From the NCBI GenBank assembly GCA_033439255.1, contig CM065882.1, forward strand, positions 3,038,001 to 3,102,000: a stretch of DNA of 64,000 bases, given 5' to 3'. This DNA comes from Hericium rajendrae. Taxonomy: Eukaryota > Basidiomycota > Agaricomycetes > Russulales > Hericiaceae. The first letter of the stretch is position 1; each line of letters begins with the position of its first letter. Made by a program: the position numbers and the translations under genes. The notes beneath the pieces are model-generated. The model made no database searches, had not been told where the DNA came from, and saw only the letters and a program-made list of their open reading frames with translations. Below are positions 1-64,000 of this stretch, in pieces.

Positions 1-292
1 GAACCATGCGTATCCTCCCTGCTGACTCCTTACATACTAGTAGTTATTATTTTCATCCTCCTGTTGCGTTCGTATCTTTCCATCTTATGTGTTCCATTTT
101 GTATCTAACGGCCGCAACGAATCCTATATATGAAACGACCAAAGAGCGATAGCGCTATATCGTACATTTCTCTAATCCTATCCATGAAAGCAGCAAAGGT
201 TAATTATACAAACAACATTGAGATCGATGCAGATGTGTCAATAGCAAATGTGCAGTCAAAGAATGGCTGCATTACAGCAACATACCAGAGCC

Positions 293-1634
293 TCAAGGAG
301 AACAGACCATAAACCCCTCTTCATACAGCCCAGTCATATACAGCCGGCCAGTCGCACCGTCCCTCAGCGCAGTCGACGACGACGAGAACGCACTGCCATT
401 GCTCTGATACAGCGTCTCCACCTCGTGGCTCGCGACCGCCGGCGCCTTGCGCGCCGCCGACACGGGCGCCTTCATGTCGTACGCCCTGGGCAGCGCGCCC
501 TCGGGCCGCGCGCGCGGCGTGAGCGCGACGGCCCAGCTGGGCGCGCGCATGCCGGGCGCGTCTGCGGCCTGCGCGACGAGCGACGGGAAGTGCGGGTGTC
601 CCGCGACGAGGAGCGCGCCGGCGTCGTCGAACGCGACGTTGTCGGGTGTCATGGGCACGGGCACGCCGCCCGTAAGTGTAAGCGCGTCCGTGGCGGGATC
701 GCGCGCGTAGAAGAAGACGGTGCCGGACGTGGTGGACGCGATCGCGACGGTCTTGCCGTCGGGCGAGAGCGCGATGCCGTTGGCGAAGGGGAGGGCGCGC
801 GCGACGACGGTGTGCGTGCGGATGCTCGGCGTTTGGGGTGGGGCGGCGAGCGTGACGTGCGCGGCCCAGGCGAGGGGGAGGGCGAGCATTGTTTCGATGA
901 GCGGGAGGGTGCGGCCGAGGATGCTTGGGAGGCGGCGGGTGAGGAGGTGGTCGTTGGTGAGGTAGAAGGAGGTGGGGGAGGTGAGGGCGAGGGAGTTCGG
1001 AGAGACGAAGTCGGGGGAGGAGAGCGTGCGGACCCATTGGGCGCGGGTGGGCTCTTTCCATGGTACGAGGAAATGCTCGATGGTGCTTTCATAGCGTGCG
1101 TGGTTGACGACGTAGAGGTTGGAGCTGTTTCCCAGGTAAGAGGGATAAATTTCCAGCCCTAGTGGGTGGAAGTCATGTCCTTCAGGATAACCGACGAGCT
1201 CGACTCGCTGCGGCGTAGCGTCTGCATCGCGAATCCTGTGAATCCACAACGACCCTCTCGGCTTCGGATCGCGCAAAGGTCCCATTACTGTATTCCAATT
1301 TTTGCGGTTCTTATCGCAGCTAACGAGAAGAACTCGGTCGAGGACTCGGTCATCGCCGCGGCGCAGATCCCAGAAGGTCTCGTCTTCGCAGAACGACATC
1401 TCGTTGGCGACTTCGTCTTTGAACACCTTGCAGTTTGCATCATGCGTTCCATGAGCATAGTAGCTTTCCGGGAGATCGTTGACAGACAGAAAATTTGAGG
1501 TCAGAACGCGCTGGCTCCGCCAGGCAACGAAGGCCTGTCAACGCGATGTTCAATGGACTGCATATCATCCGACACTGAAAAATGGGACTTACGACGAGGC
1601 CCACCAGGACAGAAAAGATAGGACGAAAGGCCAT
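293..1634 (-). CDS. Paraoxonase/arylesterase-family beta-propeller protein
   Basis: Two exons: 1634..1593 and 1534..293, with a 58-bp GTAAGT...ACAG intron. They give about 427 residues, starting at MAFRPIFSVLVG. The first 20 or so residues are hydrophobic and look like a membrane anchor or uncleaved signal. The rest resembles the serum paraoxonase/arylesterase (PON) family, a calcium-dependent six-bladed propeller. Visible family signs are YYAHGTHDANC near the N terminus, GHDFHPLGLEIY, NHAR, NDHLLTRRLP and the blade signature GIALSPDGKTVAIAS. PON proteins hydrolyse lactones and aryl esters; the substrate here cannot be read from sequence. The C-terminal third is encoded by GC-rich sequence, so long open frames on the other strand are shadows. 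The start is set by the splice-compatible first exon. Length is normal for fungal members. Confidence 0.85.
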
Positions 1635-3539
1635 TTATTGTTGTTGATGAGAGTCAGGAGATGACACTAGCAAACGCCGAAGCTGCGACAGTTCCCCAAA
1701 CTAATCGAATGCATGTAGTGCGAAGCGCCCATCAAACGCAGTAACGACACAGCCAGCGCACCGGTTCGACGCGTCAACGTCAACGCCGCCAGTTCGTCAA
1801 ATCGTTCTCCAGTAAACGACTCAACGTTCAGGCTTGAAAAAGCATTTTGGTGGGCATTTGGCACCATGCAACTAACGATCCTGAGGCACGATGGTTGAGC
1901 ATTCATTTACTTTGCCTTAGGGAGACCGCATGCAACGTCTCATATCGGCCTGGCAGATCCTGTCGCATGTGGTACACGAGAAGCCTCAACATACGGCCAG
2001 TACGCAGATAGTCATCAAACTCTTTCTACCTCTCGGTCGAACCTACACGGGCTCCAGGATGGGCTTCAGCTCCCTTGTCGCAGTATATTGTTGCGCGAAA
2101 CTTAAGTCCCATCCGAGCGCTCATTGGCCCAACGCTACTTCGGAGAGACTTGGGTCATCGCGGCTTCAATGATTGTCCCGATTACCTTGACGGCCATTCT
2201 CAACCCAAGTAATGGTAAGTAGCTCACTGTAGCCATGATCGATTTTTTTTCAGAACCATGCAGTGCCATCGATTTTGGCGCAGAGGGTGTTTGGAATGGG
2301 GCAGCTATTCTGTTATGCTGGTTGAGTTTAAATTGACCGATCATGACGGCCTCTTGAACATTGTCGTTGTTGATCATAGTATGTCGTTGACATCTACGCC
2401 TGCATGAATGAGTCAGATGCTGATGGATGACCTCCCAACAGTGTTACGAGACCAGCTGAACCAGAAATTCGGGCTTGAGCTTAGAAAAGTCGGCTGGAGA
2501 GCTTAACTCGATGTAGGTGAAGTCCAGAATCTGAACTGATAGGCATAATATACCCCGCTTTCTCAGCATTATTGATGAAGCTGAAGAAGCAAGCCGAAGT
2601 CAAAAATCGATGCGATTTGGACCATCGGCGTACATCGTCCAAGAAGCCTGTGTTTGTGTTGTATGGACGCCAACGGCAAGCGCAAATACCTATAAGCAAC
2701 TCGCTTAGTATCCTTTCCATCGATGCTGATGCAATCCTCCAGAGGTTTCTGCGCACCCTGGCCCTTTACGCGTGTGCCACTTTAAGTACGGGCGCTAGTC
2801 TCGGAGTTGTTTCCCCCGAATCGTTCTCTTCTCAGAGTGTTGCATGATTTCCGGTCAAAATTACAAGGCATGTGAATGTCATGGAAATTCCTAAAGGCCT
2901 CACGAAGAGATATTATTACTCAGATGCACAACTCATGTCAGGTGGACCGGTCGCGGGCGATCGAGACGCACGTCCACCGAATTAGGCACCTAAGTAAGAA
3001 AAAAAACTGTCAGTGTTACTCCCTGGAAGCGGCTTCAAAGCTCTCAGAGACAACGTCTTATTTTTCGAGCACACTGTATAATGGAAGGGCGAATGGCGCG
3101 TTACTAGCCAACAGAAATTAGACGGTGGGTTGGGGTTACTAAAGAGGTAACCCGTCGGGATGACGCGCGAGGGCGGGGGACGCGATGAGCATTGTCGAGC
3201 CTTGATGTCGTACTCAACAGCGCCCTACACTGACAGCCTTGCCTACAGCATGCCTTAGCCCATTCCTAGCCCCAGCATGCAGCATATTCATAGTCGGATG
3301 TTGACAGAGAAGCGCAGGAGGTATCAAGAGACCTCGGCCATTACTGGTTCCATACTCACTGATCTCTAAGCCGGAGTCCGGCTCACATCCCTCCGACGCA
3401 ACCACCCCTTTTGCTGGGGCTCCCATGTGCGCCGTCCCTATAAGTTCAGCTACGCAGTCCAAATGTCAGAGCAAAGTGATCCCCATCATAGTAACCTTCT
3501 CTCGCCGACACCCCCTTCCAGCTCCCCTGATCTCTTTCC
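1635..3539. other. Intergenic region, no gene recognised
   Basis: About 1.9 kb between the divergent PON-like and MDR genes. Only short open frames without family resemblance are present. Around 2120-2215 a forward frame reads hydrophobically (TWVIAASMIVPITLTAIL), which could be a relic of a membrane transporter, but it has no supporting exons. The last few hundred bases before 3540 should hold the promoter of the MDR gene; I see no clear TATA box. Confidence 0.4.
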
Positions 3540-4962
3540 ATGAGTCCCTCACAGTACACCCGCATCGTGCTCAACGAGAGACCACGAAAGTCCATCGACT
3601 CGAACACGTTCCGTCAGGAAACAGTTCCATTTGACTTGAAGCCCGGCCAAGGGCAGGTGCTCGTCAAAGTGACGTGGCTGTCGTTAGACCCCGCCATGCG
3701 CGGCTGGTTGAACGACACGCGCAGCTATCTTCCTCCTGTGCAGATCGGCGAGACCATGCGTGCCGGTGGCCTGGGCACCATCATTGAAGTAGGGCCAGGC
3801 AGCCAATTGAAGGAAGGCGACACCGTCTATGGCACGTTGGGTATGTCTTCATGTCGTCTTTTCGTGTCCTGGCTCGCTCAATGCTTCCTTCAGGCTGGAG
3901 AGAGTACGTTGTCGTGGATGAGAAGGCGGCGCGGAAGATTATGTTTGTCCCTTTCGAACTTGCAATGCATCTCACGATTCTCAACAAGTAATCATACAGC
4001 GTGCCCCCTGGTGCCCAGGAACTTGACTTCCTCGGTCCCCTCGGCATGACCGGCATGACAGCGTACTTCGTAAGTTCCCATGCGTTGATACAATCCCTCA
4101 TATCTCATGCACTTATCACAGGGCCTGAATGACGTCGGCAAGCTGAAGGCAGGAGAGACGCTGGTCGTCTCAGGTGCCGCAGGCGCAGTCGGCTCCATCG
4201 TCTGCCAGATGGGCAAAAAGCAGGGCGCGAAGGTCGTTGCTATTGCCGGTTCCGACGAGAAATGCCAGTGGCTCGAGAAGGAGCTCAGCGTCGATAAGGC
4301 CATCAACTATAAGAGCCCGACGTTCCGAAAGGACTTCATCGATGCTGTGGGATATCTGGACGTCTACTTCGATAACGTCGGCGGTGATATCCTGAATCTT
4401 GCCCTGACGAGGCTCAATAAGGGTGCTCGGATTGCATTCTGTGGTCAGTTGGCGCTTTGATTCCTTCATGGTTATGAGTAAGACTGAAATGAAATTATGT
4501 TACTGCAGGCGCTATCTCCGATTACAGTATGTCAGATTCCGCTCTGCAGGCGCATACACTCACGCGTAGTGACTGTAGATTCCGGAGGTGACATGAAGGG
4601 TCTGACGGCTTACATGAACCTCATCTCGCAGCGCGCCAAACTGCAAGGTTTCCTTGTGTAAGTACATAGCTCGTCAATCGCTCTCGATCTTTTGTTCACA
4701 TAGAATATCAGGATGGACTACGCCGAGAAGTTCCCGGAAGCCATCAAGGAGGTTGCGGGTTGGTTGGCAGATGGCTCGCTGAAGCGCAAGTTCCATATTG
4801 TTCATGGTCTGGACAAGGCACCATCTGCTCTTCCGATGCTCTTTACCGGAGAGAACATCGGAAAACTGTAGGTGTACTGTTATCTGCACAGACTCCGATG
4901 CTAACTCGATTGACACATCATACAGGGTCGTCCACGTCTCGGGACCAGATGCGAAGCTGTAA
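3540..4962 (+). CDS. NADP-dependent MDR oxidoreductase (LTB4DH/prostaglandin reductase-like)
   Basis: Eight exons joined by seven short introns: 3540-3840, 3894-3942, 4000-4069, 4122-4443, 4509-4526, 4579-4657, 4712-4867 and 4926-4962. Together they code for 343 residues with no frame break, the usual length of zinc-free medium-chain reductases that reduce activated double bonds with NADPH. Evidence: SLDPAMRGW near the N terminus, LGPLGMTGMTAYFGL before the Rossmann fold, the nucleotide loop GAAGAVGS, FDNVGG, and a typical C terminus ending VSGPDAKL. The catalytic-domain zinc ligands of alcohol dehydrogenases are absent, as expected for this subfamily. Exon 5 is only 18 bases. The physiological substrate is unknown; fungal relatives act on enones and detoxification substrates. 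It starts at the first in-frame ATG, before SQYTRIVL. Confidence 0.9.
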
Positions 4963-5197
4963 GATTACGCACATGTAGAACATAATCAAAAGCAAGAGAA
5001 GTTAGGAGTAGCACATGTCATCTTCGCTGTGACATTATATCCTGTTTCGTACGCACTCGCAATCCACCAATTTGTTTGAATTGTCGCGTCAAACACTTCT
5101 GATAATAATCATACATAGTGCGGTGGCCGTATCCTCGTGAGCGATTTATCCCAGTCCGTAAGCAGTCTTCGCAACGTCTCCCAGGCTATCGTGATGG

Positions 5198-6702
5198 TCA
5201 GTGTTCAGCCATGCTTGAAGCTGCCTTGTCTTCCAGATCCGACGAAGGCGACAGCGGCGCGCTAGTCCTGTGCTTGTTCTTGCGGAACTCGGCCTGCGCC
5301 CTATGTCCTTCTATAACTGTACGGCGGCTCCCGATCACGACTGCAATGATATGGTAAGTGTATCAATTCTCCACCTTTTTCACGGGACGCACCTCTGCAA
5401 GAATCAGCGAAGAAGATCTCGTAGAAGATGTAGGCCACGATCGTCGCCGGGATGTTCGTGAGTGCGGCAATGGCGGCGTACCGCCCTCCACTGGCATCGC
5501 TGCCCCAGATAGTCATCGCGGCCATACGGCCGCCGATATCGCGCGCGGTGTTCGCGGCCACTGGAGCGGAAGGTCAGCCTTGTTCGCACCATTCAAAGTG
5601 AAGACGCACGGCCAACGGGTGAGTAACCCCAGACTGCCACTGCGCTGTGTTGAGTATCAGTGAGCTGATCATCCCATTCATGTAAGGCGACGCACTATGC
5701 GGCACCGATCAGCCACGGAGCTACGACAGGCGGTATGTAATAATTTGTGTTGTCGACGGCTGCCCAGATGACCACGCCAATCATGAAGTCCTTTATAGAG
5801 TGCTTGAATCAAGAGGTTTCAGAGACGAGGGAGATGAACGTACGTTAACGAACTCATTGATGAAGATGAGGCCGAGGCTGGCTCCTGGTGCTGCATAGAG
5901 GGCGATGGCACCCGCGGGACCAGTGGGCGTGAACTGGACGGCAGACAGATGGCCTGCTGTCTCGAGTCCCGCTTCCACTGCCTGCGAGGAGGTAAGAACC
6001 CGATTCTGCGACCTCGTGCTGAGGTGCTTACATTGAAGATGTGTTTCCATTGCAGATAGATCAGCAAGCATGCGATGTATGCTCCGAGGAGTTGTGCTAT
6101 AATGTGTCTGGTCGCGATGTCATGAGCGAGCCACGTCTTCGCCTATCAATTGGGAACTGCGAACCTGACGGCATACCGGACGGGGAACTTCTTGAAAAGC
6201 ACAGCGGTGATGGTCACTCCTGGATGGAAGTGCCCACCGTTCTGCGAGCTGCACACAGTGATAGCAAATACAATGCCCAATGCGTAGGCGAAGCCGGTTG
6301 TGAATAGTGCTGGTGACATGCTTCACGGTCAGTAACAGTCATCAAGCACTCGAGGCACGATCCACCCACATCCTAAGCCCGGGACCTCCATATAGTTTCC
6401 AAGGATCCACGCGGTCTGTGCACCGACGCCTACGATAGTAGAGGCTCAAGGTCAGGATCATTCTTCACATATCTGAATGCAACTGTTGACGTACCTGCGA
6501 AAACGTAGAAGAACACGCCCAGCTATGTGACTTGTGTTATCAGCGTCATTCTTGACAACATAGATGGACCGCGTACCGCTTCGGAGACACAATCGACAAC
6601 CCACTGCACCTGTTTGTCTCGGATCCTCTCCCATGCCTGGAAGACGCGCGGGCGTTCTTGGTACTCACCCAGGTGCACCGGGCGGTCGTGGACGAAGGCC
6701 AT
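5198..6702 (-). CDS. Aquaporin/aquaglyceroporin, copy 1, with unusual pore motifs
   Basis: About ten exons with short introns encode roughly 338 residues of a major intrinsic protein, the six-helix channel for water or small neutral solutes. Exon 1 starts MAFVHDRPVHLGEYQERPR and ends at VSEA. Later exons give LGVFFYVFAG, TAWILGNYMEVPGLG, NGGHFHPGVTITAV, LLIYLQWKHIFN, VNEFVN-like INEFVN and AANTARDIGGR. The two pore half-helix motifs, usually NPA, are HPG (about residues 100-102) and NTA (about 239-241). The arginine after NTA, which belongs to the selectivity filter, is kept. The cytosolic C-terminal tail ends SSMAEH. The gene lies 3.4 kb from a close paralogue (copy 2) in a tandem duplication, and all visible introns are at the same places in both. 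Transport specificity cannot be inferred safely with altered NPA motifs. Confidence 0.88.
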
Positions 6703-8278
6703 GATATATGCGATGGGTTGCGATATTAGATTGGGCAGAAGTCGATCCTGGGGCCCCGCACTCACGGGAGCGCTCTTATAACAACATCCACCCTCCAAGA
6801 GTTGAACCGGCGTCTTGGGCTGGCCGACGGGGGCTAAAAGGGTAGTTTGAACTCCACCACATGTCGCTTCCAATAAAGATCTCCTGACACTCGATACGTT
6901 TGACAGGCGGACCTGAATCTGGATCCACACATCTTGCCTATCGACACTCACGAGAACTTACGCCTTCCACGCAAAGCATGCCTGCCGTCACCCGAATCGT
7001 ATGCACCCGCAACGCCGCTGCCATCGCCCTTCCATGCAACTTAGGCGCTCCGTGAGCTTACCGAGCGCACGCCTTCTTCAGACGCAGGCTTCCACACGAA
7101 TTACGTGCTTGCAGGACGACTGGTTGAGCATCGCACGAGGTCACCTTATTTCCGGATCCGGTGCGTCACGTCTCTAGCGCCCCTCGCCCCTCGCCCCTCT
7201 CACCGCTTCTTCTCCAGCCTGGTGTGTCGCGTGATGCGGGGTATAGCACCCGTCGTCAAGCGCGAGTGCGAATGTCGCGGCGCCCTGCTTGGGAGTAGAA
7301 CACGAGACAGATGCATAGGACCTTCGGGCGATCGACGTGAGTGGTCTTAAAAGACCTTGACGAAATCAGCGTCGCGTCTAGGCCGTGGTCGATGGGTGGC
7401 GCGGTTCCGTCTGGTGATCCAACGTCCGTTTAGCCTATCAAACTTGGCGGATTCCTTCTGGGGGTCATTGAATCAAGACAGGTGTCTTTCCAAAACATTC
7501 AAAGAGAGGCTATCAATTTCATGTTTGCATTTGAACGGACGCTCGCATGCAAGGGGACTTCGTTCACATCCTTGCTTGGCCGTTCGGACGCCACAGGTCT
7601 TGTGACATAATATGTCTCTTGCGTCTGGTCACAGGTCATGGCGTTCATTAGTTTATTTCATCTGATGCAACTCGCAGATTTAGACGATCAACAATTGAGC
7701 CAGAACCCAAAATACATTCTTGCGGTAATCCGTCATTCTACTTGACAGAATAGGCAAGACAAAAAGGAACCGCGGGCGTCATCTGGAATTACGCTTGACT
7801 GTGGCGTCAATAGTGCGGTGCGAGAGGGCTAGTCTGTAAGTTCGTTTCGAATGGGGTTTGACAAGACAGTGTCTGATTCTCTTCTGGTGACCGATTGTAG
7901 TTCAATAACGATATGTATCTGCAAGTCGATAGCGCGCCTCTTCGTCTGTGGGAAGACATGCAGCCGCGACGATCTTCACGCTAATGTGAAGGCTATCGAG
8001 GTTATCCCGAAGACTATGGCACCCAAAACGATAGGGAAATTGTGTATGCGGTAGCTCATAGGTCAGCACGAGCCTATTTAGATGTTGTTTTCAAAGCTAT
8101 GATAGGCGATGGTCATGCTTCCACCCGGTGTCCTAACAGGATGAGATATTGTGTTTGTGGTTCTCTGCCAGCTCCAACCATCCGAGATATGTATGGAGGT
8201 GCAGATCCACGAATCCCCAAGAGAGTAACAAAACATCCCTGAACATAACAAATACGCCTACAAATACGCCTACAAATA
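6703..8278. other. Upstream region of aquaporin copy 1, non-coding
   Basis: This part aligns in patches with 10154-11359 upstream of copy 2 and should contain the aquaporin promoter near 6703-7000. Short forward frames at 7105, 7357 and 7851 are not conserved as proteins between the two duplicates, so I do not call them genes. Confidence 0.5.
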
Positions 8279-8625
8279 CGCCTACAAAGACACTACAGGC
8301 CACATCTCTCCTCCGGCAGCCTTTTTCGCCGTTTTCCAACCCGGTCCATATTTTCTTCCCACTTTTCCTACACGCGTTGCAAGCGTAGCGACTCGCTGTG
8401 CCATCCCAGCTCACCGCATCTCAACAAGATACTCGACTTCTTTCCAGAATGCATCTGCCTAGCTCAAATCAAATTCATTTTGTCGACTTAATTTGTCTGG
8501 AATGGTGGGCCACGCGTTGTGCTTCATGAAGATGGGAACTATCTACTGTTGGGATTCAAACACGTTCACGAAGGCAACTTCGCTCGTAAAAGTTCATCTC
8601 AATTCGTGGACTCTCCTCGCAATGT
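8279..8625 (-). pseudogene. Truncated copy of the small gene at 11360-11831
   Basis: On the minus strand, sequence matching exon 3 (8279-8457) and exon 2 (about 8535-8625) of the small unnamed gene at 11360-11831 is recognisable. It carries stops in frame: the codon after VEMR is TGA where the intact copy has TAT, and the exon 2 equivalent also has stops. The first exon is absent, because the duplication junction falls in the equivalent of intron 1 and the aquaporin copy 2 stop codon lies about 10 bases further on. A broken by-product of the tandem duplication. Confidence 0.7.
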
Positions 8626-8634
8626 CTCCAACCA

Positions 8635-10153
8635 TCACGGCAAGCCATGACCAGCTACGCTCAAGCCCTCTTTGTCTTCAAGATTCGACGAAGAGGACGG
8701 TGATGAGAAACCATACTGGTTCTTGCGGAACTCGACCTGTGCCTTATGCCCGTCTATGACCGTACGATGGCTCAAAATCACGACTATCACAACTCAGTGA
8801 GCAAATTAAATCTGTACCCTCTCCCATAGGACGCACCTCTGCTGGAATCGGCGAAGAAGATCTCGTAGAAGACGTAGGCCGCGATCGTAGCTGGGATGTT
8901 CGTGAGCGCGGCAATGGCGGCATACCGCCCTCCGCCGGCATCTATCCCCCAGATGGTCAGCGCGGCAAGACGGCCGCCGACGTCGCGGGCGGTGTTCGCA
9001 GCCACTGGAAAGTAAGTCAGCTCGGACTCTGCTCATCTTTGAGTTGGAGACGCACGGCCATTGGGTGAGTAACCCCAGATTGCAATCGCGCTATGCCAAC
9101 GTCAGTGAGCTGATTGTCTTTATTCATGTACGGCGACGCACTATACGGCTCCGATCACCCATGGCGCCATGGCAGGCGGCACATAGTAATTTGTAGGGTC
9201 TGCGCATGTCCAGAGGACCACGCCAATAACGAAGTCCTGTATGAAATGCTCGACCCAAGCATCGAGGGAGCAAGGGGAGACGCAACGTACGGTAACGAAC
9301 TCGTTGACGAAGATCAGACCTAGGCTGGATCCTGGAGTTGCGTAGAGGGCGATGGCGCCCGCGGGCCCGGTAGACGTGAACTGAACGGCGGCAAGTTGGC
9401 CTGCTTCCTCGAGCGCTGCTTCCACTGCCTGCAAGAAGAGAGGTCAGAGACCTGATTCTCTGTCTTCACACACGAGGTACTTACCGTAAAGATGTGTTTC
9501 CATTGCAGATAGACCAACAAACACGCAATATATCCTCCGAGAATTTGTGCTACAATATGTCTGTTCTCCACTGTGAGCTATGCACCTCAATATCAACGGA
9601 GACGCGCTGCGAACCTTATGGCACTCTTGATCGGATACTTCTTGAACAGGACTGCAGTTATTGTTATTCCGGGATGGAAATGCCCGCCGTTCTGCGAGCT
9701 GCAGACAATAGTCGCAAGGACGAGGCCGAATGCATAGGCCAAACCTGTCGCGAATAGTGCTAATGGGATCCTTCATGGTCAGTAGCTTTCGATAAACCGT
9801 AGCGGCGCGGAATACGCACATCCTAAGCCTGGGATCTTTATAAAGTTCCCCAGGATCCATGCCGTTTGTGCACCGACGCCTGCAATGGTGGAGGAAAAAG
9901 GTCAGATAATGCTTATACCTCGAAATGCGGCTGCTGATTTACCTGCGAAACAGTAAAAGAACACGCCCAGCTATGTTGCCCATATCATCAGCATTGTCCT
10001 CGATGATATTTAAGGACTACGTACCAATTCAGAGACGCAATCAATAACCCACTGCGCCTGCTTGTGTCGTATCCTCTCCCATGCCTGGAAGACACGCGGG
10101 CGTTCTTGGTACTCAGCGAGATGCACGCGGCGGTCGTGGTCGACGAGTGTCAT
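8635..10153 (-). CDS. Aquaporin/aquaglyceroporin, copy 2, with unusual pore motifs
   Basis: Paralogue of the 5198-6702 gene with the same exon layout and about the same length (roughly 340 residues). Exon 1 begins MTLVDHDRRVHLAEYQERPR and ends VSEL. Diagnostic stretches are NGGHFHPGITITAVLFKKY, LVYLQWKHIFT, FTSTGPAGAIALYATPG, VNEFV and AANTARDVGGR. As in copy 1 the NPA motifs are HPG and NTA, so the substitution predates the duplication and has been kept in both. Main differences are in the N-terminal ten residues and in the C-terminal tail (ends AGHGLP), the parts that usually carry regulatory sites. Splice sites are intact and I see no frame break. Confidence 0.88.
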
Positions 10154-11359
10154 GATCGGGTTGCTTTGCTAGACTGGCTGGAAACTCAACATGGAGGTCT
10201 GCGCTCAGGATGGCTCTCTTATTAAGTATTTCGCCTTCTCTTGACATTCGATGCGGTCGACGGACCTGAATCCATGTGGCTTATCCACTCCCAAGAGCAT
10301 CTACGCCTTCAACGCACGGCATATTTTTACTCACCCGAACTGATTGTGCATGCAACGCTGCCACCGCCCCTCCATGCAGACCTAGAGGACGCGTATCTAC
10401 ACGAGTATCTGCCCAAGTATCCGCGCGAGGGCACGTCATTTCCGGGCCTTGCGCGTCTCGTCTGCACCCCCTGCGCCTCTCACGTCTTCGTCCCGCTTCT
10501 GCCCCATCCTGGCGCATCACATGATGCGGGTGCAGCGTCCGTCGTCAAGCGCAAGCGCAAAGTCACTGCTGCGGCTCCCCTTCCAAGCTAAACACAGAGC
10601 TAGATACGCCAGGCTAGCGCCAACCCGCGGACATCCGTCTGACAGGCCTTCACAGCATCAGTGCTGCGGCAGAATACTTGAACCAACCTTCGTGTCCGAG
10701 TGCAAGACCCATGACCTCGAGGGCAGGGGGATTAGTATCTCGCGCGTCTCGTGAAGGCTATATTGTTCATCACTGTGCTGCGCTTGATGGCAGGCTTACT
10801 GATAATAGACGCTGAGCTGGCGAGTGCACTCGGGCCCTTTTTTAGGGCGTCCGCCATCTGCACCTTAGGCCGTATATGGCTTTGGAGGCAAGGCAACGAG
10901 AAATTTCGGGCGTTCATTGGGAAAGGCGTTTGATTCGGACGGGCTAAGCCTGTAAGTCTATCTCGGTCGGGCAATTAATCGCAGTATTCCAGGAAAACAT
11001 TGACAGGATTGCAGTCCACGTTTCATCTGCGGCCGGCCGACGATCCCCAGTACTAGCCTGTTCCAACACGTTTATGAGGCGATTCCGATAACAGCGGCAC
11101 CCAGATTGACAGGGCAGACATGTGTGAGTAGTTCGTCCACCAGCGCATGCTCAAGCTCATGACGTTGGCTTCGATGTATGATTGCCGGCGGCGTCGATCG
11201 TCGTGCTGAATCGTGCTGAAGATGGCCAACCGGTGTCTTACGATGAGCACAGATAATGCATTCGCCGCTGCTTCAAGCCATCCGACGTGTAGCTATAATG
11301 GAAATGAGTCCCTACACGAATACAACCAGTTTCCCTACACAGGCACACCAGCACCCATT
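10154..11359. other. Upstream region of aquaporin copy 2, non-coding
   Basis: About 1.2 kb aligning in patches with the region upstream of copy 1. A forward frame at 10241-10591 (116 codons) is open but has no counterpart in the duplicate and no recognisable domain, so I leave it uncalled. The promoter of copy 2 should lie just above 10153. Confidence 0.45.
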
Positions 11360-11831
11360 TCACCTCCGGCAGCCGTGTTCACCGCCCGGCTGAAACCGCC
11401 CAGATCTCCCCGTCACTTTGCCTACACGTGCTGCGAGCGTGGTGACCCGCTGCGCCATTCCAGCATACCGCATCTCGATAAGGTGCTCGACATCCCTCCA
11501 GAATGCATCTGGGCAGATCAGATCAGATTTTCTTTTTTCTCCCGGCTTGCTCGGGGAAGAAGGATCACGTACCGTGCTTTGCAGCGGCGGAGACTATTTT
11601 GTACTGGTATTCGAGCACGTCCACGAAGGTCGCTTCGCTGATCTCGCCTTTGTCTGATTCATTTAGTCAGCAAGTAGCTTCGAGCAGCAGGGGAGTGTTC
11701 TCACCAAATTTGGCTTCGGCCTTGTAGGCATAAATGACCGCGTCGCTGACGTCTTTTGACGTTGGCGGGGAGGATGGTGGGACCGGGTAGCAATCGATTG
11801 CTGAATTGTAGGTGGGCAGAGCGATGGACAT
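11360..11831 (-). CDS. Small uncharacterised protein
   Basis: Three exons (11831-11705, 11647-11573, 11508-11360) with good GTGAGA/GTACGT donors and AG acceptors give 116 residues starting MSIALPTYNSAIDCYPVPP. The middle reads KDVSDAVIYAYKAEAKFG and SEATFVDVLEYQYKIVSAA, a soluble, helix-favouring stretch. I do not recognise a family. Splicing and partial conservation with the broken copy at 8279-8625 support a real gene. The two copies differ by one base near the end (around 11370-11400), so their C-terminal frames differ; the alternative frame here would end EMGAGVPV. It lies about 1.2 kb upstream of aquaporin copy 2 on the same strand. Confidence 0.55.
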
Positions 11832-14102
11832 GTTGTGCTGCTGGTCAGGTTAAGCGGAATTGTAGGTCTGAAATTCCCCTCTTCCATAATGGCTGGTTAA
11901 GTAGGGTCTGGGGTGTGGTGGCATGGCCCCAAGCTCATAATGCGGCCAGGTCGGCCCATTGCATTGTCTGTGTTGCTTTGATCAACGTTGAGGATGTGGC
12001 AAATAAATGCGCCCTTTCATCATATGGGAGACGGTCAGATTTCGGGCGAGCATTGAATATTGAAGGCTCAGGCTATCAATGTAAAATGTTTTTGAGGAAA
12101 ATGGCACACATGCTATGGCCATGCCACCGCCGAGCGATCAGAAACACTGCCAGAAGGCTCAAATCCACGCAAGCCATGTTACTCACGCCGGCGTGGGCCC
12201 AGGAGTAAGTACTTAGCTGATCAGCAATTCCGCCACCATCGTCATTGTTTCCAATGCAGGTTTTGCGAATTAACTATGGTTTTTGGACTTCGTTTCGCCC
12301 TTCGGTCCTGCGCCAGCATCCATGTAGAAAGAAAGATCCCGTCAGAAGTCGTGGGCCGGGTCCACTGTGTCGGCGGTAGCAAATCCATTTCACCGCGTGC
12401 GGTCTAGCACCTGGAAACGTGCATATCTAGGTGTCGGACCAGGTTCATGCATGTCAGCATAGCACATTCTGGTGACGATATCTTCGATGGTACTTATGAG
12501 TGCCATTAATTGTGCATAGGATAGACCACGCGGCAACCAAAAAATCCAGATGAACATTACATCCTCCGCTAATATATGTGCAGATGAAGATAGAAATAAG
12601 TGCGTGAGGACCAAGAGGTCAACAATACGCTAACGAACCGACCACTTTAAGTCTGCCTTCGTCTCCTTACCGTGCAGCGGTTCTCATGAAGTGGCGCGTG
12701 AATCCAGAAGACAAGATGTGATCGCAATTTGGTGCAAGCTAGCGGAAGTGAAGATCTGTCTGGAATATTAGGTAATCGGATGAGCCTGGTCCTTCGTACC
12801 TCCATACTGCCGTCAAAAGGCGAAAGAACAGCACGTGTGAGCGAAGCCTGAGTTGCAAAGTGATAAGACGGTATGCAGTGGGAGGAAGTTGAACGGCCAG
12901 AAGGCGGAACTGAGACGAGAAGAACCAGGTGACTCCGTAGAATCTGGAGTGGCATGACGATAAGATTCAAGCGCGAGAGGCTCAGCTTCGAGGTATGGAT
13001 TCTGATCCGACGAAAAGCCGAGGACATGATTCAGTGATCATCTGGCGTCTGTCAAGATGATCGCGAACTTTGGTCTAACGCTCGACCATGACTCGTACAA
13101 ACTAGCGGAGGGCTGATAAGGTGATAAGATGGCATTCTGGTAAGTAGCTGAGAGATAATCGTCCTGACTTCACCACCATGAATCGGATGCTGCTGGGAAT
13201 GTAATTGGGAGGTGAGGCCTTGAGGACCAGGTGACTCCATAGATCTATTAGATGGTTGCAATGTGGGAACCTAGGACCGTCGTCAAGCGTCTTGCAATCC
13301 GGTGTAAGAGTATTGCGTACAGACGGATAGAATATGCTCTTCTCGACCTGAACGTTTGAACAGGCGCTGGATGATGGTGACACCAACATGAGTTGCAACA
13401 GCAAGCAGACACCTGCGAAACAATCCCAACACAGCGCAACGAGGCGTGCCGCGTAGATCGGGATGTCGAACGTGGTTCGGCTGCAAGGACCGGTTCTGCG
13501 GGACAAAATCGGAGAATAGTCACTGCTGTCTGCCGGTAACATGGCAATGGCTGGCTAACAACCTTCGGACAAAGAGCAGAAAAACAAAGAGATTGGGTCG
13601 TTGGTTGATTGTTTATTGTCGACGCCATCATGGCCCCGACGCGGAGACAGATCGACGCCTGATCGGGAGTTTGTTTGCATGTTGTTTGGCGACAAGTCCG
13701 GACTCGACACGCGTCGAGGACCCCGGATGCAGCCTGCACGGGCCATCCTCTGCACGCCTTTTTTTCGATGTTTAGCAAAGTGTTTAGATGGGCCACAAGT
13801 AGGCGCTTGGATGCAATGAGGACGGAGAGGGTGAGGCGAGCGGAGGGAGACGGCGTGGGAGGATGAGGCAGAATGATCGGAGGTGGTCCGGGTCCTTGTT
13901 GTAGAGATACGGCGGTGAGGCTGTAGTGGTTGTGCTTCAACAGACCGTTACCTTCCTCGCCGCCGACGACGCTCCCCCGACGCTCGCCCTCTGTTTTTGT
14001 CTTTTGTTTGAGTTGTAGTGTGTTGCTGAGATTGATTGGCTGGATCTTCATTGTCGTGCTTTCGTTCACTGCTGCATAGTCTCCTCCTTTTCTCTTTTCC
14101 TC
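11832..14102. other. Intergenic region with weak internal duplication
   Basis: No gene recognised in 2.3 kb. A minus-strand open frame of 273 codons at 13248-14069 has no domain-like pattern and changes character along its length. Two stretches, about 12890-12950 and 13200-13260 (read on the minus strand), share the phrase GGAGTCACCTGG and neighbouring words, suggesting an old diverged direct duplication of roughly 300 bp. The final few hundred bases should hold the Ataxin-2 gene promoter. Confidence 0.4.
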
Positions 14103-17100
14103 ATGTCCGTCCGACAGCCCAAGCCCACCCGCAAAGGCGTCAACTCCAACGATTCCGCTCCCTCTCGGTTACTTATTTTCTGTCCTGGCAAAGACAGTTT
14201 CTAACTTCGTTGTCGAACAGCCGCACTTCCGCCTGGACCGGTGCCCGCGCTTCCCCGACCTTCTCGCCCGCCCCCAGCAACGCCCGCCTTCCCAATGCCC
14301 CTGCTGCTGCGAACCCGACTCCCAACGCGCCTCCCGCCTTTCCCCCGCTTCCTGCTGCAGCACCACGCTCAGATGCCGACAAAGTCCTCCAGGCTCTCAC
14401 CGGTCTCACCGTGCGTCTTCCCGTCTCCCATCTCTTCTCCGCCACAACTCATCTCGTCTGATTTTAGGGAACCACCATCACGCTGAACACCAAGACTTCT
14501 CAACGCTACGAGGGCGTCATCGCGTCTACTACCGGCGAAGGCGACACCACTGGCGTTTCCCTTCGCGACGTCAAGGAAATCTCTCTCCCCGGCGCACCCC
14601 TCAAGGATCAGATTTTCATTGCTTCTACCAACATTGATACTTGGACTTCGGGCCCCGCTGATGCGAAGGCCCCCAATGGCGACTGTGAGTACTGTTCTGG
14701 TCTCTGTACGCAGCCATCGTGGTTCGTGCCTTGCGTATCTGTCTCGAGATATCGTCGTATTGCATGCTTGCGAGCTGGAGAACATCATACGGACGGGCTG
14801 CGCATGCCGTTGTGAAAATTTCTCACATTAACTTACCTCCCATTCAGCATTCAAAACCGACACCGACATCTCACACAAGCCGCGCCGCACCGGCTCCGAG
14901 CGCGAGCTACAGGCCTGGGCTGATTCGCCTCTGCCGCCCGGCATTGGCATGTCCCCGCCTCTGCTTCCCGTCCCCGCCCATCACACGGACGACATCACAT
15001 TTGGTCCGGGCGCGTCCCAGAACTCGCAATGGGATCAGTTCGCCGCCAACGAGCGGCTCTTCGGCGTCAAGACTGCCTTTGACGAGGACCTCTACACGAC
15101 GAAGCTGGATCGCAACGCTAAGGACTACAAGGAGCGTGAGCGGCGCGCGCAGGTGCTTGCGGCTGAGATCATGGGGGTGCGTACTTTGCTGCGTTTGGCG
15201 CTGGTAATGGAAGGCTGATCCCGCGTGCGTAGACGACGGTGAACAACCCGCATATCGCAGAGGAGCGCGTTATGAACAATCTCGAGGGTACCGGCGACGG
15301 CGAAAACGAGGAGGACAAGTGCGTTTTTTCTGCTTCCTTTCGCCCATCCAACTCATCATCTTCTACTTAGGTACGGCGCCGTCGTACGTGGCCAGAACGC
15401 CTATGTCCCGCCCGGCGCGCGCAAGGGTACGGGCAAGGCGCCCGATATTCCGAAGGTCGCGGTGAATGCGCCCGATGGGACTGCAGTTGAGGCGGCTGCT
15501 GGGAATGGGAACGGAAGCAGCGGTGGCAGCAAGGCGCCCAGCCCAGCCCCAGGGGGTGCGAGCAAGGTACGTTCCGATTCCGCTTTCCTACTGGGCCTTT
15601 GCTTCGTTTTGCGATGCGGTGCTTGTTCGCGTCCTTGTTATTGTGGTCTGCGGCCATCAATCCGACGGTGTCTACTTGTGGCGTTTGCTGGGTTGAGGTT
15701 CTGGTCCTTGTTGGCATCATTCAGGCGCATCGTCTTTGTTGTGTTGCCGTGTTCATTGCGTTTCAACGTTGTCCAACAACTCTGTTCCGCTTTGATCTTC
15801 GGCACCGTCTGCACTGGTTCCCTTCCCTTTATCTACTGCGCCTTTTCCCGCTTCTATCAGCACACGTCGCTCCATTTCTTCCATCACGTTATGTCGTTTC
15901 AGGCTGATATTCATGCTTTGTACCCGCAGCCTCCCGCTGATGCACTCCCCGCCTTCCGCGAGTTCGTCACGAACGAGAAGCAGCGCCTGGCCCAGAAGCG
16001 GAGCGTTCTCATGAAGAACGACAGGGACAAGCGCATGGCAGAGCTCGTCAAGTTCAGCCAGAGCTTCAAGGTGCGTCACCCTGTCATCCATGTCTTAACT
16101 CTTCTCACGCTCCACCAGCTCAACAAACCCATCCCGGACGACCTCGTCACGATCCTGGCGAAGGACGAGGAGAAGCAGAAGCAGATACGCGACAAGTCGT
16201 CCGCAGACGCTGCGTCCGCGCAGGCGCGCGCAATTGCCGCTGCGGGCGCGGGCGCCCCCACGCCCTCTGCGTCCACGAACCACGTCGCGAAGCAGACGCC
16301 GCCGCCGCCAGCGAAGACGCCTCCCAAGGGCTCGCTCACGCCGAGCGCGAGCACGGGCAACGCCCTGGGGCTGTCTGGGCCGGGCCTGGGCAGCGCGGCG
16401 AAGCCGAAGCGCATCAGCATGGTCATCCAGCCGATCCCGCCGTTCAAGGGCCGCGGCGGCAAGCCGAGCGTGAACGTCAACACGCAGATCAAGCCGACGC
16501 CGTCTGCGGCGGTCACGCCGACGACGGCGAACAAGCTGAATGTGAACGCGTCGTCGTTCAAACCGAATCCAAAGGCGGTGGCGTTTACGCCTGTCAGCGT
16601 GAGTGATTTGATGCGTCCTGTAAGGGGAATGTGTGCTAATGTTTGGTGTAGGCGTCTCCGAATACGGCTGTGAGCCCATCTGTGGCAAGTGCGTCGCCGA
16701 AGCCGAAGGGCGGAGAGGTGTGTTTCTTCCTGCATCTTTCGTATCCGGTGCTGATGGTTGCTGGCAGACCTCAGCAGCGACGCCGTCAACGCCGAATCCA
16801 TTCTTTGGCACGCGTCTGCCGAAAAAGCAGCCCGTCCACATCAAGGACGATTTCAATCCGTTCAAGTACAACAAGGTCGCCGAGGCATCTGCCGTCAGTG
16901 CGTATATCCCGCTTCTCTCTTTACTCCATGCTAAGCGGCGTTTTCGCAGCTGCAATGTGGCCTTATCAGGGCAAGCGCTACATGCAGATGTTCCCGCCCG
17001 TCTCGAACCCGCCCCAGCAACAATCGCCACACATGGCCCCGCCTGGCCCGCCGCCCATGCCTCCGCCCTCGTACGAGGAGGACTCGGCGGCACAGGCCGC

Positions 17101-17736
17101 GGCCGCCACGCGCGGCGGCTACGTCTATGCCTACCCTCCCTATGCTTACCCCGGACAAGTGCGCTCTCCGTTGCCTTGCTATCACGCGTGGATACTGACG
17201 GCGTTGTAGCCCATGATGCCTGGTATGGGGCCCCACCCCCGGCATGTATGCGCCCGGTCCATATATGCAGCCTATGCACTATCCACCTATGCCCCCTCCC
17301 AATGGTCAGCGTACGTATACCCGTCCTGTGTGCTGCCCGCTGACGTGACATCTCCCCACAGCTATGTACGCCTCCCCACAAATGGGCCAAATGCCGCGTA
17401 CGTATCCTCCTCCCCTCTGTCACCCGCAGCTAACACTGACACGCCGCAGCCCCGCAATTCATGCCGCCGCCGCCCGGGCAGTACCCGCCGCCGCCGTCCG
17501 GCGGGCCGCGCCCGAACATGCCGCAGACGCCGCTGCCGCAGCACGCGCACCCGTACTACCACCAGAGCCCGCAGCGTATGCCCGTCTCCCCGTCTCCCGG
17601 CGATAAGGCGATGACGACGCCGTACCCGTATTTTGCAGTGCAGCACGCGGTGCCGTACCCGATGATGATGCAGCCGCCGCCGCCGCACGGGTACGAGGGG
17701 CCCGCGCCGCCGGTGCAGATGGGCGGGCATGCGTAG
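14103..17736 (+). CDS. PBP1: Ataxin-2 / Pbp1 homologue (Lsm, LsmAD, PAM2)
   Basis: About 14 exons give roughly 850 residues. Starting MSVRQPKPTRKGVN, the protein has an Lsm fold at about residues 75-160 (DKVLQALTGLTGTTITL, YEGVIASTTGEG), an LsmAD domain from about 225 (FGVKTAFDEDLYTTKLDRN), and a PAM2 motif at about 556-570 (LNVNASSFKPNPKA) that should bind the MLLE domain of poly(A)-binding protein. A proline/methionine/tyrosine-rich tail ends MQMGGHA-like VQMGGHA. The family acts in mRNA stability, stress granules and TORC1 control. Exon phases fit throughout except in the exon at 17210-17310, where the run of five C at 17236-17240 puts the frame off by one. Removing one C rejoins the frame to GMYAPGPYMQPM and all later exons. 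I read this as an indel error, or less likely a truncating allele. Confidence 0.88.
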
Positions 17737-18192
17737 GGCTGGCCGGTTGAGTTTGATAGGTTTTGATTAGTGAGGAGGGAGGGGGAGGGGGTTGCGCTTG
17801 GTTGAGGGAGAGCTGGACGCGGGGGTGGGGTGTGTGTGCGTAGGGGAGTGGAGGCGATTGGGCGGGCACGCGGTGTCTTGCTCCTCTGTAATTAGCGTCT
17901 GCATTCAATTTGTTGATGTTGCGCGACGAGTGGCTCGGTTCGATGGGTGGATTCTGTTGGGATCACGACAAACCTTGCGGGACTGCCACGAAACGCAAGG
18001 TGATTGCACTGCCGGAGAAGATCAGACGAGTTGAACTCAACGTTCCCATCGTCTCCACCGGGCGGCGCAATGTCTCGCATCCTTCAATAAGTTACAGGAT
18101 ATTAAAATGCATATCCAGTGCAAGAGGTATAAGGTATATGTAATGAAAGAATATGATTACAAGCATGAAGGTATAGTACTGCATGGAACACC
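17737..18192. other. Convergent intergenic region between PBP1 and BUB1-like genes
   Basis: About 456 bases holding the 3' ends of both genes. I see no gene in it. A purine-rich GAGGGAGGGGGAGGGGG stretch follows the PBP1 stop. Confidence 0.5.
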
Positions 18193-21100
18193 TCAATCGC
18201 CCCGCATCACAGACAGCTCGATCTTCTTCAACAGCCCCTTCAGCGTGTTGCTGCTCCGATTGCAATTGCCTACCAACCACGTCTCCATCTCCTCCCGCAG
18301 CGCTGCCAGCTCCGCCGACACCGGCAGCTTCCCATCCGGCCGCACCAGGCAAGGGTTCAGCAGTACGTCAAACAGGCGCGTCCACAGCTCCGTCTGCCAG
18401 TAGCGCTTGAACGGCGTCGCGAGGCGGAAGCGCCGCGCGCGCCCGCCTGCACGTCCTCGACAACGGCGAATTCGCCTCGATGTACCGCCCGAAGAGCATG
18501 CAGTACACGATGCCCGCGAGCCCAAAGTAGTCCGCCTGGAACGTCCACGGGCGCCCCTCGCGCATCTCGGCGCAGTCGCGCGCGTCCGTCGCCCACTCCG
18601 CGACGAACGCCTGCCCGTGCGGGAACATGCGCGTGTCGATCGTGCGCCCAAAGTCGATCACGCGCACGCCCTTGCGCGCCCAGCCGCCGCTGCCCGCGAG
18701 GCAGTACGTGCCGCTCCACGCGGTGGTGCCGCCGGCGACGTCCTCGAGGCGCACGAGGCAGTTGTCGATCTTGAGGTCCCCGTGGATGAAGCCCGCGGCG
18801 TGCATGCCTTCGAGCAGGCGCAGGAGCTCGATCGTGAAGAATACGACGAGCAGCTCGTCGAGGCATGCGCCTTGCTGCGAGATGCCGGCCTTGGCGGAGC
18901 GGTTGATGATGTCGAGGAGCGTGCCCTGCGTGCAGAGGTCGAGGATCAGGAAGCTCTCGTCGCGGAAGGCGTACAGCGCATGGGGTTTGATGATGGAGGA
19001 TCGAAGTTTCGCCGGCAGTGAGGCGTGAAGCTTGCGCAGGACATGGAATTCCCACAGATTGCGAGGTTTAACGACCTTGAGGGCTACCTTTCCTGCTTCG
19101 TCGTCATCGGAATCAGAATCGGAATCGTCGCTGTCGTCGGCTATTGATTTCGATGTGATGTCTTTCGCAGCGAACACCGCGCCAAAGCCACCTTCCCCAA
19201 GCTTCTCGTACACTGCGAAGCGGTGGTCCCCAAAGTCACTGAGAAAGATCCGGTGGAGTTAAACGAAGCGGCTGCTCGTGTTCCCGCTCGCTCTCTCTCG
19301 CGTGAACGCGCAAACTTCTGCAGACCATCGAGCATCTTTGATTCTTGATGTACAAGATTATGATGGCCTGCATCCTCTGGCAAAGTGAGAGCAGAGTGGA
19401 GACGATGGGTGGATCGAAAGGATTGCATGGATTTGGAGGAGCGAATGCAGAAGCCACTGCAATAGCATCAGACAGGCTGAGCGTCCCCGTCTTCTCTTCG
19501 ATAACATCAGTTGGCGACCGTGGGTCCTCATCTTCTGCCTGGAACACAGATAAGGGGATTGTATGGCCATCTGATACACGAAAGGGTGGTATGCATACCT
19601 CGCCCAGAGAATCGAATGATGCCTCCTCCACGACTTCAGGGGCCTGAATGGGCTCTCGTGGTGTGAAGACTGCTGGGCGCGAACCTGTGTTCTCTTCCTC
19701 CCGTAATTCGGCTGCTAGACGTTCTGCTGCCTCTACAGCGTCCGATTGAACAAATCCCTTGTCGGACGCTGAGGAGCCATCCTGCCCCATGGCGGACAAA
19801 CGAGTACTTGTGGACGTGTACTCGAATGTCCTTTCCGTGATGGGCGTCATGACGTCGAATTGACCGAAACGTCCACCAAGAGGTGCTGTCCGAGGTGTTC
19901 GACCGCTGTCAGTGTCGTCTTCCTGGAAGGCTACTCGAACGACTTGTACATTGTCGCCATCCTCATCATAGTCATCATCCTCGTCTTCTTCCTCCTCCTC
20001 CACCGTGTCGTCACGAAGTTCATGGGCCCGTGTGGGCACAAATGAACGCAAAGGTGTCCGATTAGTGAGTGCTGATCGAGGAGGAACAGGATTCTCGGAG
20101 TCAACGAAGGGCCTGAATCCACTAGTCTTCGCTGGGACAGGTTGTGCGTTCTCGTCTGGTGGACGACTGAAAACCTTGAATGGCGCTTGTGAATCTGTAA
20201 ACGGAACGAACGTGGTTGGCTTTGCCGCAATCTCCTGGTTCTTCGCCTCGGGGATAGAACGAAATACAGGGACCTCTTGTTGGCTAACAGGTGCTTGTGG
20301 TTCATCAACGAACACATCAATTGGTGACTCTCGTTCCGGTTTCGCAGGAATGACGGGTTTCGTGAAGACACTGCCCAACGTGTTGTCATCACCTTTGGGT
20401 CGCAGCTTTGACCCAGGCATAGAAGCTGGGTCTTTCGCCGAAAGAGCTCTACGACATGATTCCGGCGTAAACGCAGGCGTTTTGGGAGCCTCTGGATCAA
20501 CGAATGGTTTAAACTATCATCGCGTTTTAGTGCGACGATCATTACTAGAATAAACCTCTCACCTTCGCCAGCCCCGGAGTCGCATTTTCCTTGCGTCCGG
20601 CATTCTCGTCCACGAATGGTTTGAATGCGGCTCCACACTGAAGTTAGCTCGCGTGGACTTCAAACCAGAAGGACACATACTAGGAGTTTTGGCATTCATA
20701 TTTGCGTTCTCGTTCGCATTTGAGCGCATAGGCGGGATGAGGTTCATGGGAGTGACAGGTTCGATCTTCCGTACAGGTGCATGCTTGCTCCCAGGCATGG
20801 GCCCGAACCGCATGGACTTCTCCGGTGAATTATACATACCAAACACATCCGCGAGTGCCTCCTTGGTATTGATCGTGACGGTGGGCTCACCAACCAGCAG
20901 ACTCTTTCTGGCCATTGCACTGAATGGTCGCGCAGACTTTGAGTCATCGTTGAAGTTGACGCGAACGGGGGCATTGCGTGACAGCTCGGCTGCCGGTGGT
21001 GGTCCCCATTTCTTGCCTAGCAGACCCATGGACCGTGCGCGCGCTTCTGGCATGCTATATTCTACGCGATCCTCGGTGAACAGCAAGGACAGATTGAATT

Positions 21101-21928
21101 GCATCTTTTCCGGTCTTTTCCCAGGCGGCGGAGATGCCAGCATGGCCGCATACGGGTCATGAGGCTTGGAAGGCGGAGGGGGAGATGTTGAGGAGGATGT
21201 TGAAGCGCACCCAGATGGCACCTGCGAAGAGGAGGGAGGCCGTCTGGAGGATGGGGCCTTCACGTCATTGTGGTACTTTAACGGATGGCGGCGGAGACTG
21301 TCGGCTTCGGCAGTGCCTTTGGACCTTGGCAGCCGGACGGTGGGAGCTGGCGGAGGCACTGGCGGCTTGGAAGATGTGCGTTGCTTGAACAGCTCATAGC
21401 GTTTCCGCAGTCGTTCTGGAGGACGCGCTTTACGCTGGATACCAGCGCGATAGACCTGGTCTGCATCTGAGTGGCTAGAACAGACGCTCAGTTGCATTGC
21501 AAGTCCCGTAAAAACATGCATACGCACCGTCCCTCTCGCTCCAGCATCAGTGCATACTCCTCATACAGCTGAGCGTACACAATGCCAATCCCCTTGGTCA
21601 TTATGTGTTTGAAGACAACGATCGGCTTGTCAACGAGGTTGGCATAAAGAGTCCACATCTTGAGATACCGCAGGTCGCCCTTGTAGCTCTCATCCGTCTT
21701 GTACTTCCTAGTGGCCTCTTCCAAGACCTCCAAAAGCCCAGAATGAGCAAGATGCTCCTGTGGGTAGCTCTCGCAAGTCCATTTTACGAATTGGTCGTAC
21801 AGGGCCAGGGGATCGTCCACTTCATCAATCTCTGCTTTGATTTGAGACCTTAATTTGGAGGTATGTCTTGATAATGTCTCTAGTGCTGACGGAGATACGA
21901 TTGATGAAGATGCGGTGGACGAAGCCAT
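18193..21928 (-). CDS. BUB1: Bub1/Mad3 (MadBub) spindle-checkpoint kinase
   Basis: Starts MASSTASSSIV. The N terminus is the TPR-like Mad3/Bub1 domain (DPLALYDQFVKWTCESYPQ, LYANLVDKPIVVFKHI), followed by YRAGIQRKARPPERL. Around 21010-21110 comes a GLEBS-like Bub3-binding stretch (FTEDRVEYSMPEARA), then a KEN box (KENATPGLAK, about 20590). Five FxPFxD-type motifs follow in the acidic linker, then an NPCNPFDPP lead-in and a kinase domain with GEGGFGAVFA, VALKV, HGDLKIDNCLV and DFGRTID. The C terminus is LLKKIELSVMRGD. The protein should sit at kinetochores, phosphorylate H2A and feed the mitotic checkpoint. Near 18440-18500 the frame leading out of MLFGRYIEA does not continue into the conserved RFRLATPFKRYWQTELW segment, which lies in another frame; one or two single-base indels would explain this. 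Short introns interrupt the gene, for example after MLEREG. Confidence 0.85.
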
Positions 21929-22217
21929 AGTGTCGCGGCGAGAGCCTCGAGGTCGTCAACGAGCTGCACGCCGTCGATTTCTGAACTAGTATTTGGTCTT
22001 GTTGTCGCGTCACGAACGCGACGCGACTGAACACCATCACGTGTATGCCGGCGTGCGGGCGGCCCTCGACCGACGAGTCCCGCCCGGTGCATACAGCAGT
22101 CCGACAGATCTTATTTTCACAAAATTCAGGCAGTAATGGAAAGCAAGCATTTTCATAGACGACGGCATGCAAAATACCAGTCGGATCGTGACATTCGTTA
22201 GCAAGGTACTCTACCAT

Positions 22218-24622
22218 CTACATTACTGCAGTATCTTTTGCGATATGCGCCAACGCGCCTTGCTCAATCGTAGTCTCCCACAACTCTACTTTCGCCCTCT
22301 CCAATTCTGCCTGTAACTCCGCTCTCCGTTCCTTTGCTCGCCTGATGATATCCTGCTTATTAGTACCCCGGGCAGACGAACCCTGAGCGACCCTTTTTGA
22401 ATCCAGAACAGACAAGAGCCGGGCGGTGGACGCAAAAGCAGCAGATGGCGTCGGTACTGGCGTCGAGCCCGATGACATGGGATACGGCAGCGGCGGCGTC
22501 GACAGTGCTTGAGGATGGGGAGGTGGAAAGTGGGGGCTCTGCTGCGCGGGCAGCATCTGTACGCAACTAAAGTCTGGGCGTTGAAACGACGTGCCCGGCG
22601 CGGTCGGTGCTGAGGCCCGAGCTGGCTCTGCAAGATGGACCCTTTCAGCAATTGGATGGGGCCTTCGGTCTGGCAAACACATACCTGGCTCTCCCGTGTG
22701 GATTGTCGGTTCAGGATGCATTTCGTCACATTGCGGCGTTGGAGGACCGCCGAATGAGGCCATGCTGGCTTCGGGTGATTGAACCAGAGTAGGAGTTGCC
22801 GGCGCCGCGATGCCAGAGGGAGTCTGGTCGCCGAACGATTGAACGTCTCCCGAAGGAATAGAAAGCGCCAACAGGTCCGGGTCGATCATCGCATCCGCAA
22901 AAGTACTGCCGGCAGGATATGGAATATTGATCGCAGGCGTGCTTGACACCGATCTCTCAGTGGTCACTGGAGGCTCTGGATAAGGCTCTAGATGGGACAA
23001 TACTGGATCTGCCCAACCCAATGCTGGCAAGCTGTTGTCTTGAAACATGGCCATAAGGTCATCAAACTTGGGTGAAGTAGTGATGTCGAAAGGAGAAGGG
23101 GATTCGCTGCCTGTTTCGTTTGACTGTCCCCGATCTGAACTGGACCGAGACGAATCCGTCTGGGTGGATGAGTTTGCTGCCATCTGGCCAAGAAGTGTGG
23201 AGATGAAAGAATCCCACGTCGCTGTGTCAGACAAGCCAGTTGGAGTACATGGAGGCGGAGGTGGTTGTGTGCTTGTGGAGGGCTCTGCCGATGGTCTGGC
23301 GTTCGTGATGTCTCTGAACTCGTCCTGTCTTTGTGTCCTAGGAGACCCAGCTCGCACCGATGACCCTGCAGGATGATCTCTTAGATGCCCAGGCGCAAGA
23401 TCACCGAGGTACTGGCCATATCGCTGCATGTAGGTTCGAGCAGCAGCATTTCGTGTCGCTCCTTTGACCAATCCAACGAGCTGAGCAAGCAACCGCTTAA
23501 TCCTCTCCTTCTCCCATTGTATGCGGTAGTGCTCAGGACCTTCTCCTTCGGCGAAGGGATAGGGCACATCCCAGTCCGCGGCGCCAGCAGGTACATGGCT
23601 CAGCTTTCGCCGTTTCGGCATAGAATCCGATTCCTCTGATTGTGAAGATGAGGATTCTCTGCGAAAGAAAGCCGACACCTGGGGCTGCACAGGCCGCTGC
23701 GCACCAGAAAGCAATCGAAGGATGGACTCCAGAACAGGAAAAATGTTCTTTTGTTTGACAAGAGACGCAATGATCTCCTCGCCAGGCGGGGGCGGAAGAC
23801 GCGATGCATCCATAGCATTCCGACCCTGACCAATTGGAGGGGGATCGTAGTCATCTTCAACCACTATCGGGTTGTAGGCCGATGCCCCTCGATCATGATG
23901 TTTGAGCGTCGCCGGATTCACTTTGCCCACCAGCCCAGCCGTCCCAAGCAGATGTTGTTGACTACGCAGGAAGTTGGATGGAAGCGGAGCATCTGGGTGA
24001 GGAAGGGGTATTGATGGCGGAGTGGGACGAGGAACTGATGACTGCGTCCTGGTTCTTTGAGTCTTCCGCGAGGCCCTGGACACCGCTCGTGACATGCTGC
24101 CAGACGGCGCGCAAGACGGCCCATGAGTAGACGGCGCCCGGGACATGAGATCTGGAGGTCGACTGTAGGTATATCGAATACAGCCGATGACGGCTGTGGA
24201 GCGATTGGGGATGGCAGGCTCGAGATTGGCTGCTGTGACTGGGACATAAGGGGAATAGGAGGAGCTGTTGGCCGAATGGCAGATGGCATTGCTATTGGCA
24301 TAGGACCAGGATGTGGTGGAACAAGACTGGACCGTGGCGCGTCGCGCGAACCATTATCCGATGGATGAGGAGTGTTCAAGAGCACAGCTGCCGGGTTGAG
24401 TGGAAGTTCAGAATAGTACTGGGAACCAGGAAGTGCAATGGTCCCCACGTTTTCTCTAGCACCGGGCCCTGTAGGAAGCGCTAGCTGCGGTGACCTACCT
24501 CTGGCCGGAGATGGCGGAGGCGAGCCGAACAGGGAGTCCTCATTGTCGCTGCCCAGCTGCTCATGCTCGTCATTCACTCGCATACGCTGACCGTCAGAGA
24601 CTGTAAATGACGATGTCGGCAT
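22218..24622 (-). CDS. Serine/proline-rich uncharacterised protein with C-terminal coiled coil
   Basis: Best model: exon 1 24622-24246, intron 24245-24163 (GTCCCAG...CTACAG), exon 2 24162-22218, giving about 773 residues from MPTSSFTVSDGQRMR. The exons join in frame as LIRPPDLMSR. I do not recognise a family. Visible features are an acidic stretch with SPPPSP near residue 40, long Ser/Pro/Thr-rich disordered segments, a nuclear-type basic PKRRKLS, and WDVPYPFAEGEGPEHYRIQWEKERIKRLLAQLVGLVK-type sequence near the middle that looks like a short folded helix. The C terminus (AKERRAELQAELERAKVELWE) is a clear coiled coil. The composition suggests a nuclear scaffold or regulator; this is inference. 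The gene follows BUB1 on the same strand with 290 bases between, and is divergent from the RhoGEF. Confidence 0.6.
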
Positions 24623-25030
24623 GGATGATCTAGGTATGCACCTTTTAATTGCTTTCTCCAGCTTGTACCGATGAAAAACGTGAGCGTGAATGGGCGTGAA
24701 AATGTGTTGATGTCGTGAGCAATGCTCAGCAATTTTTGTGCTCCTGCGACTGATGATACACGAGATCAGCTGAAGGCGAAGATAGTGAGTATGAAAGGAT
24801 ATACCTCCAGAGGAGACGAAGAGACTGTGGTCTCTGCAGGCAGAGAAAGGAAAGAGAGAGGAAGTAAATGGGTTTGAGGGTGTGGTGGAAAGGAGAAAGA
24901 GTCGCGGTTGTGGCGCTGTTCCAAACGCGGACGAGTTAACCAGATGGCTGACTAAGCGTATGGTTCCGCTGACTAAGCGGGTACTCTGCCTTTGGGAGAT
25001 GTCTACTCCAGGCGTCTTGCTCTCGCAGTC
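24623..25030. promoter_or_regulatory. Divergent promoter region
   Basis: The 408 bases between the start codons of the minus-strand serine-rich gene and the plus-strand RhoGEF gene must carry both promoters. Between 24820 and 24860 there is a purine-rich GAAAGGAAAGAGAGAGG tract. I see no obvious TATA box. The direct repeat CTGACTAAGCG occurs twice at 24948-24979. Confidence 0.4.
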
Positions 25031-28000
25031 ATGCAGCCGCCTAACCGCTCCAGGCCGCATCCTCATGTCAACATTCCTCACAACACGCGACCATCAGCGA
25101 TCCCGACGCCTTCAAATGCATATTCTCCTTATGCTTTTGAGCTAACTCAAGAAAATCAACAGAATGGGTATCTTCCAAATCCCTATGACCACGAATTTCC
25201 CGCTTCGCCACTTCCCCTCCCTCCTGATTCTGCTCAGCTCGGCGTCCCTGGCTGGACACGGCCTAGAGCAATAAGTTTTTTGAACCTCAGACAGCGACAT
25301 TAGCATTTCCCGAACCCCAATTGCATCGTGTTGTCTCTCAGCGCGACTCGCTCACCCCGACTGCGACTCGCGCACCGCCTCTGCATAGAAGCTCTAGGAG
25401 CGATGCTGGACTTTCGTTCCCACCACATGAGTCTGTCGCACCCTCTCCACGTTCCTCGGTGGCAGTTTCTATAGCTATAGCTCTACTTCAGAACCAGAGG
25501 TACTGTTAGCACCTGCACCGTATCTGTTCCGTGCCCTCATTCCCCAACCTCGCCAGACCACCGCCACGGACCTGCCCGACATATCTACTATCAGGTATTT
25601 TGTACTGCTTCCAATGTTTATCAAACGTCGGTATTGATAAAAGTTTCTGCAAGCCTTGATAGCGAGGAAGGTTTGCGTAGATTTCAGGCAGGCGATGTGC
25701 CTGATAAGGACGCGGAATGGTATCGATTCGTCCCTCCTGAAGCCCAGGAAGCTCTGGGAAAACATGAGGTCGAGCGACAATCAGTCATTTTTGAGATTTT
25801 CAAATCCGAGAAAGACTACGTCTCTGACTTGCAGGTTGTGAAGGAGGTACGGACAGGGCATGGCATCATATGTGAGAACTATCTCACCGATGCGCGAATA
25901 AGTACACAGGTATTCATTGAGCCTCTTCGAAATGCTCAACCCGAAATTTTACCCAAGGACAAACTGAGAGGTTTCATCTCCGAAGTATTCTGGAACATTG
26001 ACAAGATCTTGAGCCATCACCAACGTATGCTCGGCAGTCTCTTCGCTCGGCAGTTGGATCAACACCCTCTAATCCAGAGTGTCGCCGACGTTGTGCTTGA
26101 CAGTAAGAAGCTCGTCGACTCGTTTTTGATCATTCATTCACACCAGGAGCCTATCTATAGATGCTCTTATGATGATGTCTGAATACGAATCATACATCAA
26201 GCATTCTCCCATTGCTTTGGAGCGGCACAGGAAAGAGCTCAAGGCGAATGCTAACTACGAACGTTTTGTTAGTCGGTGTGCGGAAGACCCACGCATACGC
26301 AAGCGTGATCTCAAGACCTTCCTCTCGCGTCCGATCACTAGATTGCCGCGACTCCGATTGCTGCTCGAGCGCATCGAGAAAATCACGGAGCCTGACCATC
26401 CGGACTTAGAGACCATTCCTCTGGCGCTGACCGTTTTGGGAGATCTCATCAAGAGCACCGAGCCCGGAATCGAATCTGCAGAGGGTAAAGTCAAATTTTG
26501 GGATGTCTGCGAAAGCCTAATTTACGCCAAAGGAGAGATTATTGTACGTTTCACTTGATTAAATAACTCCTGGGTGTGCCAACTGCGCTTTAGGACATGG
26601 ACCTCTACGACGACAGTCGAACACTGCTTCATTCTAGTAATTTGTCAAGAAAAACTGGGTTCTGATACTTGGCACAGCTGGAGCGAACTCTTAGTTGTTC
26701 TTCTCGACAATTATCGTGAGTGGATGCTCTGGTTAGCAGACTGTCACGCTCTAATACCATCTTAGTTCTGATGTTGAAAGAGGAGGTTCGATCAAAGGGT
26801 GTTATTAAACGACAAGTTGTTTCTAGGGTATGTGCATGATTCAGTTCATGTTCGTTATCATCTAGGGCTCATCTTGGATTATAGCCGATTCCTCTTGAAT
26901 ACCTTCAGCTGGGCTCCTTTAATGAGCCAGCGGAGACCCGAAGAGACCCAACAGAGAGTTCAGGCCTCCTCGGTTCACTTAGTGGTTCTTCCCGACAAGT
27001 ATTGTTTCCTTTCACTGTCTACCATGCCGCTTCAAGGTCAACAAGGCAATATACTCTATATGCCCCGACTGCCAATGTGAGAAAGAAGTGGCACGACGCT
27101 TTTGTCGATGCTATCGCTGTCAGAAAAGTTAGGCAAGAATCGAACATGGTGCGTCGCTTTTGCTCTTCAGAGGCCCGATATCGTTCCGACATGTCCAATC
27201 AGTGGTTCGCACCTCAAACCATTGATGATGACTTCTTCCGCATCATTTCTTCCCGCGTCCCTTTCAATCCTACCACCAAATTCCCCGGCCGTATAACTAG
27301 TGCGGCCCCCTTTTGTGCGTATTTAGATGATCTTGAGTATATCGCCCATCTGACTTCTGGCCTTTCAGTCAGTGGTGGGAGAAGCTTCATGTAGCCGTAG
27401 GTTGTGCAGCGGGGATATATGTCGGTCACAGTGGACAATGTACGTGCCATCCTGCAGTCGTGACTCTGATCACTAATTAAAATTCAATAGCCTATCGCAG
27501 AGTCCTGTCTTATACGAATCCACCTGCCATGGCCGCTCTCCAAAGTTTTGGAAAGTTCCTGGTGCAACAGGAAGGTTCTTTGTACTCTTACTCGCTTGAC
27601 TTGCTGGCACGGGCATCGCAAAAGCAGACGACTCAGCAGGCATTGGAAGGCTCAGCGGAGAAGCTAGCGGGCCACGACGGCAGCGTCTATTCTTCAAAAT
27701 TGGTCAATTGGGTGATCGAACATTAGGTTAGTGTTGACGTACCATGCGCTCCATGATTATTCGGTCGACTCACGAGGCTTCGTAGTCGTATATGCAACGA
27801 AGAGTTTCTTGCAGGTGACTCTGTACGCCTTGGAGGCGTTGAAGACACTCGATACCGGTCTCTCGGCGAAACGCGTGTCTGGACCACTGTCTTACCGCCC
27901 ATATGGAAATGTATGTTGCTTTGTTGGGTCATAATTCTCTTAGTCGGTGACAGGTCTCACAGCCCCTTTACATACCAAGAGACGCATCGAATACAATCTT

Positions 28001-28694
28001 CCTCGCAAGGAGCATCGGCGTAACAACAGAGAAAGGTATCTTGATCACAAATCCCAGGAGGTCCGTGTCGATGACCCACGGATGTACTATGATGAGTTCT
28101 GACAATCCGTCCAGTCCTCCGAATACATCCAGCACATTGGTCCCTGATTTTGGCCAGGCTTCCGCGAGCATGCCAGTGTATTCGCTCAAGAATCGCTGTG
28201 ATGCCGCAAAGTTCTAGGCCTCGAGCGAGTCGACAGCTCGGAATTGCTAGTTGTTTATGACGGTCTGTCTTGCTTGTTTTCTCGTGACTGCGGTGCCGTG
28301 CTGACCATCAAATGTGTTGGCAGAGCTGGGGTGCTTCGTTGGGAGGCAAGGCTGGCCTACGCGGTCAGCAGGCTACATCCGCTGGGAATGCAAAGCGACT
28401 GCGTTCGTTCGTCGCGGAGGGCATATCCTACTCTTCTCCCCGCAGTTCATCGAGATTCGCAGCATCACGACTGGGCGATTGGTGCAGGTCATCCAGGGAC
28501 ACGACATCCTGTTACTCCATGCTGGGTTGTCGGAGAAGGATACGCTGTTGGTCTCGATGATGGGAGACAAGGACGACAGGAGCGGTGTCAGTCAGAAGAT
28601 CGTCGAGCTTGTGCAGACATCGGAGATTGTGACATCGGCAGCGGCGTCGTCTGCTTCTGTTGGTGGGGTGTGGGATGAATGGGATATGTCATAA
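25031..28694 (+). CDS. Rho guanine nucleotide exchange factor (DH-PH-CNH, Rom1/Rom2-like), frame-broken
   Basis: Family order is clear: a disordered N terminus from MQPPNRSRPHPH; LRRFQAGDVPDKDAEWYRFVP before the DH domain; DH (RQSVIFEIFKSEKDYVSDL, DPRIRKRDLKTFLSRPITRLPRL); PH (VVLLDNYLLML, RPIPLEYLQLGSFNEP, LFPFTVYHAA, KKWHDAFVDAI); and CNH (VAVGCAAGIYVGHSG, TLYALEALKTLD, RGGHILLFSPQFIEIRSITTGRLVQVI) ending WDEWDMS. It would activate Rho1 in cell-wall integrity signalling. Most introns splice in frame, but single-base breaks are visible at the T6 run 25276-25281, near 25470-25490, in the A5 run 26650-26654, near 27686-27690 and near 28213-28216. Either the gene is decaying or the sequence has indels; conserved codons on both sides of each break favour recent damage or error. 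No DEP domain is seen. Confidence 0.75.
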
Positions 28695-29126
28695 AATGCT
28701 CGCTGCAGGAATTTTGTTGTATCTAGCTTAACCGTGGACTTTTGTAGCCTAGGCTTCGCCGGATTGGAGAATATGTATTCATCACTATCATCTTGTAACA
28801 CTACACTACCGTCGATACCTCTTCGGACTATGCTTATATTTGTTTCCCTATATTGAATCATCGGCAATTGAAGCACTTATGTCGGGAGTGCAAGACACAA
28901 TATTTTAGAGCGCTCAACAGTCAACACCAATGCGTATTCGGCTAAATGAGCGAAGGCAGAATACCCGAAAGCTGGATTGGCCGGTCCCCACTGAAGTACC
29001 GGCATCCTCGATCCCATGATAAATAGATATATTCCACAGCTTAGCATTAAACGCAGCGGTAATCAAGATTTGATGAAAGTCGTCATGCCATTGAGGTTCG
29101 CTTTACCTACTCGAAGTTCAACAAGC
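28695..29126. other. Convergent intergenic region
   Basis: About 430 AT-richer bases between the 3' ends of the RhoGEF and the truncated propeller gene. No gene is seen. Confidence 0.5.
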
Positions 29127-29988
29127 CTACGAGCCAGAGTCAGATACTGACTCGCTAATCTTCAGTCCAACCTGAGAAGCGGGGCCACTGATATCCAGGG
29201 TCTGAATACCTTGCGCCTTACCAGGAGCGTTCAAGGCAAGGACGAAGACCGATGTCGCATTGGCCTGCAACACGTACATGAAGCTGAGACGAGTCAGATG
29301 AATGCCGTTCCTGCATTCAAGAAGGTACATACTCCTTGCCACCGATAGAAGCTATATCATTATCAATGGTCGCGGATCTTGAAGTCTGTTGATATTGCTG
29401 TTACCAAAAACACACTGTGAGTAAAATCCAACGCTTGCGATGGCATGACTCTAACCTTGACAATGGTTCCATTGAGGTTCTTGTCGACGTTCACCTCCGT
29501 CACCTCGCTTGTCCCGATGTCGGTGAGGTAGATGTTCCTAGTCTGCTTGCTGAAGCTCGACCAGCACGTCGCGCTTTGGTCATTGATCGGAGCCACACTC
29601 GTCTTGCTGCTGTTAGACACGTTCTTGACATCCGAGAGGTCGAAGATGTCGAAGCCAACTCCTGCGTCCGTGGCCAGCAGAGCGTTCTGGCCGGGGATGA
29701 CGGTAATCGAGAACGGCAGGAGGCCGCCCTTGCCGGGACTGACCGGGTGAAGTTATTGGACAGATCACCATTGTCCTTCACGTCCCATACGGCCAGGAAA
29801 ACAGGCGTGGGCGGGACATCCTTCATGGAGGCAACGAGGTGCTTCTCGTCTTCCGTGAATACAATGTGGCTGACAGTGCCAGCCGGACCATTGGCAGTTG
29901 TCGTCTGGTTGAGGTTCAGCGAGCGCAATGAGTTGCCCTGGGGCTTCGGACCCAGAGTCTGGTCTACCGTGTAGCAGCTAACAAACAA
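29127..29988 (-). pseudogene. 5'-truncated secreted lactonase / 3-carboxymuconate cyclase-like propeller
   Basis: The C-terminal half of a fungal seven-bladed propeller of the lactonase/3-carboxymuconate cyclase group is present: CYTVDQTLGPKP, GPAGTVSHIVFTEDEKHL, FLAVWDVKDNGDLS, ALLATDAGVGFDIFDLSDV, NIYLTDIGTSEVTEVNVDKNL, FMYVLQANATSVFVLALNAPG. The last introns splice in frame and the stop is at 29127. The N-terminal half, with the signal peptide and first blades, is not found between 29988 and the neighbouring gene; sequence before CYTVDQ ends at an acceptor-like TTGTTAG with no matching exon upstream. One base is also missing at the GGG run 29745-29747 (CCC on the coding strand). I call it a truncated gene. 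Confidence 0.65.
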
Positions 29989-30262
29989 CCAGATTCATTA
30001 TCGCGTCGTCGACTGCAAAGTTAGCTTATACACCCTTATTTCGGTCCTGAGTAAATGCAAGGCACCTCTGACAGTCACAACCAGTAACTTAACTTCGGTG
30101 GTTGTTGAAAAATGAAAGTGATCGCATGTCACATCAATAATGAGCGTGAGGAGACCAAATCAATACAGCCTTCAGGAGCCGATGGCGAAGGTCATGAGGT
30201 CCAAAGGCGAGGTGCAAGCAACACCCATAGCTATCACTGCTCATAGGCATCTATATTGTCAT
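29989..30262. other. Short intergenic region
   Basis: Sits between the truncated propeller gene and the 3' end of the Sqt1/AAMP gene. It should hold the missing exons of the propeller gene but does not. No other gene is seen. Confidence 0.4.
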
Positions 30263-31770
30263 TTATTCAGTACCAAAGACCAAGCATACGCCGTCGTCGC
30301 CTGCGCTGACGATGACCTCGCCATTCATCGCAAGTGCGGCACCAAGGATGGGAGCCTGGTGACCTTTGTGTTCGCGAATCAATGTGCCCGTACGGGCGTC
30401 CCAGGTCCTAAGTGTCTTGTCCGCGGATCCCGACACGATGAGATGCGGTTTTGTTGGGTGCACTAGAAGGGTCGTCACAGAGTCCTGAGGAAAATGAACG
30501 ATGATGATCAGTTTGATTCCAACTAGAAATGAGAGACGCGGACCTCGTGCTGGAGCGTGGCTCGCAAACGGTTAGTGTTGAGATCCCAGATGCATGCCTT
30601 GCCATCAGTGCCGCCAGTCACGACTGTCCCTGCACCAGCAGCATTCGCAGCATTGCCTGAGCCGCCAACTGCGCCCGTGACATTGACGAACACGGCCGCC
30701 TCGACACTCTCGCCCTCCGCGTGACTTCCAATCGCCGTGACAACCTCTCCCTTACTCAGGCTGACAACGCGTACGCCTCCTGCTGCACCTCCCACGACAG
30801 CGAGGGTCGAGGAGGGGTTAATGGCAAGCGAGGTGATACCATCAAGTTCAAAGCGCGCGTCCCCAGCAGTCAATTTGAATATCGGCGTTGGTGATCGTGG
30901 ATCCCAATAGATCAGGGTGTTTTCCGCGCAGGCCGTGATTATCCGTTTGCCTGGGGTCGAGCAATCAGTGGAAAGCCAGTCGACCGAGCCTATTGTGCTC
31001 ACCATCTGGTGTAAATTCACCACACTGGACAGGACCGTGTGGCCGGCGAATACTTGCATGGTGTTTCCCGAAGGCACTGAAAAGCCTATCAGCACGGCTT
31101 AGATGTGCTTGAAAATGGCATAAGACCCACGTTGCCATAACCATACAGTACTATCGTTAGACCCGGCGAGGAGAACAGGCCCTTTAGGATGCCATCGCAG
31201 GAACTGAAGAATGATTGAGCGCTGCGAAGCTAAGACAACGTCATGAAGCGCGTACCATAACCTCGTCTGGCCCTTGCAACTCCGTCAAGAACTCCCAAGT
31301 CTTGTAATTTTCCTTCCCCACTCTTCTCCACACGCGGACTTTTCCGTCCATTCCGCCTGTAGAAACAAACTCCCCGTCTGAGCTGAACGCAGCACATGAC
31401 ACGCTGTCTGTGTGTCCCGTCAACTTCACAACCTGCTCCCCGGTAGTGATGTCCCAAATGTAACCGAGGTCGTCCTCGCCTCCGGAGACGGCTAGAGGCG
31501 CCGTGGGGTGCGCCGCTACGGCAAATACGGACTTGCGATGCTCGGGGAAGTGCTGGATCGAGGTGTCTTCCCATACGATTTCGCCCTCGTCCATGCCCTC
31601 GCCCTGCTCGCCGGCTCCCTGCAGCTCCCCTACCTCATCGTCCTCCTCGTCCATAGGTGATCGCCATCATCTGGAACTTCGGCATAGACATCGCCCTCCT
31701 CAATGAAGTTGTCCTCTTCTGTCTCCGCTTCGTGAATGTCAGATGGTTCGTGTTCGTGTGGGGAAGCCAT
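30263..31770 (-). CDS. SQT1: WD40 protein, Sqt1/AAMP family (ribosomal protein chaperone)
   Basis: Starts MASPHEHEPSDIHEAETEE, with an acidic N terminus (EEDNFIEEGDVYAE, later MDEEDDEVGE) followed by WD40 repeats: HRKSVFAVAAHPTAPLAVSGG, GHTDSVSCAAFSSDGEFVSTGG, LRWHPKGPVLLAGSNDSTVWLW, TLIYWDPRSPTPIFKL, GGTDGKACIWDLNTNRL, and HLIVSGSADKTLRTWDARTG. It ends DDGVCLVFGTE. The acidic N terminus plus eight-bladed arrangement matches yeast Sqt1 (loads Rpl10/uL16) and animal AAMP. Introns include one after DEVM and one splitting WLWQ/LPSGN. One base appears missing at 31656-31657 (GG on the plus strand), where DDGDH should read on into MDEEDDE. It is expected to be cytoplasmic and essential, so this break is probably a sequence error. 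Confidence 0.82.
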
Positions 31771-32563
31771 GCGAGCTAGTGGTGTGTCTAGTTGTGGGTC
31801 TGTGTGGATATCTTGTGTAGCCCTCGATCACAGATTTATGAAGGCTAGAGAATGCGCTGACTAACAGGCTTGCAAAGCAGACTTGCTTTCAAGCAAAAAG
31901 ATGTGGATGACGACGATGACTCGACACCGAAACGGAAATCGGAATGTCTTCCAGTGGTCGAATTTTTCGCAAGTTCCTGTACTTCAGGCACGTGTTCGCG
32001 ATCGGATTTGATATCGAACAAGCCAAAGCAAACATGGTGAAAATCAAGAAACGCACACTCGGCCAGTAGCTTCAGCATCCAAACACAATAGAAAAACGTC
32101 GTCAAAGGACACCGCGATCCGACGATGGACGTTGATGAAGAGCTCGAGGCCTTTCGATCGAAGGCATGGTCAATTCGCTTGCCGGCGGTACCGCGTCGCC
32201 GAGTCTTCGGCGCTTCCGTCAAGGGCATCGACCTGAACAAGCGACGGCCTCGAATGCATGCCAATACCATGCCCGTATCCGTGCCCACGGAATGCATGTC
32301 TCTTTGTCTGGCACAGCCAGATCTCGAAGAGGAAGGCTGACATGGATGATGAGTCGATCTCTCGTCTAATGAATCCGACAAAAGCGATGCTTTTGCTTGG
32401 ACACCGGATTTCAGGGATTCCTCGAGCGCTGCGTTGGTAAGCGCACGGCCGTCCAGGTGCGTGCATCGATGATACCATATCAGCAGAGCCAGTACTGAAA
32501 TAGCGCCGGCATTTGAAGATTGATATGGATGGAGCTTGCCCAATGTCGCGCCCTGCGTTCGAA
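31771..32563. other. Region with a possible small or broken gene
   Basis: A forward frame at 32125-32340 starts MDVDEELEAFRSKAWSIRLP and is protein-like (PRRRVFGASVKGIDLNKRR). A one-base shift near 32330 would extend it through ADMDDESISRLMNPTKAMLLLGHRISGIPRALR to about 32435. I recognise no family and the continuation would run into the inverted repeat at 32564. A minus-strand frame of 283 codons over the same stretch shows no conserved pattern. Low confidence that anything here is functional. Confidence 0.3.
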
Positions 32564-33385
32564 GTGAATGCAATCCTCTCAACGCGTTTTCGGTCGCTTT
32601 GGAGCACGTGACCGACGCGCGTCGCGCCAACTTCCTTTTTGGGTTGCGTCGCCTTTGCCTTCGCATCGGGCGACCCTCGGGCGAGGACTTCGACACATTT
32701 TTTCGTCTGTTTCAGTGGTGATAAATTCAGATAAGATCAGGAGAGATCATATAAAGGTGGTGACATGCTATTGTAGTCACTGGGTAGACATATCCAGAGA
32801 TTCAACCCATCCTTTTACCCTAAGTAGTGTGGTTTGTGAATGTAAAGAGTCAACCCATCTTCTCAGTAGCCCGAGGGATTGTTTAAGTACCAAGATTGGG
32901 TATGGGGTAGAATAACATGATTTTGGGCATATCCTGATAGTCAGGCAAGCTTGATCACCATGTACAGACCACAGAAGTGTGTTTGAAGCTGAATAACATG
33001 CAGCAAAGTCAGTGGGGTGCAGTTGGAGGCCCTACACGTCTATCACAGCTCAATTTTGGTACTTAAACTGTCCCTCTGGCTACTGAGAAGATGGGTTGAC
33101 TCTTTACATTCACAAACCACACTACTTAGGGTAAAAGGATGGGTTGAATCTCTGGATATGTCTACCCAGTGACTACAATAGCATGTCTCCACCTTTATAT
33201 GATCTCTCTTGATTTTATCTGATTTTATTACCGCTGAAATAGATGAGAAAATGTGTCGAAGTCCTCGCCCGAGGGTCGCCCGATGCGAAGGCAAAGGCGA
33301 TGCAACCCAAAAAGGAAGTTGGCGCGACGCGCGTCGGTCACGTGCTCCAAAGCGACCGAAAACGCGTTGGGAGGATTGCATTCAC
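32564..33385. repeat. Long inverted repeat (334-bp arms, 154-bp spacer)
   Basis: The arm 32564-32897 is repeated in reverse complement at 33052-33385, with only a handful of mismatches and no net length change. The arms begin GTGAATGCAATCC at the outer ends and finish at TTAAGTACCAA(G/A)ATT inside. Each arm carries the palindromes GACGCGCGTC and CACGTG and is readable as a 110-codon open frame without domain resemblance. A transcript would fold into a hairpin of about 330 bp. It could be a foldback or MITE-like element, or a local inverted duplication. I see no convincing target-site duplication. Confidence 0.8.
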
Positions 33386-33741
33386 TCTGCGTTCGAGGAC
33401 ACTAGCAAGCACTTGCGTGTCCGACGTGGGGTCCGATGCAGAGATTTCCGTAAATTACTGCAATGCGCAACATGAGTGGCCCTCAATCTTGCTCATGGAT
33501 CGGGTACCGTAATGTAGCCTCTGCCCCACGCAGGATGGGTCATGAGTAGCGACATCCTCAATGATCTTTTTGCATGCTTGGCGGACATGATCGCATTGCC
33601 GTCTTGGACGTCAGTTCTGCAGAAGGACAGCCATTTTCCAGAGAAGTCAATATAAAGACTCGACAGTATAAAGACTTGAGGTGGATGTGATGAGCCCGCA
33701 CCTTCTATTTTTCCTTCCAGATTTTCTATATCGTAAAGCAC
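33386..33741. other. Intergenic region
   Basis: About 356 bases between the inverted repeat and the RTA1-like relic. No gene is seen. The last 40 bases should be the old promoter or 5' UTR of the relic. Confidence 0.4.
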
Positions 33742-34264
33742 AATGAGTACACTTTCGAACTCGCCTCTATCTGCCTACAGAGTTCACCTTTTCTCAGGTT
33801 CTAATTCGACTTCTCAAGAGTTAATAGCCAGCCAGTCTGATTATGGGTATATCCCGACTCAATGAATCTGTATTATGTTTCTTGTACTCTTCGGAGTCTT
33901 GACTGGTAGGTGTATTCAGCACGATGGCGAGAGCACCATTCACGAACGTTCTGATAGTGCTGCATCTCGTTCAGAGCATCATCTTCTGCAAATGGTGGCT
34001 GATTCTAACGGCGGTTGTATGCGGTGTGATGGAGCTAGTCGGTTGGGGGTCGTGGGCTTGGTCAAGCGTCAGCCCACTACTACTGACTCCTCCATCGTCC
34101 AGTACGTTTCGACGGTTTCTTGCATTGCCTTTTTGAACTCATCTTTGTTTGTATCAGACTGACGTCGACTATCATGACCCTGACACTTCTAATTGCAACC
34201 AACTTCATAATTTTGGAGGAGATCATCCTCCAGCTCGGACTGCGATACTCATGCCTTCCTCCTT
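33742..34264 (+). pseudogene. RTA1-like membrane protein, broken and 3'-truncated
   Basis: Begins MSTLSNSPLSAY. The family signs of RTA1-like (lipid-translocating exporter type) seven-helix proteins follow: YGYIPT, IMFLVLFGVLT, then across an intron (about 33907-33959) VLHLVQSIIFCKWWLILTAV and MELVGWGSWAWSSVSPLLLTP. After a second intron come NFIILEEIILQLGLRYSCLPP. A TGA interrupts the frame directly after YGYIPTQ, and one base is missing near 34090 before the second donor. After SCLPPF a GTGAGT donor is reached, but the remaining helices are absent. The gene is a relic beside the transposon nest. Confidence 0.7.
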
Positions 34265-34559
34265 TTTGTGAGTCGCGGGTTTCCTACCCATCTTTCCGAT
34301 GGCTTACGAGTACCCCATACAAATGGCAGTTCCTGTCTTGCGTATGTTTCTTGGTTATGCCAGGCAGTTTCCCATTCTGAACCAGTTGTTGAAATTGGTT
34401 GATGATGCTAGTCTTGATGACAACAATTATGGAAAGATCTGGAACGATCTGGACTTAGGTGATTGCAGAATCACATGGAACATTTACATAGCCTTACTGT
34501 ACAGGTTAGTAATACGCTCTGACATACGCTTACTGATACCTTAGTGAGCTGACTGATGC
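34265..34559 (+). other. Unrecognised coding-like fragment at the transposon boundary
   Basis: A forward frame at 34299-34544 reads MAYEYPIQMAVPVLRMFLG and LVDDASLDDNNYGKIWNDL. It looks protein-like but I do not recognise it, and it is cut off at the start of the copia LTR. GT/AG pairs inside suggest exons of a gene whose remainder is missing. Confidence 0.3.
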
Positions 34560-34849
34560 TGTTCCCATGTGATGAGCAATCCATTATGCTATGCTGTACG
34601 ATTACTGTACAATTTCTGATTGGTAGATATGCAGAGCTCTCAGTACTATATAAGGGCTCCCTCGTTCGCTCAGATACCTCAGTCTTTCACATCACAGACT
34701 GAGGTGAGCATATCTTGCATTACTTATGAGTTTCATCTTTACTGACTCTACTTGTAGTATAGACTAACGTCTCTCTAAGGTACTGCAATATAGTCTTTCA
34801 CATCACAGACTGAGTATAGACTAACGTCTCTCTAAGTCGTGTTTCTTCA
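34560..34849 (+). repeat. Probable 5' LTR of the copia element
   Basis: About 290 bases running from TGTTCCCATG to GTTTCTTCA, directly followed by GGTTATGGGCCC, which would be the primer-binding region. A TATATAAGGG box lies near 34650, and CTCAGTCTTTCACATCACAG/ACTGAG, a small inverted repeat, occurs in nearly the same form at about 34678 and 34787. Boundaries are inferred, since no 3' LTR is in the window to compare. Confidence 0.5.
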
Positions 34850-35398
34850 GGTTATGGGCCCTGCCTGAACACCTGCTACACAAGAAGTTACCTTTGCTGT
34901 TTTACCAAGGCAAGTCACCTTTCCCAACATCAGGGAAATTGGAATTCTACATAGCCCAGTGTTAAGTTATGTGTCCTATCAGAGTGCTATGAGGTCTATG
35001 TAACTATCCTTCTCAACTATGTAGGGCTATGAGGTCTATCATAGCTTTCATAGCAGTAGGTAGGTGCTATGTAGTGCTATATACTCCTGAGGGGCAGCTA
35101 TGATTGCTATATAAACTTGCTGGCTTGCTATGGTCCCTATGGCTCCTATGGCCCCTACATTAAGTGAGCTAGACTTCATAAACATCCAGTCAAAAGTCTC
35201 ATATTGCACACTTGAAAGCATGAAAAAAATTATATATTCAATAACTCCTACTAAGGGACATTGTAGCTATAACACACAAGTAAATGCTACATGTGCACGA
35301 GGTGCACGACTGCGGCGGCTGTACACATGCGCGAAATGCGAGGGCCGTGCACCCGCGCACATCACAAGGGCCATGTCGAGAAGACGGGGCCACGGCGG

Positions 35399-35458
35399 GT
35401 CGGCGGGGGTACGCGCGGATCGGCGGGGGTACACGCGCGGATCGGCGGGGGTACGCGC
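35399..35458 (+). repeat. Minisatellite in the GC-rich core of copy A
   Basis: Three near-identical units of about 21-23 bases built on ATCGGCGGGGGTACGCGCGG. The cores of copies B and C carry different minisatellites at the same relative place. Confidence 0.8.
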
Positions 35459-35742
35459 AAGGCACGTGAGCCATGCACGAACGCCGTGCATGACACAGCA
35501 GCATCACTCGCAAAAAGGGAGGCCATGCGCGACGCAACAAAGCCCCGCAGATGGGGTTGTGCGCGGCCGTACACACCCAGTCGCTGCCGTGCGTGACTGT
35601 GAATGGCTGCCCGCGCGCAGGCGGGGCCGTCTGTGGCTGCCTGCATGCGTATGCGCGGGCTGGCGGGGCCATCTGCAGCTGCCTGCGCAGCGTGTCCGTG
35701 CCCTCGTGGTCGTCCGCGGCTGTATGGCGCCGTCACCGGCGT

Positions 35743-36563
35743 TGATATGCCTCAAGCTGTGTTCAGCAACGTCAGACCTCATCTCACCATCTCCCATGCA
35801 GTTCCCCTTCACTTCCATCCAGCTTCCAGCTCCTCACCCACCAACCTCGCTCAGAGCAGTGATGTCCCTCATCTCAGGAGTTGTCAGCTACTGCAGGCCT
35901 CACCGAGGTTTCCTCAAGTTCGCTCCAGGTCGTCCTCAGCGGTTTTGGTGAGCCAATCAGGTTGCTGGCATTATGGTACCGGGTCTGTGTTGTACAGGAT
36001 GCCTGGATGCTGCCTTTTGATGGTTTCGGACCATAGATGTACCATAGAGCAGCCGAGTCCGAGATCGCCCGAGACCGCCAAGGGCGAGTTTCTTACTTGT
36101 ATGGTAGACAGAGTCCCAGCTTCGAATAGAACCCCCCAGTGCACCTTTCCCCCTCAGAGCTCAGACCACAGAAGTCTCTCTCACTGTTGTTCTCATCGTT
36201 CTCCAGACTTTAGACAAGTCCGCCCTCTTTAGGCCAGTCCGCCCGCAGTGTCGTTCGTCAGATTCAGTCATATCAGCCGCTTTTCAGTCCTTTTCTCTAG
36301 GATTAGTCCGTCGTACCGGAGACCCGTGTGTCTCGTCGTTCTCCTTGTCATTCTACAGCCGTTCCTCATCCTTTCCAGCCGCTTATCACCAGATCGCCTC
36401 AGACTCGCCCTTAGCGAACCGGTCACTCCATTGTACCTGCTGCAGTGACCCTCAGCTGCCCTCACCTCACTCCTCACTTGAGATACTTGGTCCCCTCGCA
36501 CCCCCCGGTACTCTGTTGGTTTTGGTTTTGGCTGCCGCCTCCATTCCCAGGGTCCACACATCA
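35743..36563 (+). repeat. E1 left LTR
   Basis: 821 bases, TGAT...ATCA ends. Nearly identical to the split right LTR; one visible change is CGCCCGA here versus CGCTCGA at 40434-40440. Confidence 0.9.
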
Positions 36564-36566
36564 TTT

Positions 36567-36586
36567 TGGAGCCCACCGCGAGGGTT
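36567..36586 (+). promoter_or_regulatory. E1 primer-binding site
   Basis: TGGAGCCCACCGCGAGGGTT lies three bases after the LTR. Its reverse complement ends in CCA with a U before it, as expected for a tRNA 3' end with U73 (tRNA-Cys is a candidate; inference). The same 20 bases follow the E2 LTR. Confidence 0.8.
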
Positions 36587-38109
36587 CCATACTCAAAACA
36601 GTGAGGGGTGTACCCAGGCGTAGCCTCTATCAGGTCAAGACTGCCATCGAGGTCAGGACATTGCATTTTTGCTCTCTATCGCCTTAGGCAGCCTTGGTGC
36701 ATTCTTCGAGATCGCCATTGGTTGCAGAGCTTTCCAATCGGTTCTCGTCACCATTCATCGCACCTGATTGCCTCCTGTCGCTTTCCACCATCCTGCCCCC
36801 CCCCCAGAGTCGCTTTTTGTCACCCAGGACCATCCTCCATCTCTCCTCAGTGCCCTGTACTGGCTCAGATCGTTCTGAGTCATCTCCTATCACCTCTTGT
36901 CACCTCCGGCCTTCCTTCGTCGTCTTTAAGTCACTCCAATCGTCTTTAATCGTCCCTTGATCACCTCAGATCGTCTCAGCTCGCCTCAAGGTTGCCTTAG
37001 GCGGACTCGGTCCCCAGCATCTCTTACTGCCTAGCATCACTTCTCACTTCGTTTGGTCGCCCCAGATCGCATTTTGACGGCATTAGTTGGTCTTCAATCG
37101 CTCTTGTTTGCCTTTTTAGCACCCAGGATCATTGCCTAGCACTGTTGCCACAGAGTCGCCGATAGCGTACTAGGTCGCAGCCAGCTTTCAGCATCTTAGG
37201 TCATCCAGGATTGCCCTTATATCCCCTTCGGCGACCTCTTCACACCATTGAGTCATCCCAGCTCCCTTCTGTTGCTCAGACTCGCCTTGGAGGTGCCTCT
37301 GTACCCCATAGCTTGCATCAGCTCCTCCTCCTATCACCTTCCAGTGCTTTGAGTCACTTTTCTTTGCCCCAGGGTGCCTATCGATCACTCCTATCACTGT
37401 CTTTCGTTCAGGAGCCATCTCCCATCGACTTATCGCATTTTGTCTTAGGCAAGGTCACCCCAGCATCCCTAGCACTCTCCATTGGTTGCAAAGGAGTCTT
37501 GTTTCTTTCAGGTTAAGCCAGTTGTGTCCAGACTGCTTACAGTCCATCCCAAAGTCACCATTGACGTTCAGGAGCCTCTCGAGTCACTCTCAGGTCATTT
37601 TCTTGGCCCCTTCTTGCTTTCTTTTGTTTCAGATTTCCGCTGGCGATCTTGGCTCGCCGTCGGCGACATTGGTTGCTTTTAGCAGTTTCTCATCGCTTTT
37701 CCAGGTCGTATCGCCCCAGGAGCACCCCTGGCCCCTTTGGATCATCTCTCCCTATCGCTCGTCATTCTGGTTGCCCCAGAATTGCCTTCTATTGCTTTTG
37801 AGCATTTGTCATCGCTTTCAAGCACCTTTCATCGCTTTCAAGCATTCCAGATCATCAGTTATCATCGCAGGTCATCGTCCACCACCTTGGCTCTTCACTC
37901 GTCCCTTCCAATTGTCTCGCATTGCCCTAGTCATAGCAAGATCGCCTCACAGTCGCTCCTCATCGCCCCTGATCACCCCTAGTCCATCTCAGGCTCACTT
38001 TCCTCGCATCAGAGTCACCTCCATCGTTCCTGATTGCTCTAGCGTGCCTCCGATCACTACTGCTCACTTTCATCCTCGACATTACCCCTGCCCCACTGCT
38101 TCTGTTACA
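36587..38109 (+). other. E1 leader, pyrimidine-rich word repeat
   Basis: About 1.5 kb of T/C-rich sequence in which short words such as CATCGC, AGATCG, CCTCAG and TTTCAAGCA recur irregularly, for example CATCGCTTTCAAGCA twice near 37810-37845. An open frame runs through part of it (from 37486) only because stops are rare in this composition. No protein domain is seen. Confidence 0.6.
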
Positions 38110-39972
38110 ATGACGCCATCAGCATTCATGCCAATGCGTGGAGAGAGCGGTGCTCCCAGCTTTGCCAGAGACGATCCCTGTGAACTCAGACCATATTTTG
38201 CAGATCTGGAGTTTTGTTTTCAGCGCTTTCAGGTCCAGGACGATTTGGAGAAGAAGGCTCATGCAGTCCGGCTTTTGTCTGAGTTAGATGCCCAGGATCT
38301 CTGGCAGTCTGAACCGAGTTTTGGCACAGGCACTTGGAATGAGTTCAAGGCTGCGATCCAGAAGTTGTATCCAGGTTCCGAAGCAGGAGGCCTTTGGTCC
38401 AGGCAGGATTTGGTGGCTCTCGCTCGAAGGACGCTTCAGGCGAACTTGTCCTCCTTAGGCGAACTTGGTGCATTTCTTCGCCGATTTTTGGTCATTTCAC
38501 GTTGCCTGAAGCACCAGGGACGTCTCTCTGCTTTCGAGGAGCAGCATTTCTTCCTCTCAGCACTTCCAGATTGACTCTGCCACCAGATTGAGGCCTATCT
38601 CACCCAAAGGCACCCAGACCACCATCCAGACGAGTCCTACCCCATTATCGACATCTATCACACTGCTAAACGCATTCTGCATGGTACGAGCATCACATTT
38701 GGCCCTCATACAGGCTGTAATGATCCAGTTGCCGACGTTTTGGCAAGTTCGCCACCAGCGGTCTTGGGTTCTGCAACCACAATCACCATCAAGAGCGAGC
38801 ATGTACCCTCATTAGCGAATCTCCTGCTTAGGACAGTCCAGCCACTGACATTTTCACCTCCTGTCCAGCCAGCGACCTCCTGTACGCCTTCGACGACCTT
38901 CAGACAGCCTCGGCGTATTCGGACTGCCCCTGGGCATTGCAGCTTCTGTGGGGCCCATGGTCACTTCCTTCGTCAGTGCGCAGCAGTTCAGACGTACCTG
39001 AAGGCTGGCAAGTGCAAGTTCAACACCAGAGGCGAGATCACTTTACCTTCTGGGGCCTGGCTACCTCGAGGTGTCCCAGGTGATCCCATTGCAGTTCGTC
39101 TCGACCAGTTCTATCGGCGCACCCCATCCTGGCATGCCCCAGACCAGTCTTCACCCGGCACCATCACTCAAACTGCTTCCTTTGTCCACCGAATGCCTGC
39201 TCCACACAAGTCTGCCCACAGCGACCTTCCTTCGACCACAGATCAAGTGTCCTTTGATGATCGAGTCTCTCTCCTAAGCCGTGGCCTCCCCATTTCGACG
39301 ACAATCCAGTCTTGCAGACATCAGCTTGCTCAGCTCTATCAGATGCAACTCGACTTCACCGCCTACCACGCTCGAGGCGAACTTGCTCAGCTCCGTGAGC
39401 CAGCAGTGATGCCAGCCCATATGTCGAGGCCATCCTTCGTCGATCATCATGTGTCATCATCTAGGAGGCCTCTCCTGTCGTCCAGAGACCAATGCAAGCA
39501 GTTAGAGACTCAAGTTCGCTCTGCGCTCAACATCGCCCAAAGCGAACCACCAGCGAACTTGTTTCTATTGGACTTAGAGAAGCACCAAGTCTCGAGCAGC
39601 TCATCTACCCTTCCTTCCACCATCTCTACCGATGCAGGGTCCCTTTCTCAATGCGCAGATCTGCTGGTGGATCACCAGGGTGTTTTAGAACCTGATCTTA
39701 ACCCAGGAGTCCTTGTTGGTAGCTCTGAACCCACTCCAAGCTCGCCTACAATGTCCAAGCCTATACCTGCTGACTGTCGACCTCCGTTTTCCATCACTCC
39801 ACCGCTTTCAGTGTCATTTCTCCAGTCGCTTTCCAGATCCAAGTCAAGTTCGCTCAGGGCGCCCTTAGTTGATGACAGTGATATCATTTTCCTTGACCAT
39901 CTCGCTTTCCATCAGAACCCACCAGCAGTGATCCCAGATCGTCCTCCTCTACCACGATGCATTCTCGCTTGA
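38110..39972 (+). CDS. E1 Gag-like protein with internal TGA
   Basis: From ATG at 38110 (MTPSAFMPMRGESG) the frame gives a retrotransposon capsid-like domain (PYFADLEFCFQRFQV, KKAHAVRLLSELDAQDLWQ, FRLFLVISRCL-like LRRFLVISRCLKHQG). A TGA stop sits at 38572-38574 after FLSALPD. The same frame stays open for a further 465 codons and holds a CCHC knuckle CSFCGAHGHFLRQC (near 38940) and then a Ser/Pro-rich tail ending PRCILA. Because the frame does not shift, the TGA is either a recent nonsense mutation or a readthrough codon (context TGA CTC). No protease or polymerase follows. Confidence 0.7.
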
Positions 39973-40099
39973 TCATTGTCACCACCTCCACTCTCCTTCT
40001 CAGCTATAGTGAGAACACTGCTCGAAGCGTATTTGATGTCTAGAGTCCGAATCCCTCGTGGGGCTCATTGGTTAGACTGAGGGCAGTCTATTTTTCAGT

Positions 40100-40110
40100 T
40101 GGGGGGAGAA
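40100..40110 (+). promoter_or_regulatory. E1 polypurine tract
   Basis: The purine run GGGGGGGAGAA-like GGGGGGAGAA abuts the right LTR start at 40111 and would prime plus-strand DNA synthesis. Confidence 0.75.
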
Positions 40111-40440
40111 TGATATGCCTCAAGCTGTGTTCAGCAACGTCAGACCTCATCTCACCATCTCCCATGCAGTTCCCCTTCACTTCCATCCAGCTTCCAGCTC
40201 CTCACCCACCAACCTCGCTCAGAGCAGTGATGTCCCTCATCTCAGGAGTTGTCAGCTACTGCAGGCCTCACCGAGGTTTCCTCAAGTTCGCTCCAGGTCG
40301 TCCTCAGCGGTTTTGGTGAGCCAATCAGGTTGCTGGCATTATGGTACCGGGTCTGTGTTGTACAGGATGCCTGGATGCTGCCTTTTGATGGTTTCGGACC
40401 ATAGATGTACCATAGAGCAGCCGAGTCCGAGATCGCTCGA
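40111..40440 (+). repeat. E1 right LTR, first part
   Basis: Matches 35743-36072 and is interrupted at 40440 by the E2 insertion; it continues at 54655. Confidence 0.9.
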
Positions 40441-40646
40441 TGTCACGCTCAAATCCGGTTCTGAGCGTAAACATGAACTTAGAGCGCCAAGTATGAACGT
40501 AATCTCTCAGAACTCGGTCAGATTATTCTAATAAGAATCTATCCTATTTACGGTGAAACCCGTCCTTCTGCTAAACTCCTCCCCCCCACCAAAAACACCC
40601 TGTCTCTTATCTCAAAGGCCTTACATCCCCCTTCAACGCTATTCTC

Positions 40647-41909
40647 ATGCCTCGCTTTTCTCTTCCTCAATGGCTCGCAAACCTTCTTGGACGACCGACC
40701 TTACCTTCCCTTCGAGATATATCCTTTAACATCGAACACCATACTCTTCGTTATGCTACCGAGGATCGCCTTGACTTCTTTCTAGGTGATCGTGTTATGG
40801 TAGATCCCATTTACAGGCTGAGCGACAGAGATATACCCATGCCCATCGAGCCCATGCTTTGCAGCATGTCCGCAGCCCTCGAAGTATACGACCGAATGGA
40901 GCAGGTCATACGTGACAGGAGAGAGAGAGAGGGAGAGAAGATGCCAGACACACCCAAGCCGGTAGATTTCGACACTCGGTCCTTCATCACTGAATCTGTT
41001 CAGGTTCCTGAGGTCCCCTCTCCTGCTAGTAGCTGCGCCGCAGACGTCGCAGCTATCATAAAGACCATCCGTCCTCCCATACTCGCACCAGAAGGGTCCA
41101 GTGGTTCCTACGCTCCTGGCATCATCACTGTCTCAACCGCCAATGACATCATCCCTCCCTTTTATCTTTGACAATTCCATAACTCTACCGGTAAAGTCTG
41201 GGCGGTGTCTGATCCATCTATCCCTATCAACTTCTTCACCGCATGCCTGATTCAGGGAAATTACCATCTACCCTGGTTCTGCGTCATCAAGCCCCTCAGG
41301 ACGGTGTGCATGGGCCAGATCGTACTCGTCACCTCTGACCGAGAAGGTGTTTGTGTCGTTGGAAGGGTTACCGAACTACTGGAGACATCGTTCTCATGGT
41401 TTACCTGGAAGCTGACCCGTATCAGTACCATCGACGACACCAACCCAGACTGGGGAATGCCTTCGGCTGTTCCTAATCCCACTTCGACTTATGGGTCAGG
41501 GACCATCACTATGCTCGTTCCTCGGATTTGGTCAGATGCTGGAAAGGGCAAGAGAGCTCGAGGGATGGCAAGAAAAGGAGTTCACATCAGAGATCGGCTC
41601 ATGCCATTCGACCCATACGACCTGGTGCACGCTGTCTACGAGGAGGGTACGTTCGCTCGACATTTTATCCCCTATCACCCATCAATCTTCGACACTATTC
41701 GACAAGGACGTGAGCGAAAGCGGACCGAGATTCTAGGCGGAAGGACACGGTTCTACGTTGATGCCATGGAGTGGGCACGAACAGAGGTACCCAGGACCGA
41801 ATACCATCCAATGATAGGCGATCCATTCTCCTTCGAGGTCGAGTATCACGCTCCTCAATCTCCCTCCCAGTGTGAGCTCTGCACGTCTCAGCCCTCTCAG
41901 GCTAAGTAA
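40647..41909 (+). CDS. LTR-encoded unrecognised protein (left LTR copy), one in-frame TGA
   Basis: ATG at 40647 opens MPRFSLPQWLANLLGRPTL and runs 174 codons to TGA at 41169-41171 (context CTT TGA CAA). In the same frame the sequence continues for 246 more codons (KVWAVSDPSIPINFFTACL ... QCELCTSQPSQAK) to a stop at 41907-41909. The second part has protein-like composition (NYHLPWFCVIKPLR, VCVVGRVTELLETSFSWFTWKLTRI) but I recognise no family. The identical copy at 52598-53860 keeps the same TGA. The frame lies upstream of the LTR TATA box, in what would be U3. It may be an accessory gene expressed from its own promoter; an intron spanning the TGA is the alternative to readthrough. Confidence 0.55.
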
Positions 41910-42249
41910 GAATGTCCCTCAAGGACGTTGGAGGTCGGAAGCATGAAGAAGTTCATGGAATATCGCTGAGTAAACATATTCCTCGGTATTCTGTACCTTT
42001 CTCTGAACTTACGATCACAAGGGGTCAACATAGTTCTGGACTATTCTGCATGCTTCTTTCAGATTCCTCATCCTTCTTTTGCTGCTTACTCATTCCACAT
42101 TTTTCCAAGGCGCAGCCTTACTTTTGAAATTCCGTCCGTACAGCCTCGTCGTTTGAATCACCATCCTGGGGTTAATGTTCTCGTAGTTATGCTGAAATGT
42201 CTCTTTCTTGATCCATACCTTACTTACACACAGCCTCGGTATCTCTTTG

Positions 42250-42258
42250 TATAAATAG
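42250..42258 (+). promoter_or_regulatory. E2 LTR TATA box (left)
   Basis: TATAAATAG in the 3' third of the LTR, the likely promoter for the genomic transcript, which would start around 42280. Confidence 0.6.
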
Positions 42259-42389
42259 CTGGCCATTTGGAGCCTCAGAATATTCATATTCCCCTTTGTC
42301 CAAAGAAGTCTGACCATCAGAAACTCACTGTCTGAAATCCCAAAGTCCGTCTGTCGGCCACACTGAACGCCTGCCCATCACGTCCATCA

Positions 42390-42436
42390 CGCTGTCCACG
42401 CTGTCCACGCTGTCCACACTGTCCACACTGTCCACG
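42390..42436 (+). repeat. Five CTGTCCAC(G/A) tandem units in the E2 LTR
   Basis: Nine-base units CTGTCCACG, CTGTCCACG, CTGTCCACA, CTGTCCACA, CTGTCCACG in tandem. The same five are present in the right LTR at about 54341-54387. Confidence 0.85.
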
Positions 42437-42709
42437 CCGTCTACTGTCCCGAAGTCTGTCTGTCAGCCACTCTGTTTGCCGAATCCACATCTGCCCATCA
42501 CGACTTTGAGCCTGCATCAGAGCCTAGTTGCAGTCACTCTCTTCTTTCGCCATCTCACCATACACATTGACGTGTTGCCTAAATTCCTGGTCACATCGGA
42601 TCGTCATCAGTCAGAGAGAAACCCCAAACGAACAACTAGGCGTTCCTGGAAAAATACCCAGAAAACCCGGACACACCTAGGTCGGAAACACATTTCCGCG
42701 AGACATCAC

Positions 42710-42729
42710 TGGAGCCCACCGCGAGGGTT
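42710..42729 (+). promoter_or_regulatory. E2 primer-binding site
   Basis: TGGAGCCCACCGCGAGGGTT, four bases after the LTR end and identical to the E1 site at 36567-36586. Confidence 0.85.
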
Positions 42730-43094
42730 ATTTCTCTTTCTGATTTACCTACATCCAAGTCTCCAGAAATACGGCTTCCCCATTAGCATCTCAAGCTTCA
42801 TTTGAATCTTATCGATCGGCATCATCGGCCAATTCCTCGGATACTGAACTACCATCCGGACAATTAACTCCGATCAGCCTCCTCGACGACATCTCAGACC
42901 CATCAGATCTTGCCAGTCCTGAATTATCGGATCCTAATCCTACTGCTGGTACCCTTGCTCCGGATAGCTCTCTCAGTTCTCTCCCTTCCTCGGGATCCTC
43001 TCCGAGCTCGGTACCACCCACCAGCTCCCCCGAATCTAACCATCTCAGCCCAAATCCTTATCCCCCAACCCTACCTCCCTCCCCAGTACCAAAT

Positions 43095-46000
43095 ATGAAT
43101 CAGAATGCTGTACCCGGTGTGATCCGTTCTGTTTTAACTATGCCACTAGCTGGAACAAAGAATGCTCCAGTGAAGTTCAGAGGAGAATTCAACTATGTTG
43201 AGAAATTCCTCACTCAGTACGAGCAACTATGTCGTGAAAACAACGTTGTCAATAATGAAGAACGGTGTTCAACAATCACGCGTTACTGTTCTCGGAATGT
43301 GACAGAATTCATCGAGGGTCTAGAAAGTTACCGAAATTGGGACTGGAATCAGTTCCGAAATGACCTCCTCAAATACTATGATGCCGATTTATACTCTCAA
43401 AGGTTCAAGAGAAAGGATCTAGAAAATTATACCAACAAAACGAAGTACAGAAAGATTGGAAACCTTGCCTCATGGAAAAAGTATAACCGGGGATTCGTCA
43501 AGATAGCCGGATGGCTTCTTCAGAAAGGAAAGATCAGCCAACGAGAGCACGATACATTCTTCTGGTATGGAATCGGGCGAGATCTCCGATCTATAATCGA
43601 GGGTATGTTCCTAACCTCCCACCCCAATCAAGATCGAGGAGTACCATACGATATGGGGACAGTCGGAGCCATTGCAGAAACAATCCTGACCCGAAACCGT
43701 TTCGACGATATTATGGAAGGAAGCAGTGGTGATGATGACACGGACTGGTCTGGAGACGATGAATCCGAGGAAGACGACTCTACCGACGAAGATGCACGTC
43801 TCCATGACCGCAGGAATAGAAAGAAAAAGGATAAACGTGGCCGGAAGAAGGCGGTGCCGAGGAAGAAGCATGTTCGATATGCCGATGATGAAGAAATAGA
43901 AACCAAAGCATATCCCTCAGGAACTCCACCCCCGAGACGTCAGGCAGCCATGTCTCAGGAATCCATCGAAGATCTGGTCCAGCAGTTAAGCCGGCTTGAT
44001 ATTGCCGACCCTCAATATGCCATGGTATACTATCGAGCCCTGTGCTTGGACAAACGGATCAAAGAAGTCATGCCAGCACCTGTAGTAAGGGGGCAAGCTA
44101 CAGCACAGGCCAGTACAGGACAAGGAAGGCCACGGCCTCCTACACCTCCTCCACGAAGCTCATGGAACAGAGACCCACCTCCGCACATCGGAAATACGGC
44201 GACCTCTTCGGCTGGAAATGTGACATTCCCGCCAAACACCCGCGAAGAGTTCATTTGTTATGGATGTGGTGAAAAGGGCCATGGTATGAACATGTGCAGG
44301 AAAATCGAGGACCAAGTTAAACAAGGATTATTGGGACGCGACGCGCAAGGAAGGTACACTCACGGAAATGGTGCAGTCATTCGGCGCTATCGGGGAGAGT
44401 CGATCATTGAAGGCGCAGCACGCGAGCGATCAGAACAAAAGGGGCCAACATCATCGGCAAATATACAACACGCTAATTTGGTCCACATCCATCAGTACGA
44501 GGAATCTGAAAAATATGAAAGTCAGAACGACGAAAGCGACGACTCCGAGGACGAGTTGGAAGTGTACCTTATGGCTGGAGACACCGATGACAGCGAGGAA
44601 GAATACCTCGTCTATCCAGCTGAGCGTACACCAAAGAAAATGACGACCGCACGACGCCAGATTTTCGATGGAGTCTATCCACCAAAGCGATCGGCACCGG
44701 GAATCAGGAAGGTCGGAAAAGAAAACGTACCTCTGGGGATAAATATTCCGCGAGCAGTTCAAGCACAACGAATCCCGGGGGAAAAAGTGGGACATCCTCG
44801 CACTAATCCCGACCGTGAATCGAAAGAGACCCCTTCGAAGCGGCCGCTCGAGACCATAAGACCTGAAACGACCGGAATGAGAACGCGATCGGCAAGTCAG
44901 CAAGGGGATACACCAATGGAGCAAAGAGATACCAATCAAACACCGGGTAATGACGAGAACATTACCGAACGTGCGCGCCGTGCGATACGTCGGAACCCGC
45001 CATTGAATTCGCCACGAGCGCCGAGCCCAACGCCCAATGAGCCTATCCGGGAACAGCTCCCAGTAGACACACGCGAGGCTGTGTTTGATCCACTCGATGA
45101 TGATGCAATCATGGAGGATGCATCCATAGACAAGAAAGTTGTCAGATCCAGCAAAAAGAAGGAAGACATTTACGAAAAGGAGGCGCACCGAAGATCTGTA
45201 CCTCGAAAGTCTGCCATCACAGTGGATCCTGCGACAGTTCTAGGTCAGATGCTGCGAACGCCGGTTCAATTAACTATCGGGGACGTCTTGGGATCTTCTA
45301 AAGAGCTGCAAAATATCCTGTCAGACAACATGCGAAAAAGAAATCAGTCGGCAACGGCCAGCGTGGAAAAGAAAGCGGTCGTACATTCAGCATTCCGTCC
45401 ACCTCGTGGCCCACTGATCAAAATCCCGTTTGAAATTCGAGGGCGGACTGTCACTGGGATTATCGATACCGGATCTCAACTAAATATCGTTAGCAGGGAC
45501 ACGTGGAGAAAGAAGATTCGCTTACCGGTCGACTTGCTACAAACGGTCGAAATGCACGACGCTAACGGCGGTGCTGAGAAACTTACCGGTTTGGTGAGAG
45601 ACGTTCCGCTAAACTTTGGAGGGACTCTGACCCAAGCTGACCTATATCTCGGAGAACATGTACCGTTTGACCTTCTTCTCGGGCGCCCCTGGCAGCGTGG
45701 AAACTTCGTTACTATCGACGAACGAGCCGACGGGACATATCTTGTGTTCAAGGACCCAGAAAACGCAGACCGTGCGTTATGGGAGGTACTAGTAGAGGAT
45801 GGAACCTCCGAGAAGGGTTATCTTCAACCAAGAGATCACGCGGGCGTAGAAATTGTTCAAACGTACCTGATAGAAGGCGTCGATCAAGGAAAGAACACGT
45901 CCGAAGGCCACGAGGGAAGGGCCACCGAGCACAGCTTCAGAAACCAAGAGGCCTTGATAGGAGCCGGAACTGCAGAAGAGGAGCACTTTCAAATGATAAG

Positions 46001-48449
46001 CTGCGTAGAACTCGATTCGGGACAAACGTACCTGAAGGAACCTCAAAGGAACAACGCCTCAGAAGGTCACAAGGGGGAAACAGACTTAGAAAGAAAAACG
46101 GACAAAGTAGGAGACACAAACGTACACTGCAGCAACAGCGACGATGACGACGACTCGGAGTCAAGCTGGATCCTAGTTGAAGGTATAAATAAGGGCGGCG
46201 AACCGTCTAAAAATCTTCACTCCCCAGAATCAGCCTCCCCGAACTCTCTAAGCCTTGAATCCACTCACCCATCCAAATTTCATCCCTTGGCTGACAACGA
46301 CGCTATCAGCCTCATGTCTCTGCCATACGCACCCGCTCCACAGCTTCGAAGCATCCTGCGAGGTGAAGCTATTAGTCCCAGATCGCCCGAAGAAATACTC
46401 ACCGACGCGATAGACTTTGACGAAGCCGGCGTAGACCATCACGATCTTCGCAGCATCTTGAATCGCGCCCTCCGTAACTACCCGGAGCTCCAAGAAGGGG
46501 GTCATATGCACAACATAACCTTTGCTTCTCAGAACGTAGCTATCGCTGGACAGGGTTCAGACGCTGGATGGGAATGTCTCGACTTGGTAATGATGGGCGC
46601 GGAAATAATGGATCACAACCAACAGACCGGAGTCGACCATCGGATGCCCGGACTAATCCACGTTGTCGCCCGCACCTATCGAGTTCCGTGGCGCATGAGC
46701 CCTCCATCCGAAGACTCCGAGTCTGACTCCGAACGAGACGGCCCGAACCGCGGCGAGCGCCCTCCTAACGGTGCCACCTCAACCCTCTTATCATCGCCAA
46801 CACCTCCTAGCCTTCCGTCGCCTCCTACGACGGACGATACGTCCTCCGACCAGCCCCCCATATCACCTCTGGCTCTCTCCTTCGACGCAATCCTTGCCGC
46901 CGCCGATCCGGCTCTGTACCAAGAGCACCCACGTCTCGCACAGCTCCCCGCACCCACATCAGTCTTGCTCCCGAACCATCCCTCTCCCGTCCCGATTACC
47001 GACCCTCGCCGCCTTCTCTCCGACCACGAATCTAGGCAGAACCACAGCCCAGTTCCGAAAACCGAAGAGGAAGAGGAAAGCGCCGTTGAGGAAAGAACGT
47101 GCGAGGAAGGGGAAGGACCTACCGAACACGAGTCATCTTCGAGGTGCGAGTTTCGTCGTGTTATGGGAAGCTCGCCCTCCTCATCCATCCCGTCGTTGGA
47201 ATCCCTTAGTGACGAAGAAGAAGAAGTCGGCCTGGACGTCGGGCTGCTTAGCCGCACCATGAACCTGATACGCGCTGAGGTCATGCGAATGGTTATCGGA
47301 GCTTACGAAGAAGTTGGGGCCAGGATTCCGGCACCAGCTTCGGAGGCTCACGGCGACGCAATCCTCGCCATGCTCTCATCCACGACGATGCACGACCTTC
47401 GAATGGCCATGGGTACAGACCCAAGGGAAGCAGGAGAAGATGACGCCCCTCGACCTATCAATCAGGTTTTCAGCGCGTTCGTTGGCATACCCCTGACCAG
47501 CACTCCGTTTACGAAGCCAGTGCCTTGCGCAGGCCTCCTGGAACGTTCTCGTCGTCCCAAGGGACTCTCTCACGCTTCTAGTTCATGCTCCGAGATGATG
47601 ATCGATGAACCCCAGCGCGGACGAACGATTAAGCGCGAAGAACAGATGATTCCTCGCGACGACGGGGACTCAATCTTTCGCGACGAGGAAGGTTCCTCCT
47701 TGTCTCATCGAATCCTCTCCGATCACGCAAAGCGCATGAGTGACGACAGAGTCGCGCCACCCGATTGGACCGACCTTCAGCCCAAGCTGTTCCCGAATAT
47801 GCCGGACGTTGGGCATTTCATCATGCCCCTCGTTCATAACGGCGGCATGGAACTGCGTCGCCTTGTCTACCCCCACTCGTACCTAGGTCTCAAACCCGGC
47901 GGCCCCATCTCGAACGAAATCAAGGCGAGCGTTCTGAAGCCCGGCGTTCCTTTGCTCGCCCAGGACCCGTTCGCAGCGTCGTCGATCGGTGTATACTCGC
48001 ACGTCCGACAGGTCACGGAAACCTTTACGTTGATCCTGCGGGACAACATCAGTTTCATACGTCGGTTTCCGCAGCGCGCTAATACCGAAATTATGCAGGC
48101 TATCAGCAACCCTGCTATTGGAGCAATCCGTCGCTATGCGACCCTGGACCCTACCCTGCTCATCAATCCCTTTCTTAGACAGTCCGAGGCTCGATTTCTC
48201 GTTGCCGTTGCTGACTTATTTCGAGTCCAGGGACGTCTTTCGTACGCTGATGCCGTGCTTGAAGTGCTTACGGCACACTTTGGAGACGATGCTATTATCG
48301 CCCAGGTCATCAACTCGGGGGTCGTCGACGGCCTTCAGGTGCCAATCCGCGTTAAGTTGCATGACCGCGAATTTGACGAATGGTCGGCCATCGTCGACGA
48401 GTACCTCCTCGATGAGCGCGTTAACTATGAGTCTCGCATCTCGGCCTGA
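43095..48449 (+). CDS. E2 Gag-protease polyprotein with long unassigned C-terminal region
   Basis: A single frame of 1784 codons starting MNQNAVPGVIRSVL. The N-terminal part is a capsid-like domain (KFRGEFNYVEKFLTQYEQLCREN, FIEGLESYRNWDWNQFRNDLLKYYDADLY), followed by an acidic/basic segment, a CCHC knuckle CYGCGEKGHGMNMC (residues 388-401) and a retropepsin with IIDTGSQLNIV (catalytic Asp about 791) and DLLLGRPW. About 900 further codons follow before the frame ends at TGA 48447-48449. They include acidic, disordered stretches and a better-folded-looking end (TLILRDNISFIRRFPQRANTE onwards) that I cannot assign. Polymerase functions are in the +1 frame and need a shift near the end. The ATG chosen is the first after the leader. 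Confidence 0.85.
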   Translation: MNQNAVPGVIRSVLTMPLAGTKNAPVKFRGEFNYVEKFLTQYEQLCRENNVVNNEERCSTITRYCSRNVTEFIEGLESYRNWDWNQFRNDLLKYYDADLYSQRFKRKDLENYTNKTKYRKIGNLASWKKYNRGFVKIAGWLLQKGKISQREHDTFFWYGIGRDLRSIIEGMFLTSHPNQDRGVPYDMGTVGAIAETILTRNRFDDIMEGSSGDDDTDWSGDDESEEDDSTDEDARLHDRRNRKKKDKRGRKKAVPRKKHVRYADDEEIETKAYPSGTPPPRRQAAMSQESIEDLVQQLSRLDIADPQYAMVYYRALCLDKRIKEVMPAPVVRGQATAQASTGQGRPRPPTPPPRSSWNRDPPPHIGNTATSSAGNVTFPPNTREEFICYGCGEKGHGMNMCRKIEDQVKQGLLGRDAQGRYTHGNGAVIRRYRGESIIEGAARERSEQKGPTSSANIQHANLVHIHQYEESEKYESQNDESDDSEDELEVYLMAGDTDDSEEEYLVYPAERTPKKMTTARRQIFDGVYPPKRSAPGIRKVGKENVPLGINIPRAVQAQRIPGEKVGHPRTNPDRESKETPSKRPLETIRPETTGMRTRSASQQGDTPMEQRDTNQTPGNDENITERARRAIRRNPPLNSPRAPSPTPNEPIREQLPVDTREAVFDPLDDDAIMEDASIDKKVVRSSKKKEDIYEKEAHRRSVPRKSAITVDPATVLGQMLRTPVQLTIGDVLGSSKELQNILSDNMRKRNQSATASVEKKAVVHSAFRPPRGPLIKIPFEIRGRTVTGIIDTGSQLNIVSRDTWRKKIRLPVDLLQTVEMHDANGGAEKLTGLVRDVPLNFGGTLTQADLYLGEHVPFDLLLGRPWQRGNFVTIDERADGTYLVFKDPENADRALWEVLVEDGTSEKGYLQPRDHAGVEIVQTYLIEGVDQGKNTSEGHEGRATEHSFRNQEALIGAGTAEEEHFQMISCVELDSGQTYLKEPQRNNASEGHKGETDLERKTDKVGDTNVHCSNSDDDDDSESSWILVEGINKGGEPSKNLHSPESASPNSLSLESTHPSKFHPLADNDAISLMSLPYAPAPQLRSILRGEAISPRSPEEILTDAIDFDEAGVDHHDLRSILNRALRNYPELQEGGHMHNITFASQNVAIAGQGSDAGWECLDLVMMGAEIMDHNQQTGVDHRMPGLIHVVARTYRVPWRMSPPSEDSESDSERDGPNRGERPPNGATSTLLSSPTPPSLPSPPTTDDTSSDQPPISPLALSFDAILAAADPALYQEHPRLAQLPAPTSVLLPNHPSPVPITDPRRLLSDHESRQNHSPVPKTEEEEESAVEERTCEEGEGPTEHESSSRCEFRRVMGSSPSSSIPSLESLSDEEEEVGLDVGLLSRTMNLIRAEVMRMVIGAYEEVGARIPAPASEAHGDAILAMLSSTTMHDLRMAMGTDPREAGEDDAPRPINQVFSAFVGIPLTSTPFTKPVPCAGLLERSRRPKGLSHASSSCSEMMIDEPQRGRTIKREEQMIPRDDGDSIFRDEEGSSLSHRILSDHAKRMSDDRVAPPDWTDLQPKLFPNMPDVGHFIMPLVHNGGMELRRLVYPHSYLGLKPGGPISNEIKASVLKPGVPLLAQDPFAASSIGVYSHVRQVTETFTLILRDNISFIRRFPQRANTEIMQAISNPAIGAIRRYATLDPTLLINPFLRQSEARFLVAVADLFRVQGRLSYADAVLEVLTAHFGDDAIIAQVINSGVVDGLQVPIRVKLHDREFDEWSAIVDEYLLDERVNYESRISA

Positions 48450-48450
48450 G
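48441..48450 (+). promoter_or_regulatory. Candidate +1 translational frameshift site of E2
   Basis: The Gag-protease frame ends TCG GCC TGA G. Reading one base later gives CCT GAG, which is in the polymerase frame (RPEVRLTIYPRN). A slip of the GCC-decoding tRNA to CCU while the UGA is slow would give Gag-Pol fusion. The polymerase frame is open from 48118, so the shift could occur elsewhere in 48118-48449; this end is the simplest site. Confidence 0.5.
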
Positions 48451-51400
48451 GTACGCCTCACTATTTATCCTCGGAACTTGCGATCTAAGTTCCCCGCGGA
48501 CCCTAGCCTCTTGGACCCCCAACACTATGCATCCCTTTCCTTCCTTGTCGCTAAACGACGAACCGAACTCTTTTGTGGTGCTATGCGAGCGCCGAACATT
48601 ACTGTACATTTTCTCGAAAAACCGAAAAACCACCACGTCTACACCTACTTGAAAACCCATCACTCGCAGCTACCCGATCTTAATGACCTGTCATGTCGCG
48701 CCCCTGTACCCACTTTCCCCGTCTGCGTTACTGCCCTTGGCCTCCTTGATTTGTTCGACTCGTTTACCATACGCCTCGCACCCCCTATTACTAATTCGGA
48801 AAACCCATTTCAGACCCGTTTCGTATCCTTACTTGCTCATTATTCGCTTTTCTCATATGCTGCCCTTACTACTTTCCCTTCTTATCCTGGGGAACATTCC
48901 CTGATATCGGCTTCTGTTCTGTCCCACCATTCCCTCGACTATGACCGCACCCTTGCGGTAACCAATGGAGTTTCTGTTCCTCTGGATAAACTGCGTACCC
49001 CAATGCCCACTTCGCATGCCTTGCCGGGCGCCTCGTGTTTCTTCGGATCAATTTCGACTTCTAAAAGTTCTCTCGGTTCTGACTTAAGCAAAACATCTCA
49101 TTGGCTCTACCGAACTATTTCGAGTGCCAAGTCGTTCACAATGTACAAACGAGTGGATAAGAAAATTAAGCCCGTGGCAGGACGATCTCCCGAGTCAGCA
49201 CGAGTTCACCGAAGGCGTCCAGAGGACCCGCTCCTGACTCTTCCACCTTTATCAATGCACCCGCCGAAATTCGAACCAAACGGTCGCATCACTCAGGAGC
49301 GGCTGGAAATTCTCGCAATAAACTCAGAAGGGTTCCTTTGGCCGGAGGAGGAGAAATTATTCGCACATATTATGGTGCTTAACCAGGAGTCCCTTGCCTT
49401 CGAAGAGACTCAACGAGGGACGCTCAAAGAATCCTACTTCACTCCGTACATCATTCCCACTGTTCCGCACACCCCTTGGGAATATCGAAACATCCCAATT
49501 CCACCTGGGATCAAAGACAAAGTCATTGCCCTCCTTAAAGAGAAGATCGCTGCTGGCATTTATGAGCCATCTCAGTCAGCATATCGCTCCCGATGGTTCT
49601 GTGTTCTTAAGAAAAATGGAAAGTTACGCATTGTCCATGACCTTCAGCCTTTAAACAAAGTAACCCTCCGTGATGCAGGAGTTCCCCCTATTCTGGATGA
49701 CTTCGTGGAGCCATTCGCCGGACGAGCATGCAACACAGTATTTGACCTATTTTGGGGATTTGATGCGCGAAAGGTACATCCCGATTGCCGCGACTTCACT
49801 GCATTCCTGACACCGCTGGGGCTTTTACGTATCACCTCTATGCCCATGGGTTTTACAAATTCTCCTGCGGAATTCCAGAACTGTATGGTTTTCATTCTCG
49901 CACCAGAAATACCGACCGTAGCCAACATCTTCATTGACGATCTTGCAGTCAGAGGACCCAAGACGGAATATCTTGATAAGGACGGAACGCCCGAGGTCTT
50001 GTTAGAAAATCCCGGAATACGCCGATTCATATGGGAACATGCCGTGGATGTGCATCGTGTTATGCATCGCATCAAGCATGCCGGAGCCACCTTTGCACCA
50101 AACAAAGTCCAGCTCTGTCGTCCCGAGGTTGTCATTTTAGGCCAAACATGCACGCAAGATGGACGAATCCCTGAGGATAAGAAAGTCTCCAAAATTCTGA
50201 ATTGGCCACCTCTCAAAACTCCGAAAGATGTACGTGGATTTTTGGGGTTATGCGGAACAGTCCGAATCTGGATCCCTGGTTATTCACAGATCATCCGCCC
50301 TCTTACGGAGCTTACCAGAAAGGAAGCAGAATTCATCTGGGATGAACGCCGCCAAAATGCCTTCGATCATCTGAAGGCACTCATCACGTCAGCCCCAGCC
50401 CTTCGTGGTATTGACTATACATCTCCAAACCCGATCATCTTGTCAGTTGACTCGAGCAAATATGCCGTCGGATTCATTCTATCACAACTAGATGATGAAG
50501 GGCGACGAAGACCAGCCCGATATGGGTCCCTTCCAATGAGTGAGGTGGAATCTCGGTATTCTCAGCCAAAATTGGAACTGTTTGGACTCTACCGAGCTTT
50601 GAAGCACTATAGCCTCTATCTTGTTGGGGCAAAGAATCTATATGTGGAAGTCGATGCCAAGTATATTAAGGGCATGCTGAATTCTCCCGACTTGCAACCT
50701 AATGCTGCAATCAACCGCTGGATCCAAGGAATTCTTATGTTTGACTTCACACTGGTGCACGTTCCAGGGATCAAATTCAAGGGACCAGATGCATTGTCAC
50801 GGCGTGAGTCCCCAGAAAATGAAGAATTAGAGTTTGATGAAGACTCATGGCTTGACAATATTGCCTTATTCGCTGCTATCAATGATCAGCACTTTCCAAA
50901 AGGACCGCTATTCGAGACCTTCCCATACCCATCAACCTTGTTGCCATCATATTTCTTTTCAGCCACAGTTCAACGGAACAAAGAGCTTGGAGAGATATTC
51001 AATTTTCTCAAAACTCTCGCATATCCTGATCATGTTCGAACAGTACAAGATGACCGACGATTCCTTCAGAAAGCATCACGGTTCTTCATCAAATCTGGAG
51101 TAATGTTCCGACGAAATGGTTCTAAGCCCCCACTCAAGGTCATCTTTGAAATAGACAACCGTGTTGAATTGCTCATCAAAGCACATGAGAAGCTCGGGCA
51201 TCGAGGAGAACAGGCGGTGTTTGAGACCCTCCGACTCCGCTTCTTCTGGCCTCACATGAGGCATGATGTTCGGCATCACGTACGATCATGTCATGAGTGC
51301 CAGATCCGAAGCTTAAAAAAATCAGTGCTTCCACCAACTATCTCTACTCCAGCTGCATTATGGACCAAGGTATATCTTGATCTCATGGATATGCCTGAAG

Positions 51401-52350
51401 TAGGTGGGAGCAAAGGGTTCAAATATATTGTCGCTGCCCGAGATGACTTATCGCGAGCCTCTGAAGGAAGGGCACTTCGCAACAAAGGATCAGCTGGAAT
51501 CGCACGGTTTCTCTGGGAACAGATCTACTGCCGATATGGGGCAGTCGGAGAAGTCATAACGGATAATGGAACCGAGTTCATGGGCGCATTTCGGGAGCTA
51601 ACCGAACAGATGGGAACGCCTCACGTCACCATATCTCCATACAATTCCCGTGCCAACGGAGTGGTTGAACGAGGACACTTCATCATACGTGAAGCAATTG
51701 TTAAGTCCTGTGCCGGTCGACTCTACCTTTGGCCAAAGAAAGTACATGCTGCCTTTTTTGCCGACCGAATCACTATCAGTCAAGTGACCGGATATTCTCC
51801 ATTCTATCTTCTTCATGGATACCATCCCATTCTGCCATTTGACCTTACAGAAGCATCATTCTTGGTCGAAGGATTCAAAACTGGAATGCCTCCGGAAGAT
51901 TTATTGGCTTTGAGAATGAGGCAGTTAGAAAAGCGCCTGCCCGATCTTGCCGAGGCTGCACTAACACTAAAGAAGCACCAACTAGGCTCCAAGGAGAAGT
52001 TTGAAAGGCGGTTTGCTCGCAAAATGCAGAAAGACCATTATGAGCCAGGCGAGCTTGTGCTCATTCGAAACTCACCTGTAGAAAAGAGCCTCGATCGCAA
52101 AGCAAAGCCTCGATACTTAGGACCGTACGTGGTAGATCGAAGGACAAGAGGTGGGTCATATGTTCTGAAAGAACTCAGTGGGGCATTTCTGCGAGACGCC
52201 ACGGCAGCATTTAGACTCCTGCCATACATTTCTAGGAACGGTTCTAGGCTCCCTAGACTGGCCCAAGAACTTGCCAAAATCACTGAAGGAGCCGAAGAAG
52301 AGCCACTGTCCAGTAGTGACAGCGGTGATGAAAATTTTGATGGTCAATGA
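48445..52350 (+). CDS. E2 Pol: reverse transcriptase, RNase H, integrase
   Basis: Continues from the Gag-protease frame after a +1 shift. After a linker to about 49100 comes reverse transcriptase with YRSRWFCVLKKNGKLRIVHDLQPLN, then the polymerase motif FIDD (about 49933-49941; YVDD in many relatives) and GFLGLCGTVRIWI. RNase H follows (ILSVDSSKYAVGFILSQ, QPKLELFGLYRALKHY). Integrase has the HHCC-type zinc finger (HEKLGHRGEQAVFETL ... CHECQIRS), then the D,D,E core (VYLDLMDMP, ITDNGTEF, NGVVERGHF). The tail has a GPY/F-type module (RYLGPYVV, SYVLKELSG). It ends GDENFDGQ at 52350. All motifs are intact, supporting activity. Confidence 0.9.
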   Translation, partial: PEVRLTIYPRNLRSKFPADPSLLDPQHYASLSFLVAKRRTELFCGAMRAPNITVHFLEKPKNHHVYTYLKTHHSQLPDLNDLSCRAPVPTFPVCVTALGLLDLFDSFTIRLAPPITNSENPFQTRFVSLLAHYSLFSYAALTTFPSYPGEHSLISASVLSHHSLDYDRTLAVTNGVSVPLDKLRTPMPTSHALPGASCFFGSISTSKSSLGSDLSKTSHWLYRTISSAKSFTMYKRVDKKIKPVAGRSPESARVHRRRPEDPLLTLPPLSMHPPKFEPNGRITQERLEILAINSEGFLWPEEEKLFAHIMVLNQESLAFEETQRGTLKESYFTPYIIPTVPHTPWEYRNIPIPPGIKDKVIALLKEKIAAGIYEPSQSAYRSRWFCVLKKNGKLRIVHDLQPLNKVTLRDAGVPPILDDFVEPFAGRACNTVFDLFWGFDARKVHPDCRDFTAFLTPLGLLRITSMPMGFTNSPAEFQNCMVFILAPEIPTVANIFIDDLAVRGPKTEYLDKDGTPEVLLENPGIRRFIWEHAVDVHRVMHRIKHAGATFAPNKVQLCRPEVVILGQTCTQDGRIPEDKKVSKILNWPPLKTPKDVRGFLGLCGTVRIWIPGYSQIIRPLTELTRKEAEFIWDERRQNAFDHLKALITSAPALRGIDYTSPNPIILSVDSSKYAVGFILSQLDDEGRRRPARYGSLPMSEVESRYSQPKLELFGLYRALKHYSLYLVGAKNLYVEVDAKYIKGMLNSPDLQPNAAINRWIQGILMFDFTLVHVPGIKFKGPDALSRRESPENEELEFDEDSWLDNIALFAAINDQHFPKGPLFETFPYPSTLLPSYFFSATVQRNKELGEIFNFLKTLAYPDHVRTVQDDRRFLQKASRFFIKSGVMFRRNGSKPPLKVIFEIDNRVELLIKAHEKLGHRGEQAVFETLRLRFFWPHMRHDVRHHVRSCHECQIRSLKKSVLPPTISTPAALWTKVYLDLMDMPEVGGSKGFKYIVAARDDLSRASEGRALRNKGSAGIARFLWEQIYCRYGAVGEVITDNGTEFMGAFRELTEQMGTPHVTISPYNSRANGVVERGHFIIREAIVKSCAGRLYLWPKKVHAAFFADRITISQVTGYSPFYLLHGYHPILPFDLTEASFLVEGFKTGMPPEDLLALRMRQLEKRLPDLAEAALTLKKHQLGSKEKFERRFARKMQKDHYEPGELVLIRNSPVEKSLDRKAKPRYLGPYVVDRRTRGGSYVLKELSGAFLRDATAAFRLLPYISRNGSRLPRLAQELAKITEGAEEEPLSSSDSGDENFDGQ

Positions 52351-52597
52351 GCCGACAACCGGGGACGGTTGTCATTCAAGTTCCCCGCGGATGTCACGCT
52401 CAAATCCGGTTCTGAGCGTAAACATGAACTTAGAGCGCCAAGTATGAACGTAATCTCTCAGAACTCGGTCAGATTATTCTAATAAGAATCTATCCTATTT
52501 ACGGTGAAACCCGTCCTTCTGCTAAACTCCTCCCCCCCACCAAAAACACCCTGTCTCTTATCTCAAAGGCCTTACATCCCCCTTCAACGCTATTCTC

Positions 52598-53860
52598 ATG
52601 CCTCGCTTTTCTCTTCCTCAATGGCTCGCAAACCTTCTTGGACGACCGACCTTACCTTCCCTTCGAGATATATCCTTTAACATCGAACACCATACTCTTC
52701 GTTATGCTACCGAGGATCGCCTTGACTTCTTTCTAGGTGATCGTGTTATGGTAGATCCCATTTACAGGCTGAGCGACAGAGATATACCCATGCCCATCGA
52801 GCCCATGCTTTGCAGCATGTCCGCAGCCCTCGAAGTATACGACCGAATGGAGCAGGTCATACGTGACAGGAGAGAGAGAGAGGGAGAGAAGATGCCAGAC
52901 ACACCCAAGCCGGTAGATTTCGACACTCGGTCCTTCATCACTGAATCTGTTCAGGTTCCTGAGGTCCCCTCTCCTGCTAGTAGCTGCGCCGCAGACGTCG
53001 CAGCTATCATAAAGACCATCCGTCCTCCCATACTCGCACCAGAAGGGTCCAGTGGTTCCTACGCTCCTGGCATCATCACTGTCTCAACCGCCAATGACAT
53101 CATCCCTCCCTTTTATCTTTGACAATTCCATAACTCTACCGGTAAAGTCTGGGCGGTGTCTGATCCATCTATCCCTATCAACTTCTTCACCGCATGCCTG
53201 ATTCAGGGAAATTACCATCTACCCTGGTTCTGCGTCATCAAGCCCCTCAGGACGGTGTGCATGGGCCAGATCGTACTCGTCACCTCTGACCGAGAAGGTG
53301 TTTGTGTCGTTGGAAGGGTTACCGAACTACTGGAGACATCGTTCTCATGGTTTACCTGGAAGCTGACCCGTATCAGTACCATCGACGACACCAACCCAGA
53401 CTGGGGAATGCCTTCGGCTGTTCCTAATCCCACTTCGACTTATGGGTCAGGGACCATCACTATGCTCGTTCCTCGGATTTGGTCAGATGCTGGAAAGGGC
53501 AAGAGAGCTCGAGGGATGGCAAGAAAAGGAGTTCACATCAGAGATCGGCTCATGCCATTCGACCCATACGACCTGGTGCACGCTGTCTACGAGGAGGGTA
53601 CGTTCGCTCGACATTTTATCCCCTATCACCCATCAATCTTCGACACTATTCGACAAGGACGTGAGCGAAAGCGGACCGAGATTCTAGGCGGAAGGACACG
53701 GTTCTACGTTGATGCCATGGAGTGGGCACGAACAGAGGTACCCAGGACCGAATACCATCCAATGATAGGCGATCCATTCTCCTTCGAGGTCGAGTATCAC
53801 GCTCCTCAATCTCCCTCCCAGTGTGAGCTCTGCACGTCTCAGCCCTCTCAGGCTGAGTAA
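52598..53860 (+). CDS. LTR-encoded unrecognised protein (right LTR copy), one in-frame TGA
   Basis: Same frame as 40647-41909, including the TGA at 53120-53122. The only protein change seen is the last residue, Glu instead of Lys. In this 3' LTR position the frame would lie in the 3' part of the genomic RNA. Confidence 0.55.
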
Positions 53861-54198
53861 GAATGTCCCTCAAGGACGTTGGAGGTCGGAAGCATGAAGA
53901 AGTTCATGGAATATCGCTGAGTAAACATATTCCTCGGTATTCTGTACCTTTCTCTGAACTTACGATCACAAGGGGTCAACATAGTTCTGGACTATTCTGC
54001 ATGCTTCTTTCAGATTCCTCATCCTTCTTTTGCTGCTTACTCATTCCACATTTTTCCAAGGCGCAGCCTTACTTTTGAAATTCCGTCCGTACAGCCGTCG
54101 TTTGAATCACCATCCTGGGGTTAATGTTCTCGTAGTTATGCTGAAATGTCTCTTTCTTGATCCATACCTTACTTACACACAGCCTCGGTATCTCTTTG

Positions 54199-54207
54199 TA
54201 TAAATAG
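54199..54207 (+). promoter_or_regulatory. E2 LTR TATA box (right)
   Basis: TATAAATAG, equivalent to the left-LTR box. Transcription from here would read out into the E1 LTR remnant and the core of CATC copy A. Confidence 0.55.
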
Positions 54208-54654
54208 CTGGCCATTTGGAGCCTCAGAATATTCATATTCCCCTTTGTCCAAAGAAGTCTGACCATCAGAAACTCACTGTCTGAAATCCCAAAGTCCGTC
54301 TGTCGGCCACACTGAACGCCTGCCCATCACGTCCATCACGCTGTCCACGCTGTCCACGCTGTCCACACTGTCCACACTGTCCACGCCGTCTACTGTCCCG
54401 AAGTCTGTCTGTCAGCCACTCTGTTTGCCGAATCCACATCTGCCCATCACGACTTTGAGCCTGCATCAGAGCCTAGTTGCAGTCACTCTCTTCTTTCGCC
54501 ATCTCACCATACACATTGACGTGTTGCCTAAATTCCTGGTCACATCGGATCGTCATCAGTCAGAGAGAAACCCCAAACGAACAACTAGGCGTTCCTGGAA
54601 AAATACCCAGAAAACCCGGACACACCTAGGTCGGAAACACATTTCCGCGTGACA

Positions 54655-55149
54655 CCGAGACCGCCAAGGGCGAGTTTCTTACTTGTATGGTAGACAGAGT
54701 CCCAGCTTCGAATAGAACCCCCCAGTGCACCTTTCCCCCTCAGAGCTCAGACCACAGAAGTCTCTCTCACTGTTGTTCTCATCGTTCTCCAGACTTTAGA
54801 CAAGTCCGCCCTCTTTAGGCCAGTCCGCCCGCAGTGTCGTTCGTCAGATTCAGTCATATCAGCCGCTTTTCAGTCCTTTTCTCTAGGATTAGTCCGTCGT
54901 ACCGGAGACCCGTGTGTCTCGTCGTTCTCCTTGTCATTCTACAGCCGTTCCTCATCCTTTCCAGCCGCTTATCACCAGATCGCCTCAGACTCGCCCTTAG
55001 CGAACCGGTCACTCCATTGTACCTGCTGCAGTGACCCTCAGCTGCCCTCACCTCACTCCTCACTTGAGATACTTGGTCCCCTCGCACCCCCCGGTACTCT
55101 GTTGGTTTTGGTTTTGGCTGCCGCCTCCATTCCCAGGGTCCACACATCA
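54655..55149 (+). repeat. E1 right LTR, second part
   Basis: Resumes the E1 LTR at CCGAGACCGCC and ends CACACATCA, matching 36563. The GC-rich core of CATC copy A resumes at once with GCGT. Confidence 0.9.
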
Positions 55150-55623
55150 GCGTGCATAGACCAGCACGCGCTGGCAGTCATCTGTGGCCATGCATGTGCC
55201 GTCACCGGTATGCGTGGCCTTGCGCACGCAGACGGGGATGTGCATGACCATCCGCATCGTGCGCCGTGCGGTCACCTGCGACCGCGGCCATGCAGTCGCC
55301 GCCGGGCATGGCCCCGCATGCACAGGAGAGGCCGTGCTTGGCCGCCCGCACACTGGCAGGATCGTGCGCGGCTGCCCACACCGTGCGTGCGTGCGTGCGC
55401 TGATGCGGTCGTCCTCGGCCGTGCGCATGCAGTCGCCAGCGTGCATGGCCCCGCTCGTGCAAGGGCCGTGTGCATGCAACCGGGCGCATGTAGGCGGGGA
55501 CGCACGTCGGACTGCGCATGGAGACATGGGCGTGGGCGTAGGCATAGCATGGGCGTGCAGCGGCGTGGGGCACGGGCGTGGTGGTGTGGTGGAGGGCGAG
55601 AAGGGGTCGTACGACGTTTGGCC

Positions 55624-55653
55624 GAGTCTCGTTGCTACGGCAACGAGACTCGA
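55624..55653 (+). other. Extra perfect hairpin in copy A
   Basis: Inverted repeat CGAGTCTCGTTGC / GCAACGAGACTCG with a TACG loop, 13-bp arms, about 90 bases before the conserved hairpin. Its sequence resembles a variant of the latter. Not seen in copies B or C. Confidence 0.8.
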
Positions 55654-55745
55654 CGACGGCGTTGTCGAGGAGAGTGGGATGAGGCAGGCTCGTGGGTGTA
55701 GGCGAGGGTTGTCAAAGGCGAGCGGGGGTCTGCGAGACGACACAC

Positions 55746-55776
55746 GAGTATCGCTCGTTGGCAACGAGCGATACTC
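55746..55776 (+). other. Conserved hairpin of CATC copy A
   Basis: Arms GAGTATCGCTCGTT and AACGAGCGATACTC around a GGC loop. It is followed by ATTTGATTAGCAC, sharing the TTAGCAC box with copies B and C. Confidence 0.9.
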
Positions 55777-56224
55777 ATTTGATTAGCACAAAAAGACAAA
55801 AAAAGACACGTATTTACTTACCTAGATCCCCTCAACTCCTGCGAGCCCTTCTGACCGTTGACTGACGTCTTATCTTGCGTGTGGAGAGAGAGAAGAGGGA
55901 CAAAGGGAGACAAAGGGAGAGGTGGAGATTGGGTGGAGTGAGTACTGGACGAAGACAAGTCGCGCGTCGAGTGCAGCCACAGCACTCGACTCGCGCGGCT
56001 GGCAATTTCGAGTTTAACAAATCAAATCAAACTTTTTAAAATACGAGAAAAACGAAGCACGTATAAATTCGTCAGTTGTACACGATGAATGAGCTAGGTA
56101 GGTATCTACTGTACGGTAACTCCTTCAGCAACCAACCTAATTTACTGAAATCTAAATCAGTAGCCTCTGCCGCGGCATCCAGCAACCGCCGGCCAGTCAT
56201 AATTCGGGCTCCGACGCACTCACG

Positions 56225-56233
56225 TATATAAGG
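56225..56233 (+). promoter_or_regulatory. Putative promoter of CATC copy A
   Basis: TATATAAGG in the context CGTATATAAGGC..GCGCGACGCGCGTC. Copy B keeps the same CGTATATAAGGC and GCGCGACGCGC. About 170-190 bases downstream both copies keep CGCTTTTT followed by TTTGGTAAGT, a strong donor-like sequence (56405-56425 here). This points to a spliced transcript running to the right end; no coding frame follows. Confidence 0.55.
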
Positions 56234-57513
56234 CATGCGCGACGCGCGTCCTCTCTCTCTTCCCTACCACTACCATCTTCCGTCTTCCGTCATTTGCTTC
56301 TCTCCCTCTCTTCAACTTTCTTTGTTCGGTCAGTTCTTATGTTGTTATATTGTTAACTAATACTTATGCTCATGTATTATCTTCATAGACTTTGAATATT
56401 TTCGCTTTTTCTTCTCTTTGGTAAGTCTTATCTATTATGTTCTTTCTTTTTATTGTTTACTTACAATAAGTTGTTGTTGACTTTAGGTTTTATTTTCGCT
56501 TTTTATTGTCTTTTGAGGGAAGTCTCATTATATTATGTCTTTTGTCTGATATAGCTTGACTTATACTTGTAAATATGTATAGGCTTGTTAATTCTGTAGT
56601 ATAATGTAGTACTCTTTTGTATATTAGTATATCTAATGAATTATACTGTCTTTGAAAATTTCGATGTTTTGTTGATCTGAGAATTGTGTAAAAATTTGTT
56701 TGTAGTCTGATTGTAGATTTGATAGTATAAATAGCTTTCATTGCTTTTATAGATGTGTCAAGTCTATCTTATGGACATAGCTTATATTAATGGTATAGCT
56801 TCCATAGCTTCCATAGCTATATGTTCTATGATAGCTGCATAGTCAGCTATGATAGCTATGATAGCACTTCATAGCATTCCCTTTGAGCTCTATAGCACTA
56901 TATAGCATCTCTCCTTGGCTATATAGGCTATGGAGTAAAGGGCAATGCTATGGCCCTAGGAACTCTATATAACTCTGATAGGGCTATGTAGCATCTCTAC
57001 ATTTCCCTGATGAACTCGTGCCCCACTTGGAGTTCTTCAATGAACTGCCATCGTGCTCTTGCCCTTCGGGGTTACACGAGCGTTGACGACGGAAGCATGG
57101 CAATGCTAGAAGTCAGCGTGAGTCCACCTGTCTGTGCTCTCTCTGTGCGCTTACTATACGTACGATACATGAGGCTCTGTCAAGGCTCGTGTCCTTGCTT
57201 CACCCTCTACTGTAGTAGGCAAGCGTCGGGAAGCCGGCGTGATGCTATAAGGGATGTGAACGGTTGGCTATTGCCCTTAAGTGGGAATAGTTTTGGTGTC
57301 CCAATCCTGAGGGAGGTAGTCAATCCACCCAGGAGCACCTGTACAACTGCGCATCTCATACCTTACAAGTACTATAAGCGCACATGGACACAGATGGGAC
57401 AGGATCTTATGATCCTGGCTAGAGATACAGCACATGGGGTTGGCGTCGCCTTGAACTTCTTAAAGAACCTGGGTCTGACCGCTCCTCAACCCAGATATTC
57501 GCCTACACACACT

Positions 57514-59340
57514 ATGACCGACATACTCCCCTGCGGATTCGTTCATTTGAATGGCTCCAACTACCAGTCCTGGGCTCCGGCTATGACTGACTTCTTCCAG
57601 ACCAAGCGTCTGTGGAAGTACGTTGGCAAGACCGTTACTTGTCCTACACCCAAGGATCCCAAAGCTCCAACTGCCGAGGAGACGACTGCTATAGATGACT
57701 TCAATGAGGATAACGAGCAAGCACTCGGTTATTTGAAGATGGCTTGTGTCCCTACCATCCGTGACCTGATAAAGGAGAAGCTATATGCTGAGACGGCTTG
57801 GAATGAACTTAAAAACCTCTACAATAAAACGGACAACCGCCAGGCCTTCACTCTCTTCGACCTCTATCTCTCTCGTCGCTTTACTGAATCGGAGAAGATG
57901 CAGGACCAGATCAACTCCTTTAACCAGGAGTATGACGTCCTCAAGAATGCCGGTTGGAAGATTGACGATCTTCAGCATGGCTACTTCCTCCTTAAAGCCT
58001 CCCTCCTTCCTACAAGAACTTCTTTGAGGTCACCCTTAATTCCTATGCCGACCTCTCCAAAGCTACATCTCAGGACTTCATCACCAGAATCCTCGCTCAG
58101 GAAGCTGGAAAGAAGGCAGATGCAGTTGTCGCTCAGGTTAATAACCAGACCGCCTCTTCGTCTAAGAAACCACAGACGAAGAAGAAAGGCAAGTGTCACT
58201 ACTGTCAAAAGTTGGGGCACTTTGAGTCAGACTGTAGGAAGAAGCAGGCAGACCAGAAAAAGAAAGGTGATGGTGGAGGGACTAGTAGTAAACCCTCTGT
58301 AAATGCGATGGTCTCAGACGTCGCAGCACCTACCAATGCTATCGCTGTTTCCTGGTACCTGGAGTCAGATAAGAGCCGCTGGATGTTGGACAGTGGTTGT
58401 TCCCATCATATCACACATACCCGTTCAGACTTTGACCATTATGAACCTATGCAAAGTCCTGGCCATATCTCGGTCGGCGACAGCACTGCTAGGAAGATGC
58501 CTTACTTTGGTACTGGCACGGTCAAGGGTTGGACGGATGTGGAGGGAAAGCGTGTTGCGGTTACGCTTAGCAATGTGCTTTATGCACCTAAAGCTACACA
58601 CCGATACATATCGGTGCCTACACTGTTGAACCAGAAGTTTGATGTACTTCTACGGGGTTCTTCAGGAGTGTGTACAATAGAACACGATGGCATTACCTAT
58701 GGGATTGGCAAAAAGTTAGACAGTTTTCACTGGCTGCTACTTGAGCCTACTCCTACGGTTAACGCGGCAGTTAAGGATGCAGTCTCGGTGGACACTGCTC
58801 ATGCACGCTTCGCTCATATGTCATATGGTGCTCTGAAGCGACTCATTCCTGGAGTCGTGAAAGGCATCATGATTGACCAATCCACAGTGGCTACTATGCC
58901 CTGTCACGGATGTGAGCTTGGCAAGAGCACTCGCCAGACATACCCTACTTCGGAGAAGCATGCTACACGGTTGCTAGGCAAAGTTCATTCAGACCTAGTC
59001 GGACCGATGCACATTCAATCTATCCAAGGATTTTCATACGTTGCTACGTTCCTCGACGACTTCAGCAGTAGAGGAGTCGTCATGTTCCTCAAACGGAAGT
59101 CTGATTTCACTCAGGCTTTCGAGTCATATTTGGCCAGAGCTGAGAAGGAGACTAGCCAAAAGCTGTTGATCTTTCACTCTGACTGAGGGGGGGAATATAT
59201 GAACACAATCCTGGATAAGCACTTCAAAGAATTGGGTATCACGCACCATAAAACTATGCCGTATACGCCTCAGCAGAACGGATGTGCGGAGCGCTGGAAC
59301 CGTACCTTTATGGAGAAAGCCCTGTCTATGTTACACCATG
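57514..59340 (+). pseudogene. Copia Gag, protease and integrase (broken)
   Basis: Gag starts MTDILPCGFVHLNGSNYQSW, with a UBN2-like capsid region (NELKNLYNKTDNRQAFTLFDLYLSR). A frame break near 58015 separates it from SYKNFFEVTLNSYADLSK and the zinc knuckle CHYCQKLGHFESDC (about 58194-58235). The protease has WMLDSGCSHHIT, then the GAG-pre-integrase domain (HARFAHMSYGALKRL), then integrase KVHSDLVGPM and ATFLDDFS. At 59184-59186 a TGA replaces the Arg codon expected after FHSD; a C-to-T change would produce it. The frame continues GGEYMNTILDKHFKELG and TPQQNGCAERWNRTF until copy B at 59341. Confidence 0.8.
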
Positions 59341-59872
59341 CATCTGAAAAATTTGCCAGTGGTACATAGCTCTATAAAGTCTACATAGATCTCCTAGCTT
59401 CATAGTATCGCCCTTTATTGTATAGCCCACATAGCCAAAGGGTGATGCTATGTAGTGCTATGAGGCTCAAAGGTGATGCTATGGAGTGCTATAGAGTGCT
59501 ATCATAGCTATGAGAGCTGACTATGTAGCTATGATAGTATGACTAGCTATCAAAGCTATCAGTATCTATCAAAGCTATAAGGCTTATGTGTCTTACATAT
59601 CCTATATTCAATATGTGTCTCACATAACCTATGTATAATATATGTGAGACATATCCTACATTCAATATGTGTCTCATATATCTTATATTAAATATGTAGA
59701 CCTGATATACATATTAAAGCAATAAAATTTATTAGAACTTTAAATCTTTTCTACAATCATATCAAAATTAATAACATATGATCACACAGATTTATAATAT
59801 TTCAAAGCATCAAGATTATATTGATATCACAAACACTACTACTAACTAAAAAGTGACAATATAAGTAAGAAA

Positions 59873-60010
59873 ATAAAAAGATAAGATAAGATAATACAAG
59901 AAGATAAGATAAGATAATACAGTATGATAAGAAGATATGATAAGATAAGATAAGTAAAAGGACATAAGATAAGAGAATATAAGAAACTAAGTAAGAAAAG
60001 ATAAGAAAAC
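59873..60010 (+). repeat. GATAAG-rich simple repeat in copy B
   Basis: About 15 spaced copies of (A)GATAAG within 140 bases. These are also consensus GATA-factor sites on this strand, but simple-sequence expansion is the more economical reading. Confidence 0.8.
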
Positions 60011-60297
60011 ATGAGTCTTAGAAGATAAAGATAACATATAAGAACTTACCAAAGTAACAAAAAGCGAAATGTAAGAAACTAACTTGAAGACATTAGTATT
60101 AGTATAAGCAATAAGAGACCAACAATTAAAACATTACCTTAAAGACAGCAACAACAAGCAAGAAACAACGAGCAAGTAGAAAACAACGACGAGCAAGCAA
60201 AAAACAATGACAAGCAAGCAAACGACGTCGACGAAGGCATCGACGTGGCAAGAGATAGTGAGAGTTAAAGAGCAAGAGGCAGTGCGCGTCGCGCGAG

Positions 60298-60306
60298 CCT
60301 TATATA
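60298..60306 (-). promoter_or_regulatory. Putative promoter of CATC copy B
   Basis: Reverse complement reads CGTATATAAGGCTCGCGCGACGCGC, matching copy A in sequence and position. A conserved donor-like TTTGGTAAGT lies downstream on this strand near 60045-60055. Confidence 0.55.
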
Positions 60307-60737
60307 CGAATCCCGGGCGGAGCCGGGATTCGTGGCTGTCGGGTGCTTGCCGAGCATCGCGTCAGAGACTGGGGCCAGACTCCACTAAATGGCCTTGGCT
60401 CTCTGTGAGCTTGATGTATAGTAGATACTTACAATGCTCATTCATTCGAATTGTATTTACAATTTATGGCTCTACTGTTTTTTTCTAAATTTGTGTGATT
60501 TTTCTTGATTTGTGGTGATTCGAGAAACGTAGCTTCGCTCATTCGGTGGCTGAAGCACTGAGACGCGCGTCGAAGTTCGTCTCTCGCTGTCTCCACCACA
60601 TCCACTCTCCACTCTCCTCCCTCCACCCTCCTACTCTCCCTCTAACTCGTCAAACCGCATGCAGGAGGGACTCAGGCGGATGCAGAGGGTCTCAAAGGTG
60701 AGTAAAGAATACTTTTATTTCGTTTATTCGTGCTAAC

Positions 60738-60773
60738 GTCGAGAGTATCGCTCGTTCGAGCGATACTCTCGAC
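60738..60773 (-). other. Conserved hairpin of CATC copy B
   Basis: Perfect palindrome with 17-bp arms (GTCGAGAGTATCGCTCG) and a TT loop, next to GTTAGCAC read on the minus strand. Confidence 0.9.
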
Positions 60774-61189
60774 TTCTTTCGTCCTCCCGCGCCCTCACTC
60801 CCCCTCGCCTCCGACTGCCGCCCCTCCCGCATCACCTTGCCCTCCACCGACCTCGCCGCCTTGCCGTCATGTCGCTAGCGCCCGGCGCGCCACCTCCAAT
60901 GGTCACGATCAGCGGAGTGCGCCCGATCGTCCACGACCCGGGACGGGCATGCCAGCACATGCACGTCGTGCATGGCCCTCTCCATCCGCACGACCATCTA
61001 CGCCATCGCGCCCAGGCCCGCTGCCCCCGACGCTTCGCGCACGCCTCCCCGCGTGCTTCGCATCTCCCGCATGCAGGTTGCAGTGTCGCGCACGGGCCCG
61101 CCGCCGCCGACGCCTCGTGCGGGTCCCTCGTGCCTCGTGCGCGTCACCCTCACCTCGCGCCCATCACCCTCGCCTCGTGCCCCTCGCCC

Positions 61190-61530
61190 TCGCCTCGTGC
61201 GCGTCGCCCTTGCCTCGCGTGTGTCGCCCTCGCCCTCGCCCTCGCGCACGTTGCCGTCACCCTCGCGCATGTTGCCGTCACCCTCGTGCACGTCGTCCGT
61301 GCCTCGCGCACGTCGTCTGCACCTCGCGCACATCCTCCGCACCACGCGCATGTCCTCCGCACCATGCGCACATCCTCCGCGCCATGCAAACGTCCTCCGC
61401 ACCATGCGAACGTCCTCCGCGTTTCGCGCACCTTCCACACGCCTCGCGAACCGTCCCCGCACCTCACGAACCATCCCCGCGCCTCGCGAACCGTCCCCGC
61501 GCCATGCGTACGAACCCCGCATTCCGCATC
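61190..61530 (-). repeat. Minisatellites in the GC-rich core of copy B
   Basis: Several short tandem families on the plus strand: CCTCGCGCACGTTGCCGTCA twice, then units like CCTCCGCACCATGCGCACAT about six times, then CGCGAACCGTCCCCGCGCCT about four times, all imperfect. Confidence 0.8.
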
Positions 61531-62072
61531 TCCCGCACGCAGGCTTGCTGCATAATGCAGGCCCGCCCTATCGTGCACGGGCCTCACAGCATGCGACTCT
61601 CGCGCACGGGTCCCGGGCTTCGCGTGCACCATTGCACCTCGCGTGCAGTGTCGTGCATATCAGTCGTGCCCTTACGCGTGCACGCCTTGTCACACCTCGC
61701 AGGCATACATGTAACTTAGTGTATTTGATTGTCGTAGTAGTTAAATATAATTTAATTTGACCTGTTTTGAGTATAGTATCAATATCATAGACTCTACATT
61801 AACTGTAGATATTATAGCAGACTAAAGCTCTGTATGGAACATAGTATCTATAGGATACATAGAGGGAGACTAGAAATACATAAGTTACATAGCAGGCATA
61901 GTAATGTCCTATTACTATGTAATACTATGTACCCATCACCCATGACTATGATAGCTATGATAGCTACCATAGTCCTGTATAGCTGTGTGGCCCAACTACA
62001 TAGCAGCCATAGCACTATGATACCAGACATAGCATTGGCTGGCAGCTATGTAGATTTCAGATTTTTCAGATG

Positions 62073-62433
62073 TGCAGGCTTGTCTCTCGGTTTCTGGCAG
62101 CTAGCGGTTGATACAGCAGTTCACGTATACAACCGCACTCCCACTCGCGTACTAAAATGGAAGACGCCGATGGAGATTTGGGATGCTGGTCACATTCCTG
62201 ACGTCTCGTACTTCCGCGTTTTTGGCTGTAAAGCCTACGTACACATTCAGAAGGAGCATCGTCACAAGTTGGAGCCTAACTCCAAGGAAATGACGTTTGT
62301 GGGTTATGAGGATGGTTCTAAAGGTTACCGTTTCTGGAACTCTACAACCCGGTCCATTGTCTTGTCTGGCGAAGCAAGATTCGATGAGACTTCCTTCCCT
62401 TCGCGACCAACCCAGAAAGTGCCCCCCAGCACT
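62073..62433 (+). pseudogene. Copia integrase, continued
   Basis: Resumes GLSLGFWQLAVDTAVHVYNRTP directly after copy B and reads MEIWDAGHIPDVSYFRVFGCKAYVHI and MTFVGYEDGSKGYRFWN. This is the C-terminal integrase and linker typical of copia Pol. It is then cut by copy C after VPPST. Confidence 0.85.
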
Positions 62434-63179
62434 CATCTGAGAAATTAAAATTTTATATAGTCTAGTGTTCATTTATATGTCCTATCATAATGCTATGAGG
62501 TCTATCATCATCTATGTAGCTATCTTTCTCAACTATATAAGGCTATGAGGCCTATCATGGCTTATATAGCAGTAGTTAGACACTATATAGTGCTATATAT
62601 TTCTAAGAGGCAGCTATAGCTGCTATATAAATGCACTGACTTGCTATGGTCCCTATGGTCCCTATGATCCCTACAGTAAGTGAGATATGAATACTATCAT
62701 TACTATCTCAGAAGTCAATTAAGTACAAAGAAAATCAATTATATTTAATGTGGCTAATATTACAATCAAGTACACTACTAATATGAACAACGCATGCCCC
62801 ATGGACAAGGCACGCATGCGCACGAGGCGCGGCGGGCGTGCGCGGCGCGATAGTCATGCATATGGCAGCAGTCGTGCGTGGGGCGCAGTGGGCCCCGTGC
62901 GCGAGGTGCTAGGCTCATGCGCGAGGCGCGGCGGCCATGCGCGAGGCGCGGGAGGCGCAGTGGCCATGCGGATGGCGAATCCATACGCCAGGTGCGGCGC
63001 GGCGGGTGTGCGCGAGGCATCGGGCCCGTGCGCGAGGTGCGGCGGGCGCGGCGAGCCGGCGCGGGATGCGACGAGCGGGTGCGAAGCGTGGTGGATGCGC
63101 GGCGAGGTACGCGAGGTACGACGGGCGTCGCTGGGCGTGAGGCGTCGCTGGGCATCGGGCTGCCGCGGGCTCGTGCGCG

Positions 63180-63420
63180 ACGTGTGGCGAGTGTGGTGGA
63201 GACATGGCGGGCGTGGTGGTGGCGTGGCGGGCATGGTGGCGGCGTGAGGGGCGTGGTGGTGGCGTGACGGACGTGGTGGTGGCGTGGTGGGCGTGGTGAC
63301 AGCGTGGCGGGCGTGGAGAGGCGTGGCGGACATGGGCGAAGGGCGGCGAGCGTGGCGGAGACTGGCGGAGACGTGACGAGACGTGGCGGACGTGGGGAGG
63401 CGTGGCGGACGTGGGCGAGG
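63180..63420 (+). repeat. Minisatellite in the GC-rich core of copy C
   Basis: Imperfect tandem words GGCGTGGTGGTGGCGTG(A/G) and GTGGCGGACGTGG repeated about ten times. The unit differs from those in copies A and B. Confidence 0.8.
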
Positions 63421-63830
63421 GGCAGCGAGCGTGCGCGCGGGGCAGCGAGCGTGCGCGCGGGTCTGCGAGCATGCGCGGGATGCTGCGCTGCCACAGGCCC
63501 GTACGCGAGTACGGCGGGCATCCGCAGGGCGTTGGCTCGTGCGTGAGGTACGGGGCCCGCCTGCGAGCACGCCTCACACGGCCATGCACGACGTGCGCTG
63601 GCGTGCGCAGCACGGCGGGGTTGCGCGCAGCGCCTGGGCCCGTGCGCGAGACGAGGAGGCAGCGAACGGCGTGCCTGGCCCACGCACGAGGCGACAGGCC
63701 GCCGGTGCGTCGTGCGGTGGTGTGTGTGACGGCGGAGTCCGGGGTGGTCGACGTGGTATGGCGGCGGAGTCGGGGGTGGGTCGACGGGGGACAGGCGGCG
63801 GCGGAAGGCGAGTGGACGGGAGGAGAGCGA

Positions 63831-63856
63831 GAGTATCGCTCGAATGAGCGATACTC
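63831..63856 (+). other. Conserved hairpin of CATC copy C
   Basis: Arms GAGTATCGCTC and GAGCGATACTC around a GAAT loop, followed by CCTAAGTTAGCAC. Confidence 0.9.
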
Positions 63857-64000
63857 CCTAAGTTAGCACGAAGAAACAATAGAAAAGTTCTTTTTACTCA
63901 CCTGACGGGCCCTCATCATCCTGTTATCCTCCTTCGCTGTTCGCTTTGATGGGAGAGGACGGAGGGAGGGGAGCAGGAGAGGGAGGGGAGTGGTGGTGGG

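Follow-up and report, generated by a model that had tools for sequence, protein, structure and literature searches.

Non-coding CATC-ended elements of Hericium rajendrae with PlavakaB-type termini share a directional intron-plus-hairpin cassette

The genome of Hericium rajendrae contains hundreds of non-coding, non-autonomous elements with CATC ends. Three of them, A, B and C, lie in the window, the 64,000-nucleotide stretch of contig CM065882.1 that was analysed. Judged from the sequence, they probably belong to a large set of non-autonomous, non-coding PlavakaB-type transposons carrying a putatively transcribed cassette, which the spliceosome would see and which would yield a non-coding RNA. 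CATC-type ends are already known from PlavakaB, and the directional cassette, found across diverged subfamilies, is new here. The cassette is conserved in sequence, has fixed spacing, shows compensatory changes in its stems and is followed by a stretch depleted of AG; in the B group, the core has no coding signal.

Non-autonomous DNA transposons are usually regarded as passengers for which nothing but the ends is required. If a large set keeps an intron-like cassette, its spacing fixed and its stems covarying, throughout diverged families, this would mean that the interior of the element matters too, and a transposon-encoded RNA would be suggested. The little-studied fungal group Plavaka would also gain hundreds of marked non-autonomous copies whose ends, targets and timing can be measured.

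Copies in the window and in the genome

The features of the three copies are listed in Table 1. The perfect 12-bp inverted CATC ends of A and B and their AA and TG flanks, reported in the initial annotation, were read again in the sequence, and C indeed starts with the common end motif (CATCTGAGAAAT) at 62434; only its left end lies within the window. The LTR insertion inside A occupies 35743-55149 with GCGT on either side, and the length of A computed without it agrees with the earlier estimate of about 2.67 kb. Removal of B with one TG had been said to restore the copia integrase reading frame, and empty sites agree with such an insertion. When 40 of 684 candidate copia copies were scored, 12 matched the left flank of B, and in all 12 the right flank directly follows the left one (identity 97-99% for the left flank, 96-99% for the right). 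Eleven of them show the 2-bp overlap, TG, outright; the exception is C6:2699522, in which the right-hand match begins 2 nt later.

Table 1. Positions of copies A, B and C and of their parts in the window
Feature	Position	Strand	Remarks
Copy A	34928..57012	-	Split by LTR element; 2674 bp without insert; cassette on minus strand
Left terminal inverted repeat of A	34928..34939	+	CATCAGGGAAAT
Right terminal inverted repeat of A	57001..57012	-	CATCAGGGAAAT again; outer flanks AA/AA
AGTATCGC hairpin of A	55747..55775	-	
5' splice-site motif of A	55816..55821	-	GTAAGT
Copy B	59341..62072	+	2732 bp; sits in copia element; TG duplicated
Left terminal inverted repeat of B	59341..59352	+	CATCTGAAAAAT
Right terminal inverted repeat of B	62061..62072	-	CATCTGAAAAAT again; outer flanks TG/TG
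TATA-like box of B cassette	60300..60306	+	TTATATA
Predicted hairpin overlapping TATA-like box of B	60305..60334	+	Fold prediction
Exon-1 stem of B	60541..60563	+	Compensatory changes between families; imperfect in B
5' splice-site motif of B	60698..60703	+	GTGAGT
Branch-site-like motif of B	60733..60736	+	CTAA, 7 nt before hairpin
Hairpin of B	60738..60773	+	16-17 bp stem holding AGTATCGC..GCGATACT
Core of B	60774..61700 (borders approximate)	+	C-rich, AG-poor, minisatellite-like; no coding signal in indels
Copy C, left part	62434..64000	-	Continues past window edge; cassette on minus strand
AGTATCGC hairpin of C	63832..63855	-	
5' splice-site motif of C	63896..63901	-	GTGAGT

Genome-wide, the 12-base end pattern occurs 903 times (443 + 460), against 11 (5 + 6) for the reversed pattern used as a control. 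Because the copies are related, counts such as this one and those given below overstate the number of independent events. Among 40 scored of 666 candidates, at least four full-length copies in one piece resemble B, itself excepted, at 80-94% identity. The 2-bp target duplication proposed from the window also holds for other genomic copies: equal 2-bp flanks were found in 23 of 28 bracketed pairs from the fetched loci (all but L005, L006, L041, L044 and L047), and equal 3-bp flanks in none. At 1/16 per pair the chance of this is about 1e-23, a figure to be read with L039, L040 and L046, which share flanks and hence are not independent. Of the common layout described earlier, with CTATAG-rich ends, the analysis found CTATG/CATAG-rich ends to recur among the CATC elements. 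The single family that had been proposed was instead found to be many subfamilies, which diverge by 20-35%.

As the initial annotation stated, no transposase was recognised in these elements. None was seen in 20 stretches between CATC ends on C1 and C2; four long reading frames from long bracketed copies were searched against Pfam and gave no family, and the remaining frames were judged by eye. Likewise, an autonomous copy with exactly the ends and CTATG repeats of A, B and C was not found.

An intron-like motif and a hairpin at fixed spacing

Read in its one direction, the cassette has a TATA-like box and an exon-like stretch, followed by a 5' splice site; CTAA comes 32-37 nt later, and a hairpin starting with AGTATCGC another 7 nt on. 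This order is common to widely diverged subfamilies. Its modules number 435 versus 6 genome-wide. Of 100 listed genome sites, 97 have exactly 7 nt between CTAA and the hairpin, as do all 28 modules recognised by script in the fetched loci. These 28 have GTRAGY and CTAA, both of which served for recognition; the donor of L041 is GCAAGT instead of GTRAGT, L042 lacks a donor in its second cassette piece, and a TATA-like box was not found in 4 of 21 modules. A hairpin and a promoter-like site had been pointed out before and are both present, but it had been missed that they form a rigidly spaced intron-plus-hairpin cassette. This odd part of the elements resembles an intron left unfinished, with a hairpin behind it.

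Among the features of a GT-AG intron, the 5' splice site and the branch site are in place, and a nearby YAG 3' splice site is not. In 24 of 28 modules, 69 nt or more of the scanned stretch pass without a YAG (the exceptions are L050, L051, L072 and A, and 8 of the 28 modules are one B group). Of 78 distinct strings, 74 have G and 4 have A immediately before the constant AG. Downstream of the hairpin, where the core is C-rich, AG is lower than CT in 16 of 19 cases, on one strand only. A protein-coding core is unsupported in the B group because its indels are not in multiples of three: only 18 of 62 were, in five close copies, counted over pairs so that shared indels enter more than once. The core is in places without columns in common, and its long open frames fit its composition.

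Both stems show compensatory changes. The cassette hairpin has 14 double changes against 3.2 in shuffles, and none of 2000 shuffles reached 14; one-sided changes (44 cells) exceed these double changes. For the second stem, in exon 1, 15 cells were counted against 7.2, a value reached in none of 500 shuffles, and at most 2 were obtained when the stem was slid. A consensus fold of the exon-like part predicted no pairs. Rfam gave no match at E up to 1 in 34800-64000 and none at gathering scores across six loci. Either stem 11-mer occurs in 8 papers, which were judged, by titles and the beginnings of abstracts, to be unrelated.

Relationship to Plavaka transposons

PlavakaB has published ends CATCA..TGATG and target duplications of 2-3 bp, and is grouped with CACTA, Mirage and relatives in the CMCT clade, according to PMC12730594. 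A begins with CATCAG, like the published CATCA; B and C begin with CATCTG, with T in place of the published A at position 5, the same motif as in one Plavaka group of this genome. Three Plavaka groups of H. rajendrae end in CATC[A/T]G. Their right ends, which were determined from two differently flanked copies apiece, are CATCAGCAAAACCCAA, CATCAGCAAAAGCCATAT and CATCTGGAAAAAGTGTTT; their left ends were not located. For further groups, ends could not be fixed, L064 and L065 having no common end and L070-L072 showing none. L072 also contains a CATC element related to L052. The ends of A, B and C are close to those of the genome's own Plavaka groups (CATC[A/T]G..AAA), among which they have no exact partner. 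The cassette also occurs in another non-autonomous lineage (L059:2729-6274) that carries CATCTGGAAAAA at both ends. On the left, 31 of 36 positions of its end agree with the third Plavaka end; equal 2-bp flanks are lacking around L059 itself.

The duplication, 2 bp in 23 of the 28 pairs and in line with the 12 empty sites of B, lies within the PlavakaB range. The elements resemble PlavakaB in their CATC ends and 2-bp duplications, but contain no Plavaka transposase, and their intron-hairpin cassette was not seen in 30 Plavaka loci. None of the 132 listed matches to PF18759, the Plavaka transposase, lies inside the window; therefore, A, B and C can be at most non-autonomous members of PlavakaB. 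By ends and duplication length, the elements fit a non-autonomous, PlavakaB-type assignment. The kind of element, first taken to be perhaps undescribed, is not unknown, because CATC-type ends are a published hallmark of Plavaka. The proposal of a non-autonomous set with terminal inverted repeats, probably moved by an unlinked CACTA/Mirage-like enzyme, agrees with the PlavakaB-like ends and the duplication length. The 2-bp duplication also fits Mirage, a likeness in duplication alone.

Plant non-autonomous CACTA elements, which belong to a related transposase group, likewise have short terminal inverted repeats, subterminal repeats and high copy number, but CACTA ends and 3-bp duplications in place of CATC ends and 2 bp. 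They are not known to have an internal cassette comparable to that of the CATC elements. In the mushroom Marasmius oreades, rich in KDZ and Plavaka, non-autonomous DNA elements were similarly filed by terminal motif and duplication length (PMC8290104).

Possible origin and role of the cassette

In the reading that we favour, the elements probably depend on a Plavaka transposase encoded at another place in the genome, which would recognise their CATC ends and possibly also the subterminal CTATG repeats. As the ends and target duplications suggest, it would cut the elements out and insert them at sites staggered by 2 bp. The cassette, maintained by selection, would be transcribed and seen by the spliceosome, and its product may be a non-coding RNA that helps the element persist.

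Non-autonomous elements commonly arise via internal deletion, and at the 5' end of a gene a TATA-like box, exon and intron follow each other in just this order. The elements might be plain deletion derivatives, with the cassette left over, without a function of its own, from a transposase gene that has been lost apart from its promoter, 5' UTR and first intron. We regard this as rather unlikely, since the hairpin module is absent from all 30 Plavaka loci, taken with 1.5 kb flanks, and from L060-L068, and the modules in L069 and L072 belong to CATC elements. Furthermore, the 7-nt spacing and the stems persist while the core is partly unalignable and the subfamilies are 20-35% apart.

It is less likely still that the cassette acts as DNA, its palindrome being a binding site or cruciform for transposition or replication and its splice-like motifs belonging to a more extended DNA site. 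In favour of this, conservation of the stem extends to its sequence (225 exact 11-bp palindromes against 0 in the control), and G.U outnumbers A.C in the hairpin only marginally (28 against 16, p 0.048). However, loop length varies, with hairpins of 24-31 nt among the typed strings, the module has a fixed orientation relative to donor and CTAA, and the depletion of AG is confined to one strand.

Within the RNA reading, a more specific and improbable version is that the transposons carry a gene for a structured non-coding RNA and that splicing, halted after its first step, creates the 3' end of this RNA. A strong donor together with a branch site would permit the first step, and the second would fail as the hairpin hides the nearest AG and the core is cleared of AG. 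Once released, the RNA would serve the transposon, for instance by recruiting transposase or by evading silencing. This would account for the cassette outliving its surroundings, in hundreds of copies and across lineages whose ends differ. The 3' end of fission-yeast telomerase RNA is made by first-step splicing, with a strong 5' splice site and branch site and a 3' splice site that is far or disfavoured, as described in PMC4299874. In the CATC elements, unlike in that case, a hairpin lies 7 nt past CTAA, and the putative unit recurs hundreds of times, in transposons. The resemblance is one of layout, and homology is not claimed.

Another transposase, such as an EnSpm/CACTA-like Transposase_21 or an unrecognised enzyme, might instead be the mover, which we consider improbable as well. 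There are 31 Transposase_21 matches, most with long open frames, and a B-type element adjoins such a gene at L007, but by eye this element reads as an insertion into the gene. The EnSpm families described in PMC12730594 have CAC..GTG ends and 3-bp duplications, whereas the elements here have CATC ends and no equal 3-bp flanks in 28 pairs, so that CACTA/EnSpm identity was rejected. KDZ elements are also present in the genome. As movers they were rejected, because in none of the 28 pairs do flank matches extend beyond 2 bp, against duplications of 8 bp for Zisupton and 7 bp for Kyakuja (same source).

Finally, a Pol III-type small RNA unit ending at a T run, with the downstream splice-like motifs belonging elsewhere, is very unlikely. 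Rfam gave no match. In 18 of 21 modules at least five T do stand in a row, at positions -201 to -257 relative to the donor and mostly some 180 nt past the TATA-like box, but the stretch is T-rich, so such runs are expected often.

A directional cassette shared by diverged elements

The surprising part of the CATC-ended elements of Hericium rajendrae is a cassette carried within them, rather than the transposon family itself. All-against-all comparison revealed numerous subfamilies, often just 65-80% alike over their alignable parts, and one directional cassette is common to these diverged subfamilies. It consists of a TATA-like box, an exon-like stretch with conserved blocks (alignment of 16 families), a 5' splice donor, CTAA and a hairpin that starts AGTATCGC 7 nt after CTAA. 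The TATA-like box is located 387-417 nt upstream of the donor in 17 of 21 modules and was not found in the other four (L043, L044 in its minus-strand module, and L059 in both of its modules; L numbers denote loci fetched from the same genome). The donor is AG/GTRAGY in most modules, and CTAA follows it at a distance of 32-37 nt. The spacing between CTAA and hairpin was 7 nt in all 28 modules from fetched loci, which were recognised by donor and CTAA. A genome search for CTAA, 1-30 nt left open and AGTATCGCTC found 304 sites vs 4 in the control; spacing was exactly 7 nt in 97 of the 100 sites listed among the 304, and the three exceptions include an additional CTAA in a module already listed. 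When the hairpin pattern was relaxed and the 7 nt kept fixed, 435 modules were found vs 6 in the control; the 11-bp palindrome in its exact form was counted 225 times vs 0 in the control. Judged from the sequence, the cassette is likely under selection. No description of it was found among the papers listed by searches of an open-access library. One CATC element, otherwise similar to that of L052, has a 613-aa open frame (L050:1747-3585) with no Pfam match.

RNA or DNA feature

Hairpin stems were counted in 78 distinct strings from the looser search with 7 nt fixed, in which 91 of 100 listed sites were given with their letters. Stem pairs 6-10 contain 14 pairing-preserving double changes vs 3.2 in shuffles (none of 2000 reaches 14), in addition to 28 G.U, 16 A.C and 1 other cell. 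The G.U excess that would be predicted for sense RNA is marginal (p 0.048) and was counted over related copies. Another stem, within the exon-like part, was located in 14 of 16 families, with 85.4% of cells paired. It has 15 two-sided changes, whereas shuffles give 7.2 and sliding the stem gives no more than 2; these changes may reflect few events, and its pair-count and type-count measures showed no excess over shuffles (reached by 237 and 421 of 500). The exon-like part as a whole gave an empty consensus fold, and single-strand folds of the cassettes of copies A, B and C were better than shuffles (z -2.6 to -4.2). On balance, the cassette is probably an RNA feature.

In all 78 hairpin strings the base before the constant AG, with which the stem starts, is G or A. 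Downstream of the hairpin, 24 of 28 modules lack a YAG over 69 nt or more of the scanned stretch, eight of the 28 belonging to one group, that of B; YAG comes sooner in L050, L051, L072 and copy A. Composition-corrected AG was lower than CT over +80 to +700 in 16 of 19 modules (p 0.002, assuming that the modules are independent). GA is likewise somewhat low in most modules, and thus AG depletion may partly be array composition. The B-group core showed no coding signal, with 18 of 62 indels in multiples of three. The cassette appears, as far as its sequence tells, to be without an ordinary 3' splice site. In fission-yeast telomerase RNA (PMC4299874), a strong branch site and a distant 3' splice site halt splicing after step one, and the 5' exon is released. 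The layout of the cassette resembles that unit, which is a lead rather than proof of like processing. By this analogy the cassette might be a one-step splicing unit, a bold minority reading.

Copies in the window and in the genome

The perfect 12-bp inverted ends reported in the initial annotation were borne out for A and B, the copies with two ends inside the window, and A without its LTR insertion measures 2674 bp, in line with the earlier estimate. Insertion of B into a copia element was also confirmed: in each of the 12 scored copia copies matching the left flank, this flank runs directly into the right flank. The 2-bp overlap is directly visible in 11 of them, and in the remaining one the match begins 2 nt later. 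Because copia copies join both flanks with a 2-bp overlap, B duplicated TG. C begins 361 bp beyond B, within the copia element that also holds B, and extends out of the window. The insertion within A is nested, as its right LTR is split by a second element.

Features of the window (C5:3038001-3102000 in a genome of 46.8 Mb and 19 contigs)
Feature	Window position	Remark
Copy A	34928-57012	split by LTR insertion
Copy B	59341-62072	
Copy C	from 62434	
Insertion within A	35743-55149	LTR element with 821-bp LTRs
Left LTR	35743-36563	
Right LTR	40111-40440 + 54655-55149	LTRs 99.7-100% identical
Direct repeats (2.27 kb) of element splitting right LTR	40439-42705 and 52390-54654	99.8% identical
Direct repeat, ~1.5 kb	5226-6695 and 8672-10143	75% identity
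Inverted repeat, 336 bp	32563-32898 and 33051-33386	95.5%

In the genome, the end pattern CATCWGRRAAAT occurs 443 + 460 times on the two strands vs 5 + 6 for the reversed control. These end counts suggest about 450 elements, with imperfect ends escaping the count. Target duplication of 2 bp, proposed earlier, holds beyond B: 2-bp flanks were equal in 23 of 28 bracketed pairs from fetched loci and the window (excluding L001, which is B itself, and A, outside the size filter), fewer than 28 of which are independent since L039, L040 and L046 have common flanks; equal 3-bp flanks were found in none of the 28. The loci are a non-random sample, L002-L008 coming from a search with B and L039-L058 being taken at the ends listed first for contigs C1 and C2. 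Along the whole of C1, 48 of 78 CATC ends are within the first 734 kb, and the others are clustered farther on with long gaps between.

Relationship to Plavaka transposons

The family had been thought perhaps undescribed; as a transposon, it is a non-autonomous form of a type already published, with PlavakaB-like ends and 2-bp duplications. According to a 2025 paper (PMC12730594), PlavakaB has ends CATCA..TGATG and duplications of 2 or 3 bp, and PlavakaA has ends TGT..ACA and 2-bp duplications. The Marasmius oreades genome paper (PMC8290104) sorts non-autonomous DNA elements according to their termini and target duplications; given this classification, relatives of the present family may have been recorded before.

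Transposase matches across the genome number 132 for Plavaka and 172 for KDZ, as would suit a mushroom-forming fungus. Plavaka right ends were fixed from paired copies, at the point where similarity ceases and flanks diverge. Those of three groups (CATCAGCAAAACCCAA, CATCAGCAAAAGCCATAT and CATCTGGAAAAAGTGTTT) all closely resemble the element end pattern. No autonomous copy matching A, B and C was found among the loci fetched. CATC elements are inserted within Plavaka genes in L025 (at 2388) and L069 (around 2022), and another (L007:1501-4402) lies beside a Transposase_21 gene or, with the junction read by eye, inside it. A piece of ~360-430 bp recurs with 98-100% identity in or beside the Plavaka loci L013, L023, L035, L038 and L061; its end in L061 is CATCAGGAACCTTCAA, and it resembles a short element with PlavakaB ends.

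A second non-autonomous lineage (L059:2729-6274) is terminated on either side by CATCTGGAAAAA. Compared with the third Plavaka end, its left terminus agrees at 31 of 36 positions and its right terminus at 23 of 36, and no matching 2-bp flanks were found there. It contains two cassettes arranged back to back, each of which reads outwards into a GC-rich core of its own.
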